From contig NZ_CP053346.1 in the NCBI RefSeq assembly GCF_013113735.1, forward strand, positions 4,664,001 to 4,728,000: DNA of 64,000 nt, in the 5' to 3' direction. Shown here piece by piece: positions 1-64,000 of the stretch. The position numbers and the translations under genes were made by a program. How positions within the stretch are numbered: position 1 is the first letter of the stretch; every line of letters begins with the position of its first letter. This DNA comes from Sphingomonas sp. AP4-R1. GTDB taxonomy: Bacteria; Pseudomonadota; Alphaproteobacteria; Sphingomonadales; Sphingomonadaceae. Under the pieces are notes generated by a model that was not told the DNA's origin, did no database searches, and saw only the letters and a list, made by a program, of their open reading frames with translations.

Positions 1-45
1 GGAGCGGGCCTCCGCTGGAAGATGTCTGGGCATCCGCGCTTCCGG

Positions 46-1065
46 CTATGCCGAAGGGGATTTCTTCGCGAGGATGCGGACGATCTCGCCCTGACCTGAG
101 ACGATGCCGCCGAAGCTCGCCGCGGCCACCGCTGCGAAGCCGCGCGGATCGTCCGCGCGGAACAGGCCGGTGATCTTCTGCGCGGCCAGCTCGGGATCGA
201 CGACGATCCGCACCGTGCCGTAGCGATCGAAGGCGCGGACAGCGGTGGCCAGCGTCTCCCCCCCGAACGAGATCATGCCATCCCGCCAGGCGAGGAAGCG
301 ATCCCGCTCGGACGCGGCGATCGCGCGTATGGCGCCCGCACCCAGCGGCGCGCCGTCGGCCAGCGACAATTCCTGATATTCGCGTAGGTCCAGCCGTCGT
401 GGCGCACGGAACAGGCCGTCGCTCTGCGAAACCGTCAATTGCCCCTTCGCGACCAGCGCGACCAGGGGCAGGCCCGCCATCGCCTGAATGCCCACCGCGC
501 CTTCGGCCATCTCCATCGCCAGCCCGCCGGCATCGATCCCCAGCGCCCGCGCACCACGCCGCGCGACATCGAGGAAGATCTTGCCGCGCTGCAGGGTCAG
601 GCGGCGCCCGTCTCCAGCACCCGCCACATCCACCTTCGTATCGGTGTCGAGCATGATCGTCGTGCCGTCGGCCAGCGCCAGCTTGCGGATCTCGCCCACC
701 CCGCTCTCCAGCGTGCGAACGCGCCCGCGCCCGACGAAGGCGACCGCCGCCACGGAGGCCGCGATCGCCGCGCCGCCGCCGAGGATCATCCGCCGGTCGG
801 GACGGTGTCGCCGGTTCGGCGTGATCGGTTCGGGCTGCTCCGCCTCCCCCGCGCCGGTCCCTTCCGGCATGGCGCCGAGCGCGACCGCGCGTTCGGCATG
901 GATCCAGGCGGCCTGCGCACGCACATAGGCGCCCAGCCGGCGCGGATCGGATTCCAGCCACCGGTCGAGTTCGGTCCGTTCCGTATCGCTGAGGCCGCGC
1001 TCCGCCCGCGCTGCCCAGTCTATCGCAGCGTCGTCGATGTCAGCGGCCCGTTCTCGATCGGCCAT
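46..1065 (-). CDS. FecR-family anti-sigma / transmembrane sensor
   Basis: This 339-residue protein is a FecR-type inner-membrane regulator that would hold its partner ECF sigma factor inactive until an outer-membrane TonB receptor signals. The N-terminal part (about residues 1-60) is the cytoplasmic DUF4880-type helix bundle with the WAARAERGLSDTE and DRWLESDPRR patterns typical of FecR. One membrane helix lies near residues 93-111 (ILGGGAAIAASVAAVAFV), followed by the periplasmic FecR domain (GVGEIRKLALADGTTIMLD). Its start overlaps the end of the sigma gene by 26 bp, so the two are translationally coupled. The cognate TonB receptor is probably beyond the left window edge, because the other receptors in this window are far away or on the other strand. 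The family call is secure; the inducing ligand is unknown. Confidence 0.88.
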   Translation of the reverse strand: MADRERAADIDDAAIDWAARAERGLSDTERTELDRWLESDPRRLGAYVRAQAAWIHAERAVALGAMPEGTGAGEAEQPEPITPNRRHRPDRRMILGGGAAIAASVAAVAFVGRGRVRTLESGVGEIRKLALADGTTIMLDTDTKVDVAGAGDGRRLTLQRGKIFLDVARRGARALGIDAGGLAMEMAEGAVGIQAMAGLPLVALVAKGQLTVSQSDGLFRAPRRLDLREYQELSLADGAPLGAGAIRAIAASERDRFLAWRDGMISFGGETLATAVRAFDRYGTVRIVVDPELAAQKITGLFRADDPRGFAAVAAASFGGIVSGQGEIVRILAKKSPSA

Positions 1066-1648
1066 TCGTCGGTTCGGGTCCTACGGAAGAGAGATCACGA
1101 ACCCTAGATGACTCGGGCGACACATTTCCGCCACGTCCAAATTGCGCGAGCAGCAGCTTCATGCCGCGTGCGGCATATTTCTCGATCGTATGCTCGGCCA
1201 AGCCCAGTTCGTGCGCCGTCTCGCGTTGCGAGAGCCCCTGCACGCGGCGGAGCCAGAAAACCTTGCGGACCTGCGGCGGCATGGTCTCGATCGCCGCCTC
1301 CACCCGCCGCAGTTCGCGCTGGCCGAACACATGCTGTTCGGGCGAGGGCATGTCGTCCGGCTCTTCGAGCGCGGCGAGATCGGCGATGGCCTCGATCGAG
1401 ACGATCTTGCTGCGCCGCAGGCCCTGCAGGAACACGGAGCGCGCCACCTGCATCGCATAATGGCGCGGATCGCGGATGCCCTCGACCGAATCGAGCTTGG
1501 CGAGGATCGCGTAGGTTTCCTGGATGAGATCGTCGATATCGGAGTCCGCCACCTGCGTCGTCCGGCGCAGCCACGCGCGTATCGCGGGCTCGTGCGGCAG
1601 CACGTGCGAGGCCAGCCACCGGCTTCGTGCGCGATAAGGGGCGTCCAT
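1040..1648 (-). CDS. ECF (FecI-like) RNA polymerase sigma factor
   Basis: A 202-residue extracytoplasmic-function sigma factor. Region 2 is visible as DIDDLIQETYAILAKLDSV followed by RHYAMQVARSVFLQGLRR, and region 4 as MPPQVRKVFWLRRVQGLSQRE with the recognition helix ELGLAEHTIEKYAARG. The frame stays open upstream to 1804, but the methionine at 1648 (MDAPYRARSRW) gives the usual FecI length and starts just before the region 2 core, so I chose it. The adjacent overlapping fecR gene fixes the role as a cell-surface-signalling sigma factor that turns on a TonB-receptor operon. The exact start is uncertain. Confidence 0.85.
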   Translation of the reverse strand: MDAPYRARSRWLASHVLPHEPAIRAWLRRTTQVADSDIDDLIQETYAILAKLDSVEGIRDPRHYAMQVARSVFLQGLRRSKIVSIEAIADLAALEEPDDMPSPEQHVFGQRELRRVEAAIETMPPQVRKVFWLRRVQGLSQRETAHELGLAEHTIEKYAARGMKLLLAQFGRGGNVSPESSRVRDLSSVGPEPTNGRSRTGR

Positions 1649-1800
1649 GCGCGGCAGATCGCATGGAAGTATGACAGCCGTGCGAAACGAGACAGCCCGG
1701 ATCAGCCGGGACCGCGCCTCAACTTCCGCCGTTCGTTCAGATTTCGATTTCCGCGTAATCGTGTTCATGTCGGACGCGGGCCGCATCCGCCGCGGGCATC

Positions 1801-2121
1801 TCAATTCCCATCGGCGTCGACCATGAACACTATCGGCCTACCGCGCGACACTGGCTCCCAACCGGCCGACAGAGCGGCGCGCACGCACCGCGAGATCGTG
1901 GCGTCGTCGAGTTGAAGACGACCGCGCGGCAACCCCTTCAACAGCCGCTTGGGCGGCGGAAATTCCACCAATGCTTCGCGCTTGGCATCCTGCTGGAGAA
2001 GGGAAATCGTCATTCCCTTCCAGCCTTCGTCATCCGACAAATGCGGTTCGCGCTGAAGGTGCCAATCATATGATACGCCATCGACATCTACGGTGCCGGC
2101 ATTGCCTCGGGAGTTCGACAT
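1801..2121 (-). CDS. Small conserved hypothetical protein
   Basis: A 106-residue soluble protein beginning MSNSRGNAGTVDVDGVSYDW. No catalytic motif or membrane segment is visible. The composition is that of a real protein rather than an antisense shadow: a WHLQREPHLS segment, a central GMTISLLQQDAKREALVEFP stretch and a C-terminal helix ISRCVRAALSAGWEP that precedes a strand ending in FMVDADGN. The pattern resembles short uncharacterised proteins annotated in sphingomonad genomes, but I cannot name a function. The frame is open upstream to 2463; the start at 2121 is preferred because the upstream translation is low-complexity and antisense to the divergent rluE region. Confidence 0.55.
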   Translation of the reverse strand: MSNSRGNAGTVDVDGVSYDWHLQREPHLSDDEGWKGMTISLLQQDAKREALVEFPPPKRLLKGLPRGRLQLDDATISRCVRAALSAGWEPVSRGRPIVFMVDADGN

Positions 2122-2415
2122 AGCGGCGGCACTAGCATGCCCACCGTGCCGAAGCACAGGTGCGGGTTGATGCCCAAGGCGCAAACGATGCCCGCGCTTG
2201 CTGACCGGCCCGATCGCGGCGCGCCAAGCCCCGCCTTGCTTCGGCACCCTGCCATCGTCGATCGACGGAGGTTTGGGTCGATCGCCGAACAACCGATCCT
2301 GACGGAGAAAGCAGGCAAGCCGACCGACAGCTTTCAGGTGGGTCCAGCGGGCGCAGCCTGTCCGGCGACGGCATGGGCTGAAGACAGAGCCGCAACCGAA
2401 CGATATGAGCCCGGG

Positions 2416-2988
2416 ATGGCCCGGCTGCTCCTGTTCAACAAACCCTTCGGGGTCTTGTCGCAATTCACCGACCGCGGATCGCCGACGGTTCGGTCGACAT
2501 TGTCGGACTTCATTGCGGTGAAGGGCGTCTATCCCGCCGGAAGACTCGATCGGGACAGTGAGGGCCTCCTGCTGTTATGCGATGATGGGCGGCTGCAGGC
2601 GCGCATTGCCGATCCACGCTTCAAGCTGCCCAAGACCTACCTTGTTCAGGTCGAAGGCGATCCGCAGGAACCGGATTTGGAGCGCTTGCGGCAGGGCGTC
2701 CGGCTCACGGATGGCATGACCCTGCCGGCCGATGTTTCCCGCATTGACGCGCCGGACCTGTGGCTGCGCGATCCGCCGATACGCCAGCGCAGGTTCATCC
2801 CCGACAGCTGGCTAAAAATCACCATCCGCGAAGGGCGCAACCGGCAAGTGCGCCGAATGACGGCGGCGGTCGGGTTGCCCACCCTCAGGCTGGTGCGCTG
2901 GTCGGTCGGCGACTGGACCGTTGCCGGGATCGAGCCGGGCCGGTTCGAGGAATTGTCTGGTCCGGGCGAGATGACCAGGGGCACGTAG
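2416..2988 (+). CDS. rluE: 23S rRNA pseudouridine synthase, RluE-like
   Basis: A 190-residue single-domain pseudouridine synthase of the RsuA/RluB/RluE group; RluE modifies U2457 of 23S rRNA. The catalytic loop GRLDRDSEGLLLL with its active-site aspartate is intact. It is followed by KTYLVQVEG and the C-terminal EGRNRQVRRM motif and LRLVRWSVG strand that define the family. There is no N-terminal S4 domain, which separates RluE from RsuA and RluB. The start MARLLLFNKPFGVLSQF at 2416 matches family N-termini; the upstream extension to 2137 does not look like protein. A divergent small gene lies about 300 bp upstream and rlmJ, another 23S modifier, follows 160 bp downstream. Confidence 0.88.
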   Translation: MARLLLFNKPFGVLSQFTDRGSPTVRSTLSDFIAVKGVYPAGRLDRDSEGLLLLCDDGRLQARIADPRFKLPKTYLVQVEGDPQEPDLERLRQGVRLTDGMTLPADVSRIDAPDLWLRDPPIRQRRFIPDSWLKITIREGRNRQVRRMTAAVGLPTLRLVRWSVGDWTVAGIEPGRFEELSGPGEMTRGT

Positions 2989-3149
2989 GACCGATGACGC
3001 GGTTTGGCGTGTGAGCCTTCGCACAGAAGGGCTTTGAAGCTTTCCGCCTGGCTCGTACGAGATCCGGATGGGTTGCTTCCATCGTCTCGCGCTCGGTGCC
3101 CGCGCCTAGCAGCTCGTACAAAGGCCGATCGGCAGGGTTTTCGACTACA

Positions 3150-3980
3150 ATGAATTATCGCCATTCCTTCCATGCCGGCAACAGCGCCGATGTCATGAAG
3201 CATAGCCTCCTGATCGCCCTCGTCCGGGCCTTGCAGCTCAAACAGGGCGCGCTGACCCTGATCGAAACGCATTCCGGCTGCGGGCTCTACGACCTTGACG
3301 GCGATCAGGCCCAGCGCACCGGCGAGGCCACGCAGGGCGTGCTGCGGGCCTTTGCCGACCCGAACCCTTTGCTGAACGACTATCGCGCCGCCGTACAGGC
3401 GGTGAATGTGGGGGCCGAGCCGCATCTCTACCCCGGCTCACCGCGCATTCTGGCGCAGCTTCTGCGCCCGCAGGACATCCTGATCCTCAATGAAAAGCAT
3501 CCCGAGGACGCCAGTGCCCTGCGCGGCGCGATGCGCGGCACGCAAGCTGCCGTGCATGAGCGGGACGCCTACGAGCTTTGGCTGGCGATGCTCCCGACCC
3601 GCACCCCGCGCGGCGTGGTGGTGGTCGATCCGCCGTACGAGCAGACAGACGAACGCGCCCGCATCACAGCCACCCTCGCGGCCGCTTACCGCAAATGGGC
3701 GCATGGCGTGACGGTGATCTGGTATCCGCTGAAAGACCGCGCCACGCATTCGCTGTGGAAGGAGCAGTTCCGCAAGCTCGGCATCCCCAAATTCATGGTC
3801 GTGGAGCATTGGCTGTACGATAGCGATCAGCCGGGCATATACAACGGCGCGGGTCTTTTCATCGTCAACCCGCCATACGCCTTCACGCAGGCACTCCCAC
3901 CTCTGTTGGAAGCCCTCCGCGCCGCGCTGGCGCCGGAAGGACATAGGGGCGAGATCACAGCCGATTGGCTGGACGATTGA
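3150..3980 (+). CDS. rlmJ: 23S rRNA (adenine(2030)-N6)-methyltransferase RlmJ
   Basis: A 276-residue SAM-dependent methyltransferase. The N-terminus MNYRHSFHAGNSADVMKH is the near-invariant RlmJ signature. The segment LTLIETHSGCGLYDL forms the SAM-binding motif I region and VVVVDPPYEQ is the DPPY-type catalytic motif of N6-adenine methyltransferases. The C-terminus keeps the family pattern of glycine-rich loop and NPPYAFTQALPPLL. It acts on A2030 of 23S rRNA. The start at 3150 was chosen because translation upstream of it is not family-like. Together with rluE it forms a same-strand pair of rRNA-modification genes of housekeeping character. Confidence 0.93.
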   Translation: MNYRHSFHAGNSADVMKHSLLIALVRALQLKQGALTLIETHSGCGLYDLDGDQAQRTGEATQGVLRAFADPNPLLNDYRAAVQAVNVGAEPHLYPGSPRILAQLLRPQDILILNEKHPEDASALRGAMRGTQAAVHERDAYELWLAMLPTRTPRGVVVVDPPYEQTDERARITATLAAAYRKWAHGVTVIWYPLKDRATHSLWKEQFRKLGIPKFMVVEHWLYDSDQPGIYNGAGLFIVNPPYAFTQALPPLLEALRAALAPEGHRGEITADWLDD

Positions 3981-4347
3981 AATAAACCCACATCGCCGCC
4001 CCGGCCCGAAAGAGAAATTGCCGCACTGCAGATCATCAGCAAACCATCTCACGAGTTTCGCGCGATGTCGGATATTGGCTGGTGACCAGCGCTTCACGTG
4101 CACCACGTCAATCACGGAACGCTGGCAAGTCCGCTTTCTCCGCGCTCGATCCAAGGCCCGGGGAGACGTCAGGCCGGTTTGGCTGGCACGGGGCGAACCA
4201 CGACGGCGAACCGATGCTTTACCGTGCAAATATACCTTGCGACGGTTACCGAACGCTTCGGAAGGGAGCGATGGGGCATCATCGTTGGATCCTGCCTTCT
4301 ACGAACTCCGCCCTTGGAGCGAGGGGCGCGTCGTCGGCGCGCGGCAG

Positions 4348-4512
4348 CGTTGAGTTGTTCGACACGATCGCGAAAGTTGGCCAGGCGCGCAGCACGTCCG
4401 CCACATTAGGCAGCAACTGGTTGTCGAGCGCGAGGCAGCCATCCCCATCGCAGAGCAACGCCTCCGCACGACGGATCGCCCCGCGCAGCGTCTCCCACGA
4501 CGCAGGCCTCAA
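4348..4512 (-). pseudogene. Remnant of a HAD-IIA (NagD-like) hydrolase N-terminus
   Basis: On the minus strand the translation reads WETLRGAIRRAEALLCDGDG, then CLALDNQLLPNVADVLRAW and FAIVSNNST. This matches the first two motifs of HAD subfamily IIA phosphatases: the DxDG nucleophile motif followed about 30 residues later by an S/T-N-N motif. No cap domain or motif III/IV follows; the frame degenerates after SNNST. I read it as a decayed gene start left between rlmJ and the receptor. The identification rests on about 50 residues, so it is moderate only. Confidence 0.45.
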
Positions 4513-4564
4513 AGCATGAGACGACGTGCAGCATCGAACTCGGCCATAGCATCCCGATTTTTGG

Positions 4565-4579
4565 ATTGGATGGACCAAT
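4565..4579. promoter_or_regulatory. Weak FadR-like palindrome upstream of the uptake operon
   Basis: The sequence ATTGGATGGACCAAT is an inverted repeat and differs at one position from the 11-base core TGGTNNGACCA shared by the stronger sites at 13158 and 28705. It lies 87 bp before the TTG start of the TonB receptor. It agrees with the full 15-bp AATGGTCAGACCATT site at 10 positions, so it may be a low-affinity member of the same regulon or chance. Confidence 0.3.
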
Positions 4580-4653
4580 AAATAATTGGCTTTTTCCGTC
4601 CGTGCTTCGCGAAAAGGAAGAGCCGCGCAAGTCGGTGAAAACATAATTTCAAT

Positions 4654-4668
4654 GGGAGATGTCGATTG
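4654..4668 (+). promoter_or_regulatory. Ribosome binding site selecting a TTG start
   Basis: GGGAG at 4654-4658 is followed after 7 bases by TTG at 4666-4668. The nearby ATG at 4652 is in another frame. The receptor's signal peptide begins directly after this TTG, so the spacing supports a TTG start for the gene. Confidence 0.55.
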
Positions 4669-6954
4669 CGTAATTGCTGTCTGACAGTTTCGTCCGCCGC
4701 GCTCGCCTTTGTCGGTTCCGCCGCTTCCGCACAGAATGTCGCCCTCCCCGCATCGAGTTCAACCACGACAGCGACAGCGACAGCGACATCGGCAGCACCC
4801 GCATCGGCCGCCCCTACTGCGACGGATGCAGCGGCTGAGCGCCCGACGGCACCGGTTTCCGGAGGGGGCCTTGAAGAGATTGTCGTGACAGCGCAACGCC
4901 GAACGGAATCGTTGCAGCGCGTGCCCATTTCAATATCGGCGATCACATCGACGGCGCTTACCAAGGCCGGCGCGACAGGAACATTGGCTCTGACAACTGT
5001 CACGCCGGGGCTGCAATTGCCACAGAACCGCAACTCGGTCACGCCCTCCATTCGCGGCGTCGGCTCACAGAATGTGACGCCCGGCGACGAGGGCGCCACG
5101 GCGGTCTATGTAGACGGCATTCTGTATGCGGCGGCTGGCGCGAACATTTTCTCGCTAAACAACGTGGATCAAGTGGAAGTGCTTCGCGGCCCGCAAGGAA
5201 CGCTTTTCGGGCGCAATGCCGTGGGCGGCCTGATCAATATCATCACGCGCACGCCGAACGACGAGCAGCAAATTCGCGGATCGATCGGTTACGGCAATTA
5301 CGATACGACGACCGGCCAACTTTATGTCGCAGGCGGCCTCACCACCGGCATCGCCGCCGACCTCGCGCTTTACGGCTCTTATCAGGGCAAGGGCTGGGGC
5401 CGAAATCTCAATCTCGGCAATGAGGTGAACTTCAATCGCGAAGGATCGGCTCGAAGCAAATTCGCGTTCGACCTCGACGGGGCGACGAAACTGATACTGA
5501 GCGGCGACTATTCCTATGGAAAGAACGATATCGGCAACACTCGCCAGCCTCTGCCCGGAACTCGTGCCGTCGGCGGCGGCGGATTTGTCGGGACAATCTA
5601 TGACACGAGCGGCGACATGCCGATCTACGCAAAAAAGGAAACGTGGGGCGTATCGGCGAAACTGACCCATTCGCTCGGCTGGGCCGACTTCACGTCAACG
5701 ACAGCGTTCCGCCATTATGATCTCGAATATAATTTGGATCAGGACGGCACCCCGACCGTATATGTGGATGGTCGAACGCCCGAACTCACGAAGACTCTGC
5801 AGCAGGAATTTCTTCTGGCAGGTAGCGTCGGGCGGCTCAAATGGACGACGGGCCTTTTCTATTTCTACTCCAATGCGGCCTGGGTTGATTTCACGCAACG
5901 AAGCACGGTCACGCCAGCAACAAATTTCATTCTCAATTCTCGAATGCTTACCAATTCCTATGCGGCCTTCGCGCAAGGATCCTACGCGTTGACGGATGCG
6001 ACACATCTCACTGTCGGTCTGCGATATACGCGCGACACGCGGGCTATCAGCGCGGCGCAATATGCGCTTGCCGGCAATCCCCGTCCTGCCGGGACTCTGC
6101 TGAATTCCACGGATCTATTACCACATGATCAGACCCATCGCGCGTTTGACAAGCTCACGTGGCGGTTCGCGCTCGATCAACAGATCACGCAATCGATCCT
6201 GGTGTTCGGGTCCGTCAGCCGCGGCTTCAAGAGCGGGGTATTCAACGCATCGAGCCCGTTCAATCCTGCGGTATCGCCGGAAACGCTCGACGCATATGAA
6301 ATCGGCGCGAAGGCGGATCTGTTCGACCGCCAGTTGCGGCTGAACGTCTCCGCCTATCACTACAATTACGACAATATCCAGCTGCAGGCTGTCAACGCGA
6401 CGGGGCAGAGTATCCTGCTCAATGCCGCCAAGGGCCGGATCAACGGCATCGACGGCGACATCACCGTCGCGCCAAGAGTGAGCTTCGGCGACCTGCAAGT
6501 GCATCTGACGATGGCATATCTGGATGCCACGTATCGCAGCTTTCCGGCAGGACAGGTTCTCACTCCACGACCTGCCCCGGCCGGAGGCAATATTCTCAGC
6601 AGCGGCGATCTTTCCGGGAACGATATCATCTTCTCGCCGCACTTCACATCCGGCGTTTCGGGGAGTTATGAATTCCCCGTCGACGGTAGCCATGATCTGG
6701 GCCTGAGCGCGACATGGTATCGCAACGGCAGCTTTTACTGGGATCCTCAAAACCGGGTGAAACAGCCCGCTTATGATCTCGTGAACGGACAGATCTCGCT
6801 CTCGTTCGCGGACAGGAAATTCACCATCCGCGGCTTCGTTCGTAACTTGCTGAATAAGAAATATTACGCTCAGGTTTCGCCGAGCCCGACGGGAGATCTC
6901 GGCGTGCCAGGTGCACCCAGAACGTATGGCGCCGCATTCGACTTCTCCTTCTGA
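4666..6954 (+). CDS. TonB-dependent outer-membrane receptor
   Basis: A 762-residue TonB-dependent receptor for active uptake of a ligand across the outer membrane. The signal peptide ends near SAASAQN. A Ser/Thr/Ala-rich linker is followed by the TonB-box-like EEIVVTAQRRTESLQRVP and the plug domain (about 70-190) with GVGSQNVTPGDEGATAVYVDG and VLRGPQGTLFGRNAVGG. The barrel ends in RTYGAAFDFSF with a terminal aromatic residue. It uses a TTG start set by a GGGAG ribosome site. The next gene, an AAHS transporter, overlaps its stop (ATGA), so receptor and inner-membrane permease are co-translated. The plug resembles the sphingomonad receptors linked to aromatic and xenobiotic catabolism rather than siderophore receptors, but the ligand is not readable from sequence. 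Confidence 0.9.
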   Translation: MRNCCLTVSSAALAFVGSAASAQNVALPASSSTTTATATATSAAPASAAPTATDAAAERPTAPVSGGGLEEIVVTAQRRTESLQRVPISISAITSTALTKAGATGTLALTTVTPGLQLPQNRNSVTPSIRGVGSQNVTPGDEGATAVYVDGILYAAAGANIFSLNNVDQVEVLRGPQGTLFGRNAVGGLINIITRTPNDEQQIRGSIGYGNYDTTTGQLYVAGGLTTGIAADLALYGSYQGKGWGRNLNLGNEVNFNREGSARSKFAFDLDGATKLILSGDYSYGKNDIGNTRQPLPGTRAVGGGGFVGTIYDTSGDMPIYAKKETWGVSAKLTHSLGWADFTSTTAFRHYDLEYNLDQDGTPTVYVDGRTPELTKTLQQEFLLAGSVGRLKWTTGLFYFYSNAAWVDFTQRSTVTPATNFILNSRMLTNSYAAFAQGSYALTDATHLTVGLRYTRDTRAISAAQYALAGNPRPAGTLLNSTDLLPHDQTHRAFDKLTWRFALDQQITQSILVFGSVSRGFKSGVFNASSPFNPAVSPETLDAYEIGAKADLFDRQLRLNVSAYHYNYDNIQLQAVNATGQSILLNAAKGRINGIDGDITVAPRVSFGDLQVHLTMAYLDATYRSFPAGQVLTPRPAPAGGNILSSGDLSGNDIIFSPHFTSGVSGSYEFPVDGSHDLGLSATWYRNGSFYWDPQNRVKQPAYDLVNGQISLSFADRKFTIRGFVRNLLNKKYYAQVSPSPTGDLGVPGAPRTYGAAFDFSF

Positions 6955-8363
6955 TGACACAGCACGGCGCAACGATCCCCAGCAACACGGAATTGGGAGG
7001 CAAGGTGAGCGCGACATATCAGCCCGCATCGGGATCGGATGATCCGGACCTCGCGACGGCGGACCTCCTGGAAGCGCTTCCTTTTTCCCGCTTCCAGCTC
7101 GGTCTGTTGCTGATGACCGGTGCGACTGTGGTGCTGGACGGGATCGACAACCAGATCCTCGGGCTGGCAGCGCCGTCTTTGATCGCCGATTGGCATATCA
7201 GCAAAGTCGAGCTTGGCACGGTATTCGCCGTCGGCTTCGCGGGCATGGCGGCGGGAACCGTGATCGCGGGCTGGATCGGCGACCGTTTCGGCCGGAAGAT
7301 TGCACTCGTCCTCGGCGTGCTTGCCTTTGCGATCGCAACCCTGCTCACCGGCTACTCCCGCTCATTGTTCGAGATGGGCGCTTTGCGGCTGATCGCCGGG
7401 CTTGGGTTGGGCGGCGTTCCCGGCACGGCGGCCGCCTTGATTGGCGAGTATATGCCCGCCCGCTTTCGAGCCGCCGCGATCTCGTTCGGGATCATCTGCG
7501 TGGCGATCGGCGGAATCATCGGCGGCTTCGCTGCCGCCGCGATCCTGCCGACACATGGCTGGAGATCCTTTTTCTACGTCGGCGGGCTCGTTCCGCTCGT
7601 CGGCGCCTTCTTTCTGCTCTGGAAGCTACCGGAATCACCGCGTTTTCTGGCGGCGCGCCCGCGCCGTCATGCCGAACTCGCCAGGAATTTGGGACGTATG
7701 GGGCTGTCGCAGCCGCGTATGTTCGTGGAGACGCTGGCGATGGATCGCAAAGGCACGCACATCCCGGGCCGCGCGCTGTTCGGCTCGGAACTGCGTCGTG
7801 ATACGCTCGCGCTCTGCGCAGCCCTCTTCATGGGGCTGTTTTTGATCTATTCCATGTTTAACTGGGCGCCCACGTTGCTGTTCAGTAACGGTTTCGCGCT
7901 CGAGCTGACGCACAGCGGCCTTACGGCATTCAATATTGGAGGAGCTGTCGGATCGGTCATCGCCGGTTTCGCGATGACGCGCCTAGGCTCGCGTCGGGTC
8001 TTGATTCCTCTGACGATAATCGCAGCGTTCGTTTGCGCTGGACTGGCCGTATCGCCGATCAATCCCGGCGCGTTTACGAGCCTGCTGGTGGCGCTGCTTG
8101 TGCTGGGCCTCACGGGCAGCACCGTGCAATCGACCATCTACGCCGTGGCAAGTCATGCATTTCCTACCAGCCTGCGCGCGCGGGGAATTGGCGTGATGGC
8201 GGGAGCCGGGCGACTTGGCGCAATGCTGAGCGCCTTTGCCGGCGCCGATCTTGTGGATTGGGGGGGAGCCGCTTTCTTCACGGTCCTGGGCGTGGTTCTC
8301 CTTGTTCAGGCCATCTGTCTCGCCCTATTACGAAACCATATTCCAGCAGCGTCGGCGGCGTGA
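6954..8363 (+). CDS. MFS transporter, aromatic acid:H+ symporter (AAHS) type
   Basis: A 469-residue, twelve-helix major facilitator. The helix 1 motif DGIDNQILGLAAPSLIADW is the DGxD signature of aromatic acid:H+ symporters. The loop 2-3 motif GWIGDRFGRK and the loop 8-9 region GFAMTRLGSRR are present. The start overlaps the receptor stop; an internal GTG at 7005 with an upstream GGAGG is an alternative start. It is a clear paralogue of the transporter at 20422-21789, sharing LDGxDNQxLGLAAPSLI and FNWAPTLL. Both are likely to move related carboxylated aromatic or alicyclic compounds into the cytoplasm. Confidence 0.88.
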   Translation: MTQHGATIPSNTELGGKVSATYQPASGSDDPDLATADLLEALPFSRFQLGLLLMTGATVVLDGIDNQILGLAAPSLIADWHISKVELGTVFAVGFAGMAAGTVIAGWIGDRFGRKIALVLGVLAFAIATLLTGYSRSLFEMGALRLIAGLGLGGVPGTAAALIGEYMPARFRAAAISFGIICVAIGGIIGGFAAAAILPTHGWRSFFYVGGLVPLVGAFFLLWKLPESPRFLAARPRRHAELARNLGRMGLSQPRMFVETLAMDRKGTHIPGRALFGSELRRDTLALCAALFMGLFLIYSMFNWAPTLLFSNGFALELTHSGLTAFNIGGAVGSVIAGFAMTRLGSRRVLIPLTIIAAFVCAGLAVSPINPGAFTSLLVALLVLGLTGSTVQSTIYAVASHAFPTSLRARGIGVMAGAGRLGAMLSAFAGADLVDWGGAAFFTVLGVVLLVQAICLALLRNHIPAASAA

Positions 8364-8403
8364 GGACCGTCCTGGCTTCGTACGTCGTCTGGATAAGCGT
8401 ATC

Positions 8404-9603
8404 GTGAACGACGCACGCCGCTCCGTTGCCGCACACGCCGCGCCTATGTGGGTATTGGGCATGGTCACGCTCAGCGGAACGCTTGCCATACATATCTTCA
8501 TTCCGGCGATGGCGATGGCGGCCGCCGATTTACAGGCGACGCCCGCCGCAATGCAGCTGACGACGAGCTTTTACGTCGTCGGCTTGGCGCTGGGTCAACT
8601 CGTTTACGGTCCGCTCGCCGATCGTCATGGTCGTCGGCAGACGTTGTTGGGGGGGCTTGCGCTGTACACGCTGGGCGGCCTCGCCGCATGGACCGCGACC
8701 GACGCGGGCACACTCGCTGCGGCGCGCCTCGTCCAGGCGCTCGGAGGATGCAGCGGAATGGTGATCGCACGCGCTGTCGTCCGTGACACGATGGGGCCGG
8801 CTCGGGCGAACCGCGGACTGGCAACCATGAACCTGATGATGACGGCCGGTCCCGGCATTGCCCCCTTGATAGGAGGCTTCGTGGCTGAGGCGTTCGGCTG
8901 GCGATCCATTATGGCGTTGCTCGTGTTGATGGGGAGCATCAGCCTGTTATGCGTGTTCCTCAGGCTCCCAGAAACACATATGCCGGGCCTGCCAGAACCG
9001 GCCGGAACGATCCTGCGTCGGTATCTGCATCTGGCGTTCACGCCGCACTTTCTGGGATATGCGGTCGGGGGAGCGTTCGCGACGACGAGCTGGTATGCAT
9101 TCATAGGTGCCGCCCCGGGGATTTTCTTCGTCGGGTTGGGGCAGACGCCGCGTGCGACGGGCGTGTGCATGGGCATCATCGTAGGCGGCTTGTGGATAGG
9201 AACCGTGGTCGGCTGGCGTTTGGCCGGGCGTCTGACGGCCGAGCGCCTGCTCATAACGGGAAGCCTGCTCAGCCTCGTCGCGGCCATCCTGTTCCTGTTC
9301 GTGATGATCGCCATGAATTCGGTGACACTGGTGACCTCGGTCATGTTTCTCTTCACCGCGGGGATCGGGATCGCCGGCCCTGCCGCGCTCGCTCAAGCGT
9401 TGGGCGCGAACGATGCGATGATCGGCTCGGCCTCAGGGTTGTACGGTTTCGTCCAGATGGCGATGGGTGCCCTCTGCACAGCGGCTGTCAACCTGGGACG
9501 CGATCCCGGCCTGTGGGCGGCCTGTGTGATGCTCGCCGCCGGCATTGGTGCCCAGGTCATGTTTCGGATGGGGCGGGCCGCACGGCTTCAGGGCGAAAGC
9601 TGA
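8404..9603 (+). CDS. MFS transporter, Bcr/CflA drug-resistance type
   Basis: A protein of about 400 residues with twelve membrane segments. Motif A appears as GPLADRHGRRQTLLGG, preceded by the DHA1-type start GTLAIHIFIPAMAMAAADL, and motif C-like GPGIAPLIGGFVAEAFGWRSI follows. These are hallmarks of Bcr/CflA exporters. The frame is open back to 8236, inside the preceding transporter; I chose the GTG at 8404 because it lies just before the first membrane helix. It is the third gene of the receptor/transporter unit and could export a toxic intermediate or the unused substrate. Confidence 0.82.
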   Translation: MNDARRSVAAHAAPMWVLGMVTLSGTLAIHIFIPAMAMAAADLQATPAAMQLTTSFYVVGLALGQLVYGPLADRHGRRQTLLGGLALYTLGGLAAWTATDAGTLAAARLVQALGGCSGMVIARAVVRDTMGPARANRGLATMNLMMTAGPGIAPLIGGFVAEAFGWRSIMALLVLMGSISLLCVFLRLPETHMPGLPEPAGTILRRYLHLAFTPHFLGYAVGGAFATTSWYAFIGAAPGIFFVGLGQTPRATGVCMGIIVGGLWIGTVVGWRLAGRLTAERLLITGSLLSLVAAILFLFVMIAMNSVTLVTSVMFLFTAGIGIAGPAALAQALGANDAMIGSASGLYGFVQMAMGALCTAAVNLGRDPGLWAACVMLAAGIGAQVMFRMGRAARLQGES

Positions 9604-9679
9604 TGTCGCCCAACGACGAATTCTCGCAGCGATACTGCGCCGTCGGATTGCCCCGCCGCGAGAGACATCCCGCCCCTGC

Positions 9680-9772
9680 GATCATGTCCTCGACCTTGTT
9701 CTGACGCAGCGCGATCGCCGCCTGTGCGCCGCTACGGCCCGCGCCTACGGTCGCGACATCCCGATATTCATC
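9680..9772 (-). pseudogene. Remnant of an FAD-dependent ferredoxin reductase N-terminus
   Basis: Minus-strand translation from about 9772 reads EYRDVATVGAGRSGAQAAIA followed by LRQNKVED. This is the dinucleotide-binding start of the ferredoxin/rhodocoxin-reductase family (consensus VVIVGAGxGGAQAAIALRQNKFEG). Reading then runs into unrelated sequence, with no NAD domain. It sits in the gap between the MFS gene and the ETF:QO stop and appears to be a decayed gene end. Such reductases normally serve P450 or Rieske systems, which fits the catabolic surroundings. Confidence 0.5.
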
Positions 9773-9812
9773 CCCAGGCGTCCCGCTCGGGAATTGCCAT
9801 CTTCAGGCAGAG

Positions 9813-11447
9813 CTACATGTTCGGATAGTTGGGACCGCCGCCGCCTTCGGGCACGACCCAGTTGATATTCTGTGTGGGGTCCTTGATGTCGCAGGTCTTG
9901 CAGTGGACACAATTCTGCGCGTTGATCTGCAGGCGCGGCGTGCCGACATCCTGCCCCACGATCTCGTAGACGCCCGCCGGGCAGTAACGCTGCTCGGGCG
10001 CATCGTAGAGCGGCAGGTTCACCGTGATCGGCACCTCCGGATCCTTCAGCGTCAGATGGATCGGCTGATCCTCCTCGTGATTGGTGTTCGACAGGAACAC
10101 CGAGGAGAGACGATCGAAGCTGATCTTCCCGTCGGGCTTGGGATAGTCGATCGGCCGCGCATGGTCCTTGCGCGCCAGCGTCGAACAGTCCCGGTGATGC
10201 TTGAACGTGTACGGCAGGCCGAGCCCGAAAGTGTTCATCCACATGTCGAGGCCGGCCCAGACCGTGCCCATCAGCGGCCCGAACTTCGCGATGGACGGCT
10301 CCGAATTGCGGACGAGCTTCAGCTCCTTGGAGATCCAGCTGGCATTCACGGCGGGCTGGTAGCCGGCCAGCACGTCGCCCTGCCGCCCGGCCGTCACGGC
10401 CGCATACGCCTCCTCGGCCGCCAGCATGCCGCTCTTCATCGCGGTGTGGCTGCCCTTGATGCGCGGCACGTTCACGAAGCCCGCCGAACAGCCGATCAGC
10501 GCGCCGCCGGGAAAGGCCAAAGTCGGCACGGACTGCCACCCGCCCTCGTTGATCGCGCGCGCGCCGTAGCTCACGCGGCGCCCGCCCTCCAGGATCGCGC
10601 GGATCGCGGGATGCTGCTTCCAGCGCTGGAATTCCTCGAACGGAAAGAGGTGCGGATTCTTGTAGCCCAGCCCCACCACGAAGCCGAGCGCCACCTGCCC
10701 GTTCGCCTGGTGATAGAGGAAGCCGCCGCCCACCTCCTCGGTCAGCGGCCAGCCCTGCGTGTGGATCACGCGGCCGGGCACATGCTTCTCCGGGGCGATG
10801 TCCCACAGCTCCTTCATGCCGAGGCCGTAAACCTGCGGCTGGCAGCTCGCCTCCAGATCGAAGATGCGCTTCACCTCCTTGGTGAGGCTCCCGCGCGCGC
10901 CTTCCGCGAAGAAGGTGTATTTGGCGTGCAGCTCCATGCCCGGCTGGTAATCGGGCTTGTGCGTGCCGTCGCGCGCCACGCCCATGTCGCCGGTCGCGAC
11001 GCCCTTCACCGATCCGTCGTCGTGGAACAGCACCTCGGCCGCCGCGAAGCCGGGGAAGATCTCGACGCCCAGCTCCTCGGCCTTGCCCGCCAGCCAGCGG
11101 CACAGATTGCCGAGCGAGCCCGTATAGGTGCCCTTGTTGTGCATGAAGCCGGGCGTGAAGAGGTGCGGCATCGCCGTCTTGCCACCCTTCGACAGGAACC
11201 AGTGATGATTCTCCGTCACCGGCACTTCGGCCATCGGGCAGCCGTCGGTGCGCCAGTCGGGCAGCAGCTCGTCCAGCGCGATCGGATCCACCACCGCGCC
11301 CGACAGGATATGCGCGCCGATTTCGGACCCTTTTTCGAGGATGCACACCGAAAGCTCGGCGCCTTTCTCCGAAGCCAGCTGCTTCAGGCGGATCGCCGCG
11401 GCGAGACCGGCCGGCCCACCGCCGACGATCACCACGTCATACTCCAT
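9813..11447 (-). CDS. Electron transfer flavoprotein:ubiquinone oxidoreductase
   Basis: A 544-residue inner-membrane flavoprotein that passes electrons from reduced ETF to ubiquinone. The N-terminal FAD fold is [19 protein letters not shown]. The C-terminal 4Fe-4S ferredoxin region has [10 protein letters not shown] and [20 protein letters not shown] with the expected cysteines, and ends in the family tail [10 protein letters not shown]. The start MEYDVV at 11447 is preferred over an ATG six codons upstream because it begins directly at the FAD strand. It follows etfA by about 20 bp on the same strand, completing the etfB-etfA-ETF:QO chain. The likely electron donor is the acyl-CoA dehydrogenase at 26336, acting via ETF. 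Confidence 0.95.
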
Positions 11448-11468
11448 CGATTCCCGCTCGTGCATGGA

Positions 11469-12395
11469 CTATAATTTTCCGGTCAGTTCGGGGACGATCT
11501 GGAAGAGATCGCCGACGAGGCCGATGTCGGCGACCTGGAAGATGGGGGCGTCCTCGTCCTTGTTGATGGCGACGATGGTCTTGCTGTCCTTCATGCCGGC
11601 GAGATGCTGGATCGCCCCCGAAATGCCGACCGCGACATAGACGTCCGGCGCCACGATCTTGCCGGTCTGGCCGACCTGATAGTCGTTCGGCGCATAGCCC
11701 GCATCGACTGCGGCCCGGCTCGCGCCGACGCCCGCGCCGAGCTTGTCCGCCAGCGGATCGATCACCGCATGGAACTGCTCCTCCGAGCCCAGCGCGCGGC
11801 CGCCCGAGACGATCACCCTGGCCGACGTCAGTTCCGGACGCTCCGACTTGGCGATCTCGGCGCCGACGAAGCTCGACAGGCCCGCATCGGCACCCGACGC
11901 CGCCTCGATCGCGGCCGAGCCGCCCTCGCGGGCCGCCTTCTCGAACGCGGTGCCGCGCACCGTGATCACCTTCTTCGCGTCCGACGACTGCACCGTCGCG
12001 ATCGCATTGCCCGCATAGATGGGGCGCGTGAACGTATCGGCGCTCTCGACCGAGAGGATGTCGCTGACCTGCATCACGTCGAGCAGGGCCGCCACGCGCG
12101 GCGCGATATTCTTGCCGTTGGAGGTGGCGGGCGCCACGAACGCGTCATGGCCGCCCATCAGCGCGACCACGGCCGGCGCGACATTCTCCGCCAGCGCATG
12201 CTCGAACGCGGCATCGTCCAGCACCACGACCTTGGCGACGCCGGCGATCTTCGCGGCCGCCTCCGCCACGCCGGCGACGCCGGAACCGGCGACCAGCAGG
12301 TGGACCTCGCCGAGCTGGGTGGCGGCGGTGACGGCGGAGAGCGTGGCGTCCTTCACGGCGCCCGCTTCCTGTTCGACCCAGACGAGGACGCTCAT
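11469..12395 (-). CDS. etfA: Electron transfer flavoprotein alpha subunit
   Basis: A 308-residue FAD-binding ETF subunit. The C-terminal FAD domain carries [39 protein letters not shown] and [17 protein letters not shown], which are diagnostic. The N-terminal half has the [12 protein letters not shown] strand that pairs with EtfB. Its start overlaps the end of etfB by 4 bp, typical of coupled subunits made in equal amounts. It receives electrons from acyl-CoA dehydrogenases and passes them to the downstream ETF:QO. Confidence 0.96.
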
Positions 12396-13141
12396 GCGGC
12401 GACTCCCAAAGCTTTCAGCTTGCCGACGAGTTCATCCACGTCGGCCACCTTGATGCCCGCCTGACGCTTCGGCGGCTCGGCCACCTTCAGCGTCTTCAGG
12501 CGCGGGGCGATGTCCACGCCCAGATCGGCGGGCGCCTTCACGGCCATCGGCTTCGACTTGGCCTTCATGATGTTCGGCAGCGACGCATAGCGCGGCTCGT
12601 TGAGGCGCAGATCGGTCGTCACGATCGCGGGGATCTTGAGGCTGACCGTCTCGAGGCCGCCATCCACTTCGCGCGTCACGGCGACGCTCTCGCCCGACAC
12701 CTCGACCTTCGACGCGAACGTGCCCTGGCCCCAGCCGAGCAGCGCCGCCAGCATCTGGCCGGTCTGGTTCGAATCGTCGTCGATCGCCTGCTTGCCGAGG
12801 ATCACGAGGCCGGGAGCCTCCTCGGTGGCGATCGCCTTCAGGATCTTGGCGACGGCGAGCGGCTCGACCTCGTCGTCCGTCTGCACCAGGATCGCGCGAT
12901 CGGCGCCCATCGCCAGCGCGGTGCGCAGCGTGTCCTGCGCCTTCTGCGGGCCGACCGAGACGGCCACGACCTCGGTCGCGACACCCTTCTCCTTCAGGCG
13001 GATCGCTTCCTCGACCGCAATCTCGTCGAACGGGTTCATCGACATCTTCACGTTCGCCAGATCGACGCCCGTGCCGTCCAGCTTCACCCGCGGCTTCACA
13101 TTATAATCGATCACCCGCTTCACGGGCACCAGAACCTTCAT
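12392..13141 (-). CDS. etfB: Electron transfer flavoprotein beta subunit
   Basis: A 249-residue AMP-binding ETF subunit and first gene of the ETF operon. The N-terminus [19 protein letters not shown] and the segment [21 protein letters not shown] are family signatures. The recognition-loop region ([21 protein letters not shown]) is intact. The gene lies 17 bp downstream of a perfect 15-bp palindrome (13158-13172) and a TTGACA-like -35 box (13191-13196 on the minus strand), so the whole ETF operon appears to be under control of a FadR-type regulator rather than purely constitutive. Confidence 0.96.
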
Positions 13142-13157
13142 CTCGCCGATCTCCCTT

Positions 13158-13172
13158 AATGGTCAGACCATT
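13158..13172. promoter_or_regulatory. FadR-type operator of the ETF operon
   Basis: AATGGTC-A-GACCATT is a perfect 7-1-7 palindrome. Its core TGGTCNGACCA is that of known FadR/GntR operators. It lies between etfB and a minus-strand TTGACA at 13191-13196. With an 18-bp spacer to the palindrome, it sits exactly where the -10 box and start site would be, as expected for a repressor site. The same sequence recurs at 28705-28745, and a variant at 26272. Confidence 0.7.
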
Positions 13173-13230
13173 CGATATTTCGGCATATTCTGTCAATCGG
13201 CGATTATGGTTCACATGTGACCAGGACGAC

Positions 13231-13260
13231 AAAAAAAGGGCCGCCCAAACGGACGGCCCT
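13231..13260 (-). terminator. Intrinsic terminator after the VanA-like oxygenase gene
   Basis: Read on the minus strand, a hairpin with 10-base arms (AGGGCCGTCC / GGGCGGCCCT, one mismatch) and an AAAC-type loop is followed by seven T. It lies 35 bp past the stop of the oxygenase at 13295 and insulates the divergent-reading ETF promoter. Confidence 0.8.
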
Positions 13261-13294
13261 CACATCGTCTCAAACTACTTGGCGAACCGATCGT

Positions 13295-14341
13295 TCACTC
13301 CGCCGCGACGAGAATACTTTCCTCCGCCTCGAACATACCGCTCAGCAGACGCCGCGTCTGATTGACCGCGCCGTCGCTGGCAATCCCGACGAATTTTCGA
13401 TCCGGACTTTCGTTGATGCGCGCCTGCTGCTGTTCGAGCGTGACTTCATCTTCCGTGATCGTATCAAAGAACTGCGCGAAAAGGACTTCCGGGACACCGC
13501 TCTCTTTCGATGCCGTCGTACAGATCGTCCACAGATAATGACTTGTCGTCTCGGTCTCGGGTGTAACGAAATGATTGTTCGCGAGCATGAAACCGCTGTC
13601 GCGCTTGCCCTCATACGCGCCGGTCCCGACGTCACAACCGCCGGCGTTCACGCGCAGCGTCATCCCCCGGCCCGGCTCGAACCGCACCTCCTGCCAACGA
13701 TCGACACGGCCCTTGAAGCCGCCAGCGTCGATATAAGAGCGCGGTGGCACCGAATTGGGCATGTGACGGATGAGAGTAACCTTGCGCCCGTCGAAATCCA
13801 CATTCGTATCCGCGCCATAATGCTGCTCGGGATTACCGCCGATCGTGCGCGCGTGAATGTACGGCACGTGCGTCAGATCCATGATATTGTCGACGATCAG
13901 TTGCCAATCCGCCTTTACGTGGAAATTGAAAGGCTTCCAGGTCCAGCGAGGATCGTCATGCTCAGGGGTATCGATAATGTCGTCCGGATCGGCCGCGGCG
14001 GCGTCGCCCATCCAGATCCAGATAAGTTGGTCTTTCTCTACCACGGGGTATGAGCGAACGTTCGCGGCGGCCGGAATGCGTGCCTGATTGGGAATGCGCG
14101 TACAGGCACCACTCTTGTCAAACTCCACGCCATGATAACAGCAGCGGATGACGTTGCCATCGACGTGGCCGGCGCTCAGGGGCATCGCGCGATGGCTGCA
14201 CCGATCTTCGAGCGCCGCAATCTCGCCCCCCTCGGTGCGAAACACCACGACGGATTCCCCGAGATACTTACGTCCGATCTGCTTACCGGGTGCGATCTCG
14301 CTGGCGAAAGCAGCCATATACCAGGCGTTACGAATGAACAT
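13295..14341 (-). CDS. Rieske non-heme iron oxygenase, VanA/dicamba-monooxygenase type
   Basis: A 348-residue terminal oxygenase alpha subunit. The start MFIRNAWYMAAFASEI is typical of vanillate O-demethylase and dicamba monooxygenase. The Rieske [2Fe-2S] ligands are C48/H50 (CSH) and C67/H70 (CCYH). The mononuclear iron site is D155-LT-H158-VPYI-H163. The family performs O-demethylation or hydroxylation of aromatic acids using electrons from a separate reductase; the nearest candidate is the FMN/2Fe-2S reductase at 19342-20274. A strong terminator follows. It lies 153 bp downstream of the SDR gene on the same strand and may have its own promoter. Substrate unknown. Confidence 0.9.
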   Translation of the reverse strand: MFIRNAWYMAAFASEIAPGKQIGRKYLGESVVVFRTEGGEIAALEDRCSHRAMPLSAGHVDGNVIRCCYHGVEFDKSGACTRIPNQARIPAAANVRSYPVVEKDQLIWIWMGDAAAADPDDIIDTPEHDDPRWTWKPFNFHVKADWQLIVDNIMDLTHVPYIHARTIGGNPEQHYGADTNVDFDGRKVTLIRHMPNSVPPRSYIDAGGFKGRVDRWQEVRFEPGRGMTLRVNAGGCDVGTGAYEGKRDSGFMLANNHFVTPETETTSHYLWTICTTASKESGVPEVLFAQFFDTITEDEVTLEQQQARINESPDRKFVGIASDGAVNQTRRLLSGMFEAEESILVAAE

Positions 14342-14494
14342 TGCGGGCTCTCCAAAACCTCACCAGGCTGCCGACGGCGCACCCGTTTTCTTCTCGCCAG
14401 GAAGATAAAGGTGCGACGATAAGCGACCAAATAACTTTCCGGATCCTGCATTCAAGAATCGGGATCGATGCCACGATGTCGGAGGCGCTCCGGC

Positions 14495-15271
14495 TTAGCG
14501 CAGGTAAAGCCCGCCATTCATGTCCAGCGTTGCGCCCATGAAAAATCCGCCCCGGTCAGAGGCGAGCAGCGCCGTGGCGGCCGCGATCTCGCCGACTTCC
14601 ATGAAACGCCCGATCGGGACCTCATCCTCGACAGCAGCGATCATGTCCGGTGACATGCGTTGCTTAGCGGAGTCGATTGGACCGGGAGAGATGGCATTGA
14701 CCGTCACGCCGGTTCCGGCGAGATGCCGCGCGAAATATTTGGAAAGCATGATCGCGCCTGCTTTCGATGCTGCATAATGGGCAGAAGCAACCGTTCCGCC
14801 ATTCTGGCCCGCCAACGACGTGATGTTGACAATCCGGCCATAGCCGTTGGCGACGAGGTGATCCTGGAATACCTGGATGCTGAGGAAAACGCTGCGCATG
14901 TTGATGCGCGAAATCTCGTCAAACTCCTCCGGCGTTATGTCGGGCGTCGGCGTGCGCTTGCCCTGACCGGCATTGTTGATCACGATATCAAGTTTGCCCC
15001 AGCGATCGACGATCGCCGCCAGCGCGGCCTCAAAGTCTGCTTTCTCGCGCACGTCGAGCTTCAAGGCAAATGCGGTTGCGCCGGAAACGTCCAGTGAGGC
15101 GGCGACCGCCTCGGCCGCAGCCGGATTGATGTCGCTCACTGCAACTTTACCCCCGCCCGCGTGAATTTCGCGGACGATTGCCTCCCCTACCCCCGAGCCA
15201 CCGCCCGTCACGATGGCGATCCGTCCTGCGAAGGAGAAGCTGCCGTTAGCGGGAAGGACGAGATCGGACAT
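14495..15271 (-). CDS. Short-chain dehydrogenase/reductase
   Basis: A 258-residue classical SDR. The cofactor motif TGGGSGVGEA, the NNAG motif and the catalytic YxxxK (YAASK) with the preceding serine (NITSLAG) are all present. The residue after strand 2 is aspartate (VSDINP), suggesting NAD preference. The C-terminus has the usual GATLDMNGG. An intrinsic terminator (15287-15322) separates it from the upstream receptor gene, so it is probably transcribed from its own promoter or by read-through. It likely oxidises a secondary alcohol or cis-diol produced by the oxygenases; this is inference from context. Confidence 0.88.
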   Translation of the reverse strand: MSDLVLPANGSFSFAGRIAIVTGGGSGVGEAIVREIHAGGGKVAVSDINPAAAEAVAASLDVSGATAFALKLDVREKADFEAALAAIVDRWGKLDIVINNAGQGKRTPTPDITPEEFDEISRINMRSVFLSIQVFQDHLVANGYGRIVNITSLAGQNGGTVASAHYAASKAGAIMLSKYFARHLAGTGVTVNAISPGPIDSAKQRMSPDMIAAVEDEVPIGRFMEVGEIAAATALLASDRGGFFMGATLDMNGGLYLR

Positions 15272-15286
15272 CGGGGCGCTCCAAAC

Positions 15287-15322
15287 AGAAAAGGCGGGAG
15301 GCGCCTTTGAACGCCTCCCGCC
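15287..15322 (-). terminator. Intrinsic terminator after the TonB receptor
   Basis: On the minus strand an 11-bp perfect stem (GGCGGGAGGCG / CGCCTCCCGCC, 8-base loop) is followed by TTTTCTG. It begins 14 bp past the receptor stop and ends 16 bp before the SDR start. Confidence 0.8.
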
Positions 15323-15335
15323 AAAGGGGATGTTG

Positions 15336-17609
15336 TCAGTTCTTAAAGGTCAATGTCGCGCCAAAAGTCCGCGGCGTGTTGGTGAAGATCTTCCAATATG
15401 TCGTGCCGGCGCCGGGCCGTATCAGGAAAGCGGTGATGTCGTCGGCATGAAGGATCTGATAATTGTTGGTGAGATTCTTCACCCAGGCGCCGACCGTCCA
15501 GCGCTTGTTGGGATCCTCATAGGTCAGACGCGCATTGAGCGTACGGCCACGCGTCTTGTCGTACAGGTTCGGATAGAGCCGCAGCGTGTTGGCATCGTCC
15601 GTCGAGATCCGATCCGAATAGCTGAAATCGGCTTGCGGCGTGATCGTCCCGCCATTTCCGATGTGCGCATCATAGCTCGCGCCAACGGCAAACGCGTTCC
15701 GCGGCGCGTATTTCGCCGGGTTTCCGGAATAATCGGCGACGACCAGCGGGTCCTTGAGCGACGTATATTTCCCCTTGAGGTAGGTATAGTTGAAGGTAAG
15801 CCGGACATCGGGAGCGGGCCTGACGACCGATTCCAACTCCGCGCCGCGCATGACCAGCGTCCCGTTATAGGTATGCGCGATCCCGCCGGCGCCGGAGAAA
15901 TTCTGCAGGTTCTTCGTCTTCTGGCGGAAAACCGAAAGGTTCACATCGACCTTGTTGTCGAAGAAGCGGCTCTTGATGCCACCCTCGATATTCTCGGCCT
16001 TTTCGGGGTCCAAGGGAATAGTGGGATTGCGATAGGCATTGTCGACGAAGCCGCCGCTCTTGAATCCCTTCGCATAGGTCACGTAGAAATTGACCGCATC
16101 GATCGGCTTCCACTTGGCGCTGAAGCGCGGCGTGAAAGCGTTCCACGTCTTGCCGCCCGAGGCGAATACCTCACCCGGAAAACCGAAGCCCGGGATCGTG
16201 CCGGGGTCGGTCAGAGAGAAAGCGTGATAGTCGATCTTCTTGCGGTCGCTCGTATATCGGCCGCCGGCAATGAGCGAAAAGCGGTCCGTCACGGCGAATG
16301 TCGCCTCTCCGAACACGGCGACGCTGCGGACATTGCCGTTCTGCACGCGATCGATGTTGGTGATGCTGGGGTTCGGGCGAACGGCAGCCGCTGTCGAGCT
16401 TCCCGGCAGCGGGCTGTAGAAGAATTGGTTGTTCGTGTAGACGTTGGCCGACAGATAATAAGCGCCGACGACGTAAGAGAGGCGGTTCGGCGCGGAGGCG
16501 AAGCGCACTTCCTGGGTGAAGCTGCGATTGCGCACATTCTGCGCGCGACCGAAAACAGGGGTCACGGTGCCGACGGGAACGTCGTCGTTCAACGCATAGC
16601 TGTTGTTCATCCGATATCCGCTGATCGCGGTCAGCACGCCGCCCAGAAGATCGAGATCGCCGCGCAAATAGCCCCCTCGCAGCCGCTGATGGTAAGGCGA
16701 GCGCGCATAATCATTGTTCACCCACTCGGCGTTGGTGAAATTACCAAACGTCGCCGGAACGACCTGATTGCCGCCAATCCCTAGCGAGATCGCGCCGCCA
16801 TTACCGCTCGTATAGCTATAGTCACCGGCGAGGACGATCTTCAGCGTGTCCGTTGGCGTGAACAGCAATTTGCCGCGGGCGGCATAGCTGTCCATGTCGC
16901 CATAACGACCGGACTGATTGGGCGCCTTGATGAGACCGTCAGAACGCTCGGTGCTGAACGCGATGCGCCCCGCAATCTTGTCGTCTTCCAGCACCGTGTT
17001 GAACGCACCCTCGGTACGCAAATAGCCGCGATTGCCGCCGGTCAGTTGGCCATAATAGTTGGTGTCGAACTCAGGATTGTTCGTGATGACGGCAATCGCG
17101 CCGCCCACGACATTGCGACCGAACAGCGTACCCTGTGGGCCACGCAGCAGTTCCACGCGGCTGACGTCGTAGAAATTCGAGTTCAGATCGTTGTTGAAGA
17201 CATAATAGACATCATCAACGAAGAACGCGACAGGCGTGTCCAGAGTTGCTGTTCGAAAGGTCGACACGTTGCCGCGGATGGCGACAATGGAAAGCGACTT
17301 GTCAGCCGTGTTGATCGTGATTCCAGGCGTCGTGCCGACGAGAGCGGCCGGGCTGTTAATCTGCTGGGTGCGAAGCTGTTCACCGGAGAAAGCCGCGATC
17401 GAGAACGGCACCTCGCGTACCGTCGACGCACGCCGCTGGGCGGTCACGATGATGTCTCCAGTGACTGCGCCTGCCGCCGTGGCAGGCCCGGCTTCCGCTG
17501 GCGCCTGCGTGCTTGCGTCAGCTGGCGTCGGCGTAGCGGTCTGGGCATGGCTCGGGGCCGCGAGCACCATTGCAAGCGCGGCCGAAGACAAAGCGATATT
17601 GGTCTGCAC
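15336..17609 (-). CDS. TonB-dependent outer-membrane receptor
   Basis: A 757-residue TonB receptor. The signal peptide ends near APSHAQTATP. It is followed by a Pro/Thr/Ala linker, the TonB-box-like GDIIVTAQRRASTVREVP and the plug domain with VAIRGNVSTFRTATLDTP and VELLRGPQGTLFGRNVVGG. The barrel ends in TFGATLTFKN. It is divergent from the phthalate-type Rieske oxygenase across a 271-bp region with an ATTAGAA/TTCTAAT inverted repeat. It probably imports the substrate that the two oxygenases attack; as with other sphingomonad receptors, the ligand cannot be read from sequence. Confidence 0.9.
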   Translation of the reverse strand: MQTNIALSSAALAMVLAAPSHAQTATPTPADASTQAPAEAGPATAAGAVTGDIIVTAQRRASTVREVPFSIAAFSGEQLRTQQINSPAALVGTTPGITINTADKSLSIVAIRGNVSTFRTATLDTPVAFFVDDVYYVFNNDLNSNFYDVSRVELLRGPQGTLFGRNVVGGAIAVITNNPEFDTNYYGQLTGGNRGYLRTEGAFNTVLEDDKIAGRIAFSTERSDGLIKAPNQSGRYGDMDSYAARGKLLFTPTDTLKIVLAGDYSYTSGNGGAISLGIGGNQVVPATFGNFTNAEWVNNDYARSPYHQRLRGGYLRGDLDLLGGVLTAISGYRMNNSYALNDDVPVGTVTPVFGRAQNVRNRSFTQEVRFASAPNRLSYVVGAYYLSANVYTNNQFFYSPLPGSSTAAAVRPNPSITNIDRVQNGNVRSVAVFGEATFAVTDRFSLIAGGRYTSDRKKIDYHAFSLTDPGTIPGFGFPGEVFASGGKTWNAFTPRFSAKWKPIDAVNFYVTYAKGFKSGGFVDNAYRNPTIPLDPEKAENIEGGIKSRFFDNKVDVNLSVFRQKTKNLQNFSGAGGIAHTYNGTLVMRGAELESVVRPAPDVRLTFNYTYLKGKYTSLKDPLVVADYSGNPAKYAPRNAFAVGASYDAHIGNGGTITPQADFSYSDRISTDDANTLRLYPNLYDKTRGRTLNARLTYEDPNKRWTVGAWVKNLTNNYQILHADDITAFLIRPGAGTTYWKIFTNTPRTFGATLTFKN

Positions 17610-17698
17610 CTTTGCATCTCCCCGGTAAAATGTCGCGGTCTCTCGGGGCCGCTTCTGGGGGGTGAAGACAACAAGCCGGGCCGCCGCGCAAGGGTGTT

Positions 17699-17723
17699 AT
17701 TAGAACAATCCCGGTTTTCTAAT
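17699..17723. promoter_or_regulatory. Inverted repeat between divergent receptor and oxygenase
   Basis: ATTAGAA at 17699-17705 and TTCTAAT at 17717-17723 form perfect 7-base arms around an 11-base spacer. The site lies in the shared 271-bp promoter region of the receptor (minus) and the Rieske oxygenase (plus). The spacing suits a dimeric activator of LysR type; the tandem-HTH LysR protein at 24933 is one candidate. No direct evidence links them. Confidence 0.45.
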
Positions 17724-17880
17724 GGGATAGATCGCTTTCCGATCGGTACTCGCCGTCAATCTCTCTAGCGGCCGATGGCAGGTCCGCTTATCAAAACTGC
17801 ATCGGGCACGAGGCTGGAGAGGCTCGACGGACCAAATCCAGCCGGCACCCAACCGATCGAGATCATTGGAAAGAGCCGAG

Positions 17881-19197
17881 ATGCAGTCGAACGATAGCGC
17901 CGACCTCACCCGCGTTGGCCCGGGCACGGTCATGGGCACCTTCATGCGCCAATATTGGATGCCCGCCCTCCTGTCGTCGGAAGTGGTGGCAGACGGCGAT
18001 CCGGTACGCCTGATGATCATGTGCGAAAAACTAATCGCCTTCCGCGACACCAGCGGCAGGGTCGGGATCATGGATCATCGCTGCCCACATCGCTGCGCAT
18101 CCTTGTTCATCGGGCGCAACGAGCAGAGCGGGATCCGATGCGTCTATCATGGCTGGAAGTTCGACGTGGATGGCAAGTGCGTCGATATGCCGAGCGTGCC
18201 GGCGCGGATGGACTTCAAGGAAAAGGTCCACGCCAAGGCTTATAAGACGCATGAGGCCAACGGCCTGATCTGGGTCTATATGGGCGAGAACCAGGCCAGC
18301 CCCCCGCCGCTGCCTGAGATCGAGGCGACGATGGAGCCCGACGCAGAGATCTGGTGCCTGCAACGCGACTGCAATTGGCTCCAGGCTCTGGAAGGCGATA
18401 TCGACACGAGCCATGTCGGCTTCCTGCATGTCGGTGGCATCGAGGCCGATGATCTCGAGCCGGACCATCCGATGCGCCCGACGGTGCTGGATCGTGCACC
18501 CGAATATGAGGTTGCCCAGTCAGATTGGGGCGTGATGTACGGCGGCTACCGCCCGAACGATGACGGCCAGATGTCGTGGCGCATCGCCCATTTCATGTTC
18601 CCGCACTGGACCCAGACGCCGAATAACCGCTTCGTGAGCCGGGCCATCGCGCGCGCCTGGGTGCCGATCGACGATGAGCATTCGATGCTGTTCGACATCA
18701 CCTGCGGCGTGGACGCGGGGAATCCGGCTTATAATTCGACGCTCAAGGACGGCACGCCGCTCTACGACAAGATCAGCTACGCACCGAACACCACCGACTG
18801 GTATGGTCGGTGGCGCTCGACAGACGACATCCGCAACGATTGGGCGATCGATCGCGACTCCCAGCGCAATGGCCATCAGTTCACCGGCATCCCCAACATC
18901 ACGATGCAGGATCAGGCGGTAACGGAGAGCATGGGACCGATCACGGACCATAGCTTCGAAAATCTGGCGCCGACCGATCAGATGATCGCGCGCGTCCGCC
19001 GGCGCCTGCTGCTCGCGGCGCGAGCCTTGTCCAACAAGGGGACGGTGGGCCCCGGAGTCGAGGATCCGAGCATTTTCTACAAAGCGCGGGCCGGCTCCTT
19101 TCTCCACGATCCCGCGGACGGTCTGATGGGGGCCTACGAAGCCGCGCTCGCCAAGGCGGTGCGCTGGCCGATCAGAGAAACTGAAGCAGCCGAGTGA
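17881..19197 (+). CDS. Rieske aromatic oxygenase alpha subunit, phthalate-dioxygenase type
   Basis: A 438-residue terminal oxygenase. Its N-terminus (LTRVGPGTVMGTFMRQYWMPAL) matches the phthalate 4,5-dioxygenase / phenoxybenzoate dioxygenase group, which includes LigX-type O-demethylases. Rieske ligands are C68/H70 (CPH) and C87/H90 (CVYH); the iron site is D175-TS-H178-VGFL-H183. I chose ATG 17881, preceded by GAAAGAG, over an upstream in-frame TTG. The phthalate-type reductase follows 144 bp downstream on the same strand, forming a two-component system with no separate ferredoxin or beta subunit, which is normal for this group. The reaction could be dihydroxylation or ether/methoxy cleavage. 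Confidence 0.9.
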   Translation: MQSNDSADLTRVGPGTVMGTFMRQYWMPALLSSEVVADGDPVRLMIMCEKLIAFRDTSGRVGIMDHRCPHRCASLFIGRNEQSGIRCVYHGWKFDVDGKCVDMPSVPARMDFKEKVHAKAYKTHEANGLIWVYMGENQASPPPLPEIEATMEPDAEIWCLQRDCNWLQALEGDIDTSHVGFLHVGGIEADDLEPDHPMRPTVLDRAPEYEVAQSDWGVMYGGYRPNDDGQMSWRIAHFMFPHWTQTPNNRFVSRAIARAWVPIDDEHSMLFDITCGVDAGNPAYNSTLKDGTPLYDKISYAPNTTDWYGRWRSTDDIRNDWAIDRDSQRNGHQFTGIPNITMQDQAVTESMGPITDHSFENLAPTDQMIARVRRRLLLAARALSNKGTVGPGVEDPSIFYKARAGSFLHDPADGLMGAYEAALAKAVRWPIRETEAAE

Positions 19198-19341
19198 CGA
19201 GTAACGCGGACCGGTCGATCCATGCCCGGCCCGAACAAGGACATAACAGGTGACGAAACGAGTAGAGGTGGAGCCGACGCGCCGATCCAGGGCGCGCACG
19301 GACTTCGACCATCGCGCGCAACGCACCGCGAGGAGAGGCTG

Positions 19342-20274
19342 ATGCGCGTACGACTTCGGAACATCCGCTGGGAAGCGGAGGGGATCAATAGCTACGTCCT
19401 CGAGCCCATGGCAGGCGAACGTCTCCCGGCCTTTACCGCCGGTGCCCATATCGATCTTCAGCTCGCGAAAGGTCTGGCGCGCAGTTATTCGCTGGTCAAC
19501 GATCCGGCGATCCGCGGCTATTACGAGATTGCCGTCCACCACGCGATCGACGGACGCGGCGGCTCCCGCCATATCCACGAAAACTGGCGTGTCGGCGAAA
19601 TCCTCGAAATCTCGGACCCGAAGAACAATTTCCCGCTGGAGGAATCGGCCGAGCATACCGTGCTGATCGCCGGGGGAATCGGGGTGACGCCGATGTTGCC
19701 GATGATCGCGCGCCTCGAGCAACTCGGCCGGACGTGGGAACTGCATTATGTCGCAGCCACGCCCGATCGGGCGGCCTATGTCGATCGTATCGAGGAATAT
19801 CCCCAAGTCGAGATCGCCTATGATGGCATCCCCGGCGGCCAGCGGCTCGATCTGAAGAAGATCTGTGACCGGGCGCCAGCGAACGCGCATCTCTACTGCT
19901 GCGGCCCAACGGGCATGCTGGATGCCTTCGTCGCGATCAACGCAAGCCGGCCCAAAGGCCATGCCCATATCGAGTACTTCTCCGCGGAGACCGAATTGGC
20001 CATCGACGGTGGGTACAGCCTGGAACTCGCCAAGAGCGGCAAGACGATCGTCGTGGAGGAAGGCGAGACGATGCTGGACGCTTTGCTGACGGCAGGCGTC
20101 GATATCGGTTTCGCCTGCGCCGAGGGCGTGTGCGGCACGTGCCAGGTCAAGGTGCTGGACGGCGTGCCGGACCATCGCGACCATTTTCTGACCGAAGACG
20201 AAAAGGCCGCGAATACATCGATCATGGTGTGCTGCTCGGGATCCAAGAGCCCCGTGCTCGTGCTGGACGTCTGA
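19342..20274 (+). CDS. Phthalate-dioxygenase-type reductase (FMN, NAD, 2Fe-2S)
   Basis: A 310-residue electron-transfer protein of the VanB/OphA1 family. It has an FMN/NAD ferredoxin-reductase module with ARSYSLVNDP and the GGIGVTPMLPM loop, and a C-terminal plant-type 2Fe-2S domain with CAEGVCGTC and a distal CC. The start at 19342 is supported by AGGAGAGG just upstream. It supplies NADH electrons to the preceding oxygenase and, since no other reductase is present, probably also to the VanA-like oxygenase at 13295. Confidence 0.92.
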   Translation: MRVRLRNIRWEAEGINSYVLEPMAGERLPAFTAGAHIDLQLAKGLARSYSLVNDPAIRGYYEIAVHHAIDGRGGSRHIHENWRVGEILEISDPKNNFPLEESAEHTVLIAGGIGVTPMLPMIARLEQLGRTWELHYVAATPDRAAYVDRIEEYPQVEIAYDGIPGGQRLDLKKICDRAPANAHLYCCGPTGMLDAFVAINASRPKGHAHIEYFSAETELAIDGGYSLELAKSGKTIVVEEGETMLDALLTAGVDIGFACAEGVCGTCQVKVLDGVPDHRDHFLTEDEKAANTSIMVCCSGSKSPVLVLDV

Positions 20275-20353
20275 TGCCGGTAGCCGGACTATAATCCCGG
20301 AAAACGAATGCGAGCGCTAGAATTCTTATGCCCAACCTTGGGCAGAAAAGTCC

Positions 20354-20368
20354 GATGGTCAGGCCAAT
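20354..20368. promoter_or_regulatory. Diverged FadR-type operator before the transporter-GMC-ALDH operon
   Basis: GATGGTCAGGCCAAT agrees with AATGGTCAGACCATT at 12 of 15 positions; the TGGTCAG half is perfect. It lies 54 bp before the GTG start of the AAHS transporter at 20422. A TATAAT at 20290-20295 could be the -10 of a promoter just upstream. Confidence 0.5.
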
Positions 20369-20421
20369 AGGTCTTATGAAAATGATATGCTGGCCATCAA
20401 GGCGAGCCTGAGAGGAACAGA

Positions 20422-21789
20422 GTGACATTCGCAGGCGAACCTGACGAGACGAGCACCGGCCGAATGCTGGACACGTTACCGATGTCGCTCTTCCAGATCG
20501 TCGCGGTGCTGATGATCGCACTGAGCGTGATACTGGACGGACTCGATAACCAGATGCTCGGCCTTGCTGCCCCTTCCCTCATCAGGGAATGGGGTTTTGC
20601 CAAGGAGGTGCTGGGCGTCATCTTTGCCCTCGGCTTTGTCGGCATGGGGGTCGGCACACTCGCCTCGGGCTGGCTCGGTGATCGGTACGGCCGCCGCGTG
20701 GCGCTGCTGTTCGGCGTCATCACCTTCGGCATCGCGACGATCCTCACGGGGCTGGCGACCTCCGTCGCACAGATTGCGATCCTGAAGACTCTTGCCGGCG
20801 TGGGCCTGGGCGGGATCCCGGGGACGGCTGCTGCGATGATCGCCGAATTTACGCCTTCGCGCTGGCGCAGCCTGGCTGTCACCTTCGGTGCGGTCTGCGT
20901 CTCGATCGGCGGCGTGCTCGGTGGAATTGCGGCCGCGTTCATCTTGCCACCGTTCGGTTGGCGGGCGCTCTTCTATCTGGGCGGCGCGATCACGTTGGTG
21001 TTCGCGCTCCTCTTCTGGTTCTTCCTGCCGGAATCGCCACGGTATCTTGCGGTCACATCCGGCCGCACGGCCGAACTGGCCGAAATGCTGCGCCGAATGG
21101 GGCATGAGGACCCGGACCTGGCGCTCACGGAGCGCTGCGAGCAACCAAGCCCCGATCGCGCGCCTTCCAGCCTGCTTTTCAAGGGTTCGTTGCTGCGTGA
21201 CAGTCTTGCGCTCTCGGCCGCGATGCTCGCGGGCATGTTCATGATCTATCTGATGTTCAACTGGGCGCCGACGCTGCTTTCGGGCCTGGGCTTCGGTCTG
21301 CCCACGGCAAGCCTGGGTCTGACGAGCTTCAATCTGGGCGGCACGATCGGCGCCCTGATCGCCGCGACCATCATCCTTCGAATGGGGTCGCGTGGCCCCC
21401 TGATTTTCATGGCGCTGGTCGGCACCGGGATCTGCGTTTTCCTGGCCGCTCTGCCCATCGTCGGCGGCCAGAATGAAACGCCGTTGCTGGCGGCCCTATG
21501 TGGGCTCGGCCTGTTTGCCAGCGCAGCGCAATCTGCGATGTTCTCGGTCGGTGCGCATGCCTTTCCGACCGCGGTGCGCGCACGGGGATTGGGGCTGATG
21601 GGTGCCGCTGGCCGGGTTGGCGCGATCCTGAGCGCGTTGCTCGGCGCGGCTTTGCTGGGCGGCGGCAATGCCAGCTTCTTCGGAATCCTCGCGATCCTCA
21701 TGTTCGTCAACGCGATGGCATTCGTAGCGGTACGGAACCACGTCCCGTCGCGATTGCCTCCCGCTTTGCTCCGGGAGATACCTGCGTGA
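20422..21789 (+). CDS. MFS transporter, aromatic acid:H+ symporter (AAHS) type
   Basis: A 455-residue twelve-helix transporter. The DGLDNQMLGLAAPSLIREW motif in helix 1 and GWLGDRYGRR in the 2-3 loop place it in the AAHS family, with FNWAPTLLSGLG in helix 7. It begins with GTG preceded by AGAGGA. It is a paralogue of the transporter at 6954-8363. Its stop overlaps the GTG start of the GMC dehydrogenase (GTGA), so import and first oxidation are coupled. A FadR-like operator lies upstream. Confidence 0.9.
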   Translation: MTFAGEPDETSTGRMLDTLPMSLFQIVAVLMIALSVILDGLDNQMLGLAAPSLIREWGFAKEVLGVIFALGFVGMGVGTLASGWLGDRYGRRVALLFGVITFGIATILTGLATSVAQIAILKTLAGVGLGGIPGTAAAMIAEFTPSRWRSLAVTFGAVCVSIGGVLGGIAAAFILPPFGWRALFYLGGAITLVFALLFWFFLPESPRYLAVTSGRTAELAEMLRRMGHEDPDLALTERCEQPSPDRAPSSLLFKGSLLRDSLALSAAMLAGMFMIYLMFNWAPTLLSGLGFGLPTASLGLTSFNLGGTIGALIAATIILRMGSRGPLIFMALVGTGICVFLAALPIVGGQNETPLLAALCGLGLFASAAQSAMFSVGAHAFPTAVRARGLGLMGAAGRVGAILSALLGAALLGGGNASFFGILAILMFVNAMAFVAVRNHVPSRLPPALLREIPA

Positions 21790-23414
21790 TCGAAAGCTTC
21801 GATTATATCGTGATCGGCTCCGGATCGGCCGGGGCCGTCATGGCCAATCGTCTGTCCGCCGATCCCGCCGTGCGTGTGGCGCTGATCGAGGCGGGCCCGT
21901 CCGACCGCAAGTGGCCGGCCAACATCAAGACGGCGCTGCCGGTCGGCAACATCTTCCTGCTGCCCCATGCCAAATACAACTGGCAGCATGCGCTCAGCGG
22001 CAATGCCGAAGTCGGCAATCGCACGATCAACTTCCCGCGCGGAAAGGTCTTCGGCGGGTGCAGCGCGATCAATGGCGGCGTCTATATTCGCGGCCAGCGC
22101 GCCGACTATGACGCATGGGAGCAGGCCGGCAACGAAGGCTGGTCCTATGATGATGTCCTACCCGCCTTCAAGGCGCTCGAAAACTATGCCGGCGGCCCGA
22201 CGCCCTTTCATGGCACCGGCGGCGAACTCGATGTACAGAAGCCGCGCGAGGTCAATCCGCTGACCCTCGCCTTCGTCGAAGCCGCGGTGGAGGCGGGCCA
22301 TCACCGCAACGACGATTTCGCCGGCACGCGGCAGGACGGTTTCGGCCGCTACGATCTCAAACAGCGCAACGGCCTGCGCCTCAGCAGTTCGCGCGCCTTC
22401 CTCCATCCAGCGCTGAAGCGACCGAACCTCACCGTCTTCGAACTGACCATAGTCCACCGGATCGTCGTCTATCGCGGGCGAGCGGTCGGGATCGAGGTGG
22501 AGCATGACGGTCAGCGGCGCACGATCCGGGCAGTCCGGGAAATCATCCTGAGCGGCGGCACGATCAACTCGCCGCAATTGTTGATGCTCTCCGGCATCGG
22601 CCCGGAAGATCATCTGCGCGCGCACGGCATCGATGTGGTGCAGCCGCTGCCCGGTGTTGGCGCGAACCTGCAGGATCATCCCACCGTCCACGTCGCGATG
22701 GAGAACCCGTCAGCTGAAAGCTACGCCATGTCGCCACGCTCCTGGCCGCGCATGGCGATGAGCCCCTTCCGTTACCTGCTGCGCCGGGACGGCATGCTGG
22801 CGTCGAACGTGGCCGAGGCGGGCGGGTTCGTGTCGACCGACGGCACGGGCCGCCCCGACATCCAGATGACGTTCCTCGTCGGCCTGAAATCCAATGCGCG
22901 GACGATCCCGAAGGCGCACGGCTATATGGCACTGGTGCAGCTCCTGCGGCCGAAGAGCGCGGGATCGGTGCGGCTGCGGAGCGCCAACCCGCAGGACAAG
23001 CCGATCATCGATCCGAACTTCTTTGCCGATCCGTATGACCTAAGCACCCTCATGGCGGGCTTCCGCGAGGCGCGGAGGATCGTCTCGCAGCCGGCGCTCG
23101 CACGCTTTTCGGGCGCGGAGATCGAGCCGGGCGCCGAGCTTCAGAGCGATGCGCAGGTCGGTGCCGCGCTGCGCCGTTACGTCAACACGGCCTATCACCC
23201 GACCGGAACCTGCAAGATGGGTCCGGACAGCGATCCGATGGCGGTCGTCGATCATCGTCTGCGCGTGCGCGGCATTGCGGGGCTGCGCGTCGTCGACGCT
23301 TCCATCATGCCCGACATCATCAGCGGCAATACCAGCGCGCCGACGATGATGATCGGCGAGCGTGCCGCTGGCTTCGTGCTTGAAGACGCCGTGAAATCGA
23401 ACATCGCCGCCTGA
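21786..23414 (+). CDS. GMC-family FAD-dependent alcohol dehydrogenase
   Basis: A 542-residue choline-dehydrogenase-like flavoprotein oxidising a primary alcohol to an aldehyde. The N-terminal FAD motif is IVIGSGSAGAVMANRLS. GMC signature 1 surrounds GKVFGGCSAINGGVYIRG and signature 2 is GGTINSPQLLMLSGIGP. The C-terminal catalytic His/Asn region is YHPTGTCKMG and ISGNTSAPTMMIGERAA. The true start is GTG 21786, overlapping the transporter stop; the frame is open further upstream but that part is antisense-like. The next gene, 25 bp on, is an aldehyde dehydrogenase, giving an alcohol to acid pair. Polyethylene-glycol dehydrogenase (PegA) is one relative of this type; the substrate here is unproven. 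Confidence 0.92.
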   Translation: MIESFDYIVIGSGSAGAVMANRLSADPAVRVALIEAGPSDRKWPANIKTALPVGNIFLLPHAKYNWQHALSGNAEVGNRTINFPRGKVFGGCSAINGGVYIRGQRADYDAWEQAGNEGWSYDDVLPAFKALENYAGGPTPFHGTGGELDVQKPREVNPLTLAFVEAAVEAGHHRNDDFAGTRQDGFGRYDLKQRNGLRLSSSRAFLHPALKRPNLTVFELTIVHRIVVYRGRAVGIEVEHDGQRRTIRAVREIILSGGTINSPQLLMLSGIGPEDHLRAHGIDVVQPLPGVGANLQDHPTVHVAMENPSAESYAMSPRSWPRMAMSPFRYLLRRDGMLASNVAEAGGFVSTDGTGRPDIQMTFLVGLKSNARTIPKAHGYMALVQLLRPKSAGSVRLRSANPQDKPIIDPNFFADPYDLSTLMAGFREARRIVSQPALARFSGAEIEPGAELQSDAQVGAALRRYVNTAYHPTGTCKMGPDSDPMAVVDHRLRVRGIAGLRVVDASIMPDIISGNTSAPTMMIGERAAGFVLEDAVKSNIAA

Positions 23415-23439
23415 GCGTGGCGGACAAAGGAGAGATGCG

Positions 23440-24930
23440 ATGGAGATGATCAAGGTCGGCGCACGCCGCCCGGCGATGCTGGATCGCCCCCAGCAGGAGA
23501 TGTTGATCGACGGCCAGCGCGTGCCTGCGCTTTCCGGCAAGACGTTCGAGACGCGCAACCCTGCGACGGGCGAATTGCTGGCGATCGTGGCCGATGGCGA
23601 CGCGCAGGACGTGGATCGCGCCGTAAAGTCCGCGCGCGCTGCCTTCGAAGGTCCATGGAGCCGCATGAAGGCGGTCGAGCGCCAGCGCATCATGCTGCGC
23701 CTCGCCGACCTCGTCGAAGATCATTACGAAGAATTGGCGATGCTCGACACGCTCGATCTGGGCGCGCCCTATTCGCGTACCATGCTGGGCAAGGCACGCG
23801 CCGGCGCATTGCTGCGTTATTATGCGGGTCAAGCCACGCTGATCGCAGGCGAAACGCTGCCGAATGCCGCGATGGGCGACGTGATCAGCCATACACTCAA
23901 GGAACCGATCGGCGTGGTCGCCGCGATCAACCCGTGGAACGGGCCGGTCGGCATGTCGGTGTGGAAAGCCGGCCCCGTTCTGGCGAGCGGGTGCACGCTG
24001 GTCATGAAGCCGGCCGAGCAGACCCCCCTGTCCGCGCTCCGCTTCGGCGAACTGTGCCTCGAGGCGGGTGTGCCACCCGGCGTGATCAACATCCTGACGG
24101 GCCAGGGGGCGGCCGGGGCTGCGCTGTCCGCGCATCCGGATGTCGACAAGATCGCCTTCACGGGCTCGACCGGCGTCGGCGAAAAGATTCTCCACGCAGC
24201 CGCTGGCACGATGAAGCGCGTCACCGTCGAGCTCGGCGGCAAGTCACCCAACATCGTCTTTGCCGATGCGGATCTCGACAAGGCGGTTCCGGCCGCCGCG
24301 ATGGCGGTGTTCGCCAATTCCGGACAGATCTGCAGCGCGGGCACGCGCCTCTTCGTCCAGTCCTCGATCCGCGAAGAATTCATGGAGCGGCTCGCGGCTT
24401 TCACCCGGACGATCAAGGTCGGTGACCCGCTCGATCCCGAAACCCAGATCGGCCCGGTCGTCTCCGCGCCGCAGATGGACAAGATCCTCGCTTATATCGA
24501 GAGCGCCACGCGTGAAGGTGGCGAGGCCCTGGTCGGCGGTAAGCGCATGAGTGGTGTCGGCTATGATGATGGCTTCTTCATCGAACCGACTATTTTCACT
24601 GGCCTCGACGACACGATGACGATCGTACGCGAGGAGATCTTCGGGCCGGTCCTGTCGGCGTTAAGTTTCGATACGATCGAGGAGGCGCTGCAGCGCGCCA
24701 ACGCCACGGAATTTGGATTGGCCAGCGGCGTATGGACCAGCAATCTCACGACCGCGCATCGCATGGCGCGCGGCATTCGCGCCGGCTCCGTTTGGATCAA
24801 TTGCTATCAGATGCTCGATCCCGGCGTGCCGTTCGGGGGCTACAAGATGAGCGGCTTCGGCCGGGAATCCGGCCCGCATCACATCGAGGATTATCTCGAA
24901 ACCAAGTCGGTCTGGATCAAGTTGGATTGA
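23440..24930 (+). CDS. NAD(P)-dependent aldehyde dehydrogenase
   Basis: A 496-residue member of the ALDH superfamily. The NAD fold carries FTGSTGVGEKI. The general base is E264 in TVELGGKSPN and the nucleophile is C298 in NSGQICSAGTRL. The C-terminal PFGGYKMSGFGRE motif is intact. A strong AAAGGAGAG precedes the ATG. It is the last gene of the transporter-GMC-ALDH operon and converges on the LysR gene, whose stop is 3 bp away. It would oxidise the aldehyde made by the GMC enzyme to a carboxylic acid ready for CoA transfer. Confidence 0.95.
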   Translation: MEMIKVGARRPAMLDRPQQEMLIDGQRVPALSGKTFETRNPATGELLAIVADGDAQDVDRAVKSARAAFEGPWSRMKAVERQRIMLRLADLVEDHYEELAMLDTLDLGAPYSRTMLGKARAGALLRYYAGQATLIAGETLPNAAMGDVISHTLKEPIGVVAAINPWNGPVGMSVWKAGPVLASGCTLVMKPAEQTPLSALRFGELCLEAGVPPGVINILTGQGAAGAALSAHPDVDKIAFTGSTGVGEKILHAAAGTMKRVTVELGGKSPNIVFADADLDKAVPAAAMAVFANSGQICSAGTRLFVQSSIREEFMERLAAFTRTIKVGDPLDPETQIGPVVSAPQMDKILAYIESATREGGEALVGGKRMSGVGYDDGFFIEPTIFTGLDDTMTIVREEIFGPVLSALSFDTIEEALQRANATEFGLASGVWTSNLTTAHRMARGIRAGSVWINCYQMLDPGVPFGGYKMSGFGRESGPHHIEDYLETKSVWIKLD

Positions 24931-24932
24931 AC

Positions 24933-26171
24933 TCAGGGTTCGGCCGTCTGTTCGCTTTGATCTTCGATCCAATCGGACACCGGCCGGTCCTTGCTCGTCC
25001 GGGCTATCTCGCCGAGCAGTTCGAGAAAGCGACGCTGCATCGCCGTCGGCCGCCAGCTGCGCCGCGTCGTGATGCCAATCATGCGGGAACTGTCGTCCAG
25101 CGGCGGTCCGACGCGCGCCAGCAAACCGAGACGGATCTGGAGCGCGACCTGATCGGGCGACAGCAGGGTGAGGAAATGCCCCTCCGTGAGCAGCCGGCCG
25201 ATGATCATGACGGAGCCACACTCGATGGGTGTCTTGGGCAGGTCACGCCCCTCGAACATCCGTTCCCAGATCAGGCGCAGCGGTGTGTTGGCCGGAGGCA
25301 CGATCCAGGGATAGGAAGCGAGCGTATCGAGGTCGGGCATGAGCGGCCCCGCCAGAGGATGCCGACTGCCACACGCAATGACGAGCCGGTCTTCGTAAAG
25401 CGGGATCTGGTGAAGATCGGTGATGTCGAAGGCGCGCAGCGCACCGACGATCAGATCGACCCGCCCGTCGCGCAACGGCTCGACCAGTTCACGCCAGCTT
25501 CCTTCGATCACCTCGAAACGCGCAAGCGGCTGTTCCTGCGCGAGACGTCCCATGGCCGTCGGCGCCAGGAACGGCCGTGAGAGCGGCAAAGCACCGAAGG
25601 CGATGAGTTCACCTTCCGTCTCGACGCCCAATTCCGTCATCGCGGCCGTCAGCTCGCCCAAAGCTAACCGGATACCGCGCGCGAGCTTGCGGCCCGCAGC
25701 GTTAAGCCAGACGCCGCGCCCGCGCCGCTCGACCAGCTTCCCGCCGATCACCTGCTCCAGATCACCCACGGCGCGGTGTACGGCCGTGTGCGAAAAGGGC
25801 GTGTTGGCGGCCGCGACCACGAAGCTGCCTGCATCCGCCAGCGCGAGAAAGGCCCGCAGCTGCGTCATCGTCATGAGCCGCTCCGGGTGCGAAAAGACGC
25901 GGGTCAGGCCCCTCGCCCCCATCGCGATATGATCGATCGCCGCGCGCACCCGCTCGATCACGATCGTACCGACCGGGGTGATCACCATGCCCTCAGACCG
26001 GCGTTCGAAAAGGACGTAGCCGATCTGCTTTTCCAGCTTGGCCAGCCCCTGCGTGAGCGCTGGCTGCGAGAGACTGACCGCGTCCGCAGCGGCGGTGATG
26101 CTGCCTGTCTCTTGTATCGCGAGCAGGGCCCGCAAGTGTCGCAGATTGAGATCGAACGGATCCGCAGCCAT
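24933..26171 (-). CDS. LysR-type regulator with two tandem N-terminal HTH domains
   Basis: At 412 residues this is about 100 longer than a normal LysR protein. Residues 9-68 form a complete LysR winged HTH (LRHLRALLAIQETGSITAAA, SLSQPALTQGLAKLEKQIG). A second one occupies 101-160 (MTQLRAFLALADAGSFVVAA, FSHTAVHRAVGDLEQVIG). The effector-binding domain runs from about 187 to 395. It is divergent from the acyl-CoA dehydrogenase and convergent with the aldehyde dehydrogenase, so it probably controls one or both neighbouring units. Both HTH copies look intact rather than degenerate. The double reading head suggests unusual or spaced operators. Confidence 0.88.
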   Translation of the reverse strand: MAADPFDLNLRHLRALLAIQETGSITAAADAVSLSQPALTQGLAKLEKQIGYVLFERRSEGMVITPVGTIVIERVRAAIDHIAMGARGLTRVFSHPERLMTMTQLRAFLALADAGSFVVAAANTPFSHTAVHRAVGDLEQVIGGKLVERRGRGVWLNAAGRKLARGIRLALGELTAAMTELGVETEGELIAFGALPLSRPFLAPTAMGRLAQEQPLARFEVIEGSWRELVEPLRDGRVDLIVGALRAFDITDLHQIPLYEDRLVIACGSRHPLAGPLMPDLDTLASYPWIVPPANTPLRLIWERMFEGRDLPKTPIECGSVMIIGRLLTEGHFLTLLSPDQVALQIRLGLLARVGPPLDDSSRMIGITTRRSWRPTAMQRRFLELLGEIARTSKDRPVSDWIEDQSEQTAEP

Positions 26172-26271
26172 CCGATCAGCCTCGGATCACGCGCGGGGTC
26201 GGGTATGCGATCGCCATTCCCTTTCCTGCCATCATAAGCGTGCATTTTCAAATAGACGACGTGATAACGTC

Positions 26272-26286
26272 AATGGTAGGACCATT
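26272..26286. promoter_or_regulatory. FadR-type operator of the acyl-CoA dehydrogenase
   Basis: AATGGT-AGG-ACCATT is a perfect palindrome with a 3-base centre. It has the same outer arms and length as the ETF operator and lies 50 bp before the acyl-CoA dehydrogenase start, between it and the divergent LysR gene. Confidence 0.68.
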
Positions 26287-26335
26287 CCGAAAGATCGACC
26301 CATCTTGGGGTTGATACCGGGAAGGAGCGCCGATC

Positions 26336-27472
26336 ATGGACTTTGAACTGCCAGCAGAAGTCGCGGAATTTCGTGAGGTCACCCGTCAGATCGTTACGGA
26401 TCTCCTTCCGTATGAGCGCGAGTTCGTGGAAGAAGGCACTATCAATCCGATCATCCGCAAAACGCTGATCGACAACGGCTATTTCGCGCTGGCCTTTCCC
26501 GAGGAATATGGCGGCCTTGGCCTGGGTGCGCTGGCGCAGGCTGTCGTGCAGATCGAGCTCGCCCGCCTTCCCCCGCAATTCTGGACCGAGCTTCGCCCGC
26601 TGATGGGCCCGGGCGCGAAGAACATCCTGAACCATGGCAATGCCGAGCAGAAAGCGCGCCTCGTACCCGGTATGGCGGACGGCACGATCCCGATCGCCTT
26701 CGCGCTGACCGAAGCGCATTGCGGATCGGATCTCGCCTCGATGCGGACCACTGCGGTCCGCAATGCCGACGGCTGGGTCATCAACGGCAGCAAGACGTAT
26801 ATTTCCAACGGCAAGAACGCCAAGGAAGTGATCGTCTATGCCTATACCGACAAGTCGGCCGGCCGGAACGGCATGTCCGCTTTCCTGATGAGCGCCAGCA
26901 CACCCGGATTCTCGGTGGACGGCACGATCCCTTTGATGGGAACCGCCACGCCGGGCGTGTACGAATTGTCGTTCACCGATTGTCAGGTGCCGGCCGAAGC
27001 GATGCTCGGCGAGGAAGGTCGGGCGTTCCACTATGCGTTGGAAGGCCTGAACGAGGGCCGCCTCAACGTCGGTGCGACCGCGGTCGGCATGGGCGAATAT
27101 GCGTTGGAACTGGCGATCGACCAGGCCAAGACACGGCCGGCTTTCGGCGGCGTCATCGCCGACTTCCAGGCGATCCGCCATTATATGGCGCAGATGGCGA
27201 CCGACATGCGCGCCGCGCGTATGCTGCTGCTGGATGCCTGCTGGCGCTACGACAATGGTGATCGTCGCCGGGAGCTCGCCTCGATGGCCAAATTGTTCGC
27301 GACCGAGGCCGGCAGCCGCACGGTCGACAGCGCGGTGCAGATCTTCGGCGGCGCCGGCTATTGCAAGGGCTATGCGGTCGAGCGGCTTTATCGCGATATC
27401 CGCATCACGCGGATTTATGAGGGCTCTTCGGAGATCCAGAAGAATACGATCGCGCGCGAATTGCTGCGCTGA
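26336..27472 (+). CDS. Acyl-CoA dehydrogenase
   Basis: A 378-residue FAD enzyme introducing an alpha,beta double bond into an acyl-CoA. The signature ALTEAHCGSDLASM binds FAD, and the C-terminal catalytic glutamate lies in the IYEGSSEIQKNTIAREL motif at residue 362. FGGAGYCKGYAVERLYRD is also typical. A GGGAAGGAG ribosome site precedes the ATG. It has its own palindromic operator upstream and a bidirectional hairpin terminator 9 bp downstream. Its electrons would pass to EtfAB and ETF:QO encoded at 9.8-13.1 kb, which carry the same operator. With the convergent CoA-transferase it forms a CoA-dependent branch of the pathway. Confidence 0.94.
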   Translation: MDFELPAEVAEFREVTRQIVTDLLPYEREFVEEGTINPIIRKTLIDNGYFALAFPEEYGGLGLGALAQAVVQIELARLPPQFWTELRPLMGPGAKNILNHGNAEQKARLVPGMADGTIPIAFALTEAHCGSDLASMRTTAVRNADGWVINGSKTYISNGKNAKEVIVYAYTDKSAGRNGMSAFLMSASTPGFSVDGTIPLMGTATPGVYELSFTDCQVPAEAMLGEEGRAFHYALEGLNEGRLNVGATAVGMGEYALELAIDQAKTRPAFGGVIADFQAIRHYMAQMATDMRAARMLLLDACWRYDNGDRRRELASMAKLFATEAGSRTVDSAVQIFGGAGYCKGYAVERLYRDIRITRIYEGSSEIQKNTIARELLR

Positions 27473-27480
27473 TCCCGGCG

Positions 27481-27504
27481 AGGAGGGGCGTCGTCGCCCC
27501 TCCT
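27481..27504. terminator. Bidirectional hairpin terminator
   Basis: A perfect 10-bp stem (AGGAGGGGCG / CGCCCCTCCT) with a TCGT loop separates the convergent acyl-CoA dehydrogenase (stop 27472) and CoA-transferase (stop 27505) genes. It lacks long T runs, so efficiency is uncertain. Confidence 0.65.
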
Positions 27505-28692
27505 TCAGCCCATGATGCCGGCGTTTTTGAGCGCCGCGATCGCTTCGTCCGACATGCCGAGTTCCTGCGCCAGCACATCGGCGCCATGCTCTCCGAGCCG
27601 CGAAACCATGTCACGCGCTTCGGCGCGCGATCCCGACATGCGGAACGGCGGATTGGGCACGCGATATCGCCCGCCCTCGTCCCCGATTTCGGTGAAGAAT
27701 TTACGCGCCGCGAGCTGTGGGTCGTCCAGCAACTCCTCAACGTTGCGATAGCGCGCGCAGGGTACGCCAAAGCGCGACAGGATCTGCTCGCCCTCTTCGG
27801 AACTGTGCGTGATCGTCCATTTCTCGGTCTCGGCCAGCAGGTCCGACCAGTTGGCGTTGCGATCGGCATTGGTGCGAAACCGGGGATCCTCGCGCCATTC
27901 GGGGTGGCCGACCGCATCCGCCAGCTGCTCGAAATTCTTCGGGCTCGTCGGCGCGACCATCAGGAAACCGTCTCGGGTCTTGAGCGGTGTGTAGAGCGGT
28001 CGGCGCGGCGCGACATTCTGGGCCTGCTGCAGTTCGAACACGAGCATGCCCGCCATCGCCTCCAGCATCGACACGTCCAGAAACTGGCCGACGCCGGTCT
28101 TTTCGCGCTGATAAAGCGCAGTCTGAATCGCACCGAAGGCATGGGTGCCGCCGAGTACGTCGGCCACGAAGATCCCGCTTGTCGCCGGACGGTCCACGGC
28201 GCCGTCCTGATAGTCCATATTGACCATATCGAAGCCACTGGAGGCGTGGACGACCGGTGCGTAGGCCGGATCCTGCGACCGTGGCCCAGTCTGACCGTAG
28301 CCCGAGATCGAACAATAGATCAGGCGCGGATTGATCGCCGCGAGCGTGGGATAATCCAGTCCCAGCCGGGCCATGACACCCGGCCGGAAATTCTCGACCA
28401 GCACGTCGAAGCCGGCAACAAGCTGCCTGATCGCCGCGATCGCCTCGGGCGCCTTGAGATTGAGCGCGATGCTGCGTTTGCCGGCGTTGAGATGCCCGAA
28501 ATAGGAACTTGCCCCGTCGCGCAGCGGCGGCCGTGCGCGGACCTGATCGCCTTCGAGCGATTCCACCTTCACCACATCGGCACCCAGATCCGCCAACATC
28601 CGTGTGGCGAACGGGCCGGCCATGACGGCCGTGAAATCCAGAACCCGGACGTCCGCCAGGGCGTCGCTCGTCGTCCGCCCGCTCTCACTCAC
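27505..28692 (-). CDS. Class III (CaiB/BaiF) CoA-transferase
   Basis: A family III CoA-transferase of about 395 residues that moves CoA from a donor thioester to a carboxylate. The N-terminus VRVLDFTAVMAGPFATRMLADLGADVVKVE is diagnostic. SIALNLKAPEA and PGVMARLGLDYPTLAAINPRLIYCSISGYGQTGP are conserved, and the catalytic-aspartate region is GIFVADVLGG. I prefer GTG 28692, preceded by GGAGAG, over a GTG six codons upstream. The gene starts 13 bp from a perfect 41-bp palindrome carrying the FadR-type core. It is convergent with the acyl-CoA dehydrogenase and likely makes the acyl-CoA that enzyme uses. Confidence 0.93.
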   Translation of the reverse strand: MSESGRTTSDALADVRVLDFTAVMAGPFATRMLADLGADVVKVESLEGDQVRARPPLRDGASSYFGHLNAGKRSIALNLKAPEAIAAIRQLVAGFDVLVENFRPGVMARLGLDYPTLAAINPRLIYCSISGYGQTGPRSQDPAYAPVVHASSGFDMVNMDYQDGAVDRPATSGIFVADVLGGTHAFGAIQTALYQREKTGVGQFLDVSMLEAMAGMLVFELQQAQNVAPRRPLYTPLKTRDGFLMVAPTSPKNFEQLADAVGHPEWREDPRFRTNADRNANWSDLLAETEKWTITHSSEEGEQILSRFGVPCARYRNVEELLDDPQLAARKFFTEIGDEGGRYRVPNPPFRMSGSRAEARDMVSRLGEHGADVLAQELGMSDEAIAALKNAGIMG

Positions 28693-28704
28693 TCGTGCTC
28701 TCCG

Positions 28705-28745
28705 TATCACAAACTATAATGGTCTGACCATTATAGTTTGTGATA
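28705..28745. promoter_or_regulatory. Perfect 41-bp palindromic operator of the CoA-transferase
   Basis: Two 20-base arms, the left being TATCACAAACTATAATGGTC, are exact reverse complements around a single T. The centre is the FadR-type AATGGTCTGACCATT. TATAAT occurs in both directions (28715-28720 plus, 28735-28730 minus), so the minus-strand -10 box of the CoA-transferase promoter is buried inside the operator. The flanking arms beyond the 15-bp core are not conserved at the other sites. Confidence 0.8.
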
Positions 28746-28786
28746 GCAGTGTCAACGCGTGGCAATTCCAACCAGACCGCGCGCGG

Positions 28787-29533
28787 TCAGCTATTCTTCC
28801 TGATCTTCCGGATATGGCGATGGATGCGCTCCAGATGGTTGCGCATTTCCTCGGTCGCCGCTTCCACGTCGCGAGCCCGCAGATGTTTGACGAGGCGGAA
28901 CCGCGCTTCGATCAGGGACTCCTGCAAGGTCTCGTAGCCCGGCCCCTGCACAAATTCGTGAAGGATGGCGGACAGCGAATCCACGAACGGCCCGAAAATC
29001 CGGTTCTTGGTCGCGCGCGCCAAAACGCGATAATAATCGATCGCACATTGATAGCGGGCCTCGACCTCCGAAACCGTCTTCGTCCGCTCTGCGATCGCCT
29101 CCAGTTCGGCGAAATCCACTTCGCTACCGCGCACGCAGGCCAGTCGCACGACGATATCCTGGATCGCGATACGCGCTTCTGTCAGTTCCTCCAGCGTGAT
29201 CTCGCCCAGCCGGACATAGTCCTGCAGCGCCGCCGTGATCCGCTCGGGGTCGGCGGACTGCACGAAGGCGCCCCCTTTGGCGCCTTTCATGTTGCGGATG
29301 ATGCCGGCCATCTCGAGACTGCGCAGGGCTTCGCGCAACGCGCTTCGGCTGACCTGGAACTGGATGGCCAGCTCGCGCTCCGGAGGCAGCTTGTCTCCCG
29401 TCCGCAAGGTTCCGTTGGCGAGTTCCTTGCGGATCTGCTCGCAGATGATCTCGAACGCACGCGGCGTCTTGACGGGCGAGAAGGTCGGAGCTCGCAGCGG
29501 GGTCGAGGCAGCTGGCTTGGGTTGGCGCATCAC
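28787..29533 (-). CDS. GntR-family regulator, FadR/FCD subfamily
   Basis: A 248-residue transcription factor. The N-terminal winged HTH (about 27-95) has GDKLPPERELAIQFQVSRSA and LREALRSLEMAGII, the standard GntR reading head. The C-terminal FCD helix bundle contains the acidic/histidine pattern expected for an effector or metal pocket (EARIAIQDIVVRLA, EARFRLVKHLRARD, RNHLERIHRHI). It is transcribed towards the CoA-transferase with the 41-bp palindrome between them. As the only FadR-type gene here, it is the natural ligand-responsive repressor for the AATGGTNNNACCATT sites. No such palindrome lies upstream of its own start; a different CAACGTC/GACGTTG repeat does. Confidence 0.92.
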   Translation of the reverse strand: MMRQPKPAASTPLRAPTFSPVKTPRAFEIICEQIRKELANGTLRTGDKLPPERELAIQFQVSRSALREALRSLEMAGIIRNMKGAKGGAFVQSADPERITAALQDYVRLGEITLEELTEARIAIQDIVVRLACVRGSEVDFAELEAIAERTKTVSEVEARYQCAIDYYRVLARATKNRIFGPFVDSLSAILHEFVQGPGYETLQESLIEARFRLVKHLRARDVEAATEEMRNHLERIHRHIRKIRKNS

Positions 29534-29580
29534 CCGTGGCTAACCGCCAACCCGCCGATAGACAATCGGTTGAACCCTTC

Positions 29581-29601
29581 CAACGTCATATTGCGACGTT
29601 G
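29581..29601. promoter_or_regulatory. Inverted repeat upstream of the GntR gene
   Basis: CAACGTC and GACGTTG form perfect 7-base arms around ATATTGC, 48 bp before the GntR start. It differs from the AATGGTNNNACCATT sites, so it may bind another protein or act at the RNA level. Confidence 0.35.
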
Positions 29602-29720
29602 ATGATTTTCGCTTGCCTAAATTCCTTCATGCCGCTGCCCCTGTTCCGGGCCCAATCCGGACTCCCGGGTACGCCGAATGGAATGTCAAACGGCATGTCC
29701 AGATGCATGTTTGATCCATT

Positions 29721-29772
29721 TGTGGACATTCGGAAGTCTCTGCCTTCTTCCCACTTTCGGACATCCGTTCAT
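29721..29772. repeat. Dispersed ~50-bp degenerate repeat, copy 1
   Basis: The segment has the two-part skeleton GGACATTC, about 20 bases, then TTCCCxxxxTCGGACATxCGTTCA, which recurs in other gaps of this window (34923, 35001, 40338, 46788, 49102, 55371, 60529). It is intergenic and degenerate. Confidence 0.4.
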
Positions 29773-30067
29773 ATCGGCGAAGGCTTCTTTCCCCGCGCCC
29801 CCTTTTACGCTGCCAACCATCGTAACGAGCTAAGGCCAATTGGTCCCGCAAAGCTGTGGACTACCGATCTCAAATCGGTTGCGATAACGAGGCAGGCGCC
29901 TGGACATAGCCGCCGACTATGGACAATCGAGCGCTTCGCATATCCGCCCGCGTCATCTGTCTGTCATATCTCGATGGCGAGGTCGCGGACGCGACCCGGA
30001 CGGCGGAGAGAGGATGGGCTCGTCGGCGAGGCGCGCGATCTGAAGGCATGACAACCAAGGGGGTTTC

Positions 30068-32920
30068 ATGGCCATTCTGACATCCAAAGTGTCCTGTCTC
30101 GCACTCACCGCCACATGTCTCTGGAGCCAGGCGGGCTATACGCAGGACGGTCCCGCGCCCGGCATCGTTGGCGATGCCTCGCCGGATGCGGCCGCCCTTT
30201 CAGGAAAACCGGATAGCGATATCGTGGTCACCGGATCGCGCATCGTGCGCAACGGTTATCAGGCGCCGACCCCGCTGACGGTGCTCAGCACGCAGGACAT
30301 ACAGGCGACCGCCCCGGTCAACGTCGCCGATTATGTCAATCAGATCCCCTCGGTGGTCGGCAGCACAACGCCCGCCAATTCCAACCTTTCGATCAGCGCG
30401 GGCACGTTCGGCATCAACGCCATCAACCTGCGCGCGCTGGGCGCCAACCGTACATTGGTGTTGCTGGACGGCCAACGGTCGGTGGGATCGACGCTTGCCG
30501 GCCTCGTGGACGTCAACACCTTCCCTCAGGGACTTATCAAGGGTGTCGAGGTCGTGACCGGCGGCGCATCCGCAGCCTATGGCTCAGATGCCGTCTCCGG
30601 CGTCGTGAACTTCATTCTCGACAAGGAGTTCACCGGGCTCAAGGCGAACGCCCAGTACGGCATCACCAGTTATGGCGATGCCCCCTCCTACAACTTCGGC
30701 ATGACGGGCGGCCTATCCTTCGCGGAAGGGCGCGGCCATGCGCTGCTGAGTGCCGAGATGACGGTGAAAGAGGGCCTCGATGGCGTTCCGCGCAAGTGGA
30801 ACAACAAGGGCTGGTACATCATCAACAACCCTGCTTACACGGCGGGCAACGGGGCGCCCGAGCGGCTGCTGGTGAGCGGCGCGGGCCTGAGCAACGCGAC
30901 GCCGGGCGGCATCATCACCAACACCGCGTTCAAGGGAACCGTGTTCGGCCAGGGCGGTGCGCTGAGCCAGTTCAACTATGGCACGGTCCGCGACCCCTGG
31001 ATGATCGGCGGCGATTGGCAATCGACCCAGGTCAACGGCTATCAGTCCCTCGACCCCGCCGAGAACCGCAAGACCATCTTCGGCCGGCTCAGCTACGAAG
31101 TCGCCGACTGGCTGAACCTCTATGGCCAGGCCTCCTATGCGCGCTCGCACACCGTCGGCCAGCTGGGCGTGCAGCTGAACCAGGCGAACGTCACGATTCA
31201 GTCGGACAACGCCTTCATTCCGGCGGCGCTGCGCCAGCAATTGGCGGCGGCCCGCATTTCCTCGTTCACGCTCGGCACCACCAACGCCGATCTGCCCATC
31301 CGGACCAACGACACCACGCGCGAAGTGCAACGCTACGTCGTCGGCGGCAATGGCAAGTTCGATGCGATCGGTCGCACGATGCGCTGGGACGTCTATTATC
31401 AGAAAGGCATTGCCGACACGCGTGAGGCGGCCGTGGGCATCACCAACAATGCCCGGCTCGCGCTTGCCCAGGATGCGGTGTTCGCGCCGGCAGGCAATGC
31501 GCTTGGCGTAGCGGCAGGCACGATCGTCTGCCGCTCCTCGCTCACCACCCCGACCAATGGCTGCGTGCCGCTCAACCGGCTCGGCATCGGCGTGGCGAGC
31601 CCGGCGGCGCTCAATTACGTCCTTGGCGATCCCTATCGCAAACAGCGTTTCCAGGAGGATGTCGTCGCCGGCAATCTTTCGACTGATGCCTTCAGCCTGC
31701 CGGCCGGCCCGGTTTCGGTCGCGATCGGCATCGAGCATCGCCGCGAGAAGGTCAGCGGCTTCGTCGAGAGCCAGTATCAGACGGGCTGGTTCGTCGGTAA
31801 CTATCTCCCGACCTTCGGCAGCTACGACGTGACGGAAGGCTATTTCGAAGCGTTGGTCCCGATCATCAAGGGGCTCGATCTCAACGGTGCCGTGCGCGGG
31901 ACGAGCTATTCGACCTCGGGCTACGTCACCACCTGGAAGGTCGGCGCGACCTTCCAGCCGATCTCCGACATCCGTTTCCGCGCGACGCGTTCGCGCGATA
32001 TCCGCGCACCCAATCTCGGCGAACTCTACACGGCGGGATCCACCCGAACCAACGTGCTGATCGATTCCAGCCAAGGCAACGCCTCCGTGCAATTCAGCGG
32101 CACCACGGCAGGCAATGCGAACCTGAAGCCTGAAAGGGCCGATCAATGGGGCGTCGGCGTGGTGATCCAGCCGCACTGGATTCCGGGGCTCGCTTTCTCG
32201 GTCGACTATTACGACATCAAGATCAACGGCGCGATCAGCTCGGTCGCCGCACAGACGGTCGTGGATCGCTGTAACGAGGGCATCGCGGCCTTTTGTGCGG
32301 CGGTCGTGCGTGGCCCCAACGCTTTTGGCACCAACCTCCAAGTGTTCGAGAGCCCGTTCAACTTCGCAACGCAAAAGGCACGCGGCCTCGATTTCGAGAC
32401 CTCGTATCGAACGCGGGCTGGATCGGGCAGCGTAACGCTACGCGGCATGGCGACGCGCTATCTCGAAAACTATTCCAACAATGGCATCGACGCGCCGGTG
32501 GATACGGTTGGATCGAATGCATCGGGCGGCACGCCAAAATGGCTGTATCGCGTCACCGCCACCTATAATCGCGGCGGCTTTACGTACAATCTGATCGGTC
32601 GCGGCGTGAGCGCCGGCGTATATGATACGAGCTTCGTCGAATGCTCGTCCACCTGCCCTGCCTCGACGGTCACCAATCGCACGATCAACGACAATCATAT
32701 CGCGGGTGCTTTCTATATCGACACGACCATCTCGCAGAATATCAGGATGGGCAGCCAGTCGATCGAGCTATTCCTGAATATCAATAATCTGTTCGATAAG
32801 GATCCGCCCGTGGTGGCATCCGGCCCCGCCGGCAGCGCCTATGCCACGCCCGCGACCAATCAGTCGCTCTACGATCTGCTCGGTCGCACCTTCCGAGTAG
32901 GAGCCCGTTTCCGATTGTAA
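30068..32920 (+). CDS. TonB-dependent outer-membrane receptor (large)
   Basis: A 950-residue receptor with a short signal peptide (to about SQAGYTQD). The TonB-box-like DIVVTGSRIVRNGYQAPTPL leads a plug with INLRALGANRTLVLLDGQR and GVEVVTGGASAAYGSDAVSG. This plug subtype, with GGASAAYGSDAV, is common among the large sphingomonad and xanthomonad receptors for peptides, polysaccharides or other bulky ligands, unlike the LRGPQGTLFGRN type of the other two receptors in the island. The barrel ends in RTFRVGARFRL. It is followed, same strand, by an exported N-acyl-D-amino-acid deacylase-like amidohydrolase, so an amide or peptide-like conjugate is a plausible ligand. Confidence 0.9.
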   Translation: MAILTSKVSCLALTATCLWSQAGYTQDGPAPGIVGDASPDAAALSGKPDSDIVVTGSRIVRNGYQAPTPLTVLSTQDIQATAPVNVADYVNQIPSVVGSTTPANSNLSISAGTFGINAINLRALGANRTLVLLDGQRSVGSTLAGLVDVNTFPQGLIKGVEVVTGGASAAYGSDAVSGVVNFILDKEFTGLKANAQYGITSYGDAPSYNFGMTGGLSFAEGRGHALLSAEMTVKEGLDGVPRKWNNKGWYIINNPAYTAGNGAPERLLVSGAGLSNATPGGIITNTAFKGTVFGQGGALSQFNYGTVRDPWMIGGDWQSTQVNGYQSLDPAENRKTIFGRLSYEVADWLNLYGQASYARSHTVGQLGVQLNQANVTIQSDNAFIPAALRQQLAAARISSFTLGTTNADLPIRTNDTTREVQRYVVGGNGKFDAIGRTMRWDVYYQKGIADTREAAVGITNNARLALAQDAVFAPAGNALGVAAGTIVCRSSLTTPTNGCVPLNRLGIGVASPAALNYVLGDPYRKQRFQEDVVAGNLSTDAFSLPAGPVSVAIGIEHRREKVSGFVESQYQTGWFVGNYLPTFGSYDVTEGYFEALVPIIKGLDLNGAVRGTSYSTSGYVTTWKVGATFQPISDIRFRATRSRDIRAPNLGELYTAGSTRTNVLIDSSQGNASVQFSGTTAGNANLKPERADQWGVGVVIQPHWIPGLAFSVDYYDIKINGAISSVAAQTVVDRCNEGIAAFCAAVVRGPNAFGTNLQVFESPFNFATQKARGLDFETSYRTRAGSGSVTLRGMATRYLENYSNNGIDAPVDTVGSNASGGTPKWLYRVTATYNRGGFTYNLIGRGVSAGVYDTSFVECSSTCPASTVTNRTINDNHIAGAFYIDTTISQNIRMGSQSIELFLNINNLFDKDPPVVASGPAGSAYATPATNQSLYDLLGRTFRVGARFRL

Positions 32921-33115
32921 GAGCGGAGAATGCGATGGGCGACGGGTGCTGGCGGGGTGTCCGGCCAGTCTCCGTCGCAAGCATAAGCGTGCGAAACGGG
33001 CCTCGTTGAAGAAGTCCAACCATAACGGTCGTCTATGCTCTTTCATCGCTTCAGTGCTGGCCGACAACGGACAGCCATTTTAGCTTTTCTTCGCTCGAAC
33101 AGCGGGAGAACGATG

Positions 33116-34768
33116 ATGACGCGGACCACCCCATTCTCTGCACGCCGGCATGTGCTGGCGGTCGGCTCCGCTTTGGTGGTCCTCGCGTCGCATGCTGCTG
33201 CGGCTCAAGCCGAAGAGTATGATGTACTGATCCGCAACGGCACCGTGTTCGACGGCAGCCTCGATGCACGCCGCAAGGCGGACGTCGCCATCAAGGGTGA
33301 CAAGATCGTCGAGGTGGGCGTGATCCCCGAAACCGCCACCGCCACGCGCGTGATCGACGCGACCGGCCGTTACGTCACCCCCGGCTTCATCGATCCTCAT
33401 AATCATGCCGTTTTCCCTGGTCGTCCGGGAATCGATACCGAGCAACTCGCGGGCGCGCCGCCCCTGCTGTACGAGGGCATCACGTCGATTCTGCTCAATC
33501 CCGATGGGGGTGGCCCGGCGGATCTCAAGCCGCAGGTGGACGCTATCGCGCGCTGGACCCCGGCAGTGAACGTCGCGCCGATGATCGGGCATAATGGCGT
33601 CCGCACGGCCGTGATGGGCCTCGCCAATCGCAAGGCGACCCCGGCCGAGATCGCGAAGATGTCGGCGCTGGTGAAGACGGCGATGGATTATGGCGCCTTC
33701 TGCTTCTCTACCGGCCCCTTTTACGTACCGGGCAAATATTCGGACACGGCGGAACTGGTCGCGCTTTCGAAGATCGCAGCCCCCTACAAGGACAGCTGCT
33801 ACATCAGCCATATCCGCGACGAATCGAGCTACGATATCGGCGTGGTCAATGCGGTGAAGGAGTTGATCACGGTCGGCCGTGAGGCGAAGATCAAGGCCGT
33901 CGTCACCCACCAGAAGGCGATCGGCCCGGATGTCTGGGGCAAGTCGAAGGAGATCGTCGCGCTGATGCAGCAGGCGCGCGCCGACGGCGTCGATCTGTGG
34001 GCCGATCAATATCCTTACGCGGCCTCGTCCACCGGCCTGTCCGCCTCGACCGTGCCGGGCTGGGCGCAGGAAGGCGGCGCCAAGGCGATCGCCGATCGCA
34101 TCAAAAATCCCGAGACGCGCGCGCGCATGCGGACCGAGATGATCGACAATATCCGCCGCCGGGGCGGTGCGAATGCCTTCATGATCCGCGATTATCCGCC
34201 CGATCGCTCGGTGGAGAATATGCGGCTCGACGAGATCGCGCGGAAATGGGGCAAGGAGCCCGTCGATGCCGCGCTCGATCTGCTCGCCAGCGGCAACGAG
34301 ACGATGGTGATCTCGTTCAACATGAACGAGGGCGATGTCGAAACCTTCATGAAGCAGCCGTGGACGATGACGTCGTCGGATGGCGAACTGCACATCCTCG
34401 GCGTCGGTGCCGCGCATCCGCGCTCTTATGGCGCCTTCCCGCGCAAGCTCCGCCACTATGTGATCGATCGCAAGATCCTGACGTGGGAACAGGCGATCCA
34501 TTCCTCCACCGGCCTGACCGCCACGGTCTTCAATTTCGAGGGGCGCGGCTTCCTCAAGCCCGGCTACTTCGCCGACGTGCTGGTGATCGATCCCACAACG
34601 GTGCGCGACACCTCCACTTATGTAAAACCGCACTCTTATGCGGTCGGCATGGATTACGTCCTCGTCAACGGCAGGTTCGAAGTCGATCACGGCAAGGTGA
34701 CGGGCGCCCGCGCCGGTCGCATCCTGCTGCGCGATCGCAAGGCCGAAGCGACGAGTGCGGGGGCATGA
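33116..34768 (+). CDS. Exported amidohydrolase, N-acyl-D-amino-acid deacylase family
   Basis: A 550-residue metal-dependent amidohydrolase with a signal peptide (RRHVLAVGSALVVLASHAAAAQA). The N-terminal strand YDVLIRNGTVFDGS and the DAxGRYVTPGFIDPHNH motif carry the first metal-binding histidines. Later conserved pieces are CYISHIRDESSYDI, VTHQKAIGPDVWGKS, LWADQYPYAASSTGL and the C-terminal GFLKPGYFADVLVIDP. This is the D-aminoacylase/dihydroorotase-like family; members cleave N-acyl-D-amino acids and related amides. I chose ATG 33116 over 33113 for spacing from GGGAGA. It lies downstream of the large receptor, suggesting periplasmic processing of the imported ligand. Confidence 0.88.
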   Translation: MTRTTPFSARRHVLAVGSALVVLASHAAAAQAEEYDVLIRNGTVFDGSLDARRKADVAIKGDKIVEVGVIPETATATRVIDATGRYVTPGFIDPHNHAVFPGRPGIDTEQLAGAPPLLYEGITSILLNPDGGGPADLKPQVDAIARWTPAVNVAPMIGHNGVRTAVMGLANRKATPAEIAKMSALVKTAMDYGAFCFSTGPFYVPGKYSDTAELVALSKIAAPYKDSCYISHIRDESSYDIGVVNAVKELITVGREAKIKAVVTHQKAIGPDVWGKSKEIVALMQQARADGVDLWADQYPYAASSTGLSASTVPGWAQEGGAKAIADRIKNPETRARMRTEMIDNIRRRGGANAFMIRDYPPDRSVENMRLDEIARKWGKEPVDAALDLLASGNETMVISFNMNEGDVETFMKQPWTMTSSDGELHILGVGAAHPRSYGAFPRKLRHYVIDRKILTWEQAIHSSTGLTATVFNFEGRGFLKPGYFADVLVIDPTTVRDTSTYVKPHSYAVGMDYVLVNGRFEVDHGKVTGARAGRILLRDRKAEATSAGA

Positions 34769-34922
34769 GCGACACCGTGACGGAATAGGTTTTCGGGCAG
34801 TGCTCGCCTCAAGCCCCTGACGATACACTCAAGCATCCGACGACTGCGTCAAACACAGTCCTTCCAGCCGGATCGAGTGCCTATTCAACAGGTTCGAACA
34901 CTATCGACTGCAAGACCCAAAA

Positions 34923-34972
34923 TGAGCCATTCGTGCAGGTTGTGCGGAGCCCGAAACCGGACGTCGGTTCAC
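34923..34972. repeat. Dispersed ~50-bp degenerate repeat, copy 2
   Basis: GAGCCATTCG, a 20-base middle, then GCCCGAAACCGGACGTCGGT and TCAC. It aligns with the copies at 49102 and 60529 across both halves. Confidence 0.4.
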
Positions 34973-35000
34973 TTCGATTTTAGCTGCTGCAAGGGCGTGA

Positions 35001-35052
35001 GGCGGACCCGGCTGGCGGCCCACACCGCCCGAAAGCGGCCGTGCCGCTCACC
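35001..35052. repeat. Dispersed ~50-bp degenerate repeat, copy 3
   Basis: A GCGGACC start is followed by CCCGAAAGCGGCCGTGCCGC and TCACC. Its last 21 bases are identical to 40366-40386. Confidence 0.42.
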
Positions 35053-35126
35053 ACCCGTTTTATCGGAAGCCGCCGATCCCACCGCCACCCGTTCTGAACG
35101 ACACAACATTCGCAGAAGAAAGACCA

Positions 35127-36536
35127 CTAGCCAGTTGCGAGGGAGAAATGCACCTTGAGGGCAAACCCCGGCTGACCGGGTCTAATCTCGATATCCCCGG
35201 AATGCGCCGCAGCGATCGCGGCTACCATGCTGAGGCCCAGTCCATGACCTGGACGAGACCGGGCTGAATCAAGACGAGCCAGTCTCTCAAACACCCGCGC
35301 GTGATGCTCGGTGGAAATGCCGGGCCCATTATCCGCCACACGCAAGATCACCTGCCGCATCTGGCACTCAACTCTGACGCAGATATGTGTGCCGGGCGGC
35401 GTATGGACGAGCGCATTATCAAGCAGGTTGCCTACGAGGCGCTGGAGAAGCGCGCGATCGCCACGGATAGGCGCGCTGATCGTATGGACCTCCAGCGATA
35501 GGCCGGCATCTTCGATCGTTGGGCGATGCGCCTCGGCGATCTCGGCGACCGCATCCCCGAGATCGAGCCGGACGAAACGGCGCCGTATATTCTGGCTGTC
35601 CAGTTCGGCGATCGCGAGCAAGCTGGCAAACAGTGCCAGCAAGTCATCCGTCTCGGCGATAATATTATCCAGCAACGCCCGCTGCGGTGGTTCTGTCGCC
35701 AGCGCCTCCGCCTGCTCCAGTTGTGCTCTGACACGGCTGAGCGGCGTGCGGAGATCGTGCGCCAACGCGGTCGAGACATCGCGCAGGCTGGCGACCAGCA
35801 GCGATATACGGTCCAGCATCTGATTGAGTACGTGCGCCAGCTGATCGAATTCGCCACCCGATCCGTCGACAGCGACGCGCTGATCGATATCGCCGGCGAT
35901 AATCGCGCGGGCCGAACCTTCGAACGCCCGCAACCGCCGCTGCACGACGCGACCGAAGCCGAAGATGACCAATACCCCCGTCACGAGCAGCAGGCCGAAC
36001 GCCGAGACGAACAGGCGCAGAAGCGTGGCGTCCATATGATCGATGATCTCGCGATCGGCCGCGACCACCAACTGCCCGCCTCCCGGCAGCGCCGTATTCA
36101 TCGCCTGCGCTATGCCCGTGGAGCCGTCGCCGCGCCGAAACGTCAGGAATTGGCTCCAGCCAAGCGGCGGCATCACCGCATGGAGCGTATCGGCCTGCCG
36201 CCGCCCCGCGCGATCGACGAGCATATACCCCATCGTGCGACCGACATCGCGATCCAGCTTGGCGAGATAGCCGATCGCGGGCTGATCATCGTCGCGCAGG
36301 CGGATCACGTGACGCAGCCCTTCGAAGCCGTGTTCGCGATAATATTTCAGCAGCGTGCGCGTCTCCGCATCCACGCGCTGGTCGATCTGCCGTTCGAGTT
36401 CCTCGTGCACGATCGCGTAGGTCGCCCCGCCCAGCAGGGCCGTGACGAACGCGGACGCACAGGCGACGACGGTTGCGAGCCCCCGGATCGTCTTGGGCCA
36501 GAAATAGCCCGTGCGGGGCGACAGCGCTTCAGCCAC
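35127..36536 (-). CDS. Sensor histidine kinase (OmpR-pair type)
   Basis: A membrane sensor kinase of about 470 residues. The first membrane helix is ATVVACASAFVTALLGGATYAIV, followed by a periplasmic domain, a second helix near LRLFVSAFGLLLVTGVLVIFGFG and a HAMP linker. The H-box ALAHDLRTPLSRVRAQLEQ holds the phospho-accepting histidine. The N-box is NLLDNALVHT and the ATP lid has DNGPG and GHGLGLSMV. The frame also has an ATG at 36584; I prefer GTG 36536, which overlaps the response-regulator stop by only 8 bp. It pairs with the regulator at 36529-37209 and is divergent from a siderophore-type receptor, so sensing of iron, metal or envelope state is plausible. Confidence 0.9.
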   Translation of the reverse strand: MAEALSPRTGYFWPKTIRGLATVVACASAFVTALLGGATYAIVHEELERQIDQRVDAETRTLLKYYREHGFEGLRHVIRLRDDDQPAIGYLAKLDRDVGRTMGYMLVDRAGRRQADTLHAVMPPLGWSQFLTFRRGDGSTGIAQAMNTALPGGGQLVVAADREIIDHMDATLLRLFVSAFGLLLVTGVLVIFGFGRVVQRRLRAFEGSARAIIAGDIDQRVAVDGSGGEFDQLAHVLNQMLDRISLLVASLRDVSTALAHDLRTPLSRVRAQLEQAEALATEPPQRALLDNIIAETDDLLALFASLLAIAELDSQNIRRRFVRLDLGDAVAEIAEAHRPTIEDAGLSLEVHTISAPIRGDRALLQRLVGNLLDNALVHTPPGTHICVRVECQMRQVILRVADNGPGISTEHHARVFERLARLDSARSRPGHGLGLSMVAAIAAAHSGDIEIRPGQPGFALKVHFSLATG

Positions 36537-37209
36537 CGGTTTCGGCCAGAATATAGCCCGATCCTCGAACGGTGCGGATCGCATCGGCGGAGAAGCCCTG
36601 GTTCAGCTTGCTTCGCAGCCGGCTCATATGAGTCTCGACAATGTTGGTCTGCGGATCGAACCCGAAGTTCCACACCTGATCGAGCAACATCGTCCGGCTG
36701 ACGACACGATCGGGACTTCGCAGCAATTGCTCCAGCAGGCTGAACTCGCGTGGCTGGAGCTCGATCGCACGCCCGTCACGGCGGACCGTCCGCCGCTTCA
36801 GATCCATCTCGATCGCACCGCACGCCAGCACATCGTTGCCGACCATGTTCGGCGGCCGCCGCGTCAGCGCGATGAGACGGGCAACGAATTCGGAAAAGGC
36901 GAACGGTTTGACGAGATAATCATCTGCTCCGGCCTCCAGCCCCAGCACACGATCCTCGATCCCGCCAAGCGCAGTCAGCAGCAACACCGGTGTCTGGCAG
37001 CCCGCCTCCCGCGCCAGCCGGACAACCGACAGGCCATCCATGCCCGGCACCATCCGGTCCAGCACCGCGACATCGAACCGCATGCCCATAAGCATCGTGC
37101 CCGCCGCCTGCCCGTTCGAAACGCAATGGACGTGGTGGCCTAGTTCCTCAAGCCCGCGCGCGATGAAGGCAGTCAGCGCCTCATCGTCCTCCAGCAACAA
37201 GATGTTCAT
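36529..37209 (-). CDS. OmpR/PhoB-family response regulator
   Basis: A 226-residue two-domain regulator. The receiver has the acidic pair in LLLEDDEAL, the phosphorylated aspartate in VAVLDRMVPGMDG, and the KPF motif. The C-terminal winged HTH reads LQPREFSLLEQLLRSPDRVV and VETHMSRLRSKLNQ with the VRGSGYIL tail. The start MNILLLEDDE at 37209 is the family N-terminus. It is the first gene of a two-gene operon with the kinase, and its promoter region (37210-37390) is shared with the divergent siderophore receptor, its most likely target. Confidence 0.94.
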   Translation of the reverse strand: MNILLLEDDEALTAFIARGLEELGHHVHCVSNGQAAGTMLMGMRFDVAVLDRMVPGMDGLSVVRLAREAGCQTPVLLLTALGGIEDRVLGLEAGADDYLVKPFAFSEFVARLIALTRRPPNMVGNDVLACGAIEMDLKRRTVRRDGRAIELQPREFSLLEQLLRSPDRVVSRTMLLDQVWNFGFDPQTNIVETHMSRLRSKLNQGFSADAIRTVRGSGYILAETGG

Positions 37210-37390
37210 TCGCCTGCGCCCGTCATGCACGGGTACGGCAAACATGTCGCAAACATTGGGGAAAGATTGGGACCAATATACAATGTCCCAAGCTGCCCAA
37301 TTCTGCATTTTACAGTGCAAGGCATGCAGTTATCGGCCCCATTCGAGTGAGAATGTTTCGCATTAGCGAACAATCGAAAAAGGGGAAATC

Positions 37391-39622
37391 ATGCATTTCG
37401 AGAAATTCGGCATCGCTTGTGCGCGAGCAGCCTTGCTGTCGTCTGCGGCGGCCACGCTCCTGCTCGCGGAAGCGGTCGGCGCGCAAACCACAGAAGCCGC
37501 ACGCAAGGCTGTCGAACTACAAGGCGTCACCGTCACCGACAGCGCGATCGACGAGACCGACAGCTCTTACAAGATCTCGCACACCACGAGCGCGACCCGG
37601 ACCGACACACCGCTCGTCAACGTGCCGCAGAGCGTCAACATCGTCTCGATCAAGCAGATCAACGATCAGGCCGCCAACAGCATCGGCGATGCGATCCGCT
37701 ACGTGCCTGGCGTCTATTCGGCGCAGGGTGAGGGCAATCGCGAAACGCTCGTCTTCCGCGGCAATTCCACCACCGGCGACTTCTTCGTCGACGGCCTGCG
37801 TGATGACATCCAGACCTATCGCGATCTCTACAACATCGAACGGCTCGAGGTGTTCAAGGGACCCAACGCCATGATCTTCGGACGCGGCGGCGTCGGCGGC
37901 CTCATCAACCGCGTCACGAAGATCGCGGACGGGCGGCAGCACCTCGCCGGTCGCGTCGAGATTGGCAGCTTCGATCATTATCGCGGACAGGTCGATCTGG
38001 GCAGCGTGGTCAGCGAGGGCGTGTCGCTGCGCCTCACCGGCGTTTATCAGGACAGCGGCAGCTATCGCGACGGTGTCGATTACAAGCGCTGGGGACTGAA
38101 CCCGACCGCGACCTTCGCCCTCGGCGAAGCCACGACCATCTCGCTCGGCTACGAGCATTTCAAGGACGAGCGCGTCGCCGACCGCGGCGTCTCGGCCTAT
38201 CAGAACGTGCCGCTGCGAACGCCGCGCGGTGCCTTCTTCGGAGATCCGAACGAGAGCCCGACGGATACGAACACCGACGCGGGCACACTCTATATCGCGC
38301 ACCGGTTCAGCGACACGGTCTCGATCCGGAACCGCACGCGCTACGCCGACTATGACAAATTCTACCAGAACGTGTTCCCGGGCACTGTGAACACGACGGC
38401 GTCCGTCAATCCGGTCGGTCTCCCCGCCGGCAGCTATGCGCCGGGGACGATCGTTCAGATCCAGGCCTATAATCAGGCGACGCAGCGCAAGAACTTCATC
38501 AACCAGACCGATCTCAACGCCACCTTCTCGACGGGTTCGATCGAACATACGCTCCTGGTCGGCGCCGAATTCGGCCACCAGAAGACGGACAATATCCGCC
38601 TCGAGGGCTTCTTCCCGACGGCCACCAACGCACAGGGCGTGCAGACCATCTTCGCGACGATCGCGTCACCCCGCGTGCGCCGCCCGGATGTCCAGTGGCG
38701 CGCGATCGCCAGCAGCGGCGCCAATCACGGCACGACGGATCTCGCCGCCGGCTACATTCAGGATCAGATCGAAATCTCGCCGATGTTCCAGATCATCCTC
38801 GGCGTCCGCTACGAGCATTTCGTCACCAAGGTGACCGACACGCGGACGGTCGGATTCCCCGCCACGCAGCAGCGCGATTTCAAGACGACCGACAATCTCT
38901 GGTCACCGCGTGCCGGCCTGATCTTTAAGCCGATTGAACAGGCCTCGATCTACGCGTCCTTCTCCAAGACGTATCTGCCGCGCGGCGGCGATCAGCTGAC
39001 CGGTTTGACCATCTCCACGCAAAGCCTCGCACCGGAAAAGTACCAGAATTACGAGCTCGGCGCGAAATGGGACGTGCTGCCCGGCTTCAACCTGCAGGCC
39101 GCCATCTTCCAGCTGGATCGCGACAATGTGCTGGCGCTGAGCGACCCGAACAATGCGGCGTCACCGACCGTCCCGATCGGCCGCCAGCGCACCAAGGGCG
39201 TCGAGCTCAGCGCCGCCGGCAACATCACCGATCAGCTCAGCATGGTCGGCGCATACACCTATTCGGATGCCAAATTCCTCGACAGCGTCTCGGGCACGGT
39301 GCTTAAGGGTAATCGCGTCGCAATGATCCCGAAGCAAAGCGCCTCGCTGTGGACGCGCTTCGATCCGATCAAGCCGCTCGGCGTGGCGGTCGGCATCATC
39401 CATATGGGCCGGCGTTTCGCGGCCACCGACAACACCGTCTCGATGCCGGGCTTCACCCGCTTCGATGGCGCGATCTATTACAAGCTGACCGACACTCTCG
39501 ACGTGCAGGTCAATGTCGAGAACATCTTCAACAAGCGCTATTTCCAGTTCGCACACAGCAACACCAACTTCACGCCCGCATCACCGACAGCCGTCCGTGC
39601 CGGCATCAACGCGCGCTTCTAA
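37391..39622 (+). CDS. TonB-dependent siderophore receptor
   Basis: A 743-residue receptor. The signal peptide ends near AEAVGAQT. The plug includes ATRTDTPLVNVPQSVNIVS, IGDAIRYVPGVYSAQGEGNRE, VFRGNSTTGDFFVDGLRDD and VFKGPNAMIFGRGGVGG, the pattern of the FhuA/Fiu-type siderophore receptor family (long central plug with DGLRDD). The barrel ends with NIFNKRYFQFAHSN and AGINARF. It is divergent from a two-component system and followed by an intrinsic terminator. It probably takes up a ferric siderophore of catecholate or hydroxamate type. Confidence 0.9.
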   Translation: MHFEKFGIACARAALLSSAAATLLLAEAVGAQTTEAARKAVELQGVTVTDSAIDETDSSYKISHTTSATRTDTPLVNVPQSVNIVSIKQINDQAANSIGDAIRYVPGVYSAQGEGNRETLVFRGNSTTGDFFVDGLRDDIQTYRDLYNIERLEVFKGPNAMIFGRGGVGGLINRVTKIADGRQHLAGRVEIGSFDHYRGQVDLGSVVSEGVSLRLTGVYQDSGSYRDGVDYKRWGLNPTATFALGEATTISLGYEHFKDERVADRGVSAYQNVPLRTPRGAFFGDPNESPTDTNTDAGTLYIAHRFSDTVSIRNRTRYADYDKFYQNVFPGTVNTTASVNPVGLPAGSYAPGTIVQIQAYNQATQRKNFINQTDLNATFSTGSIEHTLLVGAEFGHQKTDNIRLEGFFPTATNAQGVQTIFATIASPRVRRPDVQWRAIASSGANHGTTDLAAGYIQDQIEISPMFQIILGVRYEHFVTKVTDTRTVGFPATQQRDFKTTDNLWSPRAGLIFKPIEQASIYASFSKTYLPRGGDQLTGLTISTQSLAPEKYQNYELGAKWDVLPGFNLQAAIFQLDRDNVLALSDPNNAASPTVPIGRQRTKGVELSAAGNITDQLSMVGAYTYSDAKFLDSVSGTVLKGNRVAMIPKQSASLWTRFDPIKPLGVAVGIIHMGRRFAATDNTVSMPGFTRFDGAIYYKLTDTLDVQVNVENIFNKRYFQFAHSNTNFTPASPTAVRAGINARF

Positions 39623-39643
39623 AGCGTTAGAACTGGACACCAT

Positions 39644-39676
39644 GGAGTGGGGCCGCCGACCGCGGCTCCACTCTTT
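39644..39676 (+). terminator. Intrinsic terminator after the siderophore receptor
   Basis: GAGTGGGGCCGC and GCGGCTCCACTC pair as a 12-bp stem with one G-U and a CGACC loop, followed by TTTACC. It starts 22 bp past the receptor stop. Confidence 0.75.
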
Positions 39677-39727
39677 ACCAGCGCGCGCACTCCAGAGAGC
39701 CCGACGTCGAGCGCGGGTACCGATCAG

Positions 39728-40333
39728 ATGATCAAAAGCTCTCGGGCCCTGCCGCCTGCTGAACGCCAAGCGCTCGCCCTCTTAAGGGCAGCGAAGGCGT
39801 CGACAGCCGCTACCCCGGACGCCCCGGACCGCGTATCTCCGCTCGAACGGATCGTACGCTCTTCGCTTCTTCCCTGCCGTGCGATCTTGGGGCCCAACTC
39901 CGGCTATGTCTCTGGTGAGGAGCAAGTTCTGCTCAGCATGCTGGCCCTGAGCCAGCGTCGCGAGCAACACCAGTCGCCGATGGCAGAGCAGGCCATCGGG
40001 CACTCCCTGAAAGACGCAGCGCATCACCTTCTGGAACTCGGCATAAAGCTTTCGGTCACGGGCGCGATCGCCAAGATCCGCATATTCCGGAGCAGAGTGA
40101 CCACAGAAGCGAGCTACGGCAGCGTCGATACCAACCTTGCAGATATTTCGCCGATCGGCAGTACGCTGCGATCGAAGGTCGAGATGTTATTGTACAAGAG
40201 AGGATCACTGCACCGTTACGAGATCGAGCGCCTCGGCATCTCCCGCCAATATCTGAGCCAGCTCGTTCGGCGTGGCACGATCGTCAAAACGAAATCGGGG
40301 CGTTACGCTCTGCCAAACTCTGCAAGCAGATGA
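39728..40333 (+). CDS. Uncharacterised protein with C-terminal winged-helix-like domain
   Basis: A 201-residue protein I do not recognise. The N-terminal half is helical and basic (IKSSRALPPAERQALALLRA). The last 40 residues, MLLYKRGSLHRYEIERLGIS, RQYLSQLVRRG and a final GRYALP, have the spacing of the winged helix at the N-terminus of AbiEi-type antitoxins and related DNA-binding proteins. No nucleotidyltransferase (AbiEii-like) partner follows; an IS91-type element begins about 90 bp downstream, so a partner could have been displaced. Codon use and composition are slightly less GC-rich than the neighbours. The frame is open upstream to 39647, but ATG 39728 lies after the terminator and fits better. 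Confidence 0.5.
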   Translation: MIKSSRALPPAERQALALLRAAKASTAATPDAPDRVSPLERIVRSSLLPCRAILGPNSGYVSGEEQVLLSMLALSQRREQHQSPMAEQAIGHSLKDAAHHLLELGIKLSVTGAIAKIRIFRSRVTTEASYGSVDTNLADISPIGSTLRSKVEMLLYKRGSLHRYEIERLGISRQYLSQLVRRGTIVKTKSGRYALPNSASR

Positions 40334-40337
40334 ATGC

Positions 40338-40386
40338 GCGGCTGTTTATCTCAGTTACCTGCTCCAAAGCGGCCGTGCCGCTCACC
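40338..40386. repeat. Dispersed ~50-bp degenerate repeat, copy 4
   Basis: A GCGGCTGTTT start and, after a 19-base middle, AAAGCGGCCGTGCCGCTCAC, identical to the same 20 bases at 35032. It lies just outside the inverted repeat that brackets the IS91-type element. Confidence 0.42.
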
Positions 40387-40684
40387 TGAAGAGTTTCGGG
40401 CGCCGGCAGGCGTACGAAAGTCGTGGAAGCACGAACCCGCGGGCTGCAGGCGGTGCGCTATGGGGTTTTCGGTTTTAGCCCTGCCTCAGGGTTGGGGCGA
40501 CACGGCAGGCATGGGCGTGTCCGCCAATGCGGACCGGCTGAATTTGGGCGGCGAGAGATATTCGCAGATGGCGGTGGCCGGGTTTCATGGGCTGTTCCGG
40601 CAGCCCTGACAGAGACCGGCACAGGCTCGGCTGCTTCCGCAGATGCAAGCACCGCGAGATTGGTTGGGGTCGGGCCATGCCGGG

Positions 40685-41878
40685 TCATGGCGCACGTATC
40701 CCGGGCGGCATTGCAGGCGCCGGTGGTGCGCGAGGCTGGCGTTGGCGCTCGAAGGTCTCGACGATGACCATGTGCCCGCCGCAACAGGGGCATGGAGGGC
40801 ATGTATCCGGCGGCTCCACGGCGACATCGTCGGTGGACGCCGGCGCTACGCCGAGCAGCCGGCGTATGGTGTCGAGACCGGCCTTGCGGGTAGCGCCAGC
40901 GAGCAGGCCGTAGTGACGGATGCGGTGAAAACCTTTGGGCAGGACGTGAAGCAGGAAGCGGCGAATGAACTCGTCGGCGGCAAGCGTCATGACCTGCTGG
41001 CGGTCGGCGTCGCCGCGGCGATAGTCCTTGTAGCGAAACGTGACGCCGGTCTCGTCGAAGCGGATCAGGCGGCTGTTCGAGATGGCAACCCGGTGGGTGT
41101 ATCTCGACAGATAGGCGAGTACCGCCTCGGGACCAGCGAAGGGCGGCTTGGCGTAGACGACCCAACGCTTCTTCCTGACCGGTGCCAGGTGGCGCAGAAA
41201 CGCACGCCGGTCGGCGAGATGGGCGAGGCTGCCGTAGAAGCCGAGCTGGCCGCCCTCGTGGAGCGCCATCAGTCGGGTCAGGAACAACCGGCGGAACAGC
41301 TTGCCGAGCACGCGCACCGGCAGGAGGAAGGCCGGGCGTGAGGATATCCAGCGGCTTCTGTCTGGAGAGAGGCCACCACCGGGCACTATCATGTGGATGT
41401 GCGGATGGTGGGTCATGGCCGAACCCCAGGTATGGAGCACGGTAGTCATGCCGATGCGGGCGCCAAGATGCTTCGGGTCGGCGGCGATGGTGGTCATCGT
41501 CTCGGACGCCGCCTGGAACAGCAGGCCGTAGATGGCGGCTTTGTTCTGGAAGGCGGCGTCGGCGACCTCGGCCGGCAGCGTGAAGACGACGTGGAAGTAG
41601 CCGACCGGCAGCAGGTCGGCCTGGCGCTCGGCGAGCCAGGTGCGTGCGGCTGCCCCCTGACACCTGGGACAGTGCCGGTTACGACAGCTGTTATAGGCGA
41701 CCCGCCAGTGCCCGCAGTCGGTGCAGGCCTCGACATGCCCGCCCATGACGGCGGTTCGGCAGGTCTCTATCGCCGACATTACCTTGAGCTGGTCGAGGCT
41801 CAGGTGCCCGGCATGAGCGGCCCGGTATGGAGGGCCGGCGGCGCGGAAGATGTCAGCGACCTCGAGAGAGGCGCGCAC
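40685..41878 (-). CDS. IS91-family transposase
   Basis: A 397-residue rolling-circle (HUH) transposase. The N-terminal zinc finger CTDCGHWRVAYNSCRNRHCP and RCQG is followed by the HUH motif in THHPHIHMIVPGGG and the catalytic tyrosine region VLAYLSRYTHRVAISNSRL. FHVVFTLPAEVADA and FRYKDYR are further IS91 signatures. The C-terminal CPCCGGHMV adds a second cysteine cluster. The gene looks intact and full length. It starts 6 bp after the recombinase stop, so the two are one transcript. Confidence 0.92.
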   Translation of the reverse strand: MRASLEVADIFRAAGPPYRAAHAGHLSLDQLKVMSAIETCRTAVMGGHVEACTDCGHWRVAYNSCRNRHCPRCQGAAARTWLAERQADLLPVGYFHVVFTLPAEVADAAFQNKAAIYGLLFQAASETMTTIAADPKHLGARIGMTTVLHTWGSAMTHHPHIHMIVPGGGLSPDRSRWISSRPAFLLPVRVLGKLFRRLFLTRLMALHEGGQLGFYGSLAHLADRRAFLRHLAPVRKKRWVVYAKPPFAGPEAVLAYLSRYTHRVAISNSRLIRFDETGVTFRYKDYRRGDADRQQVMTLAADEFIRRFLLHVLPKGFHRIRHYGLLAGATRKAGLDTIRRLLGVAPASTDDVAVEPPDTCPPCPCCGGHMVIVETFERQRQPRAPPAPAMPPGIRAP

Positions 41879-41884
41879 GCCAGC

Positions 41885-42790
41885 TCAGCCGCCAGGCGAC
41901 CTTCCCTCCATGGCGGTCACTCCCAGCCTGTCAAACGGACTGGCCACGTTACGCAGAGTCCGCGTGGCGACCTTGGTGTAGAATGCGGTGGTATCCAGCC
42001 TGGCGTGGCCAAGCAGCGCCTGGATGATGCGGACGTCTATCCCGTCCTCGAGCAGGTGCGTGGCGAAGCAGTGCCGCAGCGTGTGTGGCCCGACCCGCTT
42101 GCCGATACCTGCCGCCAGGGCGGCCTCGACGACGACGCGGTGTAACTGACGGGTGCTGAGAGGCTTGAGATAATGCTGTCCGGGGAACAGCCATCCGTCG
42201 ACATGCAACACCCCCTCCTGGCGACCGACCCTCCACCACTCCCTGAGCAAGTCCAGCAACCCGACAGGGAGCATGGCATTGCGGTATCGACCTCCTTTGC
42301 CGCGCTCGACCCGGAGCAGCATACGCTCGCTGTCGACATCGCGCACCTTGAGGGCCGAGACCTCGGCCGCACGCAGCCCCGCACCATAAGCGACGGACAG
42401 CGCCGCCTGATGCTTCAGACACGTGGTCGCGTCGAGCAGCCGCGCCACCTCGTCCTGGCTCAGCACCACCGGTAGCTTGCGCTCATGATGCGTGCGGACC
42501 AGCTTGCGCGCCAGGTCGGGCCGGTCGAGCGCCTGCGTGAAGAAGAAGCGCAGCGCCGACACGATGCTGTTCATCGTCGGCACCGGCACGCCAAGGTCGA
42601 GCTGCTCGACCTGGAAGCGCCGCACCTCCTCGGCAGTGGCCGTGTCCGGCGAGCGCCCCAGAAACGTCGCGAACCGCCCGACGTCACGAAGGTAGTTGCG
42701 CTGCGTCTCGCGGCCGAACCGCCGTATCTCCATCTCGTCGATGAGACGCTGGCGCAGAGGGCTGACGGCAACCGGAATAAGACTAGTCAT
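41885..42790 (-). CDS. Tyrosine recombinase associated with the IS91-type element
   Basis: A 301-residue site-specific integrase. The N-terminal SAM-like DNA-binding domain (IRRFGRETQRNYLRDVGRFA) precedes the catalytic domain with arginine in YGAGLRAAEVSALKV, the HTLRHCFATHLLEDG box, LLGHARLDTTAFYTKV and the nucleophilic tyrosine within it. The gene is complete. It lies directly upstream of the IS91 transposase and is assumed to help in resolution or targeted insertion; that role is inferred from its regular association with such transposases. Confidence 0.92.
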   Translation of the reverse strand: MTSLIPVAVSPLRQRLIDEMEIRRFGRETQRNYLRDVGRFATFLGRSPDTATAEEVRRFQVEQLDLGVPVPTMNSIVSALRFFFTQALDRPDLARKLVRTHHERKLPVVLSQDEVARLLDATTCLKHQAALSVAYGAGLRAAEVSALKVRDVDSERMLLRVERGKGGRYRNAMLPVGLLDLLREWWRVGRQEGVLHVDGWLFPGQHYLKPLSTRQLHRVVVEAALAAGIGKRVGPHTLRHCFATHLLEDGIDVRIIQALLGHARLDTTAFYTKVATRTLRNVASPFDRLGVTAMEGRSPGG

Positions 42791-43196
42791 AACAGGGCTC
42801 CTTCTCGTGGAGCCCCGATGCTCTGCCTGCCTCCCGTAGCGCTCAATCCGAGCGCAACGCTCGACCTGTCACCTCAACCGTGCCGCACATACCCCTCCCG
42901 CGCAGCGGGTTCGTGCTTCCACCCGATCGCTACAGGAGCAGCCGACCGAAAAGTTGTAATTTGCCGTTGGCTAACGCCGCTCAGCCGACGCCGGTCGCAT
43001 TTCCAGCCGGAACGGGAGGGCGCCACCGCGCCTACGCCAAGCATCACACCTCTCATTGGCCGATAAGGCCCGTTGGTGGACCTGCATTATAACAGCGCTG
43101 TCATTGGACAGACATGAGAGGCGGGTATCGGCGAGACAGTACGACACGCCACCTCGTTACAGGTGAGACTGTGTCGACGCGAGAGGATGTATCATT
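42791..43196. other. End of the IS91-type element and promoter region of a small gene
   Basis: The first 130 bp are the origin-side end of the element, with a GGGCTCC/GGAGCCC hairpin at 42795-42815 and the right 18-bp repeat at 42905-42922. The rest holds no supported gene. A 10-bp palindrome ACAGCGCTGT lies at 43092-43101, and GAGAGGA before the small gene at 43197 could be its ribosome site. Confidence 0.5.
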
Positions 43197-43442
43197 ATGC
43201 GTTTCGGTATTTCTGAAGCCTTGATCCGTTGCGTTTCGAACGGTCTCTCTGCGAGCGACCGTGAAATTGACGCCCTCGCAAGCCGGATCTGGACGGAAAG
43301 TGCGCCTTTTCGCTCCGCGCTCGCCTGGACGATGCTGGAAATCTCTTCCTCAGAACGGCTGACGGCTCTGCGCGCCGCAACCATCGCCCTCAACGGTTAT
43401 GTCGTCGAGAGACCGCCGGCATCTGCCGCACGCAAAGCCTAG
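43197..43442 (+). CDS. Small hypothetical protein
   Basis: An 81-residue soluble protein (MRFGISEALIRCVSNGLSAS...). It is mostly helical with no cysteine motif or membrane segment. A GAGAGGA sequence 9 bases before the ATG and the plain amino-acid composition (ASRIWTESAPFRSALAWTML, SSSERLTALRAATIALNGYV) favour a real gene. I do not recognise the family. It stands alone between the IS91-type element and the poxB region and may be a recent or lineage-specific gene. Confidence 0.45.
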   Translation: MRFGISEALIRCVSNGLSASDREIDALASRIWTESAPFRSALAWTMLEISSSERLTALRAATIALNGYVVERPPASAARKA

Positions 43443-43853
43443 GCCGGAAGTTCGCTTTGTCCGCCGCTTGAGCCCACCTTCCCGTCTCTCAGCCACGCTT
43501 GGCCGGGCGACACGAGCCGTTCCGTCACGCGTTAAAAAAAAAGGGCCACATCCCGAAGGAGCGGCCCTGAAATCTAGGAGAGGATGCCTAAAAGGCACGC
43601 CCCTTGTGCGCTGCAACATGATCTCGCGCAAATGCTCCTTGATCAAAAAGTGTTGCGTCTCGCGCAGCCGGAATCGCGCGGAAGGCGGTGGAATGGCTAT
43701 GACCGCCGCCCAACAATCGGAACTGGCTCGGCAGCGCCGCGATCGCCAGGATCCATACTCAGCTGGAGTGGGCGCGTTTGGGCCCTTCACCAGAGAATCC
43801 GCCAAAGTGCCCGAGGGGTTTACGGTATCATGCCCCCGCCCCTTTTTGCTGCG
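43443..43853. other. Region downstream of poxB with a minus-strand terminator
   Basis: No gene is supported in these 411 bp. A minus-strand intrinsic terminator lies at 43534-43568, about 285 bp past the poxB stop, so the poxB transcript may have a long 3' tail or an unrecognised small gene or RNA lies between. The 45 bases just after the poxB stop resemble the flank of the poxB relic at 55.5 kb. Confidence 0.5.
43534..43568 (-). terminator. Intrinsic terminator, minus strand
   Basis: On the minus strand AGGGCC and GGCCCT pair around a loop that contains a further TCC-TTCG-GGA hairpin, followed by nine T. It is oriented to end transcripts coming from the poxB side. Confidence 0.75.
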
Positions 43854-45599
43854 TTAGAACAGCCGTTTCAGGAGACCGGCATTGGTCTTGCCGAGCTCGA
43901 CCACCGCATCGCCTCGACCGGAAATGATCGCCTTGGCCATATAGAGCGTGAAGCCCTTCATCTGCTCGAGCGTGATCTTGGGCGGCATCGACAATTCGGT
44001 TCGCGCGGTGACCGCATCGAGCAAGGCCGGCCCCGGATGCGCGAGCACCTCACGCACGCCGGCCTCAACCTCGCCCGGATCCGTGATCCGCACGCCATGC
44101 AGCCCGATTGCGCGCGCCATCGCCGCGAAGTCGGGATTGTCCAACATGACCCCGGTCTCGATCAGACCGGCCGCCTTCATCTCCATTTCGACGAAGCCGA
44201 GCGTGCCATTGTTGAAGACGACGATCTTAACCGGCAGGCCCAGTTGGCGCACGGTCAACAGCTCGCCCATCAGCATCGCCAGCCCGCCGTCGCCCGACAA
44301 CGTCACCACCTGTCGCGTCGGGAAGGCCGACTGCACGCCGATCGCCTGCGGCAGCGCATTGGCCATCGAACCATGGTTGAAGGATCCGATCAGCCGGCGC
44401 CTCCCATTCATCATCAGATAGCGCGCCGCCCAGATCGTCGGCGTACCGACATCACAGGCGAAGACCGCGTCATCGTCGGCCAGCGCGCTGACGACGCGCG
44501 CGACATGCTGAGGGTGGAGTATGCCGCTGCCAGGCGTGCCGTGCGCCAGCTCGTCCAGGCCCTTGCGAGCATCGGCATAATTCTCGCGCGCGGATTGCAG
44601 GAAGGCACCATCACTCTCGCCCATCAGCTGCGGGATCAGCGCCCGCAGCGTGGCGCCGACATCGCCGACCAACCCGATATCGATCGCTGTCCGCCGCCCG
44701 AGATTTTCGGGAATGAGATCGATCTGCGCGACCTTGGCTTTGACAGGATAGAATTGCCGATACGGAAAATCGGTGCCGAGCATGAGGAGCACGTCGCACG
44801 CCATCATTGCATCATAACCGCTGGAGAATCCGATCAACCCCGTCATGCCGACATCGTAGGGATTGTCGTATTCGACGAATTCCTTGCCGCCGAGAGCATG
44901 GACGACCGGCGCCTGGAGTAGTTCGGCGACCTTCACCAGTTCCGCATGCGCTGCCCGGCATCCTCGCCCGGCCAGGATCGTGACCTTCGCGCCGTTCAGC
45001 ATCGCCGCCAATGACGCCAGGTCTGCGTCCGCAGGAACCGTTGTCGATGGCGGCGGAAGCAACGCACCGGTGGATCGTGCCAGCGTGCCTGTCGTTGGAC
45101 GCAGCGCCACGTCACCGGGCATGGCGACGACCGAAACGCCGCGGTGGCCGACCGCTGCGCGGATCGCCGTCTCCAACGTCCGCGGCATCTGGTCCGCGTC
45201 GGAGATCGTCTCACAATAGACGCTGCATTCCCGGAATATGGCTTCCGGCCGCGTTTCCTGGAAATAGTTCGACCCGATCTCGCCGCTCGGCACCTGCGCG
45301 GCAATCGCGAGAACCGGCACGCGCGTCCGGTTGCAGTCGTACAGCCCGTTGATGAGGTGCATGTTGCCGGGGCCGCAAGACCCGGCGCACACCGCGAGCC
45401 GCCCGGTCAGCTGCGCCTCGGCTCCTGCCGCAAAGGCGGCGGCTTCCTCGTTGCGCATATGGACCCACTCAATCTTGCCCTGCCGCCGCACGCTATCCGT
45501 CAGACCGTTCAGGCTGTCGCCCACCACCCCATAGATCCGTTCGACGCCAGCGAGGTGGAGCGTTTCGGCAAACAGGTCGGCGATGAGGGTCTTCGACAT
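43854..45599 (-). CDS. poxB: Pyruvate:quinone oxidoreductase (pyruvate oxidase), thiamine-dependent
   Basis: A 581-residue ThDP/FAD enzyme that decarboxylates pyruvate to acetate and CO2 and passes electrons to ubiquinone. Conserved blocks match PoxB closely: IYGVVGDSLNGLTDSVRR, RNEEAAAFAAGAEAQLTGRL, CAGSCGPGNMHLINGLYDC and GSNYFQETRPEAIFRECSVY. The thiamine motif GDGGLAMLMGELLTVRQLGL runs to VVFNNG. The C-terminus (TNAGLLKRLF) would correspond to the membrane-binding tail. The length equals the family norm. It stands alone; a 3'-end relic of a second copy is found at 55.5 kb. Confidence 0.93.
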   Translation of the reverse strand: MSKTLIADLFAETLHLAGVERIYGVVGDSLNGLTDSVRRQGKIEWVHMRNEEAAAFAAGAEAQLTGRLAVCAGSCGPGNMHLINGLYDCNRTRVPVLAIAAQVPSGEIGSNYFQETRPEAIFRECSVYCETISDADQMPRTLETAIRAAVGHRGVSVVAMPGDVALRPTTGTLARSTGALLPPPSTTVPADADLASLAAMLNGAKVTILAGRGCRAAHAELVKVAELLQAPVVHALGGKEFVEYDNPYDVGMTGLIGFSSGYDAMMACDVLLMLGTDFPYRQFYPVKAKVAQIDLIPENLGRRTAIDIGLVGDVGATLRALIPQLMGESDGAFLQSARENYADARKGLDELAHGTPGSGILHPQHVARVVSALADDDAVFACDVGTPTIWAARYLMMNGRRRLIGSFNHGSMANALPQAIGVQSAFPTRQVVTLSGDGGLAMLMGELLTVRQLGLPVKIVVFNNGTLGFVEMEMKAAGLIETGVMLDNPDFAAMARAIGLHGVRITDPGEVEAGVREVLAHPGPALLDAVTARTELSMPPKITLEQMKGFTLYMAKAIISGRGDAVVELGKTNAGLLKRLF

Positions 45600-45945
45600 G
45601 ACATGGCTCCGGGCAGTTCAGAACGATCTTCTCGTCCACGTAGCCCTCCTGACGCAAACGCGTTGCGTGTTCGTCGAGATGAAACGAGCGCAATCTGCTT
45701 CGTTCATGCCCTGCTGTCGGATGCCCGCAAGCGAACGTCGCTTAACGTGTCCAATCGCGCCATTTGTTCGGCCGTTGCGCTTGGAAAGCACGGATTTGGC
45801 GGACAAGCGTTGCCTTCAGCTGGTCAATGACACGTTCTATCGAACATCAGCGGACATTCGCCTGGCAGTAAGCGAGCATCAAGCCGGCAATGATGGATAA
45901 TTGCATCGCAGTGCGAGGCATGCGGCCAATAAAGGAGTCGGCAAT
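45600..45945. other. Divergent promoter region of poxB and a small membrane protein
   Basis: These 346 bp separate poxB (minus) from the small membrane protein (plus). No protein of convincing composition is encoded. A GCGGACATTCGCC segment near 45850 resembles half of the dispersed repeat. The AAAGGAG ribosome site for the plus-strand gene is at 45931-45937. Confidence 0.4.
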
Positions 45946-45948
45946 TTG
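45931..45948 (+). promoter_or_regulatory. Ribosome binding site selecting a TTG start
   Basis: AAAGGAG at 45931-45937 is 8 bases from TTG at 45946. The in-frame ATG at 45952 would be 14 bases away, so TTG is the better start for the small membrane protein. Confidence 0.5.
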
Positions 45949-46254
45949 CGGATGATCCTCATCATGGCGGAAGCGATCGGAGAGATTGGAGGCGCCTTGA
46001 TAGCAGCCTCATTATTGTGCTGGCTGCTATGGAACGGTTTTAAGCTTCTGCATCTTCCTGCTTGGGCAATGTGGTCTCTGCTCCTCGTCCCCTTGCTCGC
46101 GGTTGCGGCATTGCTCCCGAACAGCGAGTTTCTCGGTATGACACTCGCTTTCGCAGCATCTGGCACGATACCGCTTTGGATCGATGGGCGTACGCTGCGG
46201 AAACGCGGCATTGGGCAATCGGACGGTGCAACGAGCGGCTTTCGAGCGGCCTAG
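45946..46254 (+). CDS. Small integral membrane protein
   Basis: About 102 residues with three hydrophobic helices: GGALIAASLLCWLLWNGF, AWAMWSLLLVPLLAVAALL and FLGMTLAFAASGTIPLWI. It ends in a charged tail with RKRGIGQSDGATSG. The TTG start at 45946 is chosen for its AAAGGAG. I do not recognise a family; membrane localisation is all that can be said. It is divergent from poxB. Confidence 0.5.
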   Translation: MRMILIMAEAIGEIGGALIAASLLCWLLWNGFKLLHLPAWAMWSLLLVPLLAVAALLPNSEFLGMTLAFAASGTIPLWIDGRTLRKRGIGQSDGATSGFRAA

Positions 46255-46266
46255 GCTCAGTTCCAA

Positions 46267-46473
46267 CTATTTGATGCGGCGAGCGCTCGCGCGAGCATAG
46301 GCCAAGGCTGGCCTCAGGCCACCGCTGCGGGGCGTATCTCCCGATCTCGACGGTACTGCCCGAGCCTCCAAATAACCGCGTCGGCGAGGCTGCCCGCGTA
46401 CAGAGGGGACGGTGGCGAACAGCCCGCACCAAATCAGGGTTGCCAGAGCCATGATGTCGAGAAGCTGGGTCAT
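46267..46473 (-). CDS. Possible small membrane-anchored protein
   Basis: A 68-residue frame with one N-terminal hydrophobic helix (LLDIMALATLIWCGLFATV) and a basic, low-complexity tail. The helix is compatible with a small membrane protein, but the arginine- and proline-rich remainder could be chance in GC-rich DNA. No ribosome site was identified with confidence. Listed as tentative. Confidence 0.25.
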   Translation of the reverse strand: MTQLLDIMALATLIWCGLFATVPSVRGQPRRRGYLEARAVPSRSGDTPRSGGLRPALAYARASARRIK

Positions 46474-46864
46474 GCCTCGAAGATAGCTTGGTGATCGCAG
46501 GCTCCAAGCGGCCTTTTCCGATTACAGAGATCGAAAGGGCATCACCAAGGCCATGACACCCAATCGACGGTAGCGGATTGTCATTTCGGTACCTTACGAT
46601 CGTGGGCTGGCTGTATCCGCTGAAAAGAAAGACTTTTTGAGCGGTCCGCTTTCACCAGCACCTGCGTGGGGCAGACTTCAGGCTGCCACCCGGCGAGGCC
46701 CGTTGCTTCTAGCCCTCATGTGAGGGTCAAGCCGGCACTCACCAAAGCCCGACATTCGCCAACATGGCATGTCGGAGGCGACCCATAAAGCGCCATTCAC
46801 CGCCCTCCCACGGTTCCCAAAACCGGACGCCCATTCATGGACCGTGTTGGCACGCGCCATGGTG
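46474..46864. other. Intergenic region downstream of the GH43 gene
   Basis: No gene is supported in these 391 bp. A minus-strand frame across 46678-46980 has no protein character. The region holds a copy of the dispersed repeat (46788-46840). No clear terminator for the GH43 gene was seen. Confidence 0.45.
46788..46840. repeat. Dispersed ~50-bp degenerate repeat, copy 5
   Basis: AGCGCCATTCACC, a short middle, then TTCCCAAAACCGGACGCCCA and TTCATGG. It aligns with the TTCCCGAAAxCGGACATTCGTTCA half of the other copies. Confidence 0.42.
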
Positions 46865-48910
46865 TTACGAAGGCTGCCAACTGAACCGCACACCGTCCCC
46901 GCCATCGGACTGCGGCCCTGACCGATCCGCTCGGAACACATGGCTTTGCCCGTCGACGCCAAGAAACCGGTTCGTGACAAGCGACATCAGGACCAATTCA
47001 CCTGTCGGCGTCTCGATCCATTGAAAGCTACGCGCCTCTTGCGAGGGGGCTGCTCCGACCGACACACTGCCGTCGGCCGCGACGCTCAGGTAACCCGCGC
47101 TCGTTTTCAACGCGACGCGCCCGAACTTCATGTCGACAACCTCAAATTTGGCCGGGGCGCCCAGCCCCGGTTTTCCGTCATCGGCGGTTACTCCGAGCTT
47201 GTCGGGCACCGACGTCAGAGTGATCGACCGCCCGTATGGTATCGGCCGCGTCAGACCGTGCGGATGCGGCTCATATAGATCGATCGCATCGAAGTCGGCA
47301 TGCCCGCCTTCAATCCCGCTGCTGTTGTAGGCGAATAGCGAGTAGCGAACCCCTTGGAAGGTGCGTCCCTGCATCACCATCGTGAACTCGGTGCCGAATG
47401 GTACGAAGCGCTTGCCATCGAGGGAATAGCGGAAGCGCGCTTTCTCGGTCATGTAATCGCAATCGGCACGCAGCCAGATACGGGACGCCGTGGTCGGGAT
47501 GCGCACGCTCTTGCCGGTTTGCTGATCGAACTGGACGATGGTCATTCCACTGGCCGACCTTTCAAGGCCGATCCAGGCATAAGGCTGCATCAGGAGCGCG
47601 AGCCCCGCCACGTCACCCGGCTGCAAGCCGCTGCCATCGAGCAGGACTGTCGGACGAGACTGTGGGCCGATCGCGCGCTGGGTGAGGCTATTGCGGGCTT
47701 GCCAGAATGATGTGGCGGGGAGCGTATGAAGCCGCAGATAGCCGGAGCGCTCCGTCAACGACCATTTATTGTCGACCGGAACATGATTCCATTGCCAGAT
47801 CGGCTTGAGCGTCGAGGCCGAAAAGTCGTCACTGCGCTCATAGGGCATATGGATCGGCACCGGTGCTGCCGTTTTCGGCTTCACCCAGGTACGCGGCGTG
47901 CGCCCGAGATTGCCGGGCAATCCGAAATACGGCCAGCCATCCTTCCAGGTGATGGGTGACAGGGCGAGCAGGCGGCCCACCGAATTATAGTCCATCATCG
48001 AAAAGCCCCACCATTCGCCAAGCGGGGTCTGGACCACGCCTCCCTGATGCAGCGAGACTCGCCCCAGTGGGGCGGGGTTCGGCGGGATGATCGCGAATGG
48101 CGGCGTCTTGACCTTCTCGTCCTCGCGATACCCCTGAGCGAGGCCGAAATCCTCGTCGATGCTGATCGCGGGATTGACCTCCCACGGCCCCCAGACGGTG
48201 TCGGCGCGGGCCGCGGGCATCCGCATACGGCCATCCCACCAGGCACTCGTGATGAAGTATTTGCCGTTGATCTTGTAGAGATGCGCACCCTCGCCCATCC
48301 CGGCTTCCGTCGGCACGATCTGTCGTTCCGTGCCTTCAACGATATCGGTCAGGTCGGGCGTGAGCTGCGCCAGATGCAGCCCCTTATAGCCCCAGACGAC
48401 ATAGGCTTTCCCGTCATCATCAAAGAGGACGGAGAGGTCGTGGAGCGACCGCTTCATCGCCCGCTGGGTCCAGGGGCCGCGCGGATCCTTCGCGGTAAAG
48501 ATCTGGACGGTTCGCCCGTTGACGTTGGAGAAGATATAGAAGGTGCCGTCGTGGTAGCGAAAGCTCGGCGCCCAGATGCCCCGGCCATAGCGATCGCCGC
48601 CTTCAAGCCGATACTCCGGCCCCAGATCGAGCTTGTCGACCGCGTAGGAAACGAACTCCCAATTCACCAGGTCGCGCGAGCGCAATACCGGCAGCCCCGG
48701 CATCGCGTGCATGGTCGTGCCGGTCAGATAGAACCAGTCGCCGACACGGATCAGATCGGGATCCGAAAATTCGTCGTAGAAGAGCGGATTCGTGAAGGTG
48801 CCGTTGCCATTGTCCGCGGTCCAGGTTCTTGGCGGCTCTGCCGGTCGTGTCGGAGCTGGAACCGCAACCAGTCCGCCAGCCAGCATAATCGACAGTGCCA
48901 ACGCCCTCAT
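46865..48910 (-). CDS. Glycoside hydrolase family 43 enzyme (xylosidase/arabinofuranosidase-like)
   Basis: A 681-residue exported enzyme. The signal peptide is LALSIMLAGGLVAVPAPTRPA. The five-bladed propeller holds the GH43 catalytic trio: a base aspartate in NPLFYDEFSDPDLIRVGDWF, a modulating aspartate near SVLFDDDGKAYVVWGYKG and the acid glutamate in GMGEGAHLYKINGKYF. GEWWGFSMMDY is also typical. A beta-sandwich (DUF1349-like, about 360-560) follows, and a C-terminal region (FEVVDMKFGRVALKTSAGYLSVAADG) resembles a fascin/trefoil repeat. GGAGG precedes the ATG at 48910. With the adjacent TonB receptor, ROK regulator and GPH transporter it defines a small glycan-use locus, probably for xylan- or arabinan-type side chains. 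Confidence 0.9.
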   Translation of the reverse strand: MRALALSIMLAGGLVAVPAPTRPAEPPRTWTADNGNGTFTNPLFYDEFSDPDLIRVGDWFYLTGTTMHAMPGLPVLRSRDLVNWEFVSYAVDKLDLGPEYRLEGGDRYGRGIWAPSFRYHDGTFYIFSNVNGRTVQIFTAKDPRGPWTQRAMKRSLHDLSVLFDDDGKAYVVWGYKGLHLAQLTPDLTDIVEGTERQIVPTEAGMGEGAHLYKINGKYFITSAWWDGRMRMPAARADTVWGPWEVNPAISIDEDFGLAQGYREDEKVKTPPFAIIPPNPAPLGRVSLHQGGVVQTPLGEWWGFSMMDYNSVGRLLALSPITWKDGWPYFGLPGNLGRTPRTWVKPKTAAPVPIHMPYERSDDFSASTLKPIWQWNHVPVDNKWSLTERSGYLRLHTLPATSFWQARNSLTQRAIGPQSRPTVLLDGSGLQPGDVAGLALLMQPYAWIGLERSASGMTIVQFDQQTGKSVRIPTTASRIWLRADCDYMTEKARFRYSLDGKRFVPFGTEFTMVMQGRTFQGVRYSLFAYNSSGIEGGHADFDAIDLYEPHPHGLTRPIPYGRSITLTSVPDKLGVTADDGKPGLGAPAKFEVVDMKFGRVALKTSAGYLSVAADGSVSVGAAPSQEARSFQWIETPTGELVLMSLVTNRFLGVDGQSHVFRADRSGPQSDGGDGVRFSWQPS

Positions 48911-49101
48911 CACCCGCCTCCATTTGTAGGAGTAATACAGCGCCATCCGAGCAACTGGTCAATCCGCTCCAGCCGAACGCTGCGGACATCGTGTCTTGAA
49001 GCAATTCCTATCTGCTGAGAGATTCCTGAGTGGGCGAACTGGAAACTGTCGGGGCGGCGGAGCCCGTAAGCACCGAGCAATAGATGACGAGGAGGACCCA
49101 T

Positions 49102-49154
49102 TTGCGGCCGTTCATGGGCATCCGCCCGTCGCCCGGAAGCGGACACTTGCTCAC
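49102..49154. repeat. Dispersed ~50-bp degenerate repeat, copy 6
   Basis: TTGCGGCCGTTCATGG, then GTCGCCCGGAAGCGGACACT and TGCTCAC. It aligns with the copies at 34923 and 60529 over both halves. Confidence 0.42.
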
Positions 49155-49219
49155 TCACTCCTGGGCGTGAGACGGCGCGCCGCATCGGGCTCGGCCGAGC
49201 ATCCACGCCAAGGGAGAAA

Positions 49220-49258
49220 CGCGAGGGGGACCGCCTTCGAGCGGCGGTCCCCCTCGCG
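49220..49258 (-). terminator. Strong hairpin after the TonB receptor
   Basis: A perfect 16-bp stem, CGCGAGGGGGACCGCC with its exact complement, closes a 7-base loop 10 bp past the receptor stop. On the minus strand it is followed only by TTTCTCCC, so it may terminate, or protect the 3' end, rather than act as a classic T-run terminator. Confidence 0.7.
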
Positions 49259-49268
49259 TCCGCCATTC

Positions 49269-51704
49269 TCAGTAGTCGACGCGGATCCGCACCGAGGTGA
49301 AGCGGGGCGCGCCCTGAAAATAGGTCGGTCCGTTCGCGGCAATGCCGTTCACCGCCACCGCGTTGCGCCCATAGTTGATCGCACCGAGATAGCGCTTGTC
49401 GAACAGGTTGGAGACGTTGACGCTGACGCCCACTTTCGCGCGCCCGGTCCATTCCTGTGGCAGGTTGTAGCCTGCAGCGAGATCGACCGTGGTATAGCCC
49501 GGCACCTTCTCGTCGTTGGTCAGCGTCGCATAGCGAAGGCCGTTATACTTGAGCTGGGACTGCAGGAAGATGCGCCCCGTGTCGTAGCGAACGAAGCCGC
49601 CGATCGTGAACTTGGGCACGTCGGTAAGCGTCTTGCCCTCGGTGGGGAGCAGGGCGTTGGTCGTCTGGCCGGCAATGCCGACCGGCAGATTATCGAGCAG
49701 CTTCGATTCGTTGTACGATCCCGAGGCGTAGACCGAGACGTGATGGAACGGCTTGGTGCCGAGTTCCGCTTCCACGCCCTGCAGGCGAACGTCGCCGATA
49801 TTGCGGGCGACCGTATTCGAAACGGCCACGTCATACACGGACTGCTGCCGGTTGCGGTAATCGATGTGATAGTAGGTCACCGAGCCGTTCAGGAACGGGC
49901 CCGAATAGCGATAGCCCGCCTCCACATCGATCGCGGTTTCCGGCTTCAGCGTGTCGAAATTCGTGCCCGGCTGGAACAGCGGCGCATTGTCGGTGGCGCG
50001 GAAGGTCTTGGCGACCGACGCGAACAGCGAGTGTTCCGGCGCCACGTGCCAGACCACGCCGGCATTGGGCAGAAACTTCTTCTGCTCGGTCCGCACCGAT
50101 TCCGGCGCGATGAGACCACCCGAGGTACGGAGCGCGAGCGGCAGATAGTTGGTGCCGTGCCGCTTCACGATCGGGAACTGCGCGCCAATGGTGACGAGCA
50201 GCTTATCATTGGCGAGATGGATCACGTCCTGCGCGAACGGGCGGATGGTGGTAGTGATCGTCCGCTGGTCCTGGTTGCGGACGATACTGCCGTCGGCGCG
50301 ATGCAGCGTCTCATATTGCTCGCTGGCCCAGGTGCTGGTGGGAAAGCCATTGGCATCCACTTCGATGAACGGACGCCACTCGTGCAGGTTCGCGCGCTCG
50401 AAATGGAAGCCGGCGATTAGTTCGTGCACGCCGGTGGTCAGCTTCGCGCGGGTGATCACGCCAGGGCGATACTGCTTCTGGTCGAACGGGTTCGAATAGA
50501 GGCGGGTGTCGAGCGTGTCGCCGTCACCGTTGATGTCGCGTGCGCTGCCGAGCAAAGCAGCGTTGGTTTCCGACAGATAGGTGCCGACGCCGCCTCCAGG
50601 GCCGCGCCCGAACCAGAGGTAAGGCTGGATATCGACGTGCAGATTATCGGCAACGTTGAGGTTCGCCTTGGTCGAGACGATCACATTCTCGAACACCGAG
50701 CGCTGAAGGCCCCAGAAATTGGAACGCTGCAGCTGGCCGGCGGTGGCGCTGTTATTGTCGTTCTGTACCGTGCCGCTCTGCGCGGCGGCGGTTGCGGCGT
50801 AGGTTGGCGAGCTGTTGAAATAATAGCCGAGCTGCGAAATCTGGTCCTTCGTCATCGCCTGATACGGGGGCATGTTCTGGCGGTTGTAGAAGACCGACGC
50901 CGAGAGCGTGCTGCCACCGCCAATGTCATGTTCGAACGAGGCGTCGACATGATCGCGGCGGTTGGATCCGACGCCGCGCCACTGGCCCGCAGTGCTGTGC
51001 GAATAAGCGATGAAGGCGCGGTTACCGCCGAAATCACCGGTATCGACGCGCAGGAAACTGCGCTTGAAGTCGGTTTCGCCGATCGCGAAGCTGGCCGACG
51101 CGTGGAAGTCGGCCGAAGGCTTGCGCACCGTCATGCCGATCACACCGCCGGTCGCACCGATATTGGGCGTCTCGGCATCGCCGGCCCCCTGTAGCACGAA
51201 GATCTGGCTGAGGTTCTCCGCATCGACATATTCGTGCGGGAAGGTGTTGAACGTGCCGCTGTCATTGATCGGCACGCCATCCAGCGACAGGCCCAACTGG
51301 TTGCTCTGGAAACCGCGGATCGAGATCTGGCCGCGATCCAGACCGGTCGCACCGCGACCGTTGGTGTTGATGCCAGGCGCCAGGGACAGGAGGCCGAACG
51401 GATTGGCGCCAGCCGGCTGATCCTTGATGAACGCATCCGAGATGATCGATACGGACTTGGGCAGATCCACAGGGCTCATCGCGCCGCCGCCAAGCGCTGT
51501 CCTGCGCCCCGAAACCACCAGTTCGGGGTTGGTGCTGGAGAAGGCCCGGCCCGAGCCCTGATCGTCCGCGTCTTTCTCGGTAGCGGCCGGAGGCGATGCG
51601 TTCTGGGCAGCGGCAGCGGTCGCCGCGCTTATCGCTATCGTTGCTGCCGTCACCAGCAGCATCCGTCGGCCTTCATTCTCGCGGCGGGGAAACCACTTCA
51701 TCAT
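49269..51704 (-). CDS. TonB-dependent outer-membrane receptor of the glycan-type locus
   Basis: An 811-residue receptor. The signal peptide (LLVTAATIAISAATAAAAQN) leads to a TonB-box region NPELVVSGRRTALGG and a plug with SLAPGINTNGRGATGLDRGQ, ISIRGFQSNQLGLSLDGVPI and FVLQGAGDAETPNIGATGG. The usual LRGPQG motif is replaced by LQGAGDAE, which sets it apart from the catabolic-island receptors. The barrel ends in VSNLFDKRYLGAIN and FTSVRIRVDY. It lies between a GH43 enzyme and a glycerophosphodiesterase, so a decorated oligosaccharide or glycerophospho-compound is the likely ligand. A strong hairpin follows its stop. Confidence 0.9.
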   Translation of the reverse strand: MMKWFPRRENEGRRMLLVTAATIAISAATAAAAQNASPPAATEKDADDQGSGRAFSSTNPELVVSGRRTALGGGAMSPVDLPKSVSIISDAFIKDQPAGANPFGLLSLAPGINTNGRGATGLDRGQISIRGFQSNQLGLSLDGVPINDSGTFNTFPHEYVDAENLSQIFVLQGAGDAETPNIGATGGVIGMTVRKPSADFHASASFAIGETDFKRSFLRVDTGDFGGNRAFIAYSHSTAGQWRGVGSNRRDHVDASFEHDIGGGSTLSASVFYNRQNMPPYQAMTKDQISQLGYYFNSSPTYAATAAAQSGTVQNDNNSATAGQLQRSNFWGLQRSVFENVIVSTKANLNVADNLHVDIQPYLWFGRGPGGGVGTYLSETNAALLGSARDINGDGDTLDTRLYSNPFDQKQYRPGVITRAKLTTGVHELIAGFHFERANLHEWRPFIEVDANGFPTSTWASEQYETLHRADGSIVRNQDQRTITTTIRPFAQDVIHLANDKLLVTIGAQFPIVKRHGTNYLPLALRTSGGLIAPESVRTEQKKFLPNAGVVWHVAPEHSLFASVAKTFRATDNAPLFQPGTNFDTLKPETAIDVEAGYRYSGPFLNGSVTYYHIDYRNRQQSVYDVAVSNTVARNIGDVRLQGVEAELGTKPFHHVSVYASGSYNESKLLDNLPVGIAGQTTNALLPTEGKTLTDVPKFTIGGFVRYDTGRIFLQSQLKYNGLRYATLTNDEKVPGYTTVDLAAGYNLPQEWTGRAKVGVSVNVSNLFDKRYLGAINYGRNAVAVNGIAANGPTYFQGAPRFTSVRIRVDY

Positions 51705-51893
51705 AGCGCCCTTTTCCTGTGCGACGTCCCGGCAGCTAGCCGGGCAATAAATTACGTATGGAAGGATAAATTTGACTCGATGCGACCTATCAGGGTCATT
51801 CTCGTTAGACGGATGATCTAAGCCGCCTCGTCACAAAAGGGGCATTAAACTACTTTATGTAGCGAAATGATGACAGCCAGTATGAGGATTGGA

Positions 51894-52721
51894 ATGAAGC
51901 ATATGCTCTCGGCTCTGGCGACGATGCAGGTGGCGGTGATAGGGGCAGCCATGGCCGCCGCAGCCTCCCCGCCCGCGCCGCGCGTGGTTGCCCATCGCGG
52001 CCGGACGGATCTGTCCGAGCCGGAAAACAGCCTGCGGACAATGCGCCACAGCATCGCGCAGGGCGTGACCATGGTGGAGATGGACCTGAAGCCCGGCCGC
52101 GACGGTACGCTCTATCTGCTGCATGACGAGGATCTGGACCGCACGACCGACGGCCATGGCCTGCTGGCAGCCCTCGCCGATGCCGACGCCGCGCGGGTTC
52201 ATCTGAAGGATGGCACCGGACGAGTTACTGACGAAACGCTGGTATCCTTCGACTCCGTCGCGCGCTGGGCTGCAGCGGAACCGCGCGCCCATCTGATGCT
52301 GGACATCAAGAAGACGTCCCCCGCAGCGATCATACCGATCGTCCGCGCACACAGGCTGACCGATCGGGTGCTGGTCCTCACCTTCGATCCGGCCATGGCG
52401 CGTGCCGCGTTCGCCGCCGATCCGGACTGGCGGGTCTCGGTCTTCGTGCCCGATATCGACGCATTCTCGACCTATCGGGCGATGGCCGGCGGCCATCCGA
52501 TGACGGCCTATATCCCGACCTTTGCGCCTGCCTCCCTGTTCCGGGCGGTCCATGCGGCTGGCGTGCCGATCGTGACCGATGCGATGATGCCGGTTCCCAC
52601 CGGCACGCTGGACGATCATGCCCGGAAGGCAGGAAGCGGCGTCTATCGTGATTATCTCGCCGGCCGGCCGGTCGACATTTTCGTGAGCGATCGCGCCACC
52701 CACGTGCTTGCGTCCCGCTAG
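51894..52721 (+). CDS. Exported glycerophosphodiester phosphodiesterase
   Basis: A 275-residue GDPD-family TIM-barrel enzyme that cleaves glycerophosphodiesters to an alcohol and glycerol-3-phosphate. The signal peptide is SALATMQVAVIGAAMAAAASP. Catalytic histidine and ligands appear as RVVAHRG, PENSL, MVEMDLKPGRDGTLYLLHDE and LDRTTDGHG. I chose ATG 51894, preceded by GAGGA, over the in-frame ATG at 51867. It is divergent from the TonB receptor and is followed closely by the ROK regulator. Periplasmic action on imported or membrane-derived phosphodiesters is likely. Confidence 0.9.
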   Translation: MKHMLSALATMQVAVIGAAMAAAASPPAPRVVAHRGRTDLSEPENSLRTMRHSIAQGVTMVEMDLKPGRDGTLYLLHDEDLDRTTDGHGLLAALADADAARVHLKDGTGRVTDETLVSFDSVARWAAAEPRAHLMLDIKKTSPAAIIPIVRAHRLTDRVLVLTFDPAMARAAFAADPDWRVSVFVPDIDAFSTYRAMAGGHPMTAYIPTFAPASLFRAVHAAGVPIVTDAMMPVPTGTLDDHARKAGSGVYRDYLAGRPVDIFVSDRATHVLASR

Positions 52722-52744
52722 CGGGCGTGCACAGGTTGGCGGGC

Positions 52745-53866
52745 ATGCGGCCGCATCCCCTTCCCTCCCCGCTTTCCACCAATGAACGGCAGATTCTGGA
52801 TCTGATCCGGCGGCGGGAGACGATCCCGCGCGCGCGCATCGCCAATATCACCGGGCTCACCAGCGCCTCCGTGACCCGCATCACGCAGGGCATGGAGGAG
52901 CGAGGGTTGATCGAAGAGACCGAGGCGACCCGCAACGGACGCGGTCAGCCGGCCAAACCGCTGCGGTTGCGGGCGGCGGGAGGCTGCGCCATCGGTCTCA
53001 ACTTCTCTCACTCCACGGTCGATGCGGTGCTGCTGGATCTGGCAGGCAACATCCGCGCCGTTATCGACGCCCCGCTGGCCAATACGGCACTCGAGACGAT
53101 CGTCGAAACCTCGCAAAGCCTGTGCCATGATCTGCTGGCTCGCCATCCGGGAATCGGCGCGGCGATGGTCGGCGTCGGTGTCTCCGTGCCTGGCTATCGG
53201 TCTGAACGGCCCGACCGGTTTGCGCTTCATCCCACCTTTTCGTCGCTCCTGACCCGCAATCTGACGGAGGAGTTTCGCGGCTCGCTCGCCCAGCCCGTGA
53301 TGGTGGAGCGCGATGCGATCAGCGCGGCGGTTGGCGAGAGCCTGATCGGACATGGCCGCAACCGGACGAGCTTCGGCTTCGTCCATCTCGGCCACGGCAT
53401 CGGCGGCGCGCTCGTCCAGAACGGCGCCCCTATCTACGGAGCGCACGGCAATGCCGGTGGCATCGGCGATCTGTTTCCGCGTGATCGCCCGCGCCCGTCG
53501 GGCAGCGATTTGATCGAGGCGCTGCGGGACGCGGGGCTCGACGTGAGCGACTTCCGCGATCTTACCGCGTTCGTGCCGGGCATCTGCGATCCGCTGGATC
53601 GCTGGATCGAGCGGGCGGCGCGGGAATTGCGCGATGGGCTTGCCCTGTTCGCGCGGATCTTCGATCCCCACGCGATCATTCTCGGCGGTCGCCTGCCGCT
53701 GCCGATCTGCGAGCAACTCGTCCAGCGGATCACGGATCTGCCGCAACCAGCGACCTACACTGACAACCTGCCGCAGCCGGAGATCAAGGTCTCAACCCAT
53801 GGGCCGCTTTCCGGCGCGATCGGGGCGGCCTGCCTGCCGTTATACAGCCAGTTCTTCCTGCTGTAG
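52745..53866 (+). CDS. ROK-family transcriptional regulator
   Basis: A protein of about 373 residues with an N-terminal winged HTH (NERQILDLIRRRETIPRARI, ANITGLTSASVTRITQGMEE) and a C-terminal ROK sugar-kinase-like domain with GVGVSVPG, GFVHLGHGIGGALVQNGAPI and NAGGIGDLF. The usual ROK zinc cluster (CxCGxxGCxE) is absent; the loop reads PRDRPRPSGSDLIEA. The catalytic ExGH motif of kinases is also not conserved, consistent with a sensor. The start is uncertain: ATG 52745, or GTG 52727 six codons earlier. It sits 23 bp after the glycerophosphodiesterase and overlaps the convergent transporter gene by 27 bp, so it probably represses this locus until a sugar is bound. Confidence 0.85.
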   Translation: MRPHPLPSPLSTNERQILDLIRRRETIPRARIANITGLTSASVTRITQGMEERGLIEETEATRNGRGQPAKPLRLRAAGGCAIGLNFSHSTVDAVLLDLAGNIRAVIDAPLANTALETIVETSQSLCHDLLARHPGIGAAMVGVGVSVPGYRSERPDRFALHPTFSSLLTRNLTEEFRGSLAQPVMVERDAISAAVGESLIGHGRNRTSFGFVHLGHGIGGALVQNGAPIYGAHGNAGGIGDLFPRDRPRPSGSDLIEALRDAGLDVSDFRDLTAFVPGICDPLDRWIERAARELRDGLALFARIFDPHAIILGGRLPLPICEQLVQRITDLPQPATYTDNLPQPEIKVSTHGPLSGAIGAACLPLYSQFFLL

Positions 53867-55108
53867 ACTAGGCGTCCTGCCACGGCCGGCCTCGCGGACC
53901 AAGCGTTGCCAGAGCAGCACGCTGCCGATGGCGCCGCCGACGATGAGGGTCAGGATCGCCGACCGGCTCGCCGCTTCGCCTGCTACATACCCCTCCAGCA
54001 CCCGGCCGGTCAGCCAGCCGCCGACGACCATGCCCATCTTCGCTGCGAAGGCAAACAGCGCGAAGGCGGTGCCTCCGCTCCGCTGGTCCGGGTCGCCCGA
54101 CCTGCGGACACGCTCCGCCAGCACGTGCCACAGCAGCGTTGCAGATGCCGACAGGCTCGCCCCGTAGAGAGACGTCGTCGCCATCCGCACGAACGACAGG
54201 CCCGGCAACCATAGTGAAATCAGCGCCGTCACGACCAGCAGGGACATGGTCACCGCGAACCGGGATTCCTTGAGCCCGGTGGTCACGCGGGCGACCGCCA
54301 ACGGCCCGATCGTCATTCCTACCGTCAGCGCCACCATCAGGATCGGCGTGCCAGGAGACGGCGTGAAGATCAGCAGTCGCGCCAACAGATAGAGCAAGGC
54401 TGCATGCAAAGCGATGCCAAGCGCGAGCAGCAGGAATCCCTCCGGCAGATCAGTCTCTACCGGAGAGCCGGGAGACGATACCGCTTGGCGCTCCCCGGAT
54501 ATCGCTGCCAGATGGTCCGCAGAGAGGATAGCCAGGCCAGCGACGATGCCGGCGAGCAGGGCCTCCCGTCCTTCGAACGGCATTTGGTAACGGCCGATAA
54601 TGGTGAAAGTCAGGCCCGCCGTTGCGAGACGTGCTGCCGCGCCCATCGCCGCGTTCAGGGTGACGAGCCGCCGCACGCCGCCGGCATCGCCCGGCAGCCA
54701 CGCCATCAACATCGCTTGCGGCACGGCGACGCATTCGAAAGTGACCCTGAACAGGATGCTCCAGACGATCACCCAACGCGCATCGTGGACGGGCAGAAAC
54801 TGCAGGACGAAGAAGACGCCGCAGAAGAGCATTGCATAGCGCTGCCAGGCGAGAGCCGCACGACCTCGAATGCCAAAGCGGCGCATCACCCAGCCGACCG
54901 CCAGATCGCTGACCGCGCCTGCTCCGGCGACGATCGCCAGCAGCAAGCCAGTCAGTTCTCCCGCCAGATCCAGTTCGGCATGGGCGTGGAAGCCGAGTAC
55001 CATGTCTGAGAAGCACCAGACGAGGCTACGGAAGAACGCCGCCGCCGCGAACCAGCGGACATGGGATGCGCCCCCGAAACGGGCTGAGCGGCGTCGCCAC
55101 GGGATCAT
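53840..55108 (-). CDS. GPH-type (MelB-like) MFS sugar transporter
   Basis: A 422-residue protein with about twelve membrane helices (WFAAAAFFRSLVWCFSDMVL, LTGLLLAIVAGAGAVSDLAV, FLLLALGIALHAALLYLLAR and others). The helix 2 to loop motif GAGAVSDLAVGWVMRRFGIRGR resembles the D-x-x-x-G-x-x-x-D-x-T region of glycoside-pentoside-hexuronide:cation symporters. KMGMVVGGWLTGRVLEGYV near the C-terminus is also in that style. It overlaps the ROK gene end by 27 bp in convergent orientation. It most likely imports the sugar released by the GH43 enzyme. The GPH subfamily call is moderate. Confidence 0.75.
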   Translation of the reverse strand: MIPWRRRSARFGGASHVRWFAAAAFFRSLVWCFSDMVLGFHAHAELDLAGELTGLLLAIVAGAGAVSDLAVGWVMRRFGIRGRAALAWQRYAMLFCGVFFVLQFLPVHDARWVIVWSILFRVTFECVAVPQAMLMAWLPGDAGGVRRLVTLNAAMGAAARLATAGLTFTIIGRYQMPFEGREALLAGIVAGLAILSADHLAAISGERQAVSSPGSPVETDLPEGFLLLALGIALHAALLYLLARLLIFTPSPGTPILMVALTVGMTIGPLAVARVTTGLKESRFAVTMSLLVVTALISLWLPGLSFVRMATTSLYGASLSASATLLWHVLAERVRRSGDPDQRSGGTAFALFAFAAKMGMVVGGWLTGRVLEGYVAGEAASRSAILTLIVGGAIGSVLLWQRLVREAGRGRTPSLQQEELAV

Positions 55109-55370
55109 CGCGCCCGCCTATCCGAACAATGCGGCAGGATTCTTACCTATGTAGGCCATTCGAGTTGCGATGCGGCCGAGATTTCCGCGCACGACATGCC
55201 GGGCGTCGCCTGCCCGTTCGATCCTAAATGTCGATCGGGCCCAGGGTCAGCCCCCGGACAATGGAGACTGCTCTCACCAGAGCGGCACCTATCGGAGGCG
55301 CGAACTTCTGCGGCGACCGGCGCTAGATTAGCGGCCTTCCGCTGCAGGATAGCCGCCACAAAGACCCAGG

Positions 55371-55423
55371 ATCCGACAGTCCGAGCCCTCTATCGACTTC
55401 CCAACTTCGGCCGCTCGTTCACC
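55371..55423. repeat. Dispersed ~50-bp degenerate repeat, copy 7
   Basis: Its second half reads CTTCCCAACTTCGGCCGCTC then GTTCACC, matching CTTCCCGAAATCGGACATTCGTT of the copy at 60529. The first half is poorly preserved. Confidence 0.35.
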
Positions 55424-55499
55424 TCTCTGGCGGCGGGCGCGTTTGCGCGCGCCATCGAGGAGCTTGACCGAGGACGTGGCGCGATCACCGCTCCCATCC

Positions 55500-55585
55500 T
55501 GTTTCCCGCTCTAGAATATCCGTTTCAGCAGACCTGCGTTGGTCTTGCAGAGTCTGCCGCAGCCGCGTTCTCCACGGCATCCGCG
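55500..55585 (-). pseudogene. Relic of the 3' end of a poxB-like gene
   Basis: On the minus strand CKTNAGLLKRIF followed by a stop matches the PoxB C-terminus GKTNAGLLKRLF of the gene at 43854. A short DAVEN stretch in a shifted frame upstream matches DAVVE. The bases just beyond the stop also resemble the 43.8-kb flank (TAGAATATCCGTTTCAG against TTAGAACAGCCGTTTCAG). Nothing of the upstream catalytic regions remains. Confidence 0.6.
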
Positions 55586-55634
55586 AACGCCGGCTCTTCT
55601 CGCCGGACCGACGCGCGCCTATCGCGTGTCGGCG

Positions 55635-56570
55635 ATGACCCATTTGGAAGATCTTGCGGTTCTCGTCCGCATAGAAGCTTCGGGCAGCCTATCGCAGGCG
55701 GCTCGTGATCTCGGCATTTCGCTCACGGTCGTATCCAAGCGGCTTGCCCGATTGGAACAGATGCTGGGCGCTCGACTGGTCAACCGATCGACCCGCAGCG
55801 TAAGTCTCACGGCAGACGGCCAGACTCTGCTTCCCCGCGCTCTGGATATCCTCGCGCGCGTCGAGGAGGCACAGGCTGCCGTCCAGTCCGGTCGCACCGA
55901 AGCCTCGGGCATTCTGCGCGTCACGGCGACGGTGGCTTTCGCCTGCGGACAGATCGCTCCGAGACTGGGTCGCCTGATGGCGCTCAACCCGGATTTGCGG
56001 ATCCACCTCCTGTCTACGGACAAGATGCTGGATATCGTCGAGGACAATATCGACGTGGCGATCCGGCAGGCGATCCTGCCCGATTCCAATCTCATCTCCC
56101 GCGTGATCGCTCCGGACCGGCGCGTGCTGGTCGCATCGCCCCTTTATGTCGATCGTCATGGCGCGCCCGAGCGACCGCAGGATCTGGCGCATCATCGTTG
56201 CATCGTTCTCGGCGATCCGCCGGTGACGATGTGGCGCTTCCAGCGTGGCGGCACCAAGATCACGGTCGAAGTGGGCTGGACGATGCTCGCCAATGATGGC
56301 GCCGCCGCCCATGCCGCCTGTCTCGGCGGCGCCGGCATCGCGCTCAAGTCCATCTGGGATTCGCGCGAGGACTTGGAACAAGGTCGGCTGATCGAATTGC
56401 TGCCGGGCTGGACCGCCCCCTCGATGCCGATCCGAGCCGTGTTCGCATCGCGCGGCCACCAACCAGCCCGTATCCGCGCCTTCACCGACTTCCTGCAGGA
56501 AGAATTGCGCGCGGAAGTCCTCAAACATCCGACGATCGAGTTCGCGCTGGATCGATCCTTCGCGATTTGA
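55635..56570 (+). CDS. LysR-type transcriptional regulator
   Basis: A 311-residue LysR protein. The N-terminal HTH reads LEDLAVLVRIEASGSLSQAA, RDLGISLTVVSKRLARLEQM and LGARLVNRSTRSVSLTADGQ. The effector domain contains GILRVTATVAFACGQIAPRL and DNIDVAIRQAILPDSNLISR, typical of the CrgA/YafC-like branch. ATG 55635 gives the normal length; the frame is open to 55539 but that part overlaps the poxB relic. It lies 107 bp upstream of, and in line with, the dehydrogenase operon (56678-60318), its probable target. Confidence 0.92.
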   Translation: MTHLEDLAVLVRIEASGSLSQAARDLGISLTVVSKRLARLEQMLGARLVNRSTRSVSLTADGQTLLPRALDILARVEEAQAAVQSGRTEASGILRVTATVAFACGQIAPRLGRLMALNPDLRIHLLSTDKMLDIVEDNIDVAIRQAILPDSNLISRVIAPDRRVLVASPLYVDRHGAPERPQDLAHHRCIVLGDPPVTMWRFQRGGTKITVEVGWTMLANDGAAAHAACLGGAGIALKSIWDSREDLEQGRLIELLPGWTAPSMPIRAVFASRGHQPARIRAFTDFLQEELRAEVLKHPTIEFALDRSFAI

Positions 56571-56677
56571 CGGAACACAATCTCCAAATCGAGAAGGATG
56601 CCGGTCTGGCAAGCTGAGAGCCGCAGGCCTATGGCCCCCCGGCCCTTTTTGGGCGAGACAAGATCAGGACACATTTC

Positions 56678-57301
56678 ATGGACCAGACTGCGGCGGTGCC
56701 TGCAGCGTCTTCGCTTTCGCTGAAGCGACGCAGCCTTTTTCTCGGCATCGGCACCACCGCCCTGATGGCCGGAATGGGCCTGAGCATCGCCACGGCCGCT
56801 CCCTCGTCCGCCGGTGCGCCCAGCACCGCCTTCGTCGAGATCAGCCGGTTCGTGACCGGATCGCATCTCGACGATGCCAGTGCGGTCGGCCGCGCGTGGG
56901 AACAGCTCGTGAAGCTGGATGCGGACTTCCCCGATGCCGTGCAGAAGCTGTCGGACGCGATAAAGCAGGCGCAGCTGGCCTCGATGGCGGCCTTCATGGC
57001 CTCGCCGCTCGCCAAGAATGACGCGCTGACCAAGACCGCCTCCACGATCGTCTCGGCTTTCTATCTCGGCTTCACCGGCACGCCCGTCGCGCACCGCGCC
57101 ACCGACGATACCGGCTTCGTCACCTTCGCCGGCGCACTGATGTGGCGCCCGACGATCGACAATACGGTAATCCCCACCTTCGCGCGCGGCGGCACCGATT
57201 ACTGGGTCCAGCCGCCCGCCGGCATCCCCGTTCCGAAGGGGCCGCAGGGCCAGCCCGAGTGGCAGGGCTCCGCCTCCTCTCCGAAATCCTCGAAAGCATA
57301 A
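56678..57301 (+). CDS. FAD-dependent sugar/polyol dehydrogenase, small (Tat-signal) subunit
   Basis: A 207-residue accessory subunit of the sorbitol/fructose dehydrogenase family. A twin-arginine signal (SLKRRSLFLGIGTTALMAGM) would carry the folded flavoprotein partner across the inner membrane. The rest shows the family pattern: FVEISRFVTGSHLDDASAVG near the start and AHRATDDTGFVTFAGALMWR with DYWVQPPAG near the end. It is followed after 1 bp by the large subunit and then the cytochrome c subunit, giving the standard S-L-C order. Confidence 0.9.
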   Translation: MDQTAAVPAASSLSLKRRSLFLGIGTTALMAGMGLSIATAAPSSAGAPSTAFVEISRFVTGSHLDDASAVGRAWEQLVKLDADFPDAVQKLSDAIKQAQLASMAAFMASPLAKNDALTKTASTIVSAFYLGFTGTPVAHRATDDTGFVTFAGALMWRPTIDNTVIPTFARGGTDYWVQPPAGIPVPKGPQGQPEWQGSASSPKSSKA

Positions 57302-57302
57302 C

Positions 57303-58892
57303 ATGGCAGAGACCTATGATGCCGACGTGATCGTCGTCGGCTCCGGCGCTTTGGGCTCCAACGCCGCCTATGAGTTGGCCAAGGCCGGCAAGTCCGTGAT
57401 CCTGCTGGAGGCGGGCATCCGCATCCCGCGCTGGAAGATCGTCGAGAACAGCCGCAACAGTTCGCGCCGCGACAATTACAATGCGCCCTATCCGAACATG
57501 GCCTGGGCCCACACCTCCTATGAGGAGGAGTATCTCGAGAATACCGGTCCGTTCGATTTCCGGCCCGGCATGCTCAAGCTCGTCGGCGGCACCACCTGGC
57601 ACTGGGCGGCGGCCTGCTGGCGCTATCTGCCGAACGACATGAAGCTGAAGACGCTCTATGGCGTCGGGCGCGACTGGCCGATCGATTATGATACACTGGA
57701 GCCTTACTACCAACGCGCCGAGGAAGCGCTCGGCGTGGTCGGCTCGAACGAGCAGGATCAGAGCGGCCAGGGCGGCTCGGCTTTCCCGCCGCGCTCCAAG
57801 CCCTATCCGTTGCCGCCCGAGGGCAAGACCTATCTGTTCCAGCGGATGGAGGCGCGCCTCTCGCCGCTCGGCTTCAACTTCGTGCACGAACCCAATGCGC
57901 GCGTGACCGAGCCCTATGACGGTCGCCCAGCCTGTGCGGGCAACAACAATTGCATGCCCGTCTGCCCGATCGGCGCCATGTATTCCGGCAATTTCCACGC
58001 CGATCATGCCGAACGCGCGGGCGCCAAGCTGATCGTCGACGCCACCGCCTACAAGCTGGAGAAGGCCGCCGACGGCAAGATCGCGGCGGTCCACTACAAA
58101 TCCTCCAAGGGCGACGATGTGCGCCTGACCGCGCGCTACTTCATCGTCGCCGCCAACGGCCTCGAGACGCCCAAGCTGCTGCTGATCTCGGACGTCGCCA
58201 ACTCGTCCGATCAGGTCGGGCGCAACCTGATGGATCATAGCGGCATCGGCATGCACTTCCTGGCCGACGAGCAGCTGTGGCCCGGTCGCGGTGCCGTGCA
58301 ACAGGGCGGCATCTTCAACCGTCGCGATGGCGAGCATCGCAAGCATTATGCCGCGATCAAGCATGCGCTGGCCAACAACGCGCCCAATCCGGCCGTCACC
58401 GCGCGCCTCATCAAGATGGGCGTGATGGGACCGGAGCTGGACCGCCGCATCCGCGACGAGGCCTCGCGCTGGGTGGACGTCTCCACCGTGTTCGAAATGC
58501 TGCCCCACGCCACCAATCGCGTGCAGGCCCATGCCGCGCGCCGCGACGCGCTCGGCATCCCGACGCTGACCGTCCACTATGATTTCGACGATTATGTGCG
58601 CGCCGGCCGCGCCGTGGCGGTCGATGACTTCCACACCTTCGCCAAGACGATGAACGGCGAGATCATCGACATCAGCGACGGTTTCCAGAATCGCGACCAT
58701 ATCATGGGCACGGTGCTCATGGGCGCCGACCCCAAGGACTCGGTGGTCGACGGCGATTGTCGCACGCACGACCATTCGAACCTGTTCCTGGCGACCACGG
58801 GTGTGATCCCGGCATCCGGCGTCATCAATCCCACGCTGACCGGTGTCGCGCTCGCGATCCGGGCGGCCGACATCATTGCGCGAGAGATCTGA
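57303..58892 (+). CDS. FAD-dependent sugar/polyol dehydrogenase, large GMC subunit
   Basis: A 529-residue GMC flavoprotein, the catalytic subunit of a membrane-bound dehydrogenase. FAD binds at VIVVGSGALGSNAAYELAKA. The cysteine group CAGNNNCMPVCPIGAMYSG matches the 3Fe-4S site of FAD-glucose, fructose and sorbitol dehydrogenases. LVGGTTWHWAAACWRYLP is the flavin-covering loop, and the C-terminus has GVIPASGVINPTLTGVALAI with the catalytic histidine region TTGVIP and THDHSNLFLATT. It is exported with the Tat subunit and passes electrons to the downstream cytochrome. The substrate may be gluconate, sorbitol or another polyol. Confidence 0.93.
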   Translation: MAETYDADVIVVGSGALGSNAAYELAKAGKSVILLEAGIRIPRWKIVENSRNSSRRDNYNAPYPNMAWAHTSYEEEYLENTGPFDFRPGMLKLVGGTTWHWAAACWRYLPNDMKLKTLYGVGRDWPIDYDTLEPYYQRAEEALGVVGSNEQDQSGQGGSAFPPRSKPYPLPPEGKTYLFQRMEARLSPLGFNFVHEPNARVTEPYDGRPACAGNNNCMPVCPIGAMYSGNFHADHAERAGAKLIVDATAYKLEKAADGKIAAVHYKSSKGDDVRLTARYFIVAANGLETPKLLLISDVANSSDQVGRNLMDHSGIGMHFLADEQLWPGRGAVQQGGIFNRRDGEHRKHYAAIKHALANNAPNPAVTARLIKMGVMGPELDRRIRDEASRWVDVSTVFEMLPHATNRVQAHAARRDALGIPTLTVHYDFDDYVRAGRAVAVDDFHTFAKTMNGEIIDISDGFQNRDHIMGTVLMGADPKDSVVDGDCRTHDHSNLFLATTGVIPASGVINPTLTGVALAIRAADIIAREI

Positions 58893-58896
58893 GCCC

Positions 58897-60318
58897 ATGC
58901 GTATCTCCGCTCTTCCTCTCACCGTCTTCGCCGGTTTCCTGCTCGGCGCGCCGGCCCTGCAGGCGCAGGCACCCGATCCGCAGATCGCGCGCGGCGAATA
59001 TCTCGCCCGCGCCGGCGATTGCGGCGCCTGCCATCGCGAGCCCGAGGCCGGTGGCCCGGCCTATGCCGGCGGCTATGCGATCGCCTCGCCCATGGGCGAT
59101 ATCGTCGCGCCGAACATCACGCCTTCGAAGACGGCGGGCATCGGCAACTGGAGCTTCGCGGATTTCGATCGCGCGATGCGGAAGGGCGAGCGACCCGACG
59201 GCGCCAAGCTCTACCCGGCCATGCCCTATACCGATTATCAGGGCCTGACCGATGGGGACATGCACGCGCTCTACGCCTATTTCATGAAGGGCGTGGCGCC
59301 GGCGGACAATGTCCCGGCCAAGACGAAGTTGCCCTTCCCGTTCAATCTGCGTTTCATCATGGGCCCGTGGAACTGGATGTTCCGATCGGACAAGCCGTTC
59401 AAGGCGACCGAGGGGCTCAACCAGCAGGCGCAGCGCGGCCAGTATCTGGTCGAGACGCTCGGCCATTGCGGATCCTGCCACACGCCGCGCAACCTGCTGA
59501 TGGCAGAGAAGGGCGATCAGGCCCTGTCCGGCGGCGAGATCGGCGGCTGGCATGCCCCCAACATCACCTCCGATCCCGTCAGCGGCGTCGGTGGCTGGAG
59601 CCAGGACGAGATCGTCACCTATCTCCGCAACGGCCATGTGCCCGGCAAGGGCGTCGCCGCCGGCGGCATGGGCGAGGCGGTCGAGCATTCGCTGCGCCAT
59701 CTGTCGCAGGACGATCTGGCCGCGATCGCGGCCTATCTGAAAGCCGGCAAGCCGATCCGCGATCCGCGCGAAACCCGCCCGGCCTTCGGCTGGACCGGCC
59801 GGGGCCCACTGCCCGTCTCCGCTTATGAGGTGGGCGACAAGCAGGATCAGGCCGCGCTCGCAAACAGCAGCACGACCGATGGCGCCACACTGTATGCCGA
59901 CGCCTGCGGCGCCTGCCACCAGCTGAACGCCAAGGGCACGAAGGACGGCTTCTATCCGTCGCTTGCCAACAGCACCGCGACCGGCGCGATCAATCCGTCG
60001 AACCTGATCATGACGATCCTGACGGGCGTGAACCGGGAGGGCGCCGACGGCCATGCGTTCATGCCGGCCTTCGCCGCCGATCTGAACGACGCGCAGGTGG
60101 CCGCCGTCGCCAATCACGTTCTGACGCGCTTCGGCCGCCCCGATACGAAGGTGACCGCCGCAATGGTCGCGGAAGCCCGCCAGGGCGGCGCGAAGCCACT
60201 GCTGCTGAAGATCATGCCCTGGCTGTTCGTGGCGGGCGCGGTCATCCTCGTCCTGATCGCAGCGGGCGTCATCCGCCGCCGCGGCGCCGCCGCCCGCCGT
60301 TCGGGCGCAACGGTCTGA
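58897..60318 (+). CDS. Membrane-bound triheme cytochrome c subunit
   Basis: A 473-residue cytochrome subunit. A signal peptide (LPLTVFAGFLLGAPALQAQA) is followed by three CxxCH heme sites: CGACH at 42-46, CGSCH near 191 and CGACH near 337. Each has a distal methionine-containing segment. The C-terminal helix WLFVAGAVILVLIAAGVI followed by RRRGAAARR anchors it in the inner membrane. ATG 58897, 5 bp after the large-subunit stop, is preferred because the signal peptide starts there. It relays electrons from the periplasmic flavoprotein to ubiquinone or a terminal oxidase. Confidence 0.93.
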   Translation: MRISALPLTVFAGFLLGAPALQAQAPDPQIARGEYLARAGDCGACHREPEAGGPAYAGGYAIASPMGDIVAPNITPSKTAGIGNWSFADFDRAMRKGERPDGAKLYPAMPYTDYQGLTDGDMHALYAYFMKGVAPADNVPAKTKLPFPFNLRFIMGPWNWMFRSDKPFKATEGLNQQAQRGQYLVETLGHCGSCHTPRNLLMAEKGDQALSGGEIGGWHAPNITSDPVSGVGGWSQDEIVTYLRNGHVPGKGVAAGGMGEAVEHSLRHLSQDDLAAIAAYLKAGKPIRDPRETRPAFGWTGRGPLPVSAYEVGDKQDQAALANSSTTDGATLYADACGACHQLNAKGTKDGFYPSLANSTATGAINPSNLIMTILTGVNREGADGHAFMPAFAADLNDAQVAAVANHVLTRFGRPDTKVTAAMVAEARQGGAKPLLLKIMPWLFVAGAVILVLIAAGVIRRRGAAARRSGATV

Positions 60319-60353
60319 TCGACGTGCTGCCCTTCTCCGTCGATCAGGGCGTT

Positions 60354-60470
60354 CACGAAATGGCGGAAGAAGTCGTGTGGCTATTGAACAGCCCCGCACG
60401 GCTTGTCACGTCGCAGCGCAGGGATTTCCGGCTGATCGAAGGCGATACGACACGACCGCTCCGGAAATAG
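60354..60470 (+). pseudogene. Possible relic of a short-chain dehydrogenase C-terminus
   Basis: The frame HEMAEEVVWLLNSPARLVTS resembles the SDR tail pattern EEMAEAVVWLLSPAASYVTG. After it the expected GxxLxVDGG glycine motif is replaced by RRDFRLIEGDTTRP and a stop. Only about 20 residues match, so this is a weak call. Confidence 0.3.
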
Positions 60471-60528
60471 TGGCGACGAAAAAATGCGTCGAGTTCGTCT
60501 GAACGGTGCTCCGACCGGCTCGACCCAA

Positions 60529-60580
60529 TTGCGGACGTTCAACAACCCCTATCCGCTTCCCGAAATCGGACATTCGTTAA
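60529..60580. repeat. Dispersed ~50-bp degenerate repeat, copy 8
   Basis: TTGCGGACGTTCAACAA, then CTTCCCGAAATCGGACATTC and GTTAA. This is one of the best-preserved copies and shows both halves clearly. Confidence 0.45.
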
Positions 60581-60640
60581 TCCGATACGTATCACCGACG
60601 CTAAAGCTGCGCTGCGTCGAGCTCGGGGCTTCAAGGAGTT

Positions 60641-61462
60641 TCAATCAGGCAGATCTCCAAGCAGTTTCCCCATATCAATTTCCGCCTCACGCGACTGGAA
60701 TCCGCGTCCGATCGCATCATGAATGCGGCGCTGGGCGGTGGTCTGGGTCACACCTTCACCAAACAGATCGGAATCGCGCCGGAAATCCTCGACAGGCGCG
60801 AGCGAGATTGCATTGACCCGCTCTTTTACGATGACGTGACCAGAGGCGGGCATGCGTGCGATGCGATGCGCGAGCCTCGTGACGAACGATCCAATCTCGT
60901 CCTTGTCGAGGCTACGATTGAGCCAGCCATAACGCTCGGCCAGATCGGCGTCGTAATCGTCGGCGCTCAGCAGGATCTCCAGCGCACGGCCGCGCCCGAG
61001 CATGCGGACAAGATGCTGCGCGCCACCCCCGCCGGGGATCAACCCGAACCCAGCTTCATTCTGCGCGAGTATCGCCCGGCCGCGCGCGCCGAAGCGCATA
61101 TCACAATTGAGGACGAACTCGCTGCCCGCGCCACGCGCACGGCCTTCGATCTGGGCGATCGTGACTGCCTTCGTCTCGGCAAGCCTGCGGAACAGCAGCG
61201 CGATCGAAGCCTCACCCGTCAGCTTTGCCGCTTCCGCCCGATAGGCATTCACCTTCGTGACGTCGACATGCGAGATGAAGAAGTCCGGATCGGCGCTACG
61301 GAAGACCGCGACACGGTAAGGCTCGCCGCGATCCAGCACCTCGATCAACGAAACAAGATCTCGCACGAGTTCAGGCCCGATCAGGTTCATCGGCGGCGCA
61401 TCAATGGTGACGAACAGGACGGCGCCCTGGGCTTCCAGTCGGAGAGTTTGATAGTCGTGCAT
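60641..61462 (-). CDS. Enoyl-CoA hydratase/isomerase family protein
   Basis: A 273-residue crotonase-fold protein. The oxyanion-hole region ARGAGSEFVLNCDMRFGARG, and both glutamates used for water addition, NEAGFGLIPGGGGAQ and ALEILLSADDY, are present. The tail is the usual mixed helix. It is the last of three minus-strand genes with two alpha/beta hydrolases (gaps 28 and 24 bp). It could hydrate an unsaturated acyl-CoA, but the association with hydrolases is not a standard beta-oxidation context, so the exact role is open. Confidence 0.82.
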   Translation of the reverse strand: MHDYQTLRLEAQGAVLFVTIDAPPMNLIGPELVRDLVSLIEVLDRGEPYRVAVFRSADPDFFISHVDVTKVNAYRAEAAKLTGEASIALLFRRLAETKAVTIAQIEGRARGAGSEFVLNCDMRFGARGRAILAQNEAGFGLIPGGGGAQHLVRMLGRGRALEILLSADDYDADLAERYGWLNRSLDKDEIGSFVTRLAHRIARMPASGHVIVKERVNAISLAPVEDFRRDSDLFGEGVTQTTAQRRIHDAIGRGFQSREAEIDMGKLLGDLPD

Positions 61463-61490
61463 CGATAGACTCCTCGCCCAGTGTATCGGC

Positions 61491-62306
61491 TCAGCGGCCC
61501 GTTGCGGATGTCAGGGCAGCCCGGTCGGACATCACGGCGCGCGCGAAGGTGCGGATAAGATTGGCGATTGCGCCCGGCGCTTCCAGCGGCGAGAGATGGC
61601 CTACACCCGGCAGCAGGTGAAGCTGTGCCTGCGGAATGCAAGGCAGAAGTTCGCGCCGAAGAATCTCCGGCGGATCGACGCGGTCATTCTCTCCAGAGAT
61701 GACGATCGTAGGACTCTCGATCTGCGATACCAGGGTGGCGATGTCTTCCTGGCTGGTGGCAAGCGGCCATGCCTCGGTCGCCGCCGGAACACCGCACAAG
61801 CTGTCCGCGATCACCATCTCAAGATCACCGGCGCCAAGGCCATCCGGGGCCAGCGCCTGCTCGACAGTCGTGATGATGCTCTCACGCGTCGCATAGGCGC
61901 TTACCATCGCTCGCCGCACGTCCCCTGGTAGACCGAGCGGAGAAGGCGGAGATGGAGCGACCAGAACCAACCCCTTCAGCCCATCGGGCCTCTGGGAGGC
62001 GATCAGTTGCGCGACCTTCCCGCCCATCGAGTGACCGACGAGGATATAGCGTTGCAGTCCCAGCGCCGCGATCACACCCATGGCATCCATCGCCAGATCT
62101 GCGAGCGCGTAGCCGCTGTTCGGCTTATCGGATTGCCCCCACCCACGTTGATCGATGGCGATGGTTCGGAAGTCGGCCTCCAAGGCTTCGATCACATGAT
62201 GCCAGGTTCGCGAGGAGCCACCCCAATAATGCAGGAAGACGAGAGCGGGCACGCCCGCGCCTCTTTGCCGCACATGAAGTTCGATGCCGTTCGAACGGAT
62301 GAACAT
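61491..62306 (-). CDS. Alpha/beta hydrolase
   Basis: A 271-residue alpha/beta-fold hydrolase. The oxyanion segment FLHYWGGSSRTWHHVIEALE, the strand AIDQRGWGQSDKPNSGYALA and the nucleophile elbow GHSMGG are clear. The acid is in SGENDRVDPPEI and the histidine in LPGVGHLSPLEAP. This pattern is typical of esterases, haloperoxidase-like enzymes and meta-cleavage hydrolases; the true substrate cannot be told. It lies between an enoyl-CoA hydratase and another hydrolase on the same strand. Confidence 0.88.
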   Translation of the reverse strand: MFIRSNGIELHVRQRGAGVPALVFLHYWGGSSRTWHHVIEALEADFRTIAIDQRGWGQSDKPNSGYALADLAMDAMGVIAALGLQRYILVGHSMGGKVAQLIASQRPDGLKGLVLVAPSPPSPLGLPGDVRRAMVSAYATRESIITTVEQALAPDGLGAGDLEMVIADSLCGVPAATEAWPLATSQEDIATLVSQIESPTIVISGENDRVDPPEILRRELLPCIPQAQLHLLPGVGHLSPLEAPGAIANLIRTFARAVMSDRAALTSATGR

Positions 62307-62330
62307 GGCGCGTCTCCTCGGGATATCGGA

Positions 62331-63011
62331 TCAGGCGGCAGCACTCAGGATGAAGTCGGCAACCGCCTGCGGCTGCGACAGCATCGGAACATGGCTGCTA
62401 TCGACGTGCATGATGGTCGCGTTCATCCGCGTCGCCATGCGCGCCTGCTCGACGGGCGGGATCGCGTGATCCTGATCGCCAATCATGTAGAAGACCGGCC
62501 GATCGCGCCACGCAGCTGCAGTCAGTGTACCGCCGAGCGCAGCACCGTTGATGGGGCCCTGCGTCGCGTAGACTGCAGCTTTCTCACGCTCGTCGAGATC
62601 CTGCGCGAACAGATTGAAGGCACCATCGTGGCTCAGCTTCAGGAAGCCTTCAGCATCGGGGCGTAGTTCGGCTGCGAGCGGCGCCGTCTCGAACTGGGCG
62701 AACAGCGAGCCCGCGGACTCGCCGGCATCGGGCGCGAAGGCGTCGATATAGACCATGCGGGCGACCTTCGGATCATTGCCCGCCTCACCGATCACCGCGC
62801 CGGCATAGCTGTGCCCGACTAGGACGACCTCGCCTTCCGCCAGAGCAATCGCGCGGCGGACCGCAGCGACGTCGGCGTCGAAGGCCGTGAGAGGAAGCTG
62901 AACCGCCGTCACGGTCATACCTTGCGCCGCCAGCAGCGGCAGGACTTTCACCCAGCTTGAGCCATCGGCCCAAGCGCCATGAACCAGAATGATGTTGGAA
63001 ATTTTCGCCAT
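62331..63011 (-). CDS. Alpha/beta hydrolase, small esterase type
   Basis: A 226-residue hydrolase of the short esterase/salicylate-esterase-like group (IILVHGAWADGSSWVKVLPL, VVLVGHSYAGAVIGEAGNDP, MIGDQDHAIPP, DSSHVPMLSQP). The catalytic triad serine (GHSYAG), aspartate and histidine are in place. It is the first gene of the three-gene minus-strand unit and is divergent from the GlxA/AraC regulator, 118 bp away, which probably controls it. Confidence 0.9.
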   Translation of the reverse strand: MAKISNIILVHGAWADGSSWVKVLPLLAAQGMTVTAVQLPLTAFDADVAAVRRAIALAEGEVVLVGHSYAGAVIGEAGNDPKVARMVYIDAFAPDAGESAGSLFAQFETAPLAAELRPDAEGFLKLSHDGAFNLFAQDLDEREKAAVYATQGPINGAALGGTLTAAAWRDRPVFYMIGDQDHAIPPVEQARMATRMNATIMHVDSSHVPMLSQPQAVADFILSAAA

Positions 63012-63128
63012 CGTCTTGCTCCCACGGAATGAGCGAAAGTCCGCTCGCTTTCGGTGGTGCCGATTTAAGCACTGTTCTTTCTGTCAGAAATGACATAGAA
63101 AACGCATATTCTGCCATGATAAACTGCC

Positions 63129-64000
63129 ATGATCGAAGCGGTCGCCCTGCGTGTCATCTGGTTCGTCGTTTTCCCGGGCTTCGAATTGCTCGATCTTGGC
63201 GGTCCGCTTTGCGCGTTCAATCTGGCGGTCGACTTTCACGCCGGCCCCTATGAGATCCGGATCGTCTCGACCTCGGACGGCCTCGTGCGGGGCTCCTCAG
63301 GCGTTGCGATAGATACTGTCCGCCCGGATGAGAGCGGCCATATCGACACACTCATCGTCGTCGGGGCCTCGACGATCGACGCGCTCGAAAGCCAACCAGA
63401 CACGGTCGCCTTTCTCCGCGCAGCAGCCCCGCGCGCCCGGCGCATCGCGAGTATCTGCACGGGCGCATTCCTGTTGGCGGAGGCTGGCCTGCTCCACGGT
63501 CACCGCGCAACGACGCACTGGCGTTACGCGGGGGAACTGCAACGGCGCTATCCTTCGCTGAAGGTTGATGCGGATCGCATCTTCATCCGCGAAGACGAGG
63601 TCTGGACCTCGGCCGGGATCACGGCCGGAATCGATCTCGCACTCGCGATGATCGAAGAGGATTGCGGCACCGAGACATCCAAGATCATCGCCCGCGATCT
63701 CGTCGTCTATCATCGACGCAGCGGCGGACAGTCGCAATTCTCAACCTTGCTCGATCTGGAGCCACGCCCCGGTCGCATTCGCGAAGCGCTCGCCTATGCG
63801 CGGGCGCATCTTCGCGAACGGCTCTCGGTCGAACGGCTTGCCGATGTGGCCTGCATTAGCCCGCGCCAGTTCGCTCGGCAGTTTGTCGCCGAAACCGGAG
63901 AGACACCGGCACGTGCGGTCGAAAGGCTCCGCTGCGAGGCCGCGATCCCGCGTATAGAAAATTCAAGTGAGACGCTCGACCAGATCGCACTTCACGTCGG
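63129..64000 (+). CDS. GlxA-family AraC-type regulator (truncated by the window end)
   Basis: The frame runs from ATG 63129 to the window edge, about 290 residues. The N-terminal DJ-1/PfpI amidase-like domain reads VIWFVVFPGFELLDLGGPLC, DTLIVVGAS, RIASICTGAFLLAEAGLLHG (with the conserved cysteine) and ATTHWRYAGEL. The C-terminal AraC HTH begins at REALAYARAHLRERLSVERL, with ADVACISPRQFARQFVAETG and TPARAVERLRCEAA, and is cut in its second HTH. It is divergent from the alpha/beta-hydrolase unit and likely regulates it. Confidence 0.88.
   Translation, partial: MIEAVALRVIWFVVFPGFELLDLGGPLCAFNLAVDFHAGPYEIRIVSTSDGLVRGSSGVAIDTVRPDESGHIDTLIVVGASTIDALESQPDTVAFLRAAAPRARRIASICTGAFLLAEAGLLHGHRATTHWRYAGELQRRYPSLKVDADRIFIREDEVWTSAGITAGIDLALAMIEEDCGTETSKIIARDLVVYHRRSGGQSQFSTLLDLEPRPGRIREALAYARAHLRERLSVERLADVACISPRQFARQFVAETGETPARAVERLRCEAAIPRIENSSETLDQIALHV

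Follow-up and report, generated by a model that had tools for sequence, protein, structure and literature searches.

Genes and predicted operators of the island

The window, a stretch of 64,000 nucleotides from Sphingomonas sp. AP4-R1, carries a catabolic island in which etfB (12392..13141, minus strand; Pfam ETF), etfA (11469..12395, minus strand; Pfam ETF and ETF_alpha) and the gene of ETF-ubiquinone oxidoreductase (ETF-QO, 9813..11465, minus strand; Pfam Fer4_ETF_QO and ETFQO_UQ-bd) form one run, etfB-etfA-etfQO, with ETF-QO as third gene after a 3-nt gap to etfA. An acyl-CoA dehydrogenase (26336..27472, plus strand; Pfam Acyl-CoA_dh_N, M and 1) is divergent from a LysR-type regulator with two tandem HTH_1 domains (24933..26171, minus strand). 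Next comes a family III (CaiB-type) CoA-transferase (27505..28692, minus strand; Pfam CoA_transf_3), for which the GTG at 28692, placed after GGAGAG, is a likelier start than 28710. A GntR/FCD regulator (28787..29533, minus strand; Pfam GntR and FCD) follows, and is the proposed ligand of three operators.

The same 15-bp palindrome, AATGGTNNNACCATT, had been noticed at 13158, 26272 and 28718 in a sequence-only reading, and the window scan confirmed exact copies, all three intergenic and none assigned a strand. They lie upstream of etfB (AATGGTCAGACCATT, 13158-13172, ending 16 nt before the ATG) and, by exact-pattern scan, upstream of the acyl-CoA dehydrogenase (AATGGTAGGACCATT, 26272-26286) and the CoA-transferase (AATGGTCTGACCATT, 28718-28732). 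The window has 3 occurrences of the core TGGTNNNACCA where 0.24 would be expected, and none of 100 shuffles reached 3. The CoA-transferase operator is the centre of a perfect 41-bp palindrome with 20-bp arms (28705-28745); among the other perfect inverted repeats of the window with a loop of 0, 1 or 3, the longest has arms of 11.

When the whole genome (5.27 Mb) was scanned, exact AATGGTNNNACCATT was confined to the island, at these three places only, and the reversed control gave 0. Sites with up to two mismatches numbered 36 against 32 for the control, so there is no wider excess of the motif, and a genome-wide regulon was rejected for that reason. The motif marks the three promoters of a local regulon, those of etfB-etfA-etfQO, the acyl-CoA dehydrogenase and the CaiB CoA-transferase.

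TTGACA, which we take to be the -35 element from its consensus, lies 18 nt upstream of the etfB operator (13191..13196, minus strand) and 17 nt upstream of the CoA-transferase operator (28750..28755, minus strand). TTGAC stands 17-18 nt before the operator of the island etfB in all 16 genomes that have one there. The presumed -10, which at the standard spacing matches its consensus poorly, is covered by the operator at both etfB and CaiB.

Conservation of the motif in related islands

Twenty-three named islands (L078-L100) were scored with a motif matrix, from whose construction the CaiB and Rieske sites were left out. Upstream of CaiB the motif was present in 23 of 23 islands, being ATAGGTNNNACCATT in 21 of them, and upstream of the dehydrogenase/LysR pair it was present in 16 of 19. 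Upstream of GntR/etfB, 17 of the 23 islands had a score of at least 22, three had 10-14, and three had nothing. Regulator and motif thus co-occur across genomes at orthologous promoters. The island etfB of two genomes (G033 and G136) has no operator, and the window's own GntR promoter gave only a weak match, with a score of 0.2 versus 22-27 in 17 other islands. The window is also an unusual member among the islands in that its etfBA-QO genes lie away from the regulator.

In a search of 118 genomes, the regulator was found at E<=1e-40 in 3, its own genome included, and the exact motif in 22, of which 20 were without such a regulator match. In one regulator-positive genome (G062) the exact motif occurs twice at no more than 3 kb from the regulator gene, once ahead of etfB and once ahead of the dehydrogenase.

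The GntR/FCD regulator

The 28787 protein scored 57.1 bits to PF00392 (cut-off 27) and 60.6 bits to PF07729 (cut-off 24.3), and a palindrome with a TGG-N5-CCA core lies near its predicted target genes; both domains and operator agree with the FCD subfamily. It had been called a FadR/FCD gene with FadR-type operators. The GntR/FCD part holds by Pfam, and FadR identity in the strict sense fails, with 34.0 bits to TIGR02812 against a cut-off of 249.2. What the protein and E. coli FadR have in common is the GntR N-terminal domain and the link to acyl-CoA metabolism, and the core of E. coli FadR operators is TGGTNNNACCA-like; unlike E. coli FadR, the effector domain matches FCD (PF07729). PdhR was the best NCBIfam match, and membership in it was rejected as well (NF007001, 99.4 bits against a cut-off of 330).

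In the AlphaFold2 model of the protein, the closest solved fold was CGL2915, the best matches being CGL2915 and NanR, and FadR chains stood further down the fold-match list (TM 0.33-0.51). The reading-head arginines R53, R63 and R67 were invariant in 30 of 30 aligned sequences. The FCD metal site, which we take to be one Asp and three His as assigned in CGL2915 (2di3), is not preserved: in the alignment with 2di3, Y168 and R211 replace two His, and H233 is kept at the third His position. All 30 aligned sequences have R211, and Y168 and H233 each occur in 90% or more. The metal is dispensable for some FCD proteins, so the altered site narrows the subgroup and does not expel the protein from FCD.

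Whether this protein is the reader of the palindromes, and a repressor, was weighed against other readings. It is very improbable that another regulator, for instance the 24933 LysR protein or a GntR protein encoded elsewhere, binds them and that the neighbouring GntR gene is incidental. The LysR gene is divergent from one site, and the 20 genomes with the exact motif and no match to the 28787 protein would suit such a reader; yet in four islands (L080, L082, L095 and L096) the motif accompanies GntR with no LysR gene found in the locus read, and some GntR homologues elsewhere, at 41-50% identity, also have the motif nearby. Furthermore, the palindrome GGTNNNACC is a known GntR/FCD box, that of PdhR (PMC7660256), and TGGNNNNNCCA is the published consensus for FCD proteins (PMC12042122). 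Improbable, though less so, is that the 28787 protein activates, or represses some sites and activates others. A second, one-mismatch site lies about 20 nt upstream at the dehydrogenase promoter in 11 of the 14 named islands listed, the Rieske sites described below lie 89-121 nt before the start, and both activation and repression are exerted by some GntR/FadR proteins, all of which would speak for activation; the operator over the presumed -10 at etfB and CaiB, however, is the position of a repressor.

The oxidation operon

A fourth copy of the palindrome had been reported before the transporter gene at 20354. A 12/15 match (GATGGTCAGGCCAAT, 20354..20368, no strand assigned) does exist before the MFS gene, inside the gene run Rieske-FNR-MFS-GMC-ALDH, and is a weak candidate operator with a matrix score of 5.7 and a counterpart in 1 of 12 islands scored. 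With up to three mismatches, 17 sites occur in the window against 10.7 expected, so this match proves nothing by itself. The idea that the oxidation operon belongs to the regulon fits the relatives better than the window: 14 of 15 other islands, counting those whose stretch reaches the gene start, have the motif (score 8.4-19) before the Rieske oxygenase, the first gene of the operon, and no such site lies upstream of the Rieske gene in the window.

For the Rieske protein at 17866, the nearest PDB entries were named phthalate dioxygenase or plain Rieske proteins, no NCBIfam match was obtained at 1e-20, and the names found were generic. A route like that of tert-butyl alcohol was considered, and nothing found supports it.

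The second set of ETF genes and its probable concerted evolution

The genome of the window (G000) holds a second etfBA (C1:975781-977441) and a second ETF-QO (C1:4365273-4366922), unlinked and without the motif; none of the listed sites with one or two mismatches lies at these loci. Island and resident etfBA are 100% identical in DNA over 1661 bp from the etfB ATG, and ETF-QO is 99.94% identical over 1651 bp. Identity is confined to the genes, the flanks of etfBA being unrelated. The body of etfA is identical in both copies, and the last 12 nt differ with the same kind of ending (TGKL and TSKL before the stop). The housekeeping ETF chain had been supposed to be induced with the catabolic route, which is not supported, since the operator belongs to the second, nearly identical set; the island ETF is a set apart from the housekeeping one.

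Island etfBA was nearest to a copy in its own genome, rather than to its orthologues, in 11 of 16 testable island genomes. Left out of this count are G120 and G122, which gave no etfB match, G131, which was partial, G128 and G129, which had a single copy, and G121, whose copies were of the island and t3 types only; within the count, G127 rests on 522 nt and G118 is marginal (93.3 vs 92.7). Homogenisation was absent in the other five (G119, G132, G124, G130 and G135). In 8 of the 11 (G062, G133, G126, G134, G125, G123, G118 and G127) the island etfB is in the same place, beside GntR, with the same operator. A single island clade was rejected by the AU test (p-AU 2.8e-47), and the island/resident label changes 10 times among 11 genomes, on a tree of 22 rows from these genomes with t3 copies omitted and the identical G000 pair left free. 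An island copy of ETF-QO could be identified in five genomes, G126 not among them; in three of these the pair was alike, namely in G000, G134 (97.7%) and G123 (97.9% over 568 nt), and in G132 and G130 it was not. In four genomes (G000, G062, G125 and G017) the second etfA has retained an in-frame 3' end of its own, and in G017 the mismatches cluster at the 3' end. Shared position, shared operator and leftover 3' ends indicate copies older than their homogenisation. The pattern is consistent with concerted evolution through gene conversion, here in a catabolic island that has an operator of its own, and we infer conversion as the process from the identity of the duplicates and these comparisons.

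As for direction, the resident etfBA of G000 and that of G002 are 87.5% identical and their flank 88.1% over 3172 bp, about equally diverged, which fits copying from resident to island. The resident copy of G118 groups with island copies and would fit the reverse; this is not leaned on because G118 etfA reads truncated in the draft.

It is unlikely that each genome owes the near-identity to a recent duplication of its own, with the island recruiting a fresh host copy, instead of to conversion of an old paralogue. A fresh copy would explain 100% identity, and the etfBA-QO block of G000 is not at the end of the island where most other islands have it; against this, the eight islands above share etfB position and operator and are still nearest to a copy in their own genome, the second etfA ends are homologous to and unlike the resident ends, identity begins at the ATG with unrelated DNA outside, and G000 would need copying and joining of two unlinked resident loci. 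Homogenisation may be neutral: of the island genes, ETF alone would be similar enough in sequence to a host counterpart for recombination, and neither dosage nor compatibility would gain from it. We put this a little short of even odds. The stretch 13142-33000 has no near copy elsewhere in the genome, where its best long matches reach 65-70%, which leaves homogenisation without a control gene; and many other family members have an etfBA with about 80-87% identity to that of the window. Other second etfBA copies in the family, outside the island, however, are alike too (91.5-99.9% identity within the pair in 6 of 6 pairs picked non-randomly from among the matches listed; 99.7% in G017), and a published short list of prokaryotic genes with recurrent homogenisation includes ETF (PMC6053082). 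Neither point excludes neutrality. About evenly balanced is the reading as a cassette, in which the island would keep operator and promoter while host core genes repeatedly overwrite the coding sequence of etfBA (and ETF-QO), with occasional copying perhaps in reverse.

Proposed regulation

As a whole, these results are best explained by a locally regulated catabolic module with three predicted operators and a second ETF set homogenised by conversion, to which we assign a probability of about 0.82. Very likely, a local repressor in this soil-type bacterium governs a few genes that serve to burn one particular compound, spare copies of the electron carriers included. Of the regulon first proposed, ETF, acyl-CoA dehydrogenase and CoA-transferase are retained under a predicted local GntR/FCD regulator, without FadR identity and without the housekeeping ETF.

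We infer binding, repression, effector and electron flow from the sequence. A dimer of the 28787 protein would bind AATGGTNNNACCATT at the etfB-etfA-etfQO, acyl-CoA dehydrogenase and CaiB promoters, and at etfB and CaiB it would block RNA polymerase because the operator shares sequence with the presumed -10 and start site. Release could come from an intermediate of the pathway, for which a carboxylate or its CoA thioester is the likeliest candidate. The CoA-transferase would then activate the acid, the dehydrogenase would oxidise the acyl-CoA, and the co-induced ETF/ETF-QO would pass electrons to ubiquinone. The Rieske oxygenase promoter of relatives carries the operator as well; since this site is absent in the window, the upper genes here may answer to other control, such as the LysR protein, or, weakly, to the 20354 site. 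Gene conversion would homogenise the ETF copies, making their coding sequences (nearly) identical, and the operator would stay the island's own part, so that induction may add dosage of the electron carrier and not a different ETF.

Comparison with known systems and significance

The PdhR box of E. coli, AATTGGTNNNACCAATT, has the same core GGTNNNACC as the window operator, with flanks ATT/AAT versus AAT/ATT in the window (PMC7660256). The HTH of PdhR aligns with the same arginines as the 28787 protein; the latter sits in a catabolic island, whereas PdhR is with pyruvate dehydrogenase. The regulons of FadP, PsrA and LiuR include etf genes and give a precedent for ETF under catabolic control. 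They are fatty-acid and branched-chain regulons, FadP being listed as TetR and LiuR as MerR family (PMC5343134), thus other regulator families with larger regulons, unlike the three sites, one island and separate operator-free ETF set found here. AlkR of Pseudomonas aeruginosa, of the FCD/VanR group, is a dimeric repressor that binds a palindrome over the -10 regions of a catabolic promoter and is released by long-chain acyl-CoA, and it serves as working model for the 28787 protein; its operator is ATTGTCAGACAAT and its target is alkane monooxygenase, not ETF (PMC12042122).

Recurrent concerted evolution of etfA/etfB, with paralogues within a genome closer than orthologues, is described in Burkholderiales, where the authors raise horizontal transfer (PMC6053082). 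The present case differs from it in concerning Sphingomonadaceae, in having one copy in a catabolic island under a conserved operator, and in that ETF-QO is homogenised too in some genomes. Among the titles and abstract openings searched, which covered few subscription journals, no account of this regulon or of ETF concerted evolution in sphingomonads was found.

Pathway-specific control of ETF would explain how cells provide an electron sink on sudden induction of a flavin-dependent dehydrogenase. The conserved footprint offers a testable regulon, and a possible sensor part, in Sphingobium, Novosphingobium and relatives, for which no description of the pathway was found. For annotators, short-read assemblies can break at the ETF repeats. 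The Burkholderiales ETF case would be extended to another class and tied to a catabolic island. A homogenised coding sequence with a private promoter is a clear natural example of an accessory copy that may supply dosage or compatibility and not a specialised protein. If the cassette reading is true and the islands move between hosts, each would bring its own induction logic and gain an ETF suiting the ETF-QO and dehydrogenases of the host.

Predicted operator sites in the window and the genome

Three exact copies of a 15-bp palindrome, all intergenic, were located in the window upstream of etfB (13158-13172), the acyl-CoA dehydrogenase gene (26272-26286; gene 26336..27472, +) and the CaiB-type CoA-transferase gene (28718-28732; gene 27505..28692, -), where the sequence-only reading had placed them. 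The palindrome core occurred three times in the window vs 0.24 expected. The genome-wide scan which that reading had proposed was positive, the exact pattern being confined to these three places in the whole 5.27 Mb genome, with 0 occurrences of the reversed pattern as control. When up to two mismatches were allowed, no excess was seen genome-wide (36 sites vs 32 for the control).

Conservation of the predicted regulon in relatives

A match to the GntR/FCD regulator (28787..29533, -) at E<=1e-40 was obtained in 3 of 118 genomes, namely the own genome (G000), G062 (73% identity) and G033 (70% and 58%). The exact motif was present in 22 of the 118 genomes, 20 of which had no such match. In G062 the exact motif occurred twice, in the region separating the divergent GntR and etfB genes and ahead of the dehydrogenase gene. 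From named genomes 79 loci were retrieved, and in 23 of them (L078-L100, from Sphingobium, Novosphingobium, relatives and one Roseomonas) a GntR gene at 56-76% was accompanied by the surrounding island genes.

A motif matrix was built from 32 exact-type sites of these 23 loci, with CaiB and Rieske sites excluded from the training set, and was applied to upstream regions. The GntR/etfB region scored at least 22 in 17 of 23 loci and 10-14 in three, with none in three; the dehydrogenase/LysR region scored at least 14 in 16 of the 19 loci having the LysR gene, the remaining three having no dehydrogenase match within the stretch read. All 23 CaiB upstream regions scored 11.3-17.4, 21 of them with ATAGGTNNNACCATT. 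Of the 15 islands read as far as the Rieske oxygenase gene, head of the oxidation operon (Rieske-FNR-MFS-GMC-ALDH), 14 scored 8.4-19 at a position 89-121 nt upstream of its start, and one scored 3.7. An MFS upstream site was found in one of 12 other loci, and the ALDH and FNR promoters gave no score above 2.3. These scores indicate that in relatives the regulon would cover the oxygenase operon, CaiB, the dehydrogenase, etfBA and GntR itself.

The Rieske operator of the other islands was absent in the window (17610-17865, best matrix score -1.3), so the regulon there would have lost or moved its control over the oxidation operon. The GntR promoter of the window showed a weak match (0.2), and its etfBA-QO run (9813..13141, -) was at the island's far left. 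The sequence-only reading had linked ETF, dehydrogenase, CoA-transferase and the oxidation operon in one regulon. Its core with the three exact sites appears right and now has strong support from conservation, while its fourth site (20354-20368, between FNR and MFS), with three mismatches, is within noise and would be a weak candidate operator (matrix score 5.7).

At loci outside the island group, AATGGTNNNACCATT was observed near GntR homologues of just 41-50% identity (L107 10686, L113 7634, L102 1486 and 2617, L127 10996, L128 10882), so the operator may accompany a wider regulator subfamily. The LysR-type regulator (24933-26171, -; about 400 aa) contained two tandem HTH_1 domains (67.9 and 49.4 bits, cut-off 26.6), then one substrate domain, and matches covering most of it were present in G062, G033 and named islands; no such tandem case was found in a brief literature search. 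The Rieske protein had a 90% match to a eukaryote transcriptome record (P0024), which is most likely bacterial contamination.

Promoter layout and regulator protein

All 16 genomes with an operator at the island etfB promoter had TTGAC 17-18 nt upstream of it, extended to TTGACA in 13, and the distance from the operator end to the ATG was 16-30 nt. The CaiB promoters of the window, G062 and G033 matched this layout. If TTGACA is the -35 element, as we presume from the consensus, the operator would overlie the -10 and the start site at both promoters, which is a repressor position. The dehydrogenase promoter had a second site, with one mismatch, about 20 nt upstream of the first in 11 of the 14 named islands listed; no such second site was seen in the window. 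Its CaiB operator sits in a perfect 41-bp palindrome (28705-28745, 20-bp arms), and neither this nor a perfect 15-mer was seen among the other 23 CaiB sites scored.

The 28787 protein has GntR and FCD domains and is below both the FadR and PdhR equivalog cut-offs, so the earlier label "FadR-type" falls away. Its AlphaFold2 model (30 sequences, mean pLDDT 83) was closest in fold to CGL2915 (TM 0.70), FadR chains giving 0.33-0.51. The reading-head arginines R53, R63 and R67 were the same in all 30 aligned sequences. Two of the positions which we take to be FCD metal ligands are Y168 and R211 in the family, and H233 is kept, which makes an effector other than a metal-held small carboxylate plausible. 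AlkR, described in PMC12042122 as an FCD repressor released by acyl-CoA, serves as the working model. No published account of a 28787-type regulon was found in a limited literature search. ETF under catabolic regulators has precedents, as etf genes are among the targets of FadP, PsrA and LiuR. These regulators are named in PMC5343134.

Two ETF sets and their homogenisation

Besides the island set, the genome has another etfBA and another ETF-QO, at two different places. A 1661-bp stretch that begins at the etfB ATG and stops 12 nt short of the etfA end was identical between island and resident etfBA, with unrelated flanking DNA on either side, and the ETF-QO genes had 1 difference in 1651 positions. 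No other part of 13142-33000 had a near copy in the genome. The resident etfB lacks the operator, which belongs to the second, island set; the earlier proposal that the housekeeping ETF chain is induced therefore needs changing.

In 11 of the 16 island genomes that could be tested, the closest match to the island etfBA among the copies compared was another copy from the same genome (G000 100%, G126 99.9, G133 99.7, G062 98.6, G127 97.9 over 522 nt, G125 97.2, G033 96.7, G134 96.2, G123 95.6, G118 93.3, G136 91.9), with a small margin in G118 (93.3 vs 92.7); this was not the case in G119, G132, G124, G130 and G135. In a 22-row tree covering 11 genomes, the island/resident label changed 10 times, and a single island clade was rejected (p-AU 2.8e-47). 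Parallel fresh duplications of etfBA, one per genome, are unlikely because etfB adjoins GntR and the operator in eight homogenised islands (G062, G133, G126, G134, G125, G123, G118, G127), sharing position and operator; an argument of the same kind is used for ammonia-oxidation operons in PMC6053082. Gene conversion is supported by the second etfA 3' ends in G000, G062, G125 and G017, whose letters are unlike the resident, yet in frame and homologous. In G017, five mismatches were found in the first 1650 nt, all at offset 1540 or beyond. ETF-QO was likewise homogenised in 3 of 5 genomes. Four contigs (L081, L082, L088, L089) ended inside etfB, as short-read assemblies do at repeats. In the draft of G118 (Sphingobium sp. 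Ant17, L190) the resident etfA reads truncated, by either draft error or a real change, and etfBA groups with island copies.

In the family sample, etfB was matched at E<=1e-70 in 388 of 397 genomes, and 39 had at least two among the matches listed. Six more family genomes among those matches held pairs outside this island (L246-L257; 91.5, 97.4, 98.2, 99.4, 99.8 and 99.9% identical). The second etfBA of G017 was located in a cluster with many acyl-CoA dehydrogenase genes, and G408 had dehydrogenase and CaiB-like matches at 452-470 kb. Second copies were not homogenised in G002 (83%), in a third etfBA type, or in the five exceptions among the island genomes. This third type (L187, L188, L191, L192, L054) was 99.7-100% identical in G125, G118, G127, G121 and G062, adjoined fadB-like, acyl-CoA dehydrogenase and nitronate monooxygenase genes in G062, and is probably a recently spread beta-oxidation cluster.

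Recurrent homogenisation of etfA and etfB (there eftA and eftB; 10 and 9 in the table) in Burkholderiales, with horizontal transfer possibly involved for ETF, is reported in PMC6053082 (2018); no account for sphingomonads was found in a limited literature search. The more interesting point is the ETF itself, in which a private switch is combined with a shared coding sequence.
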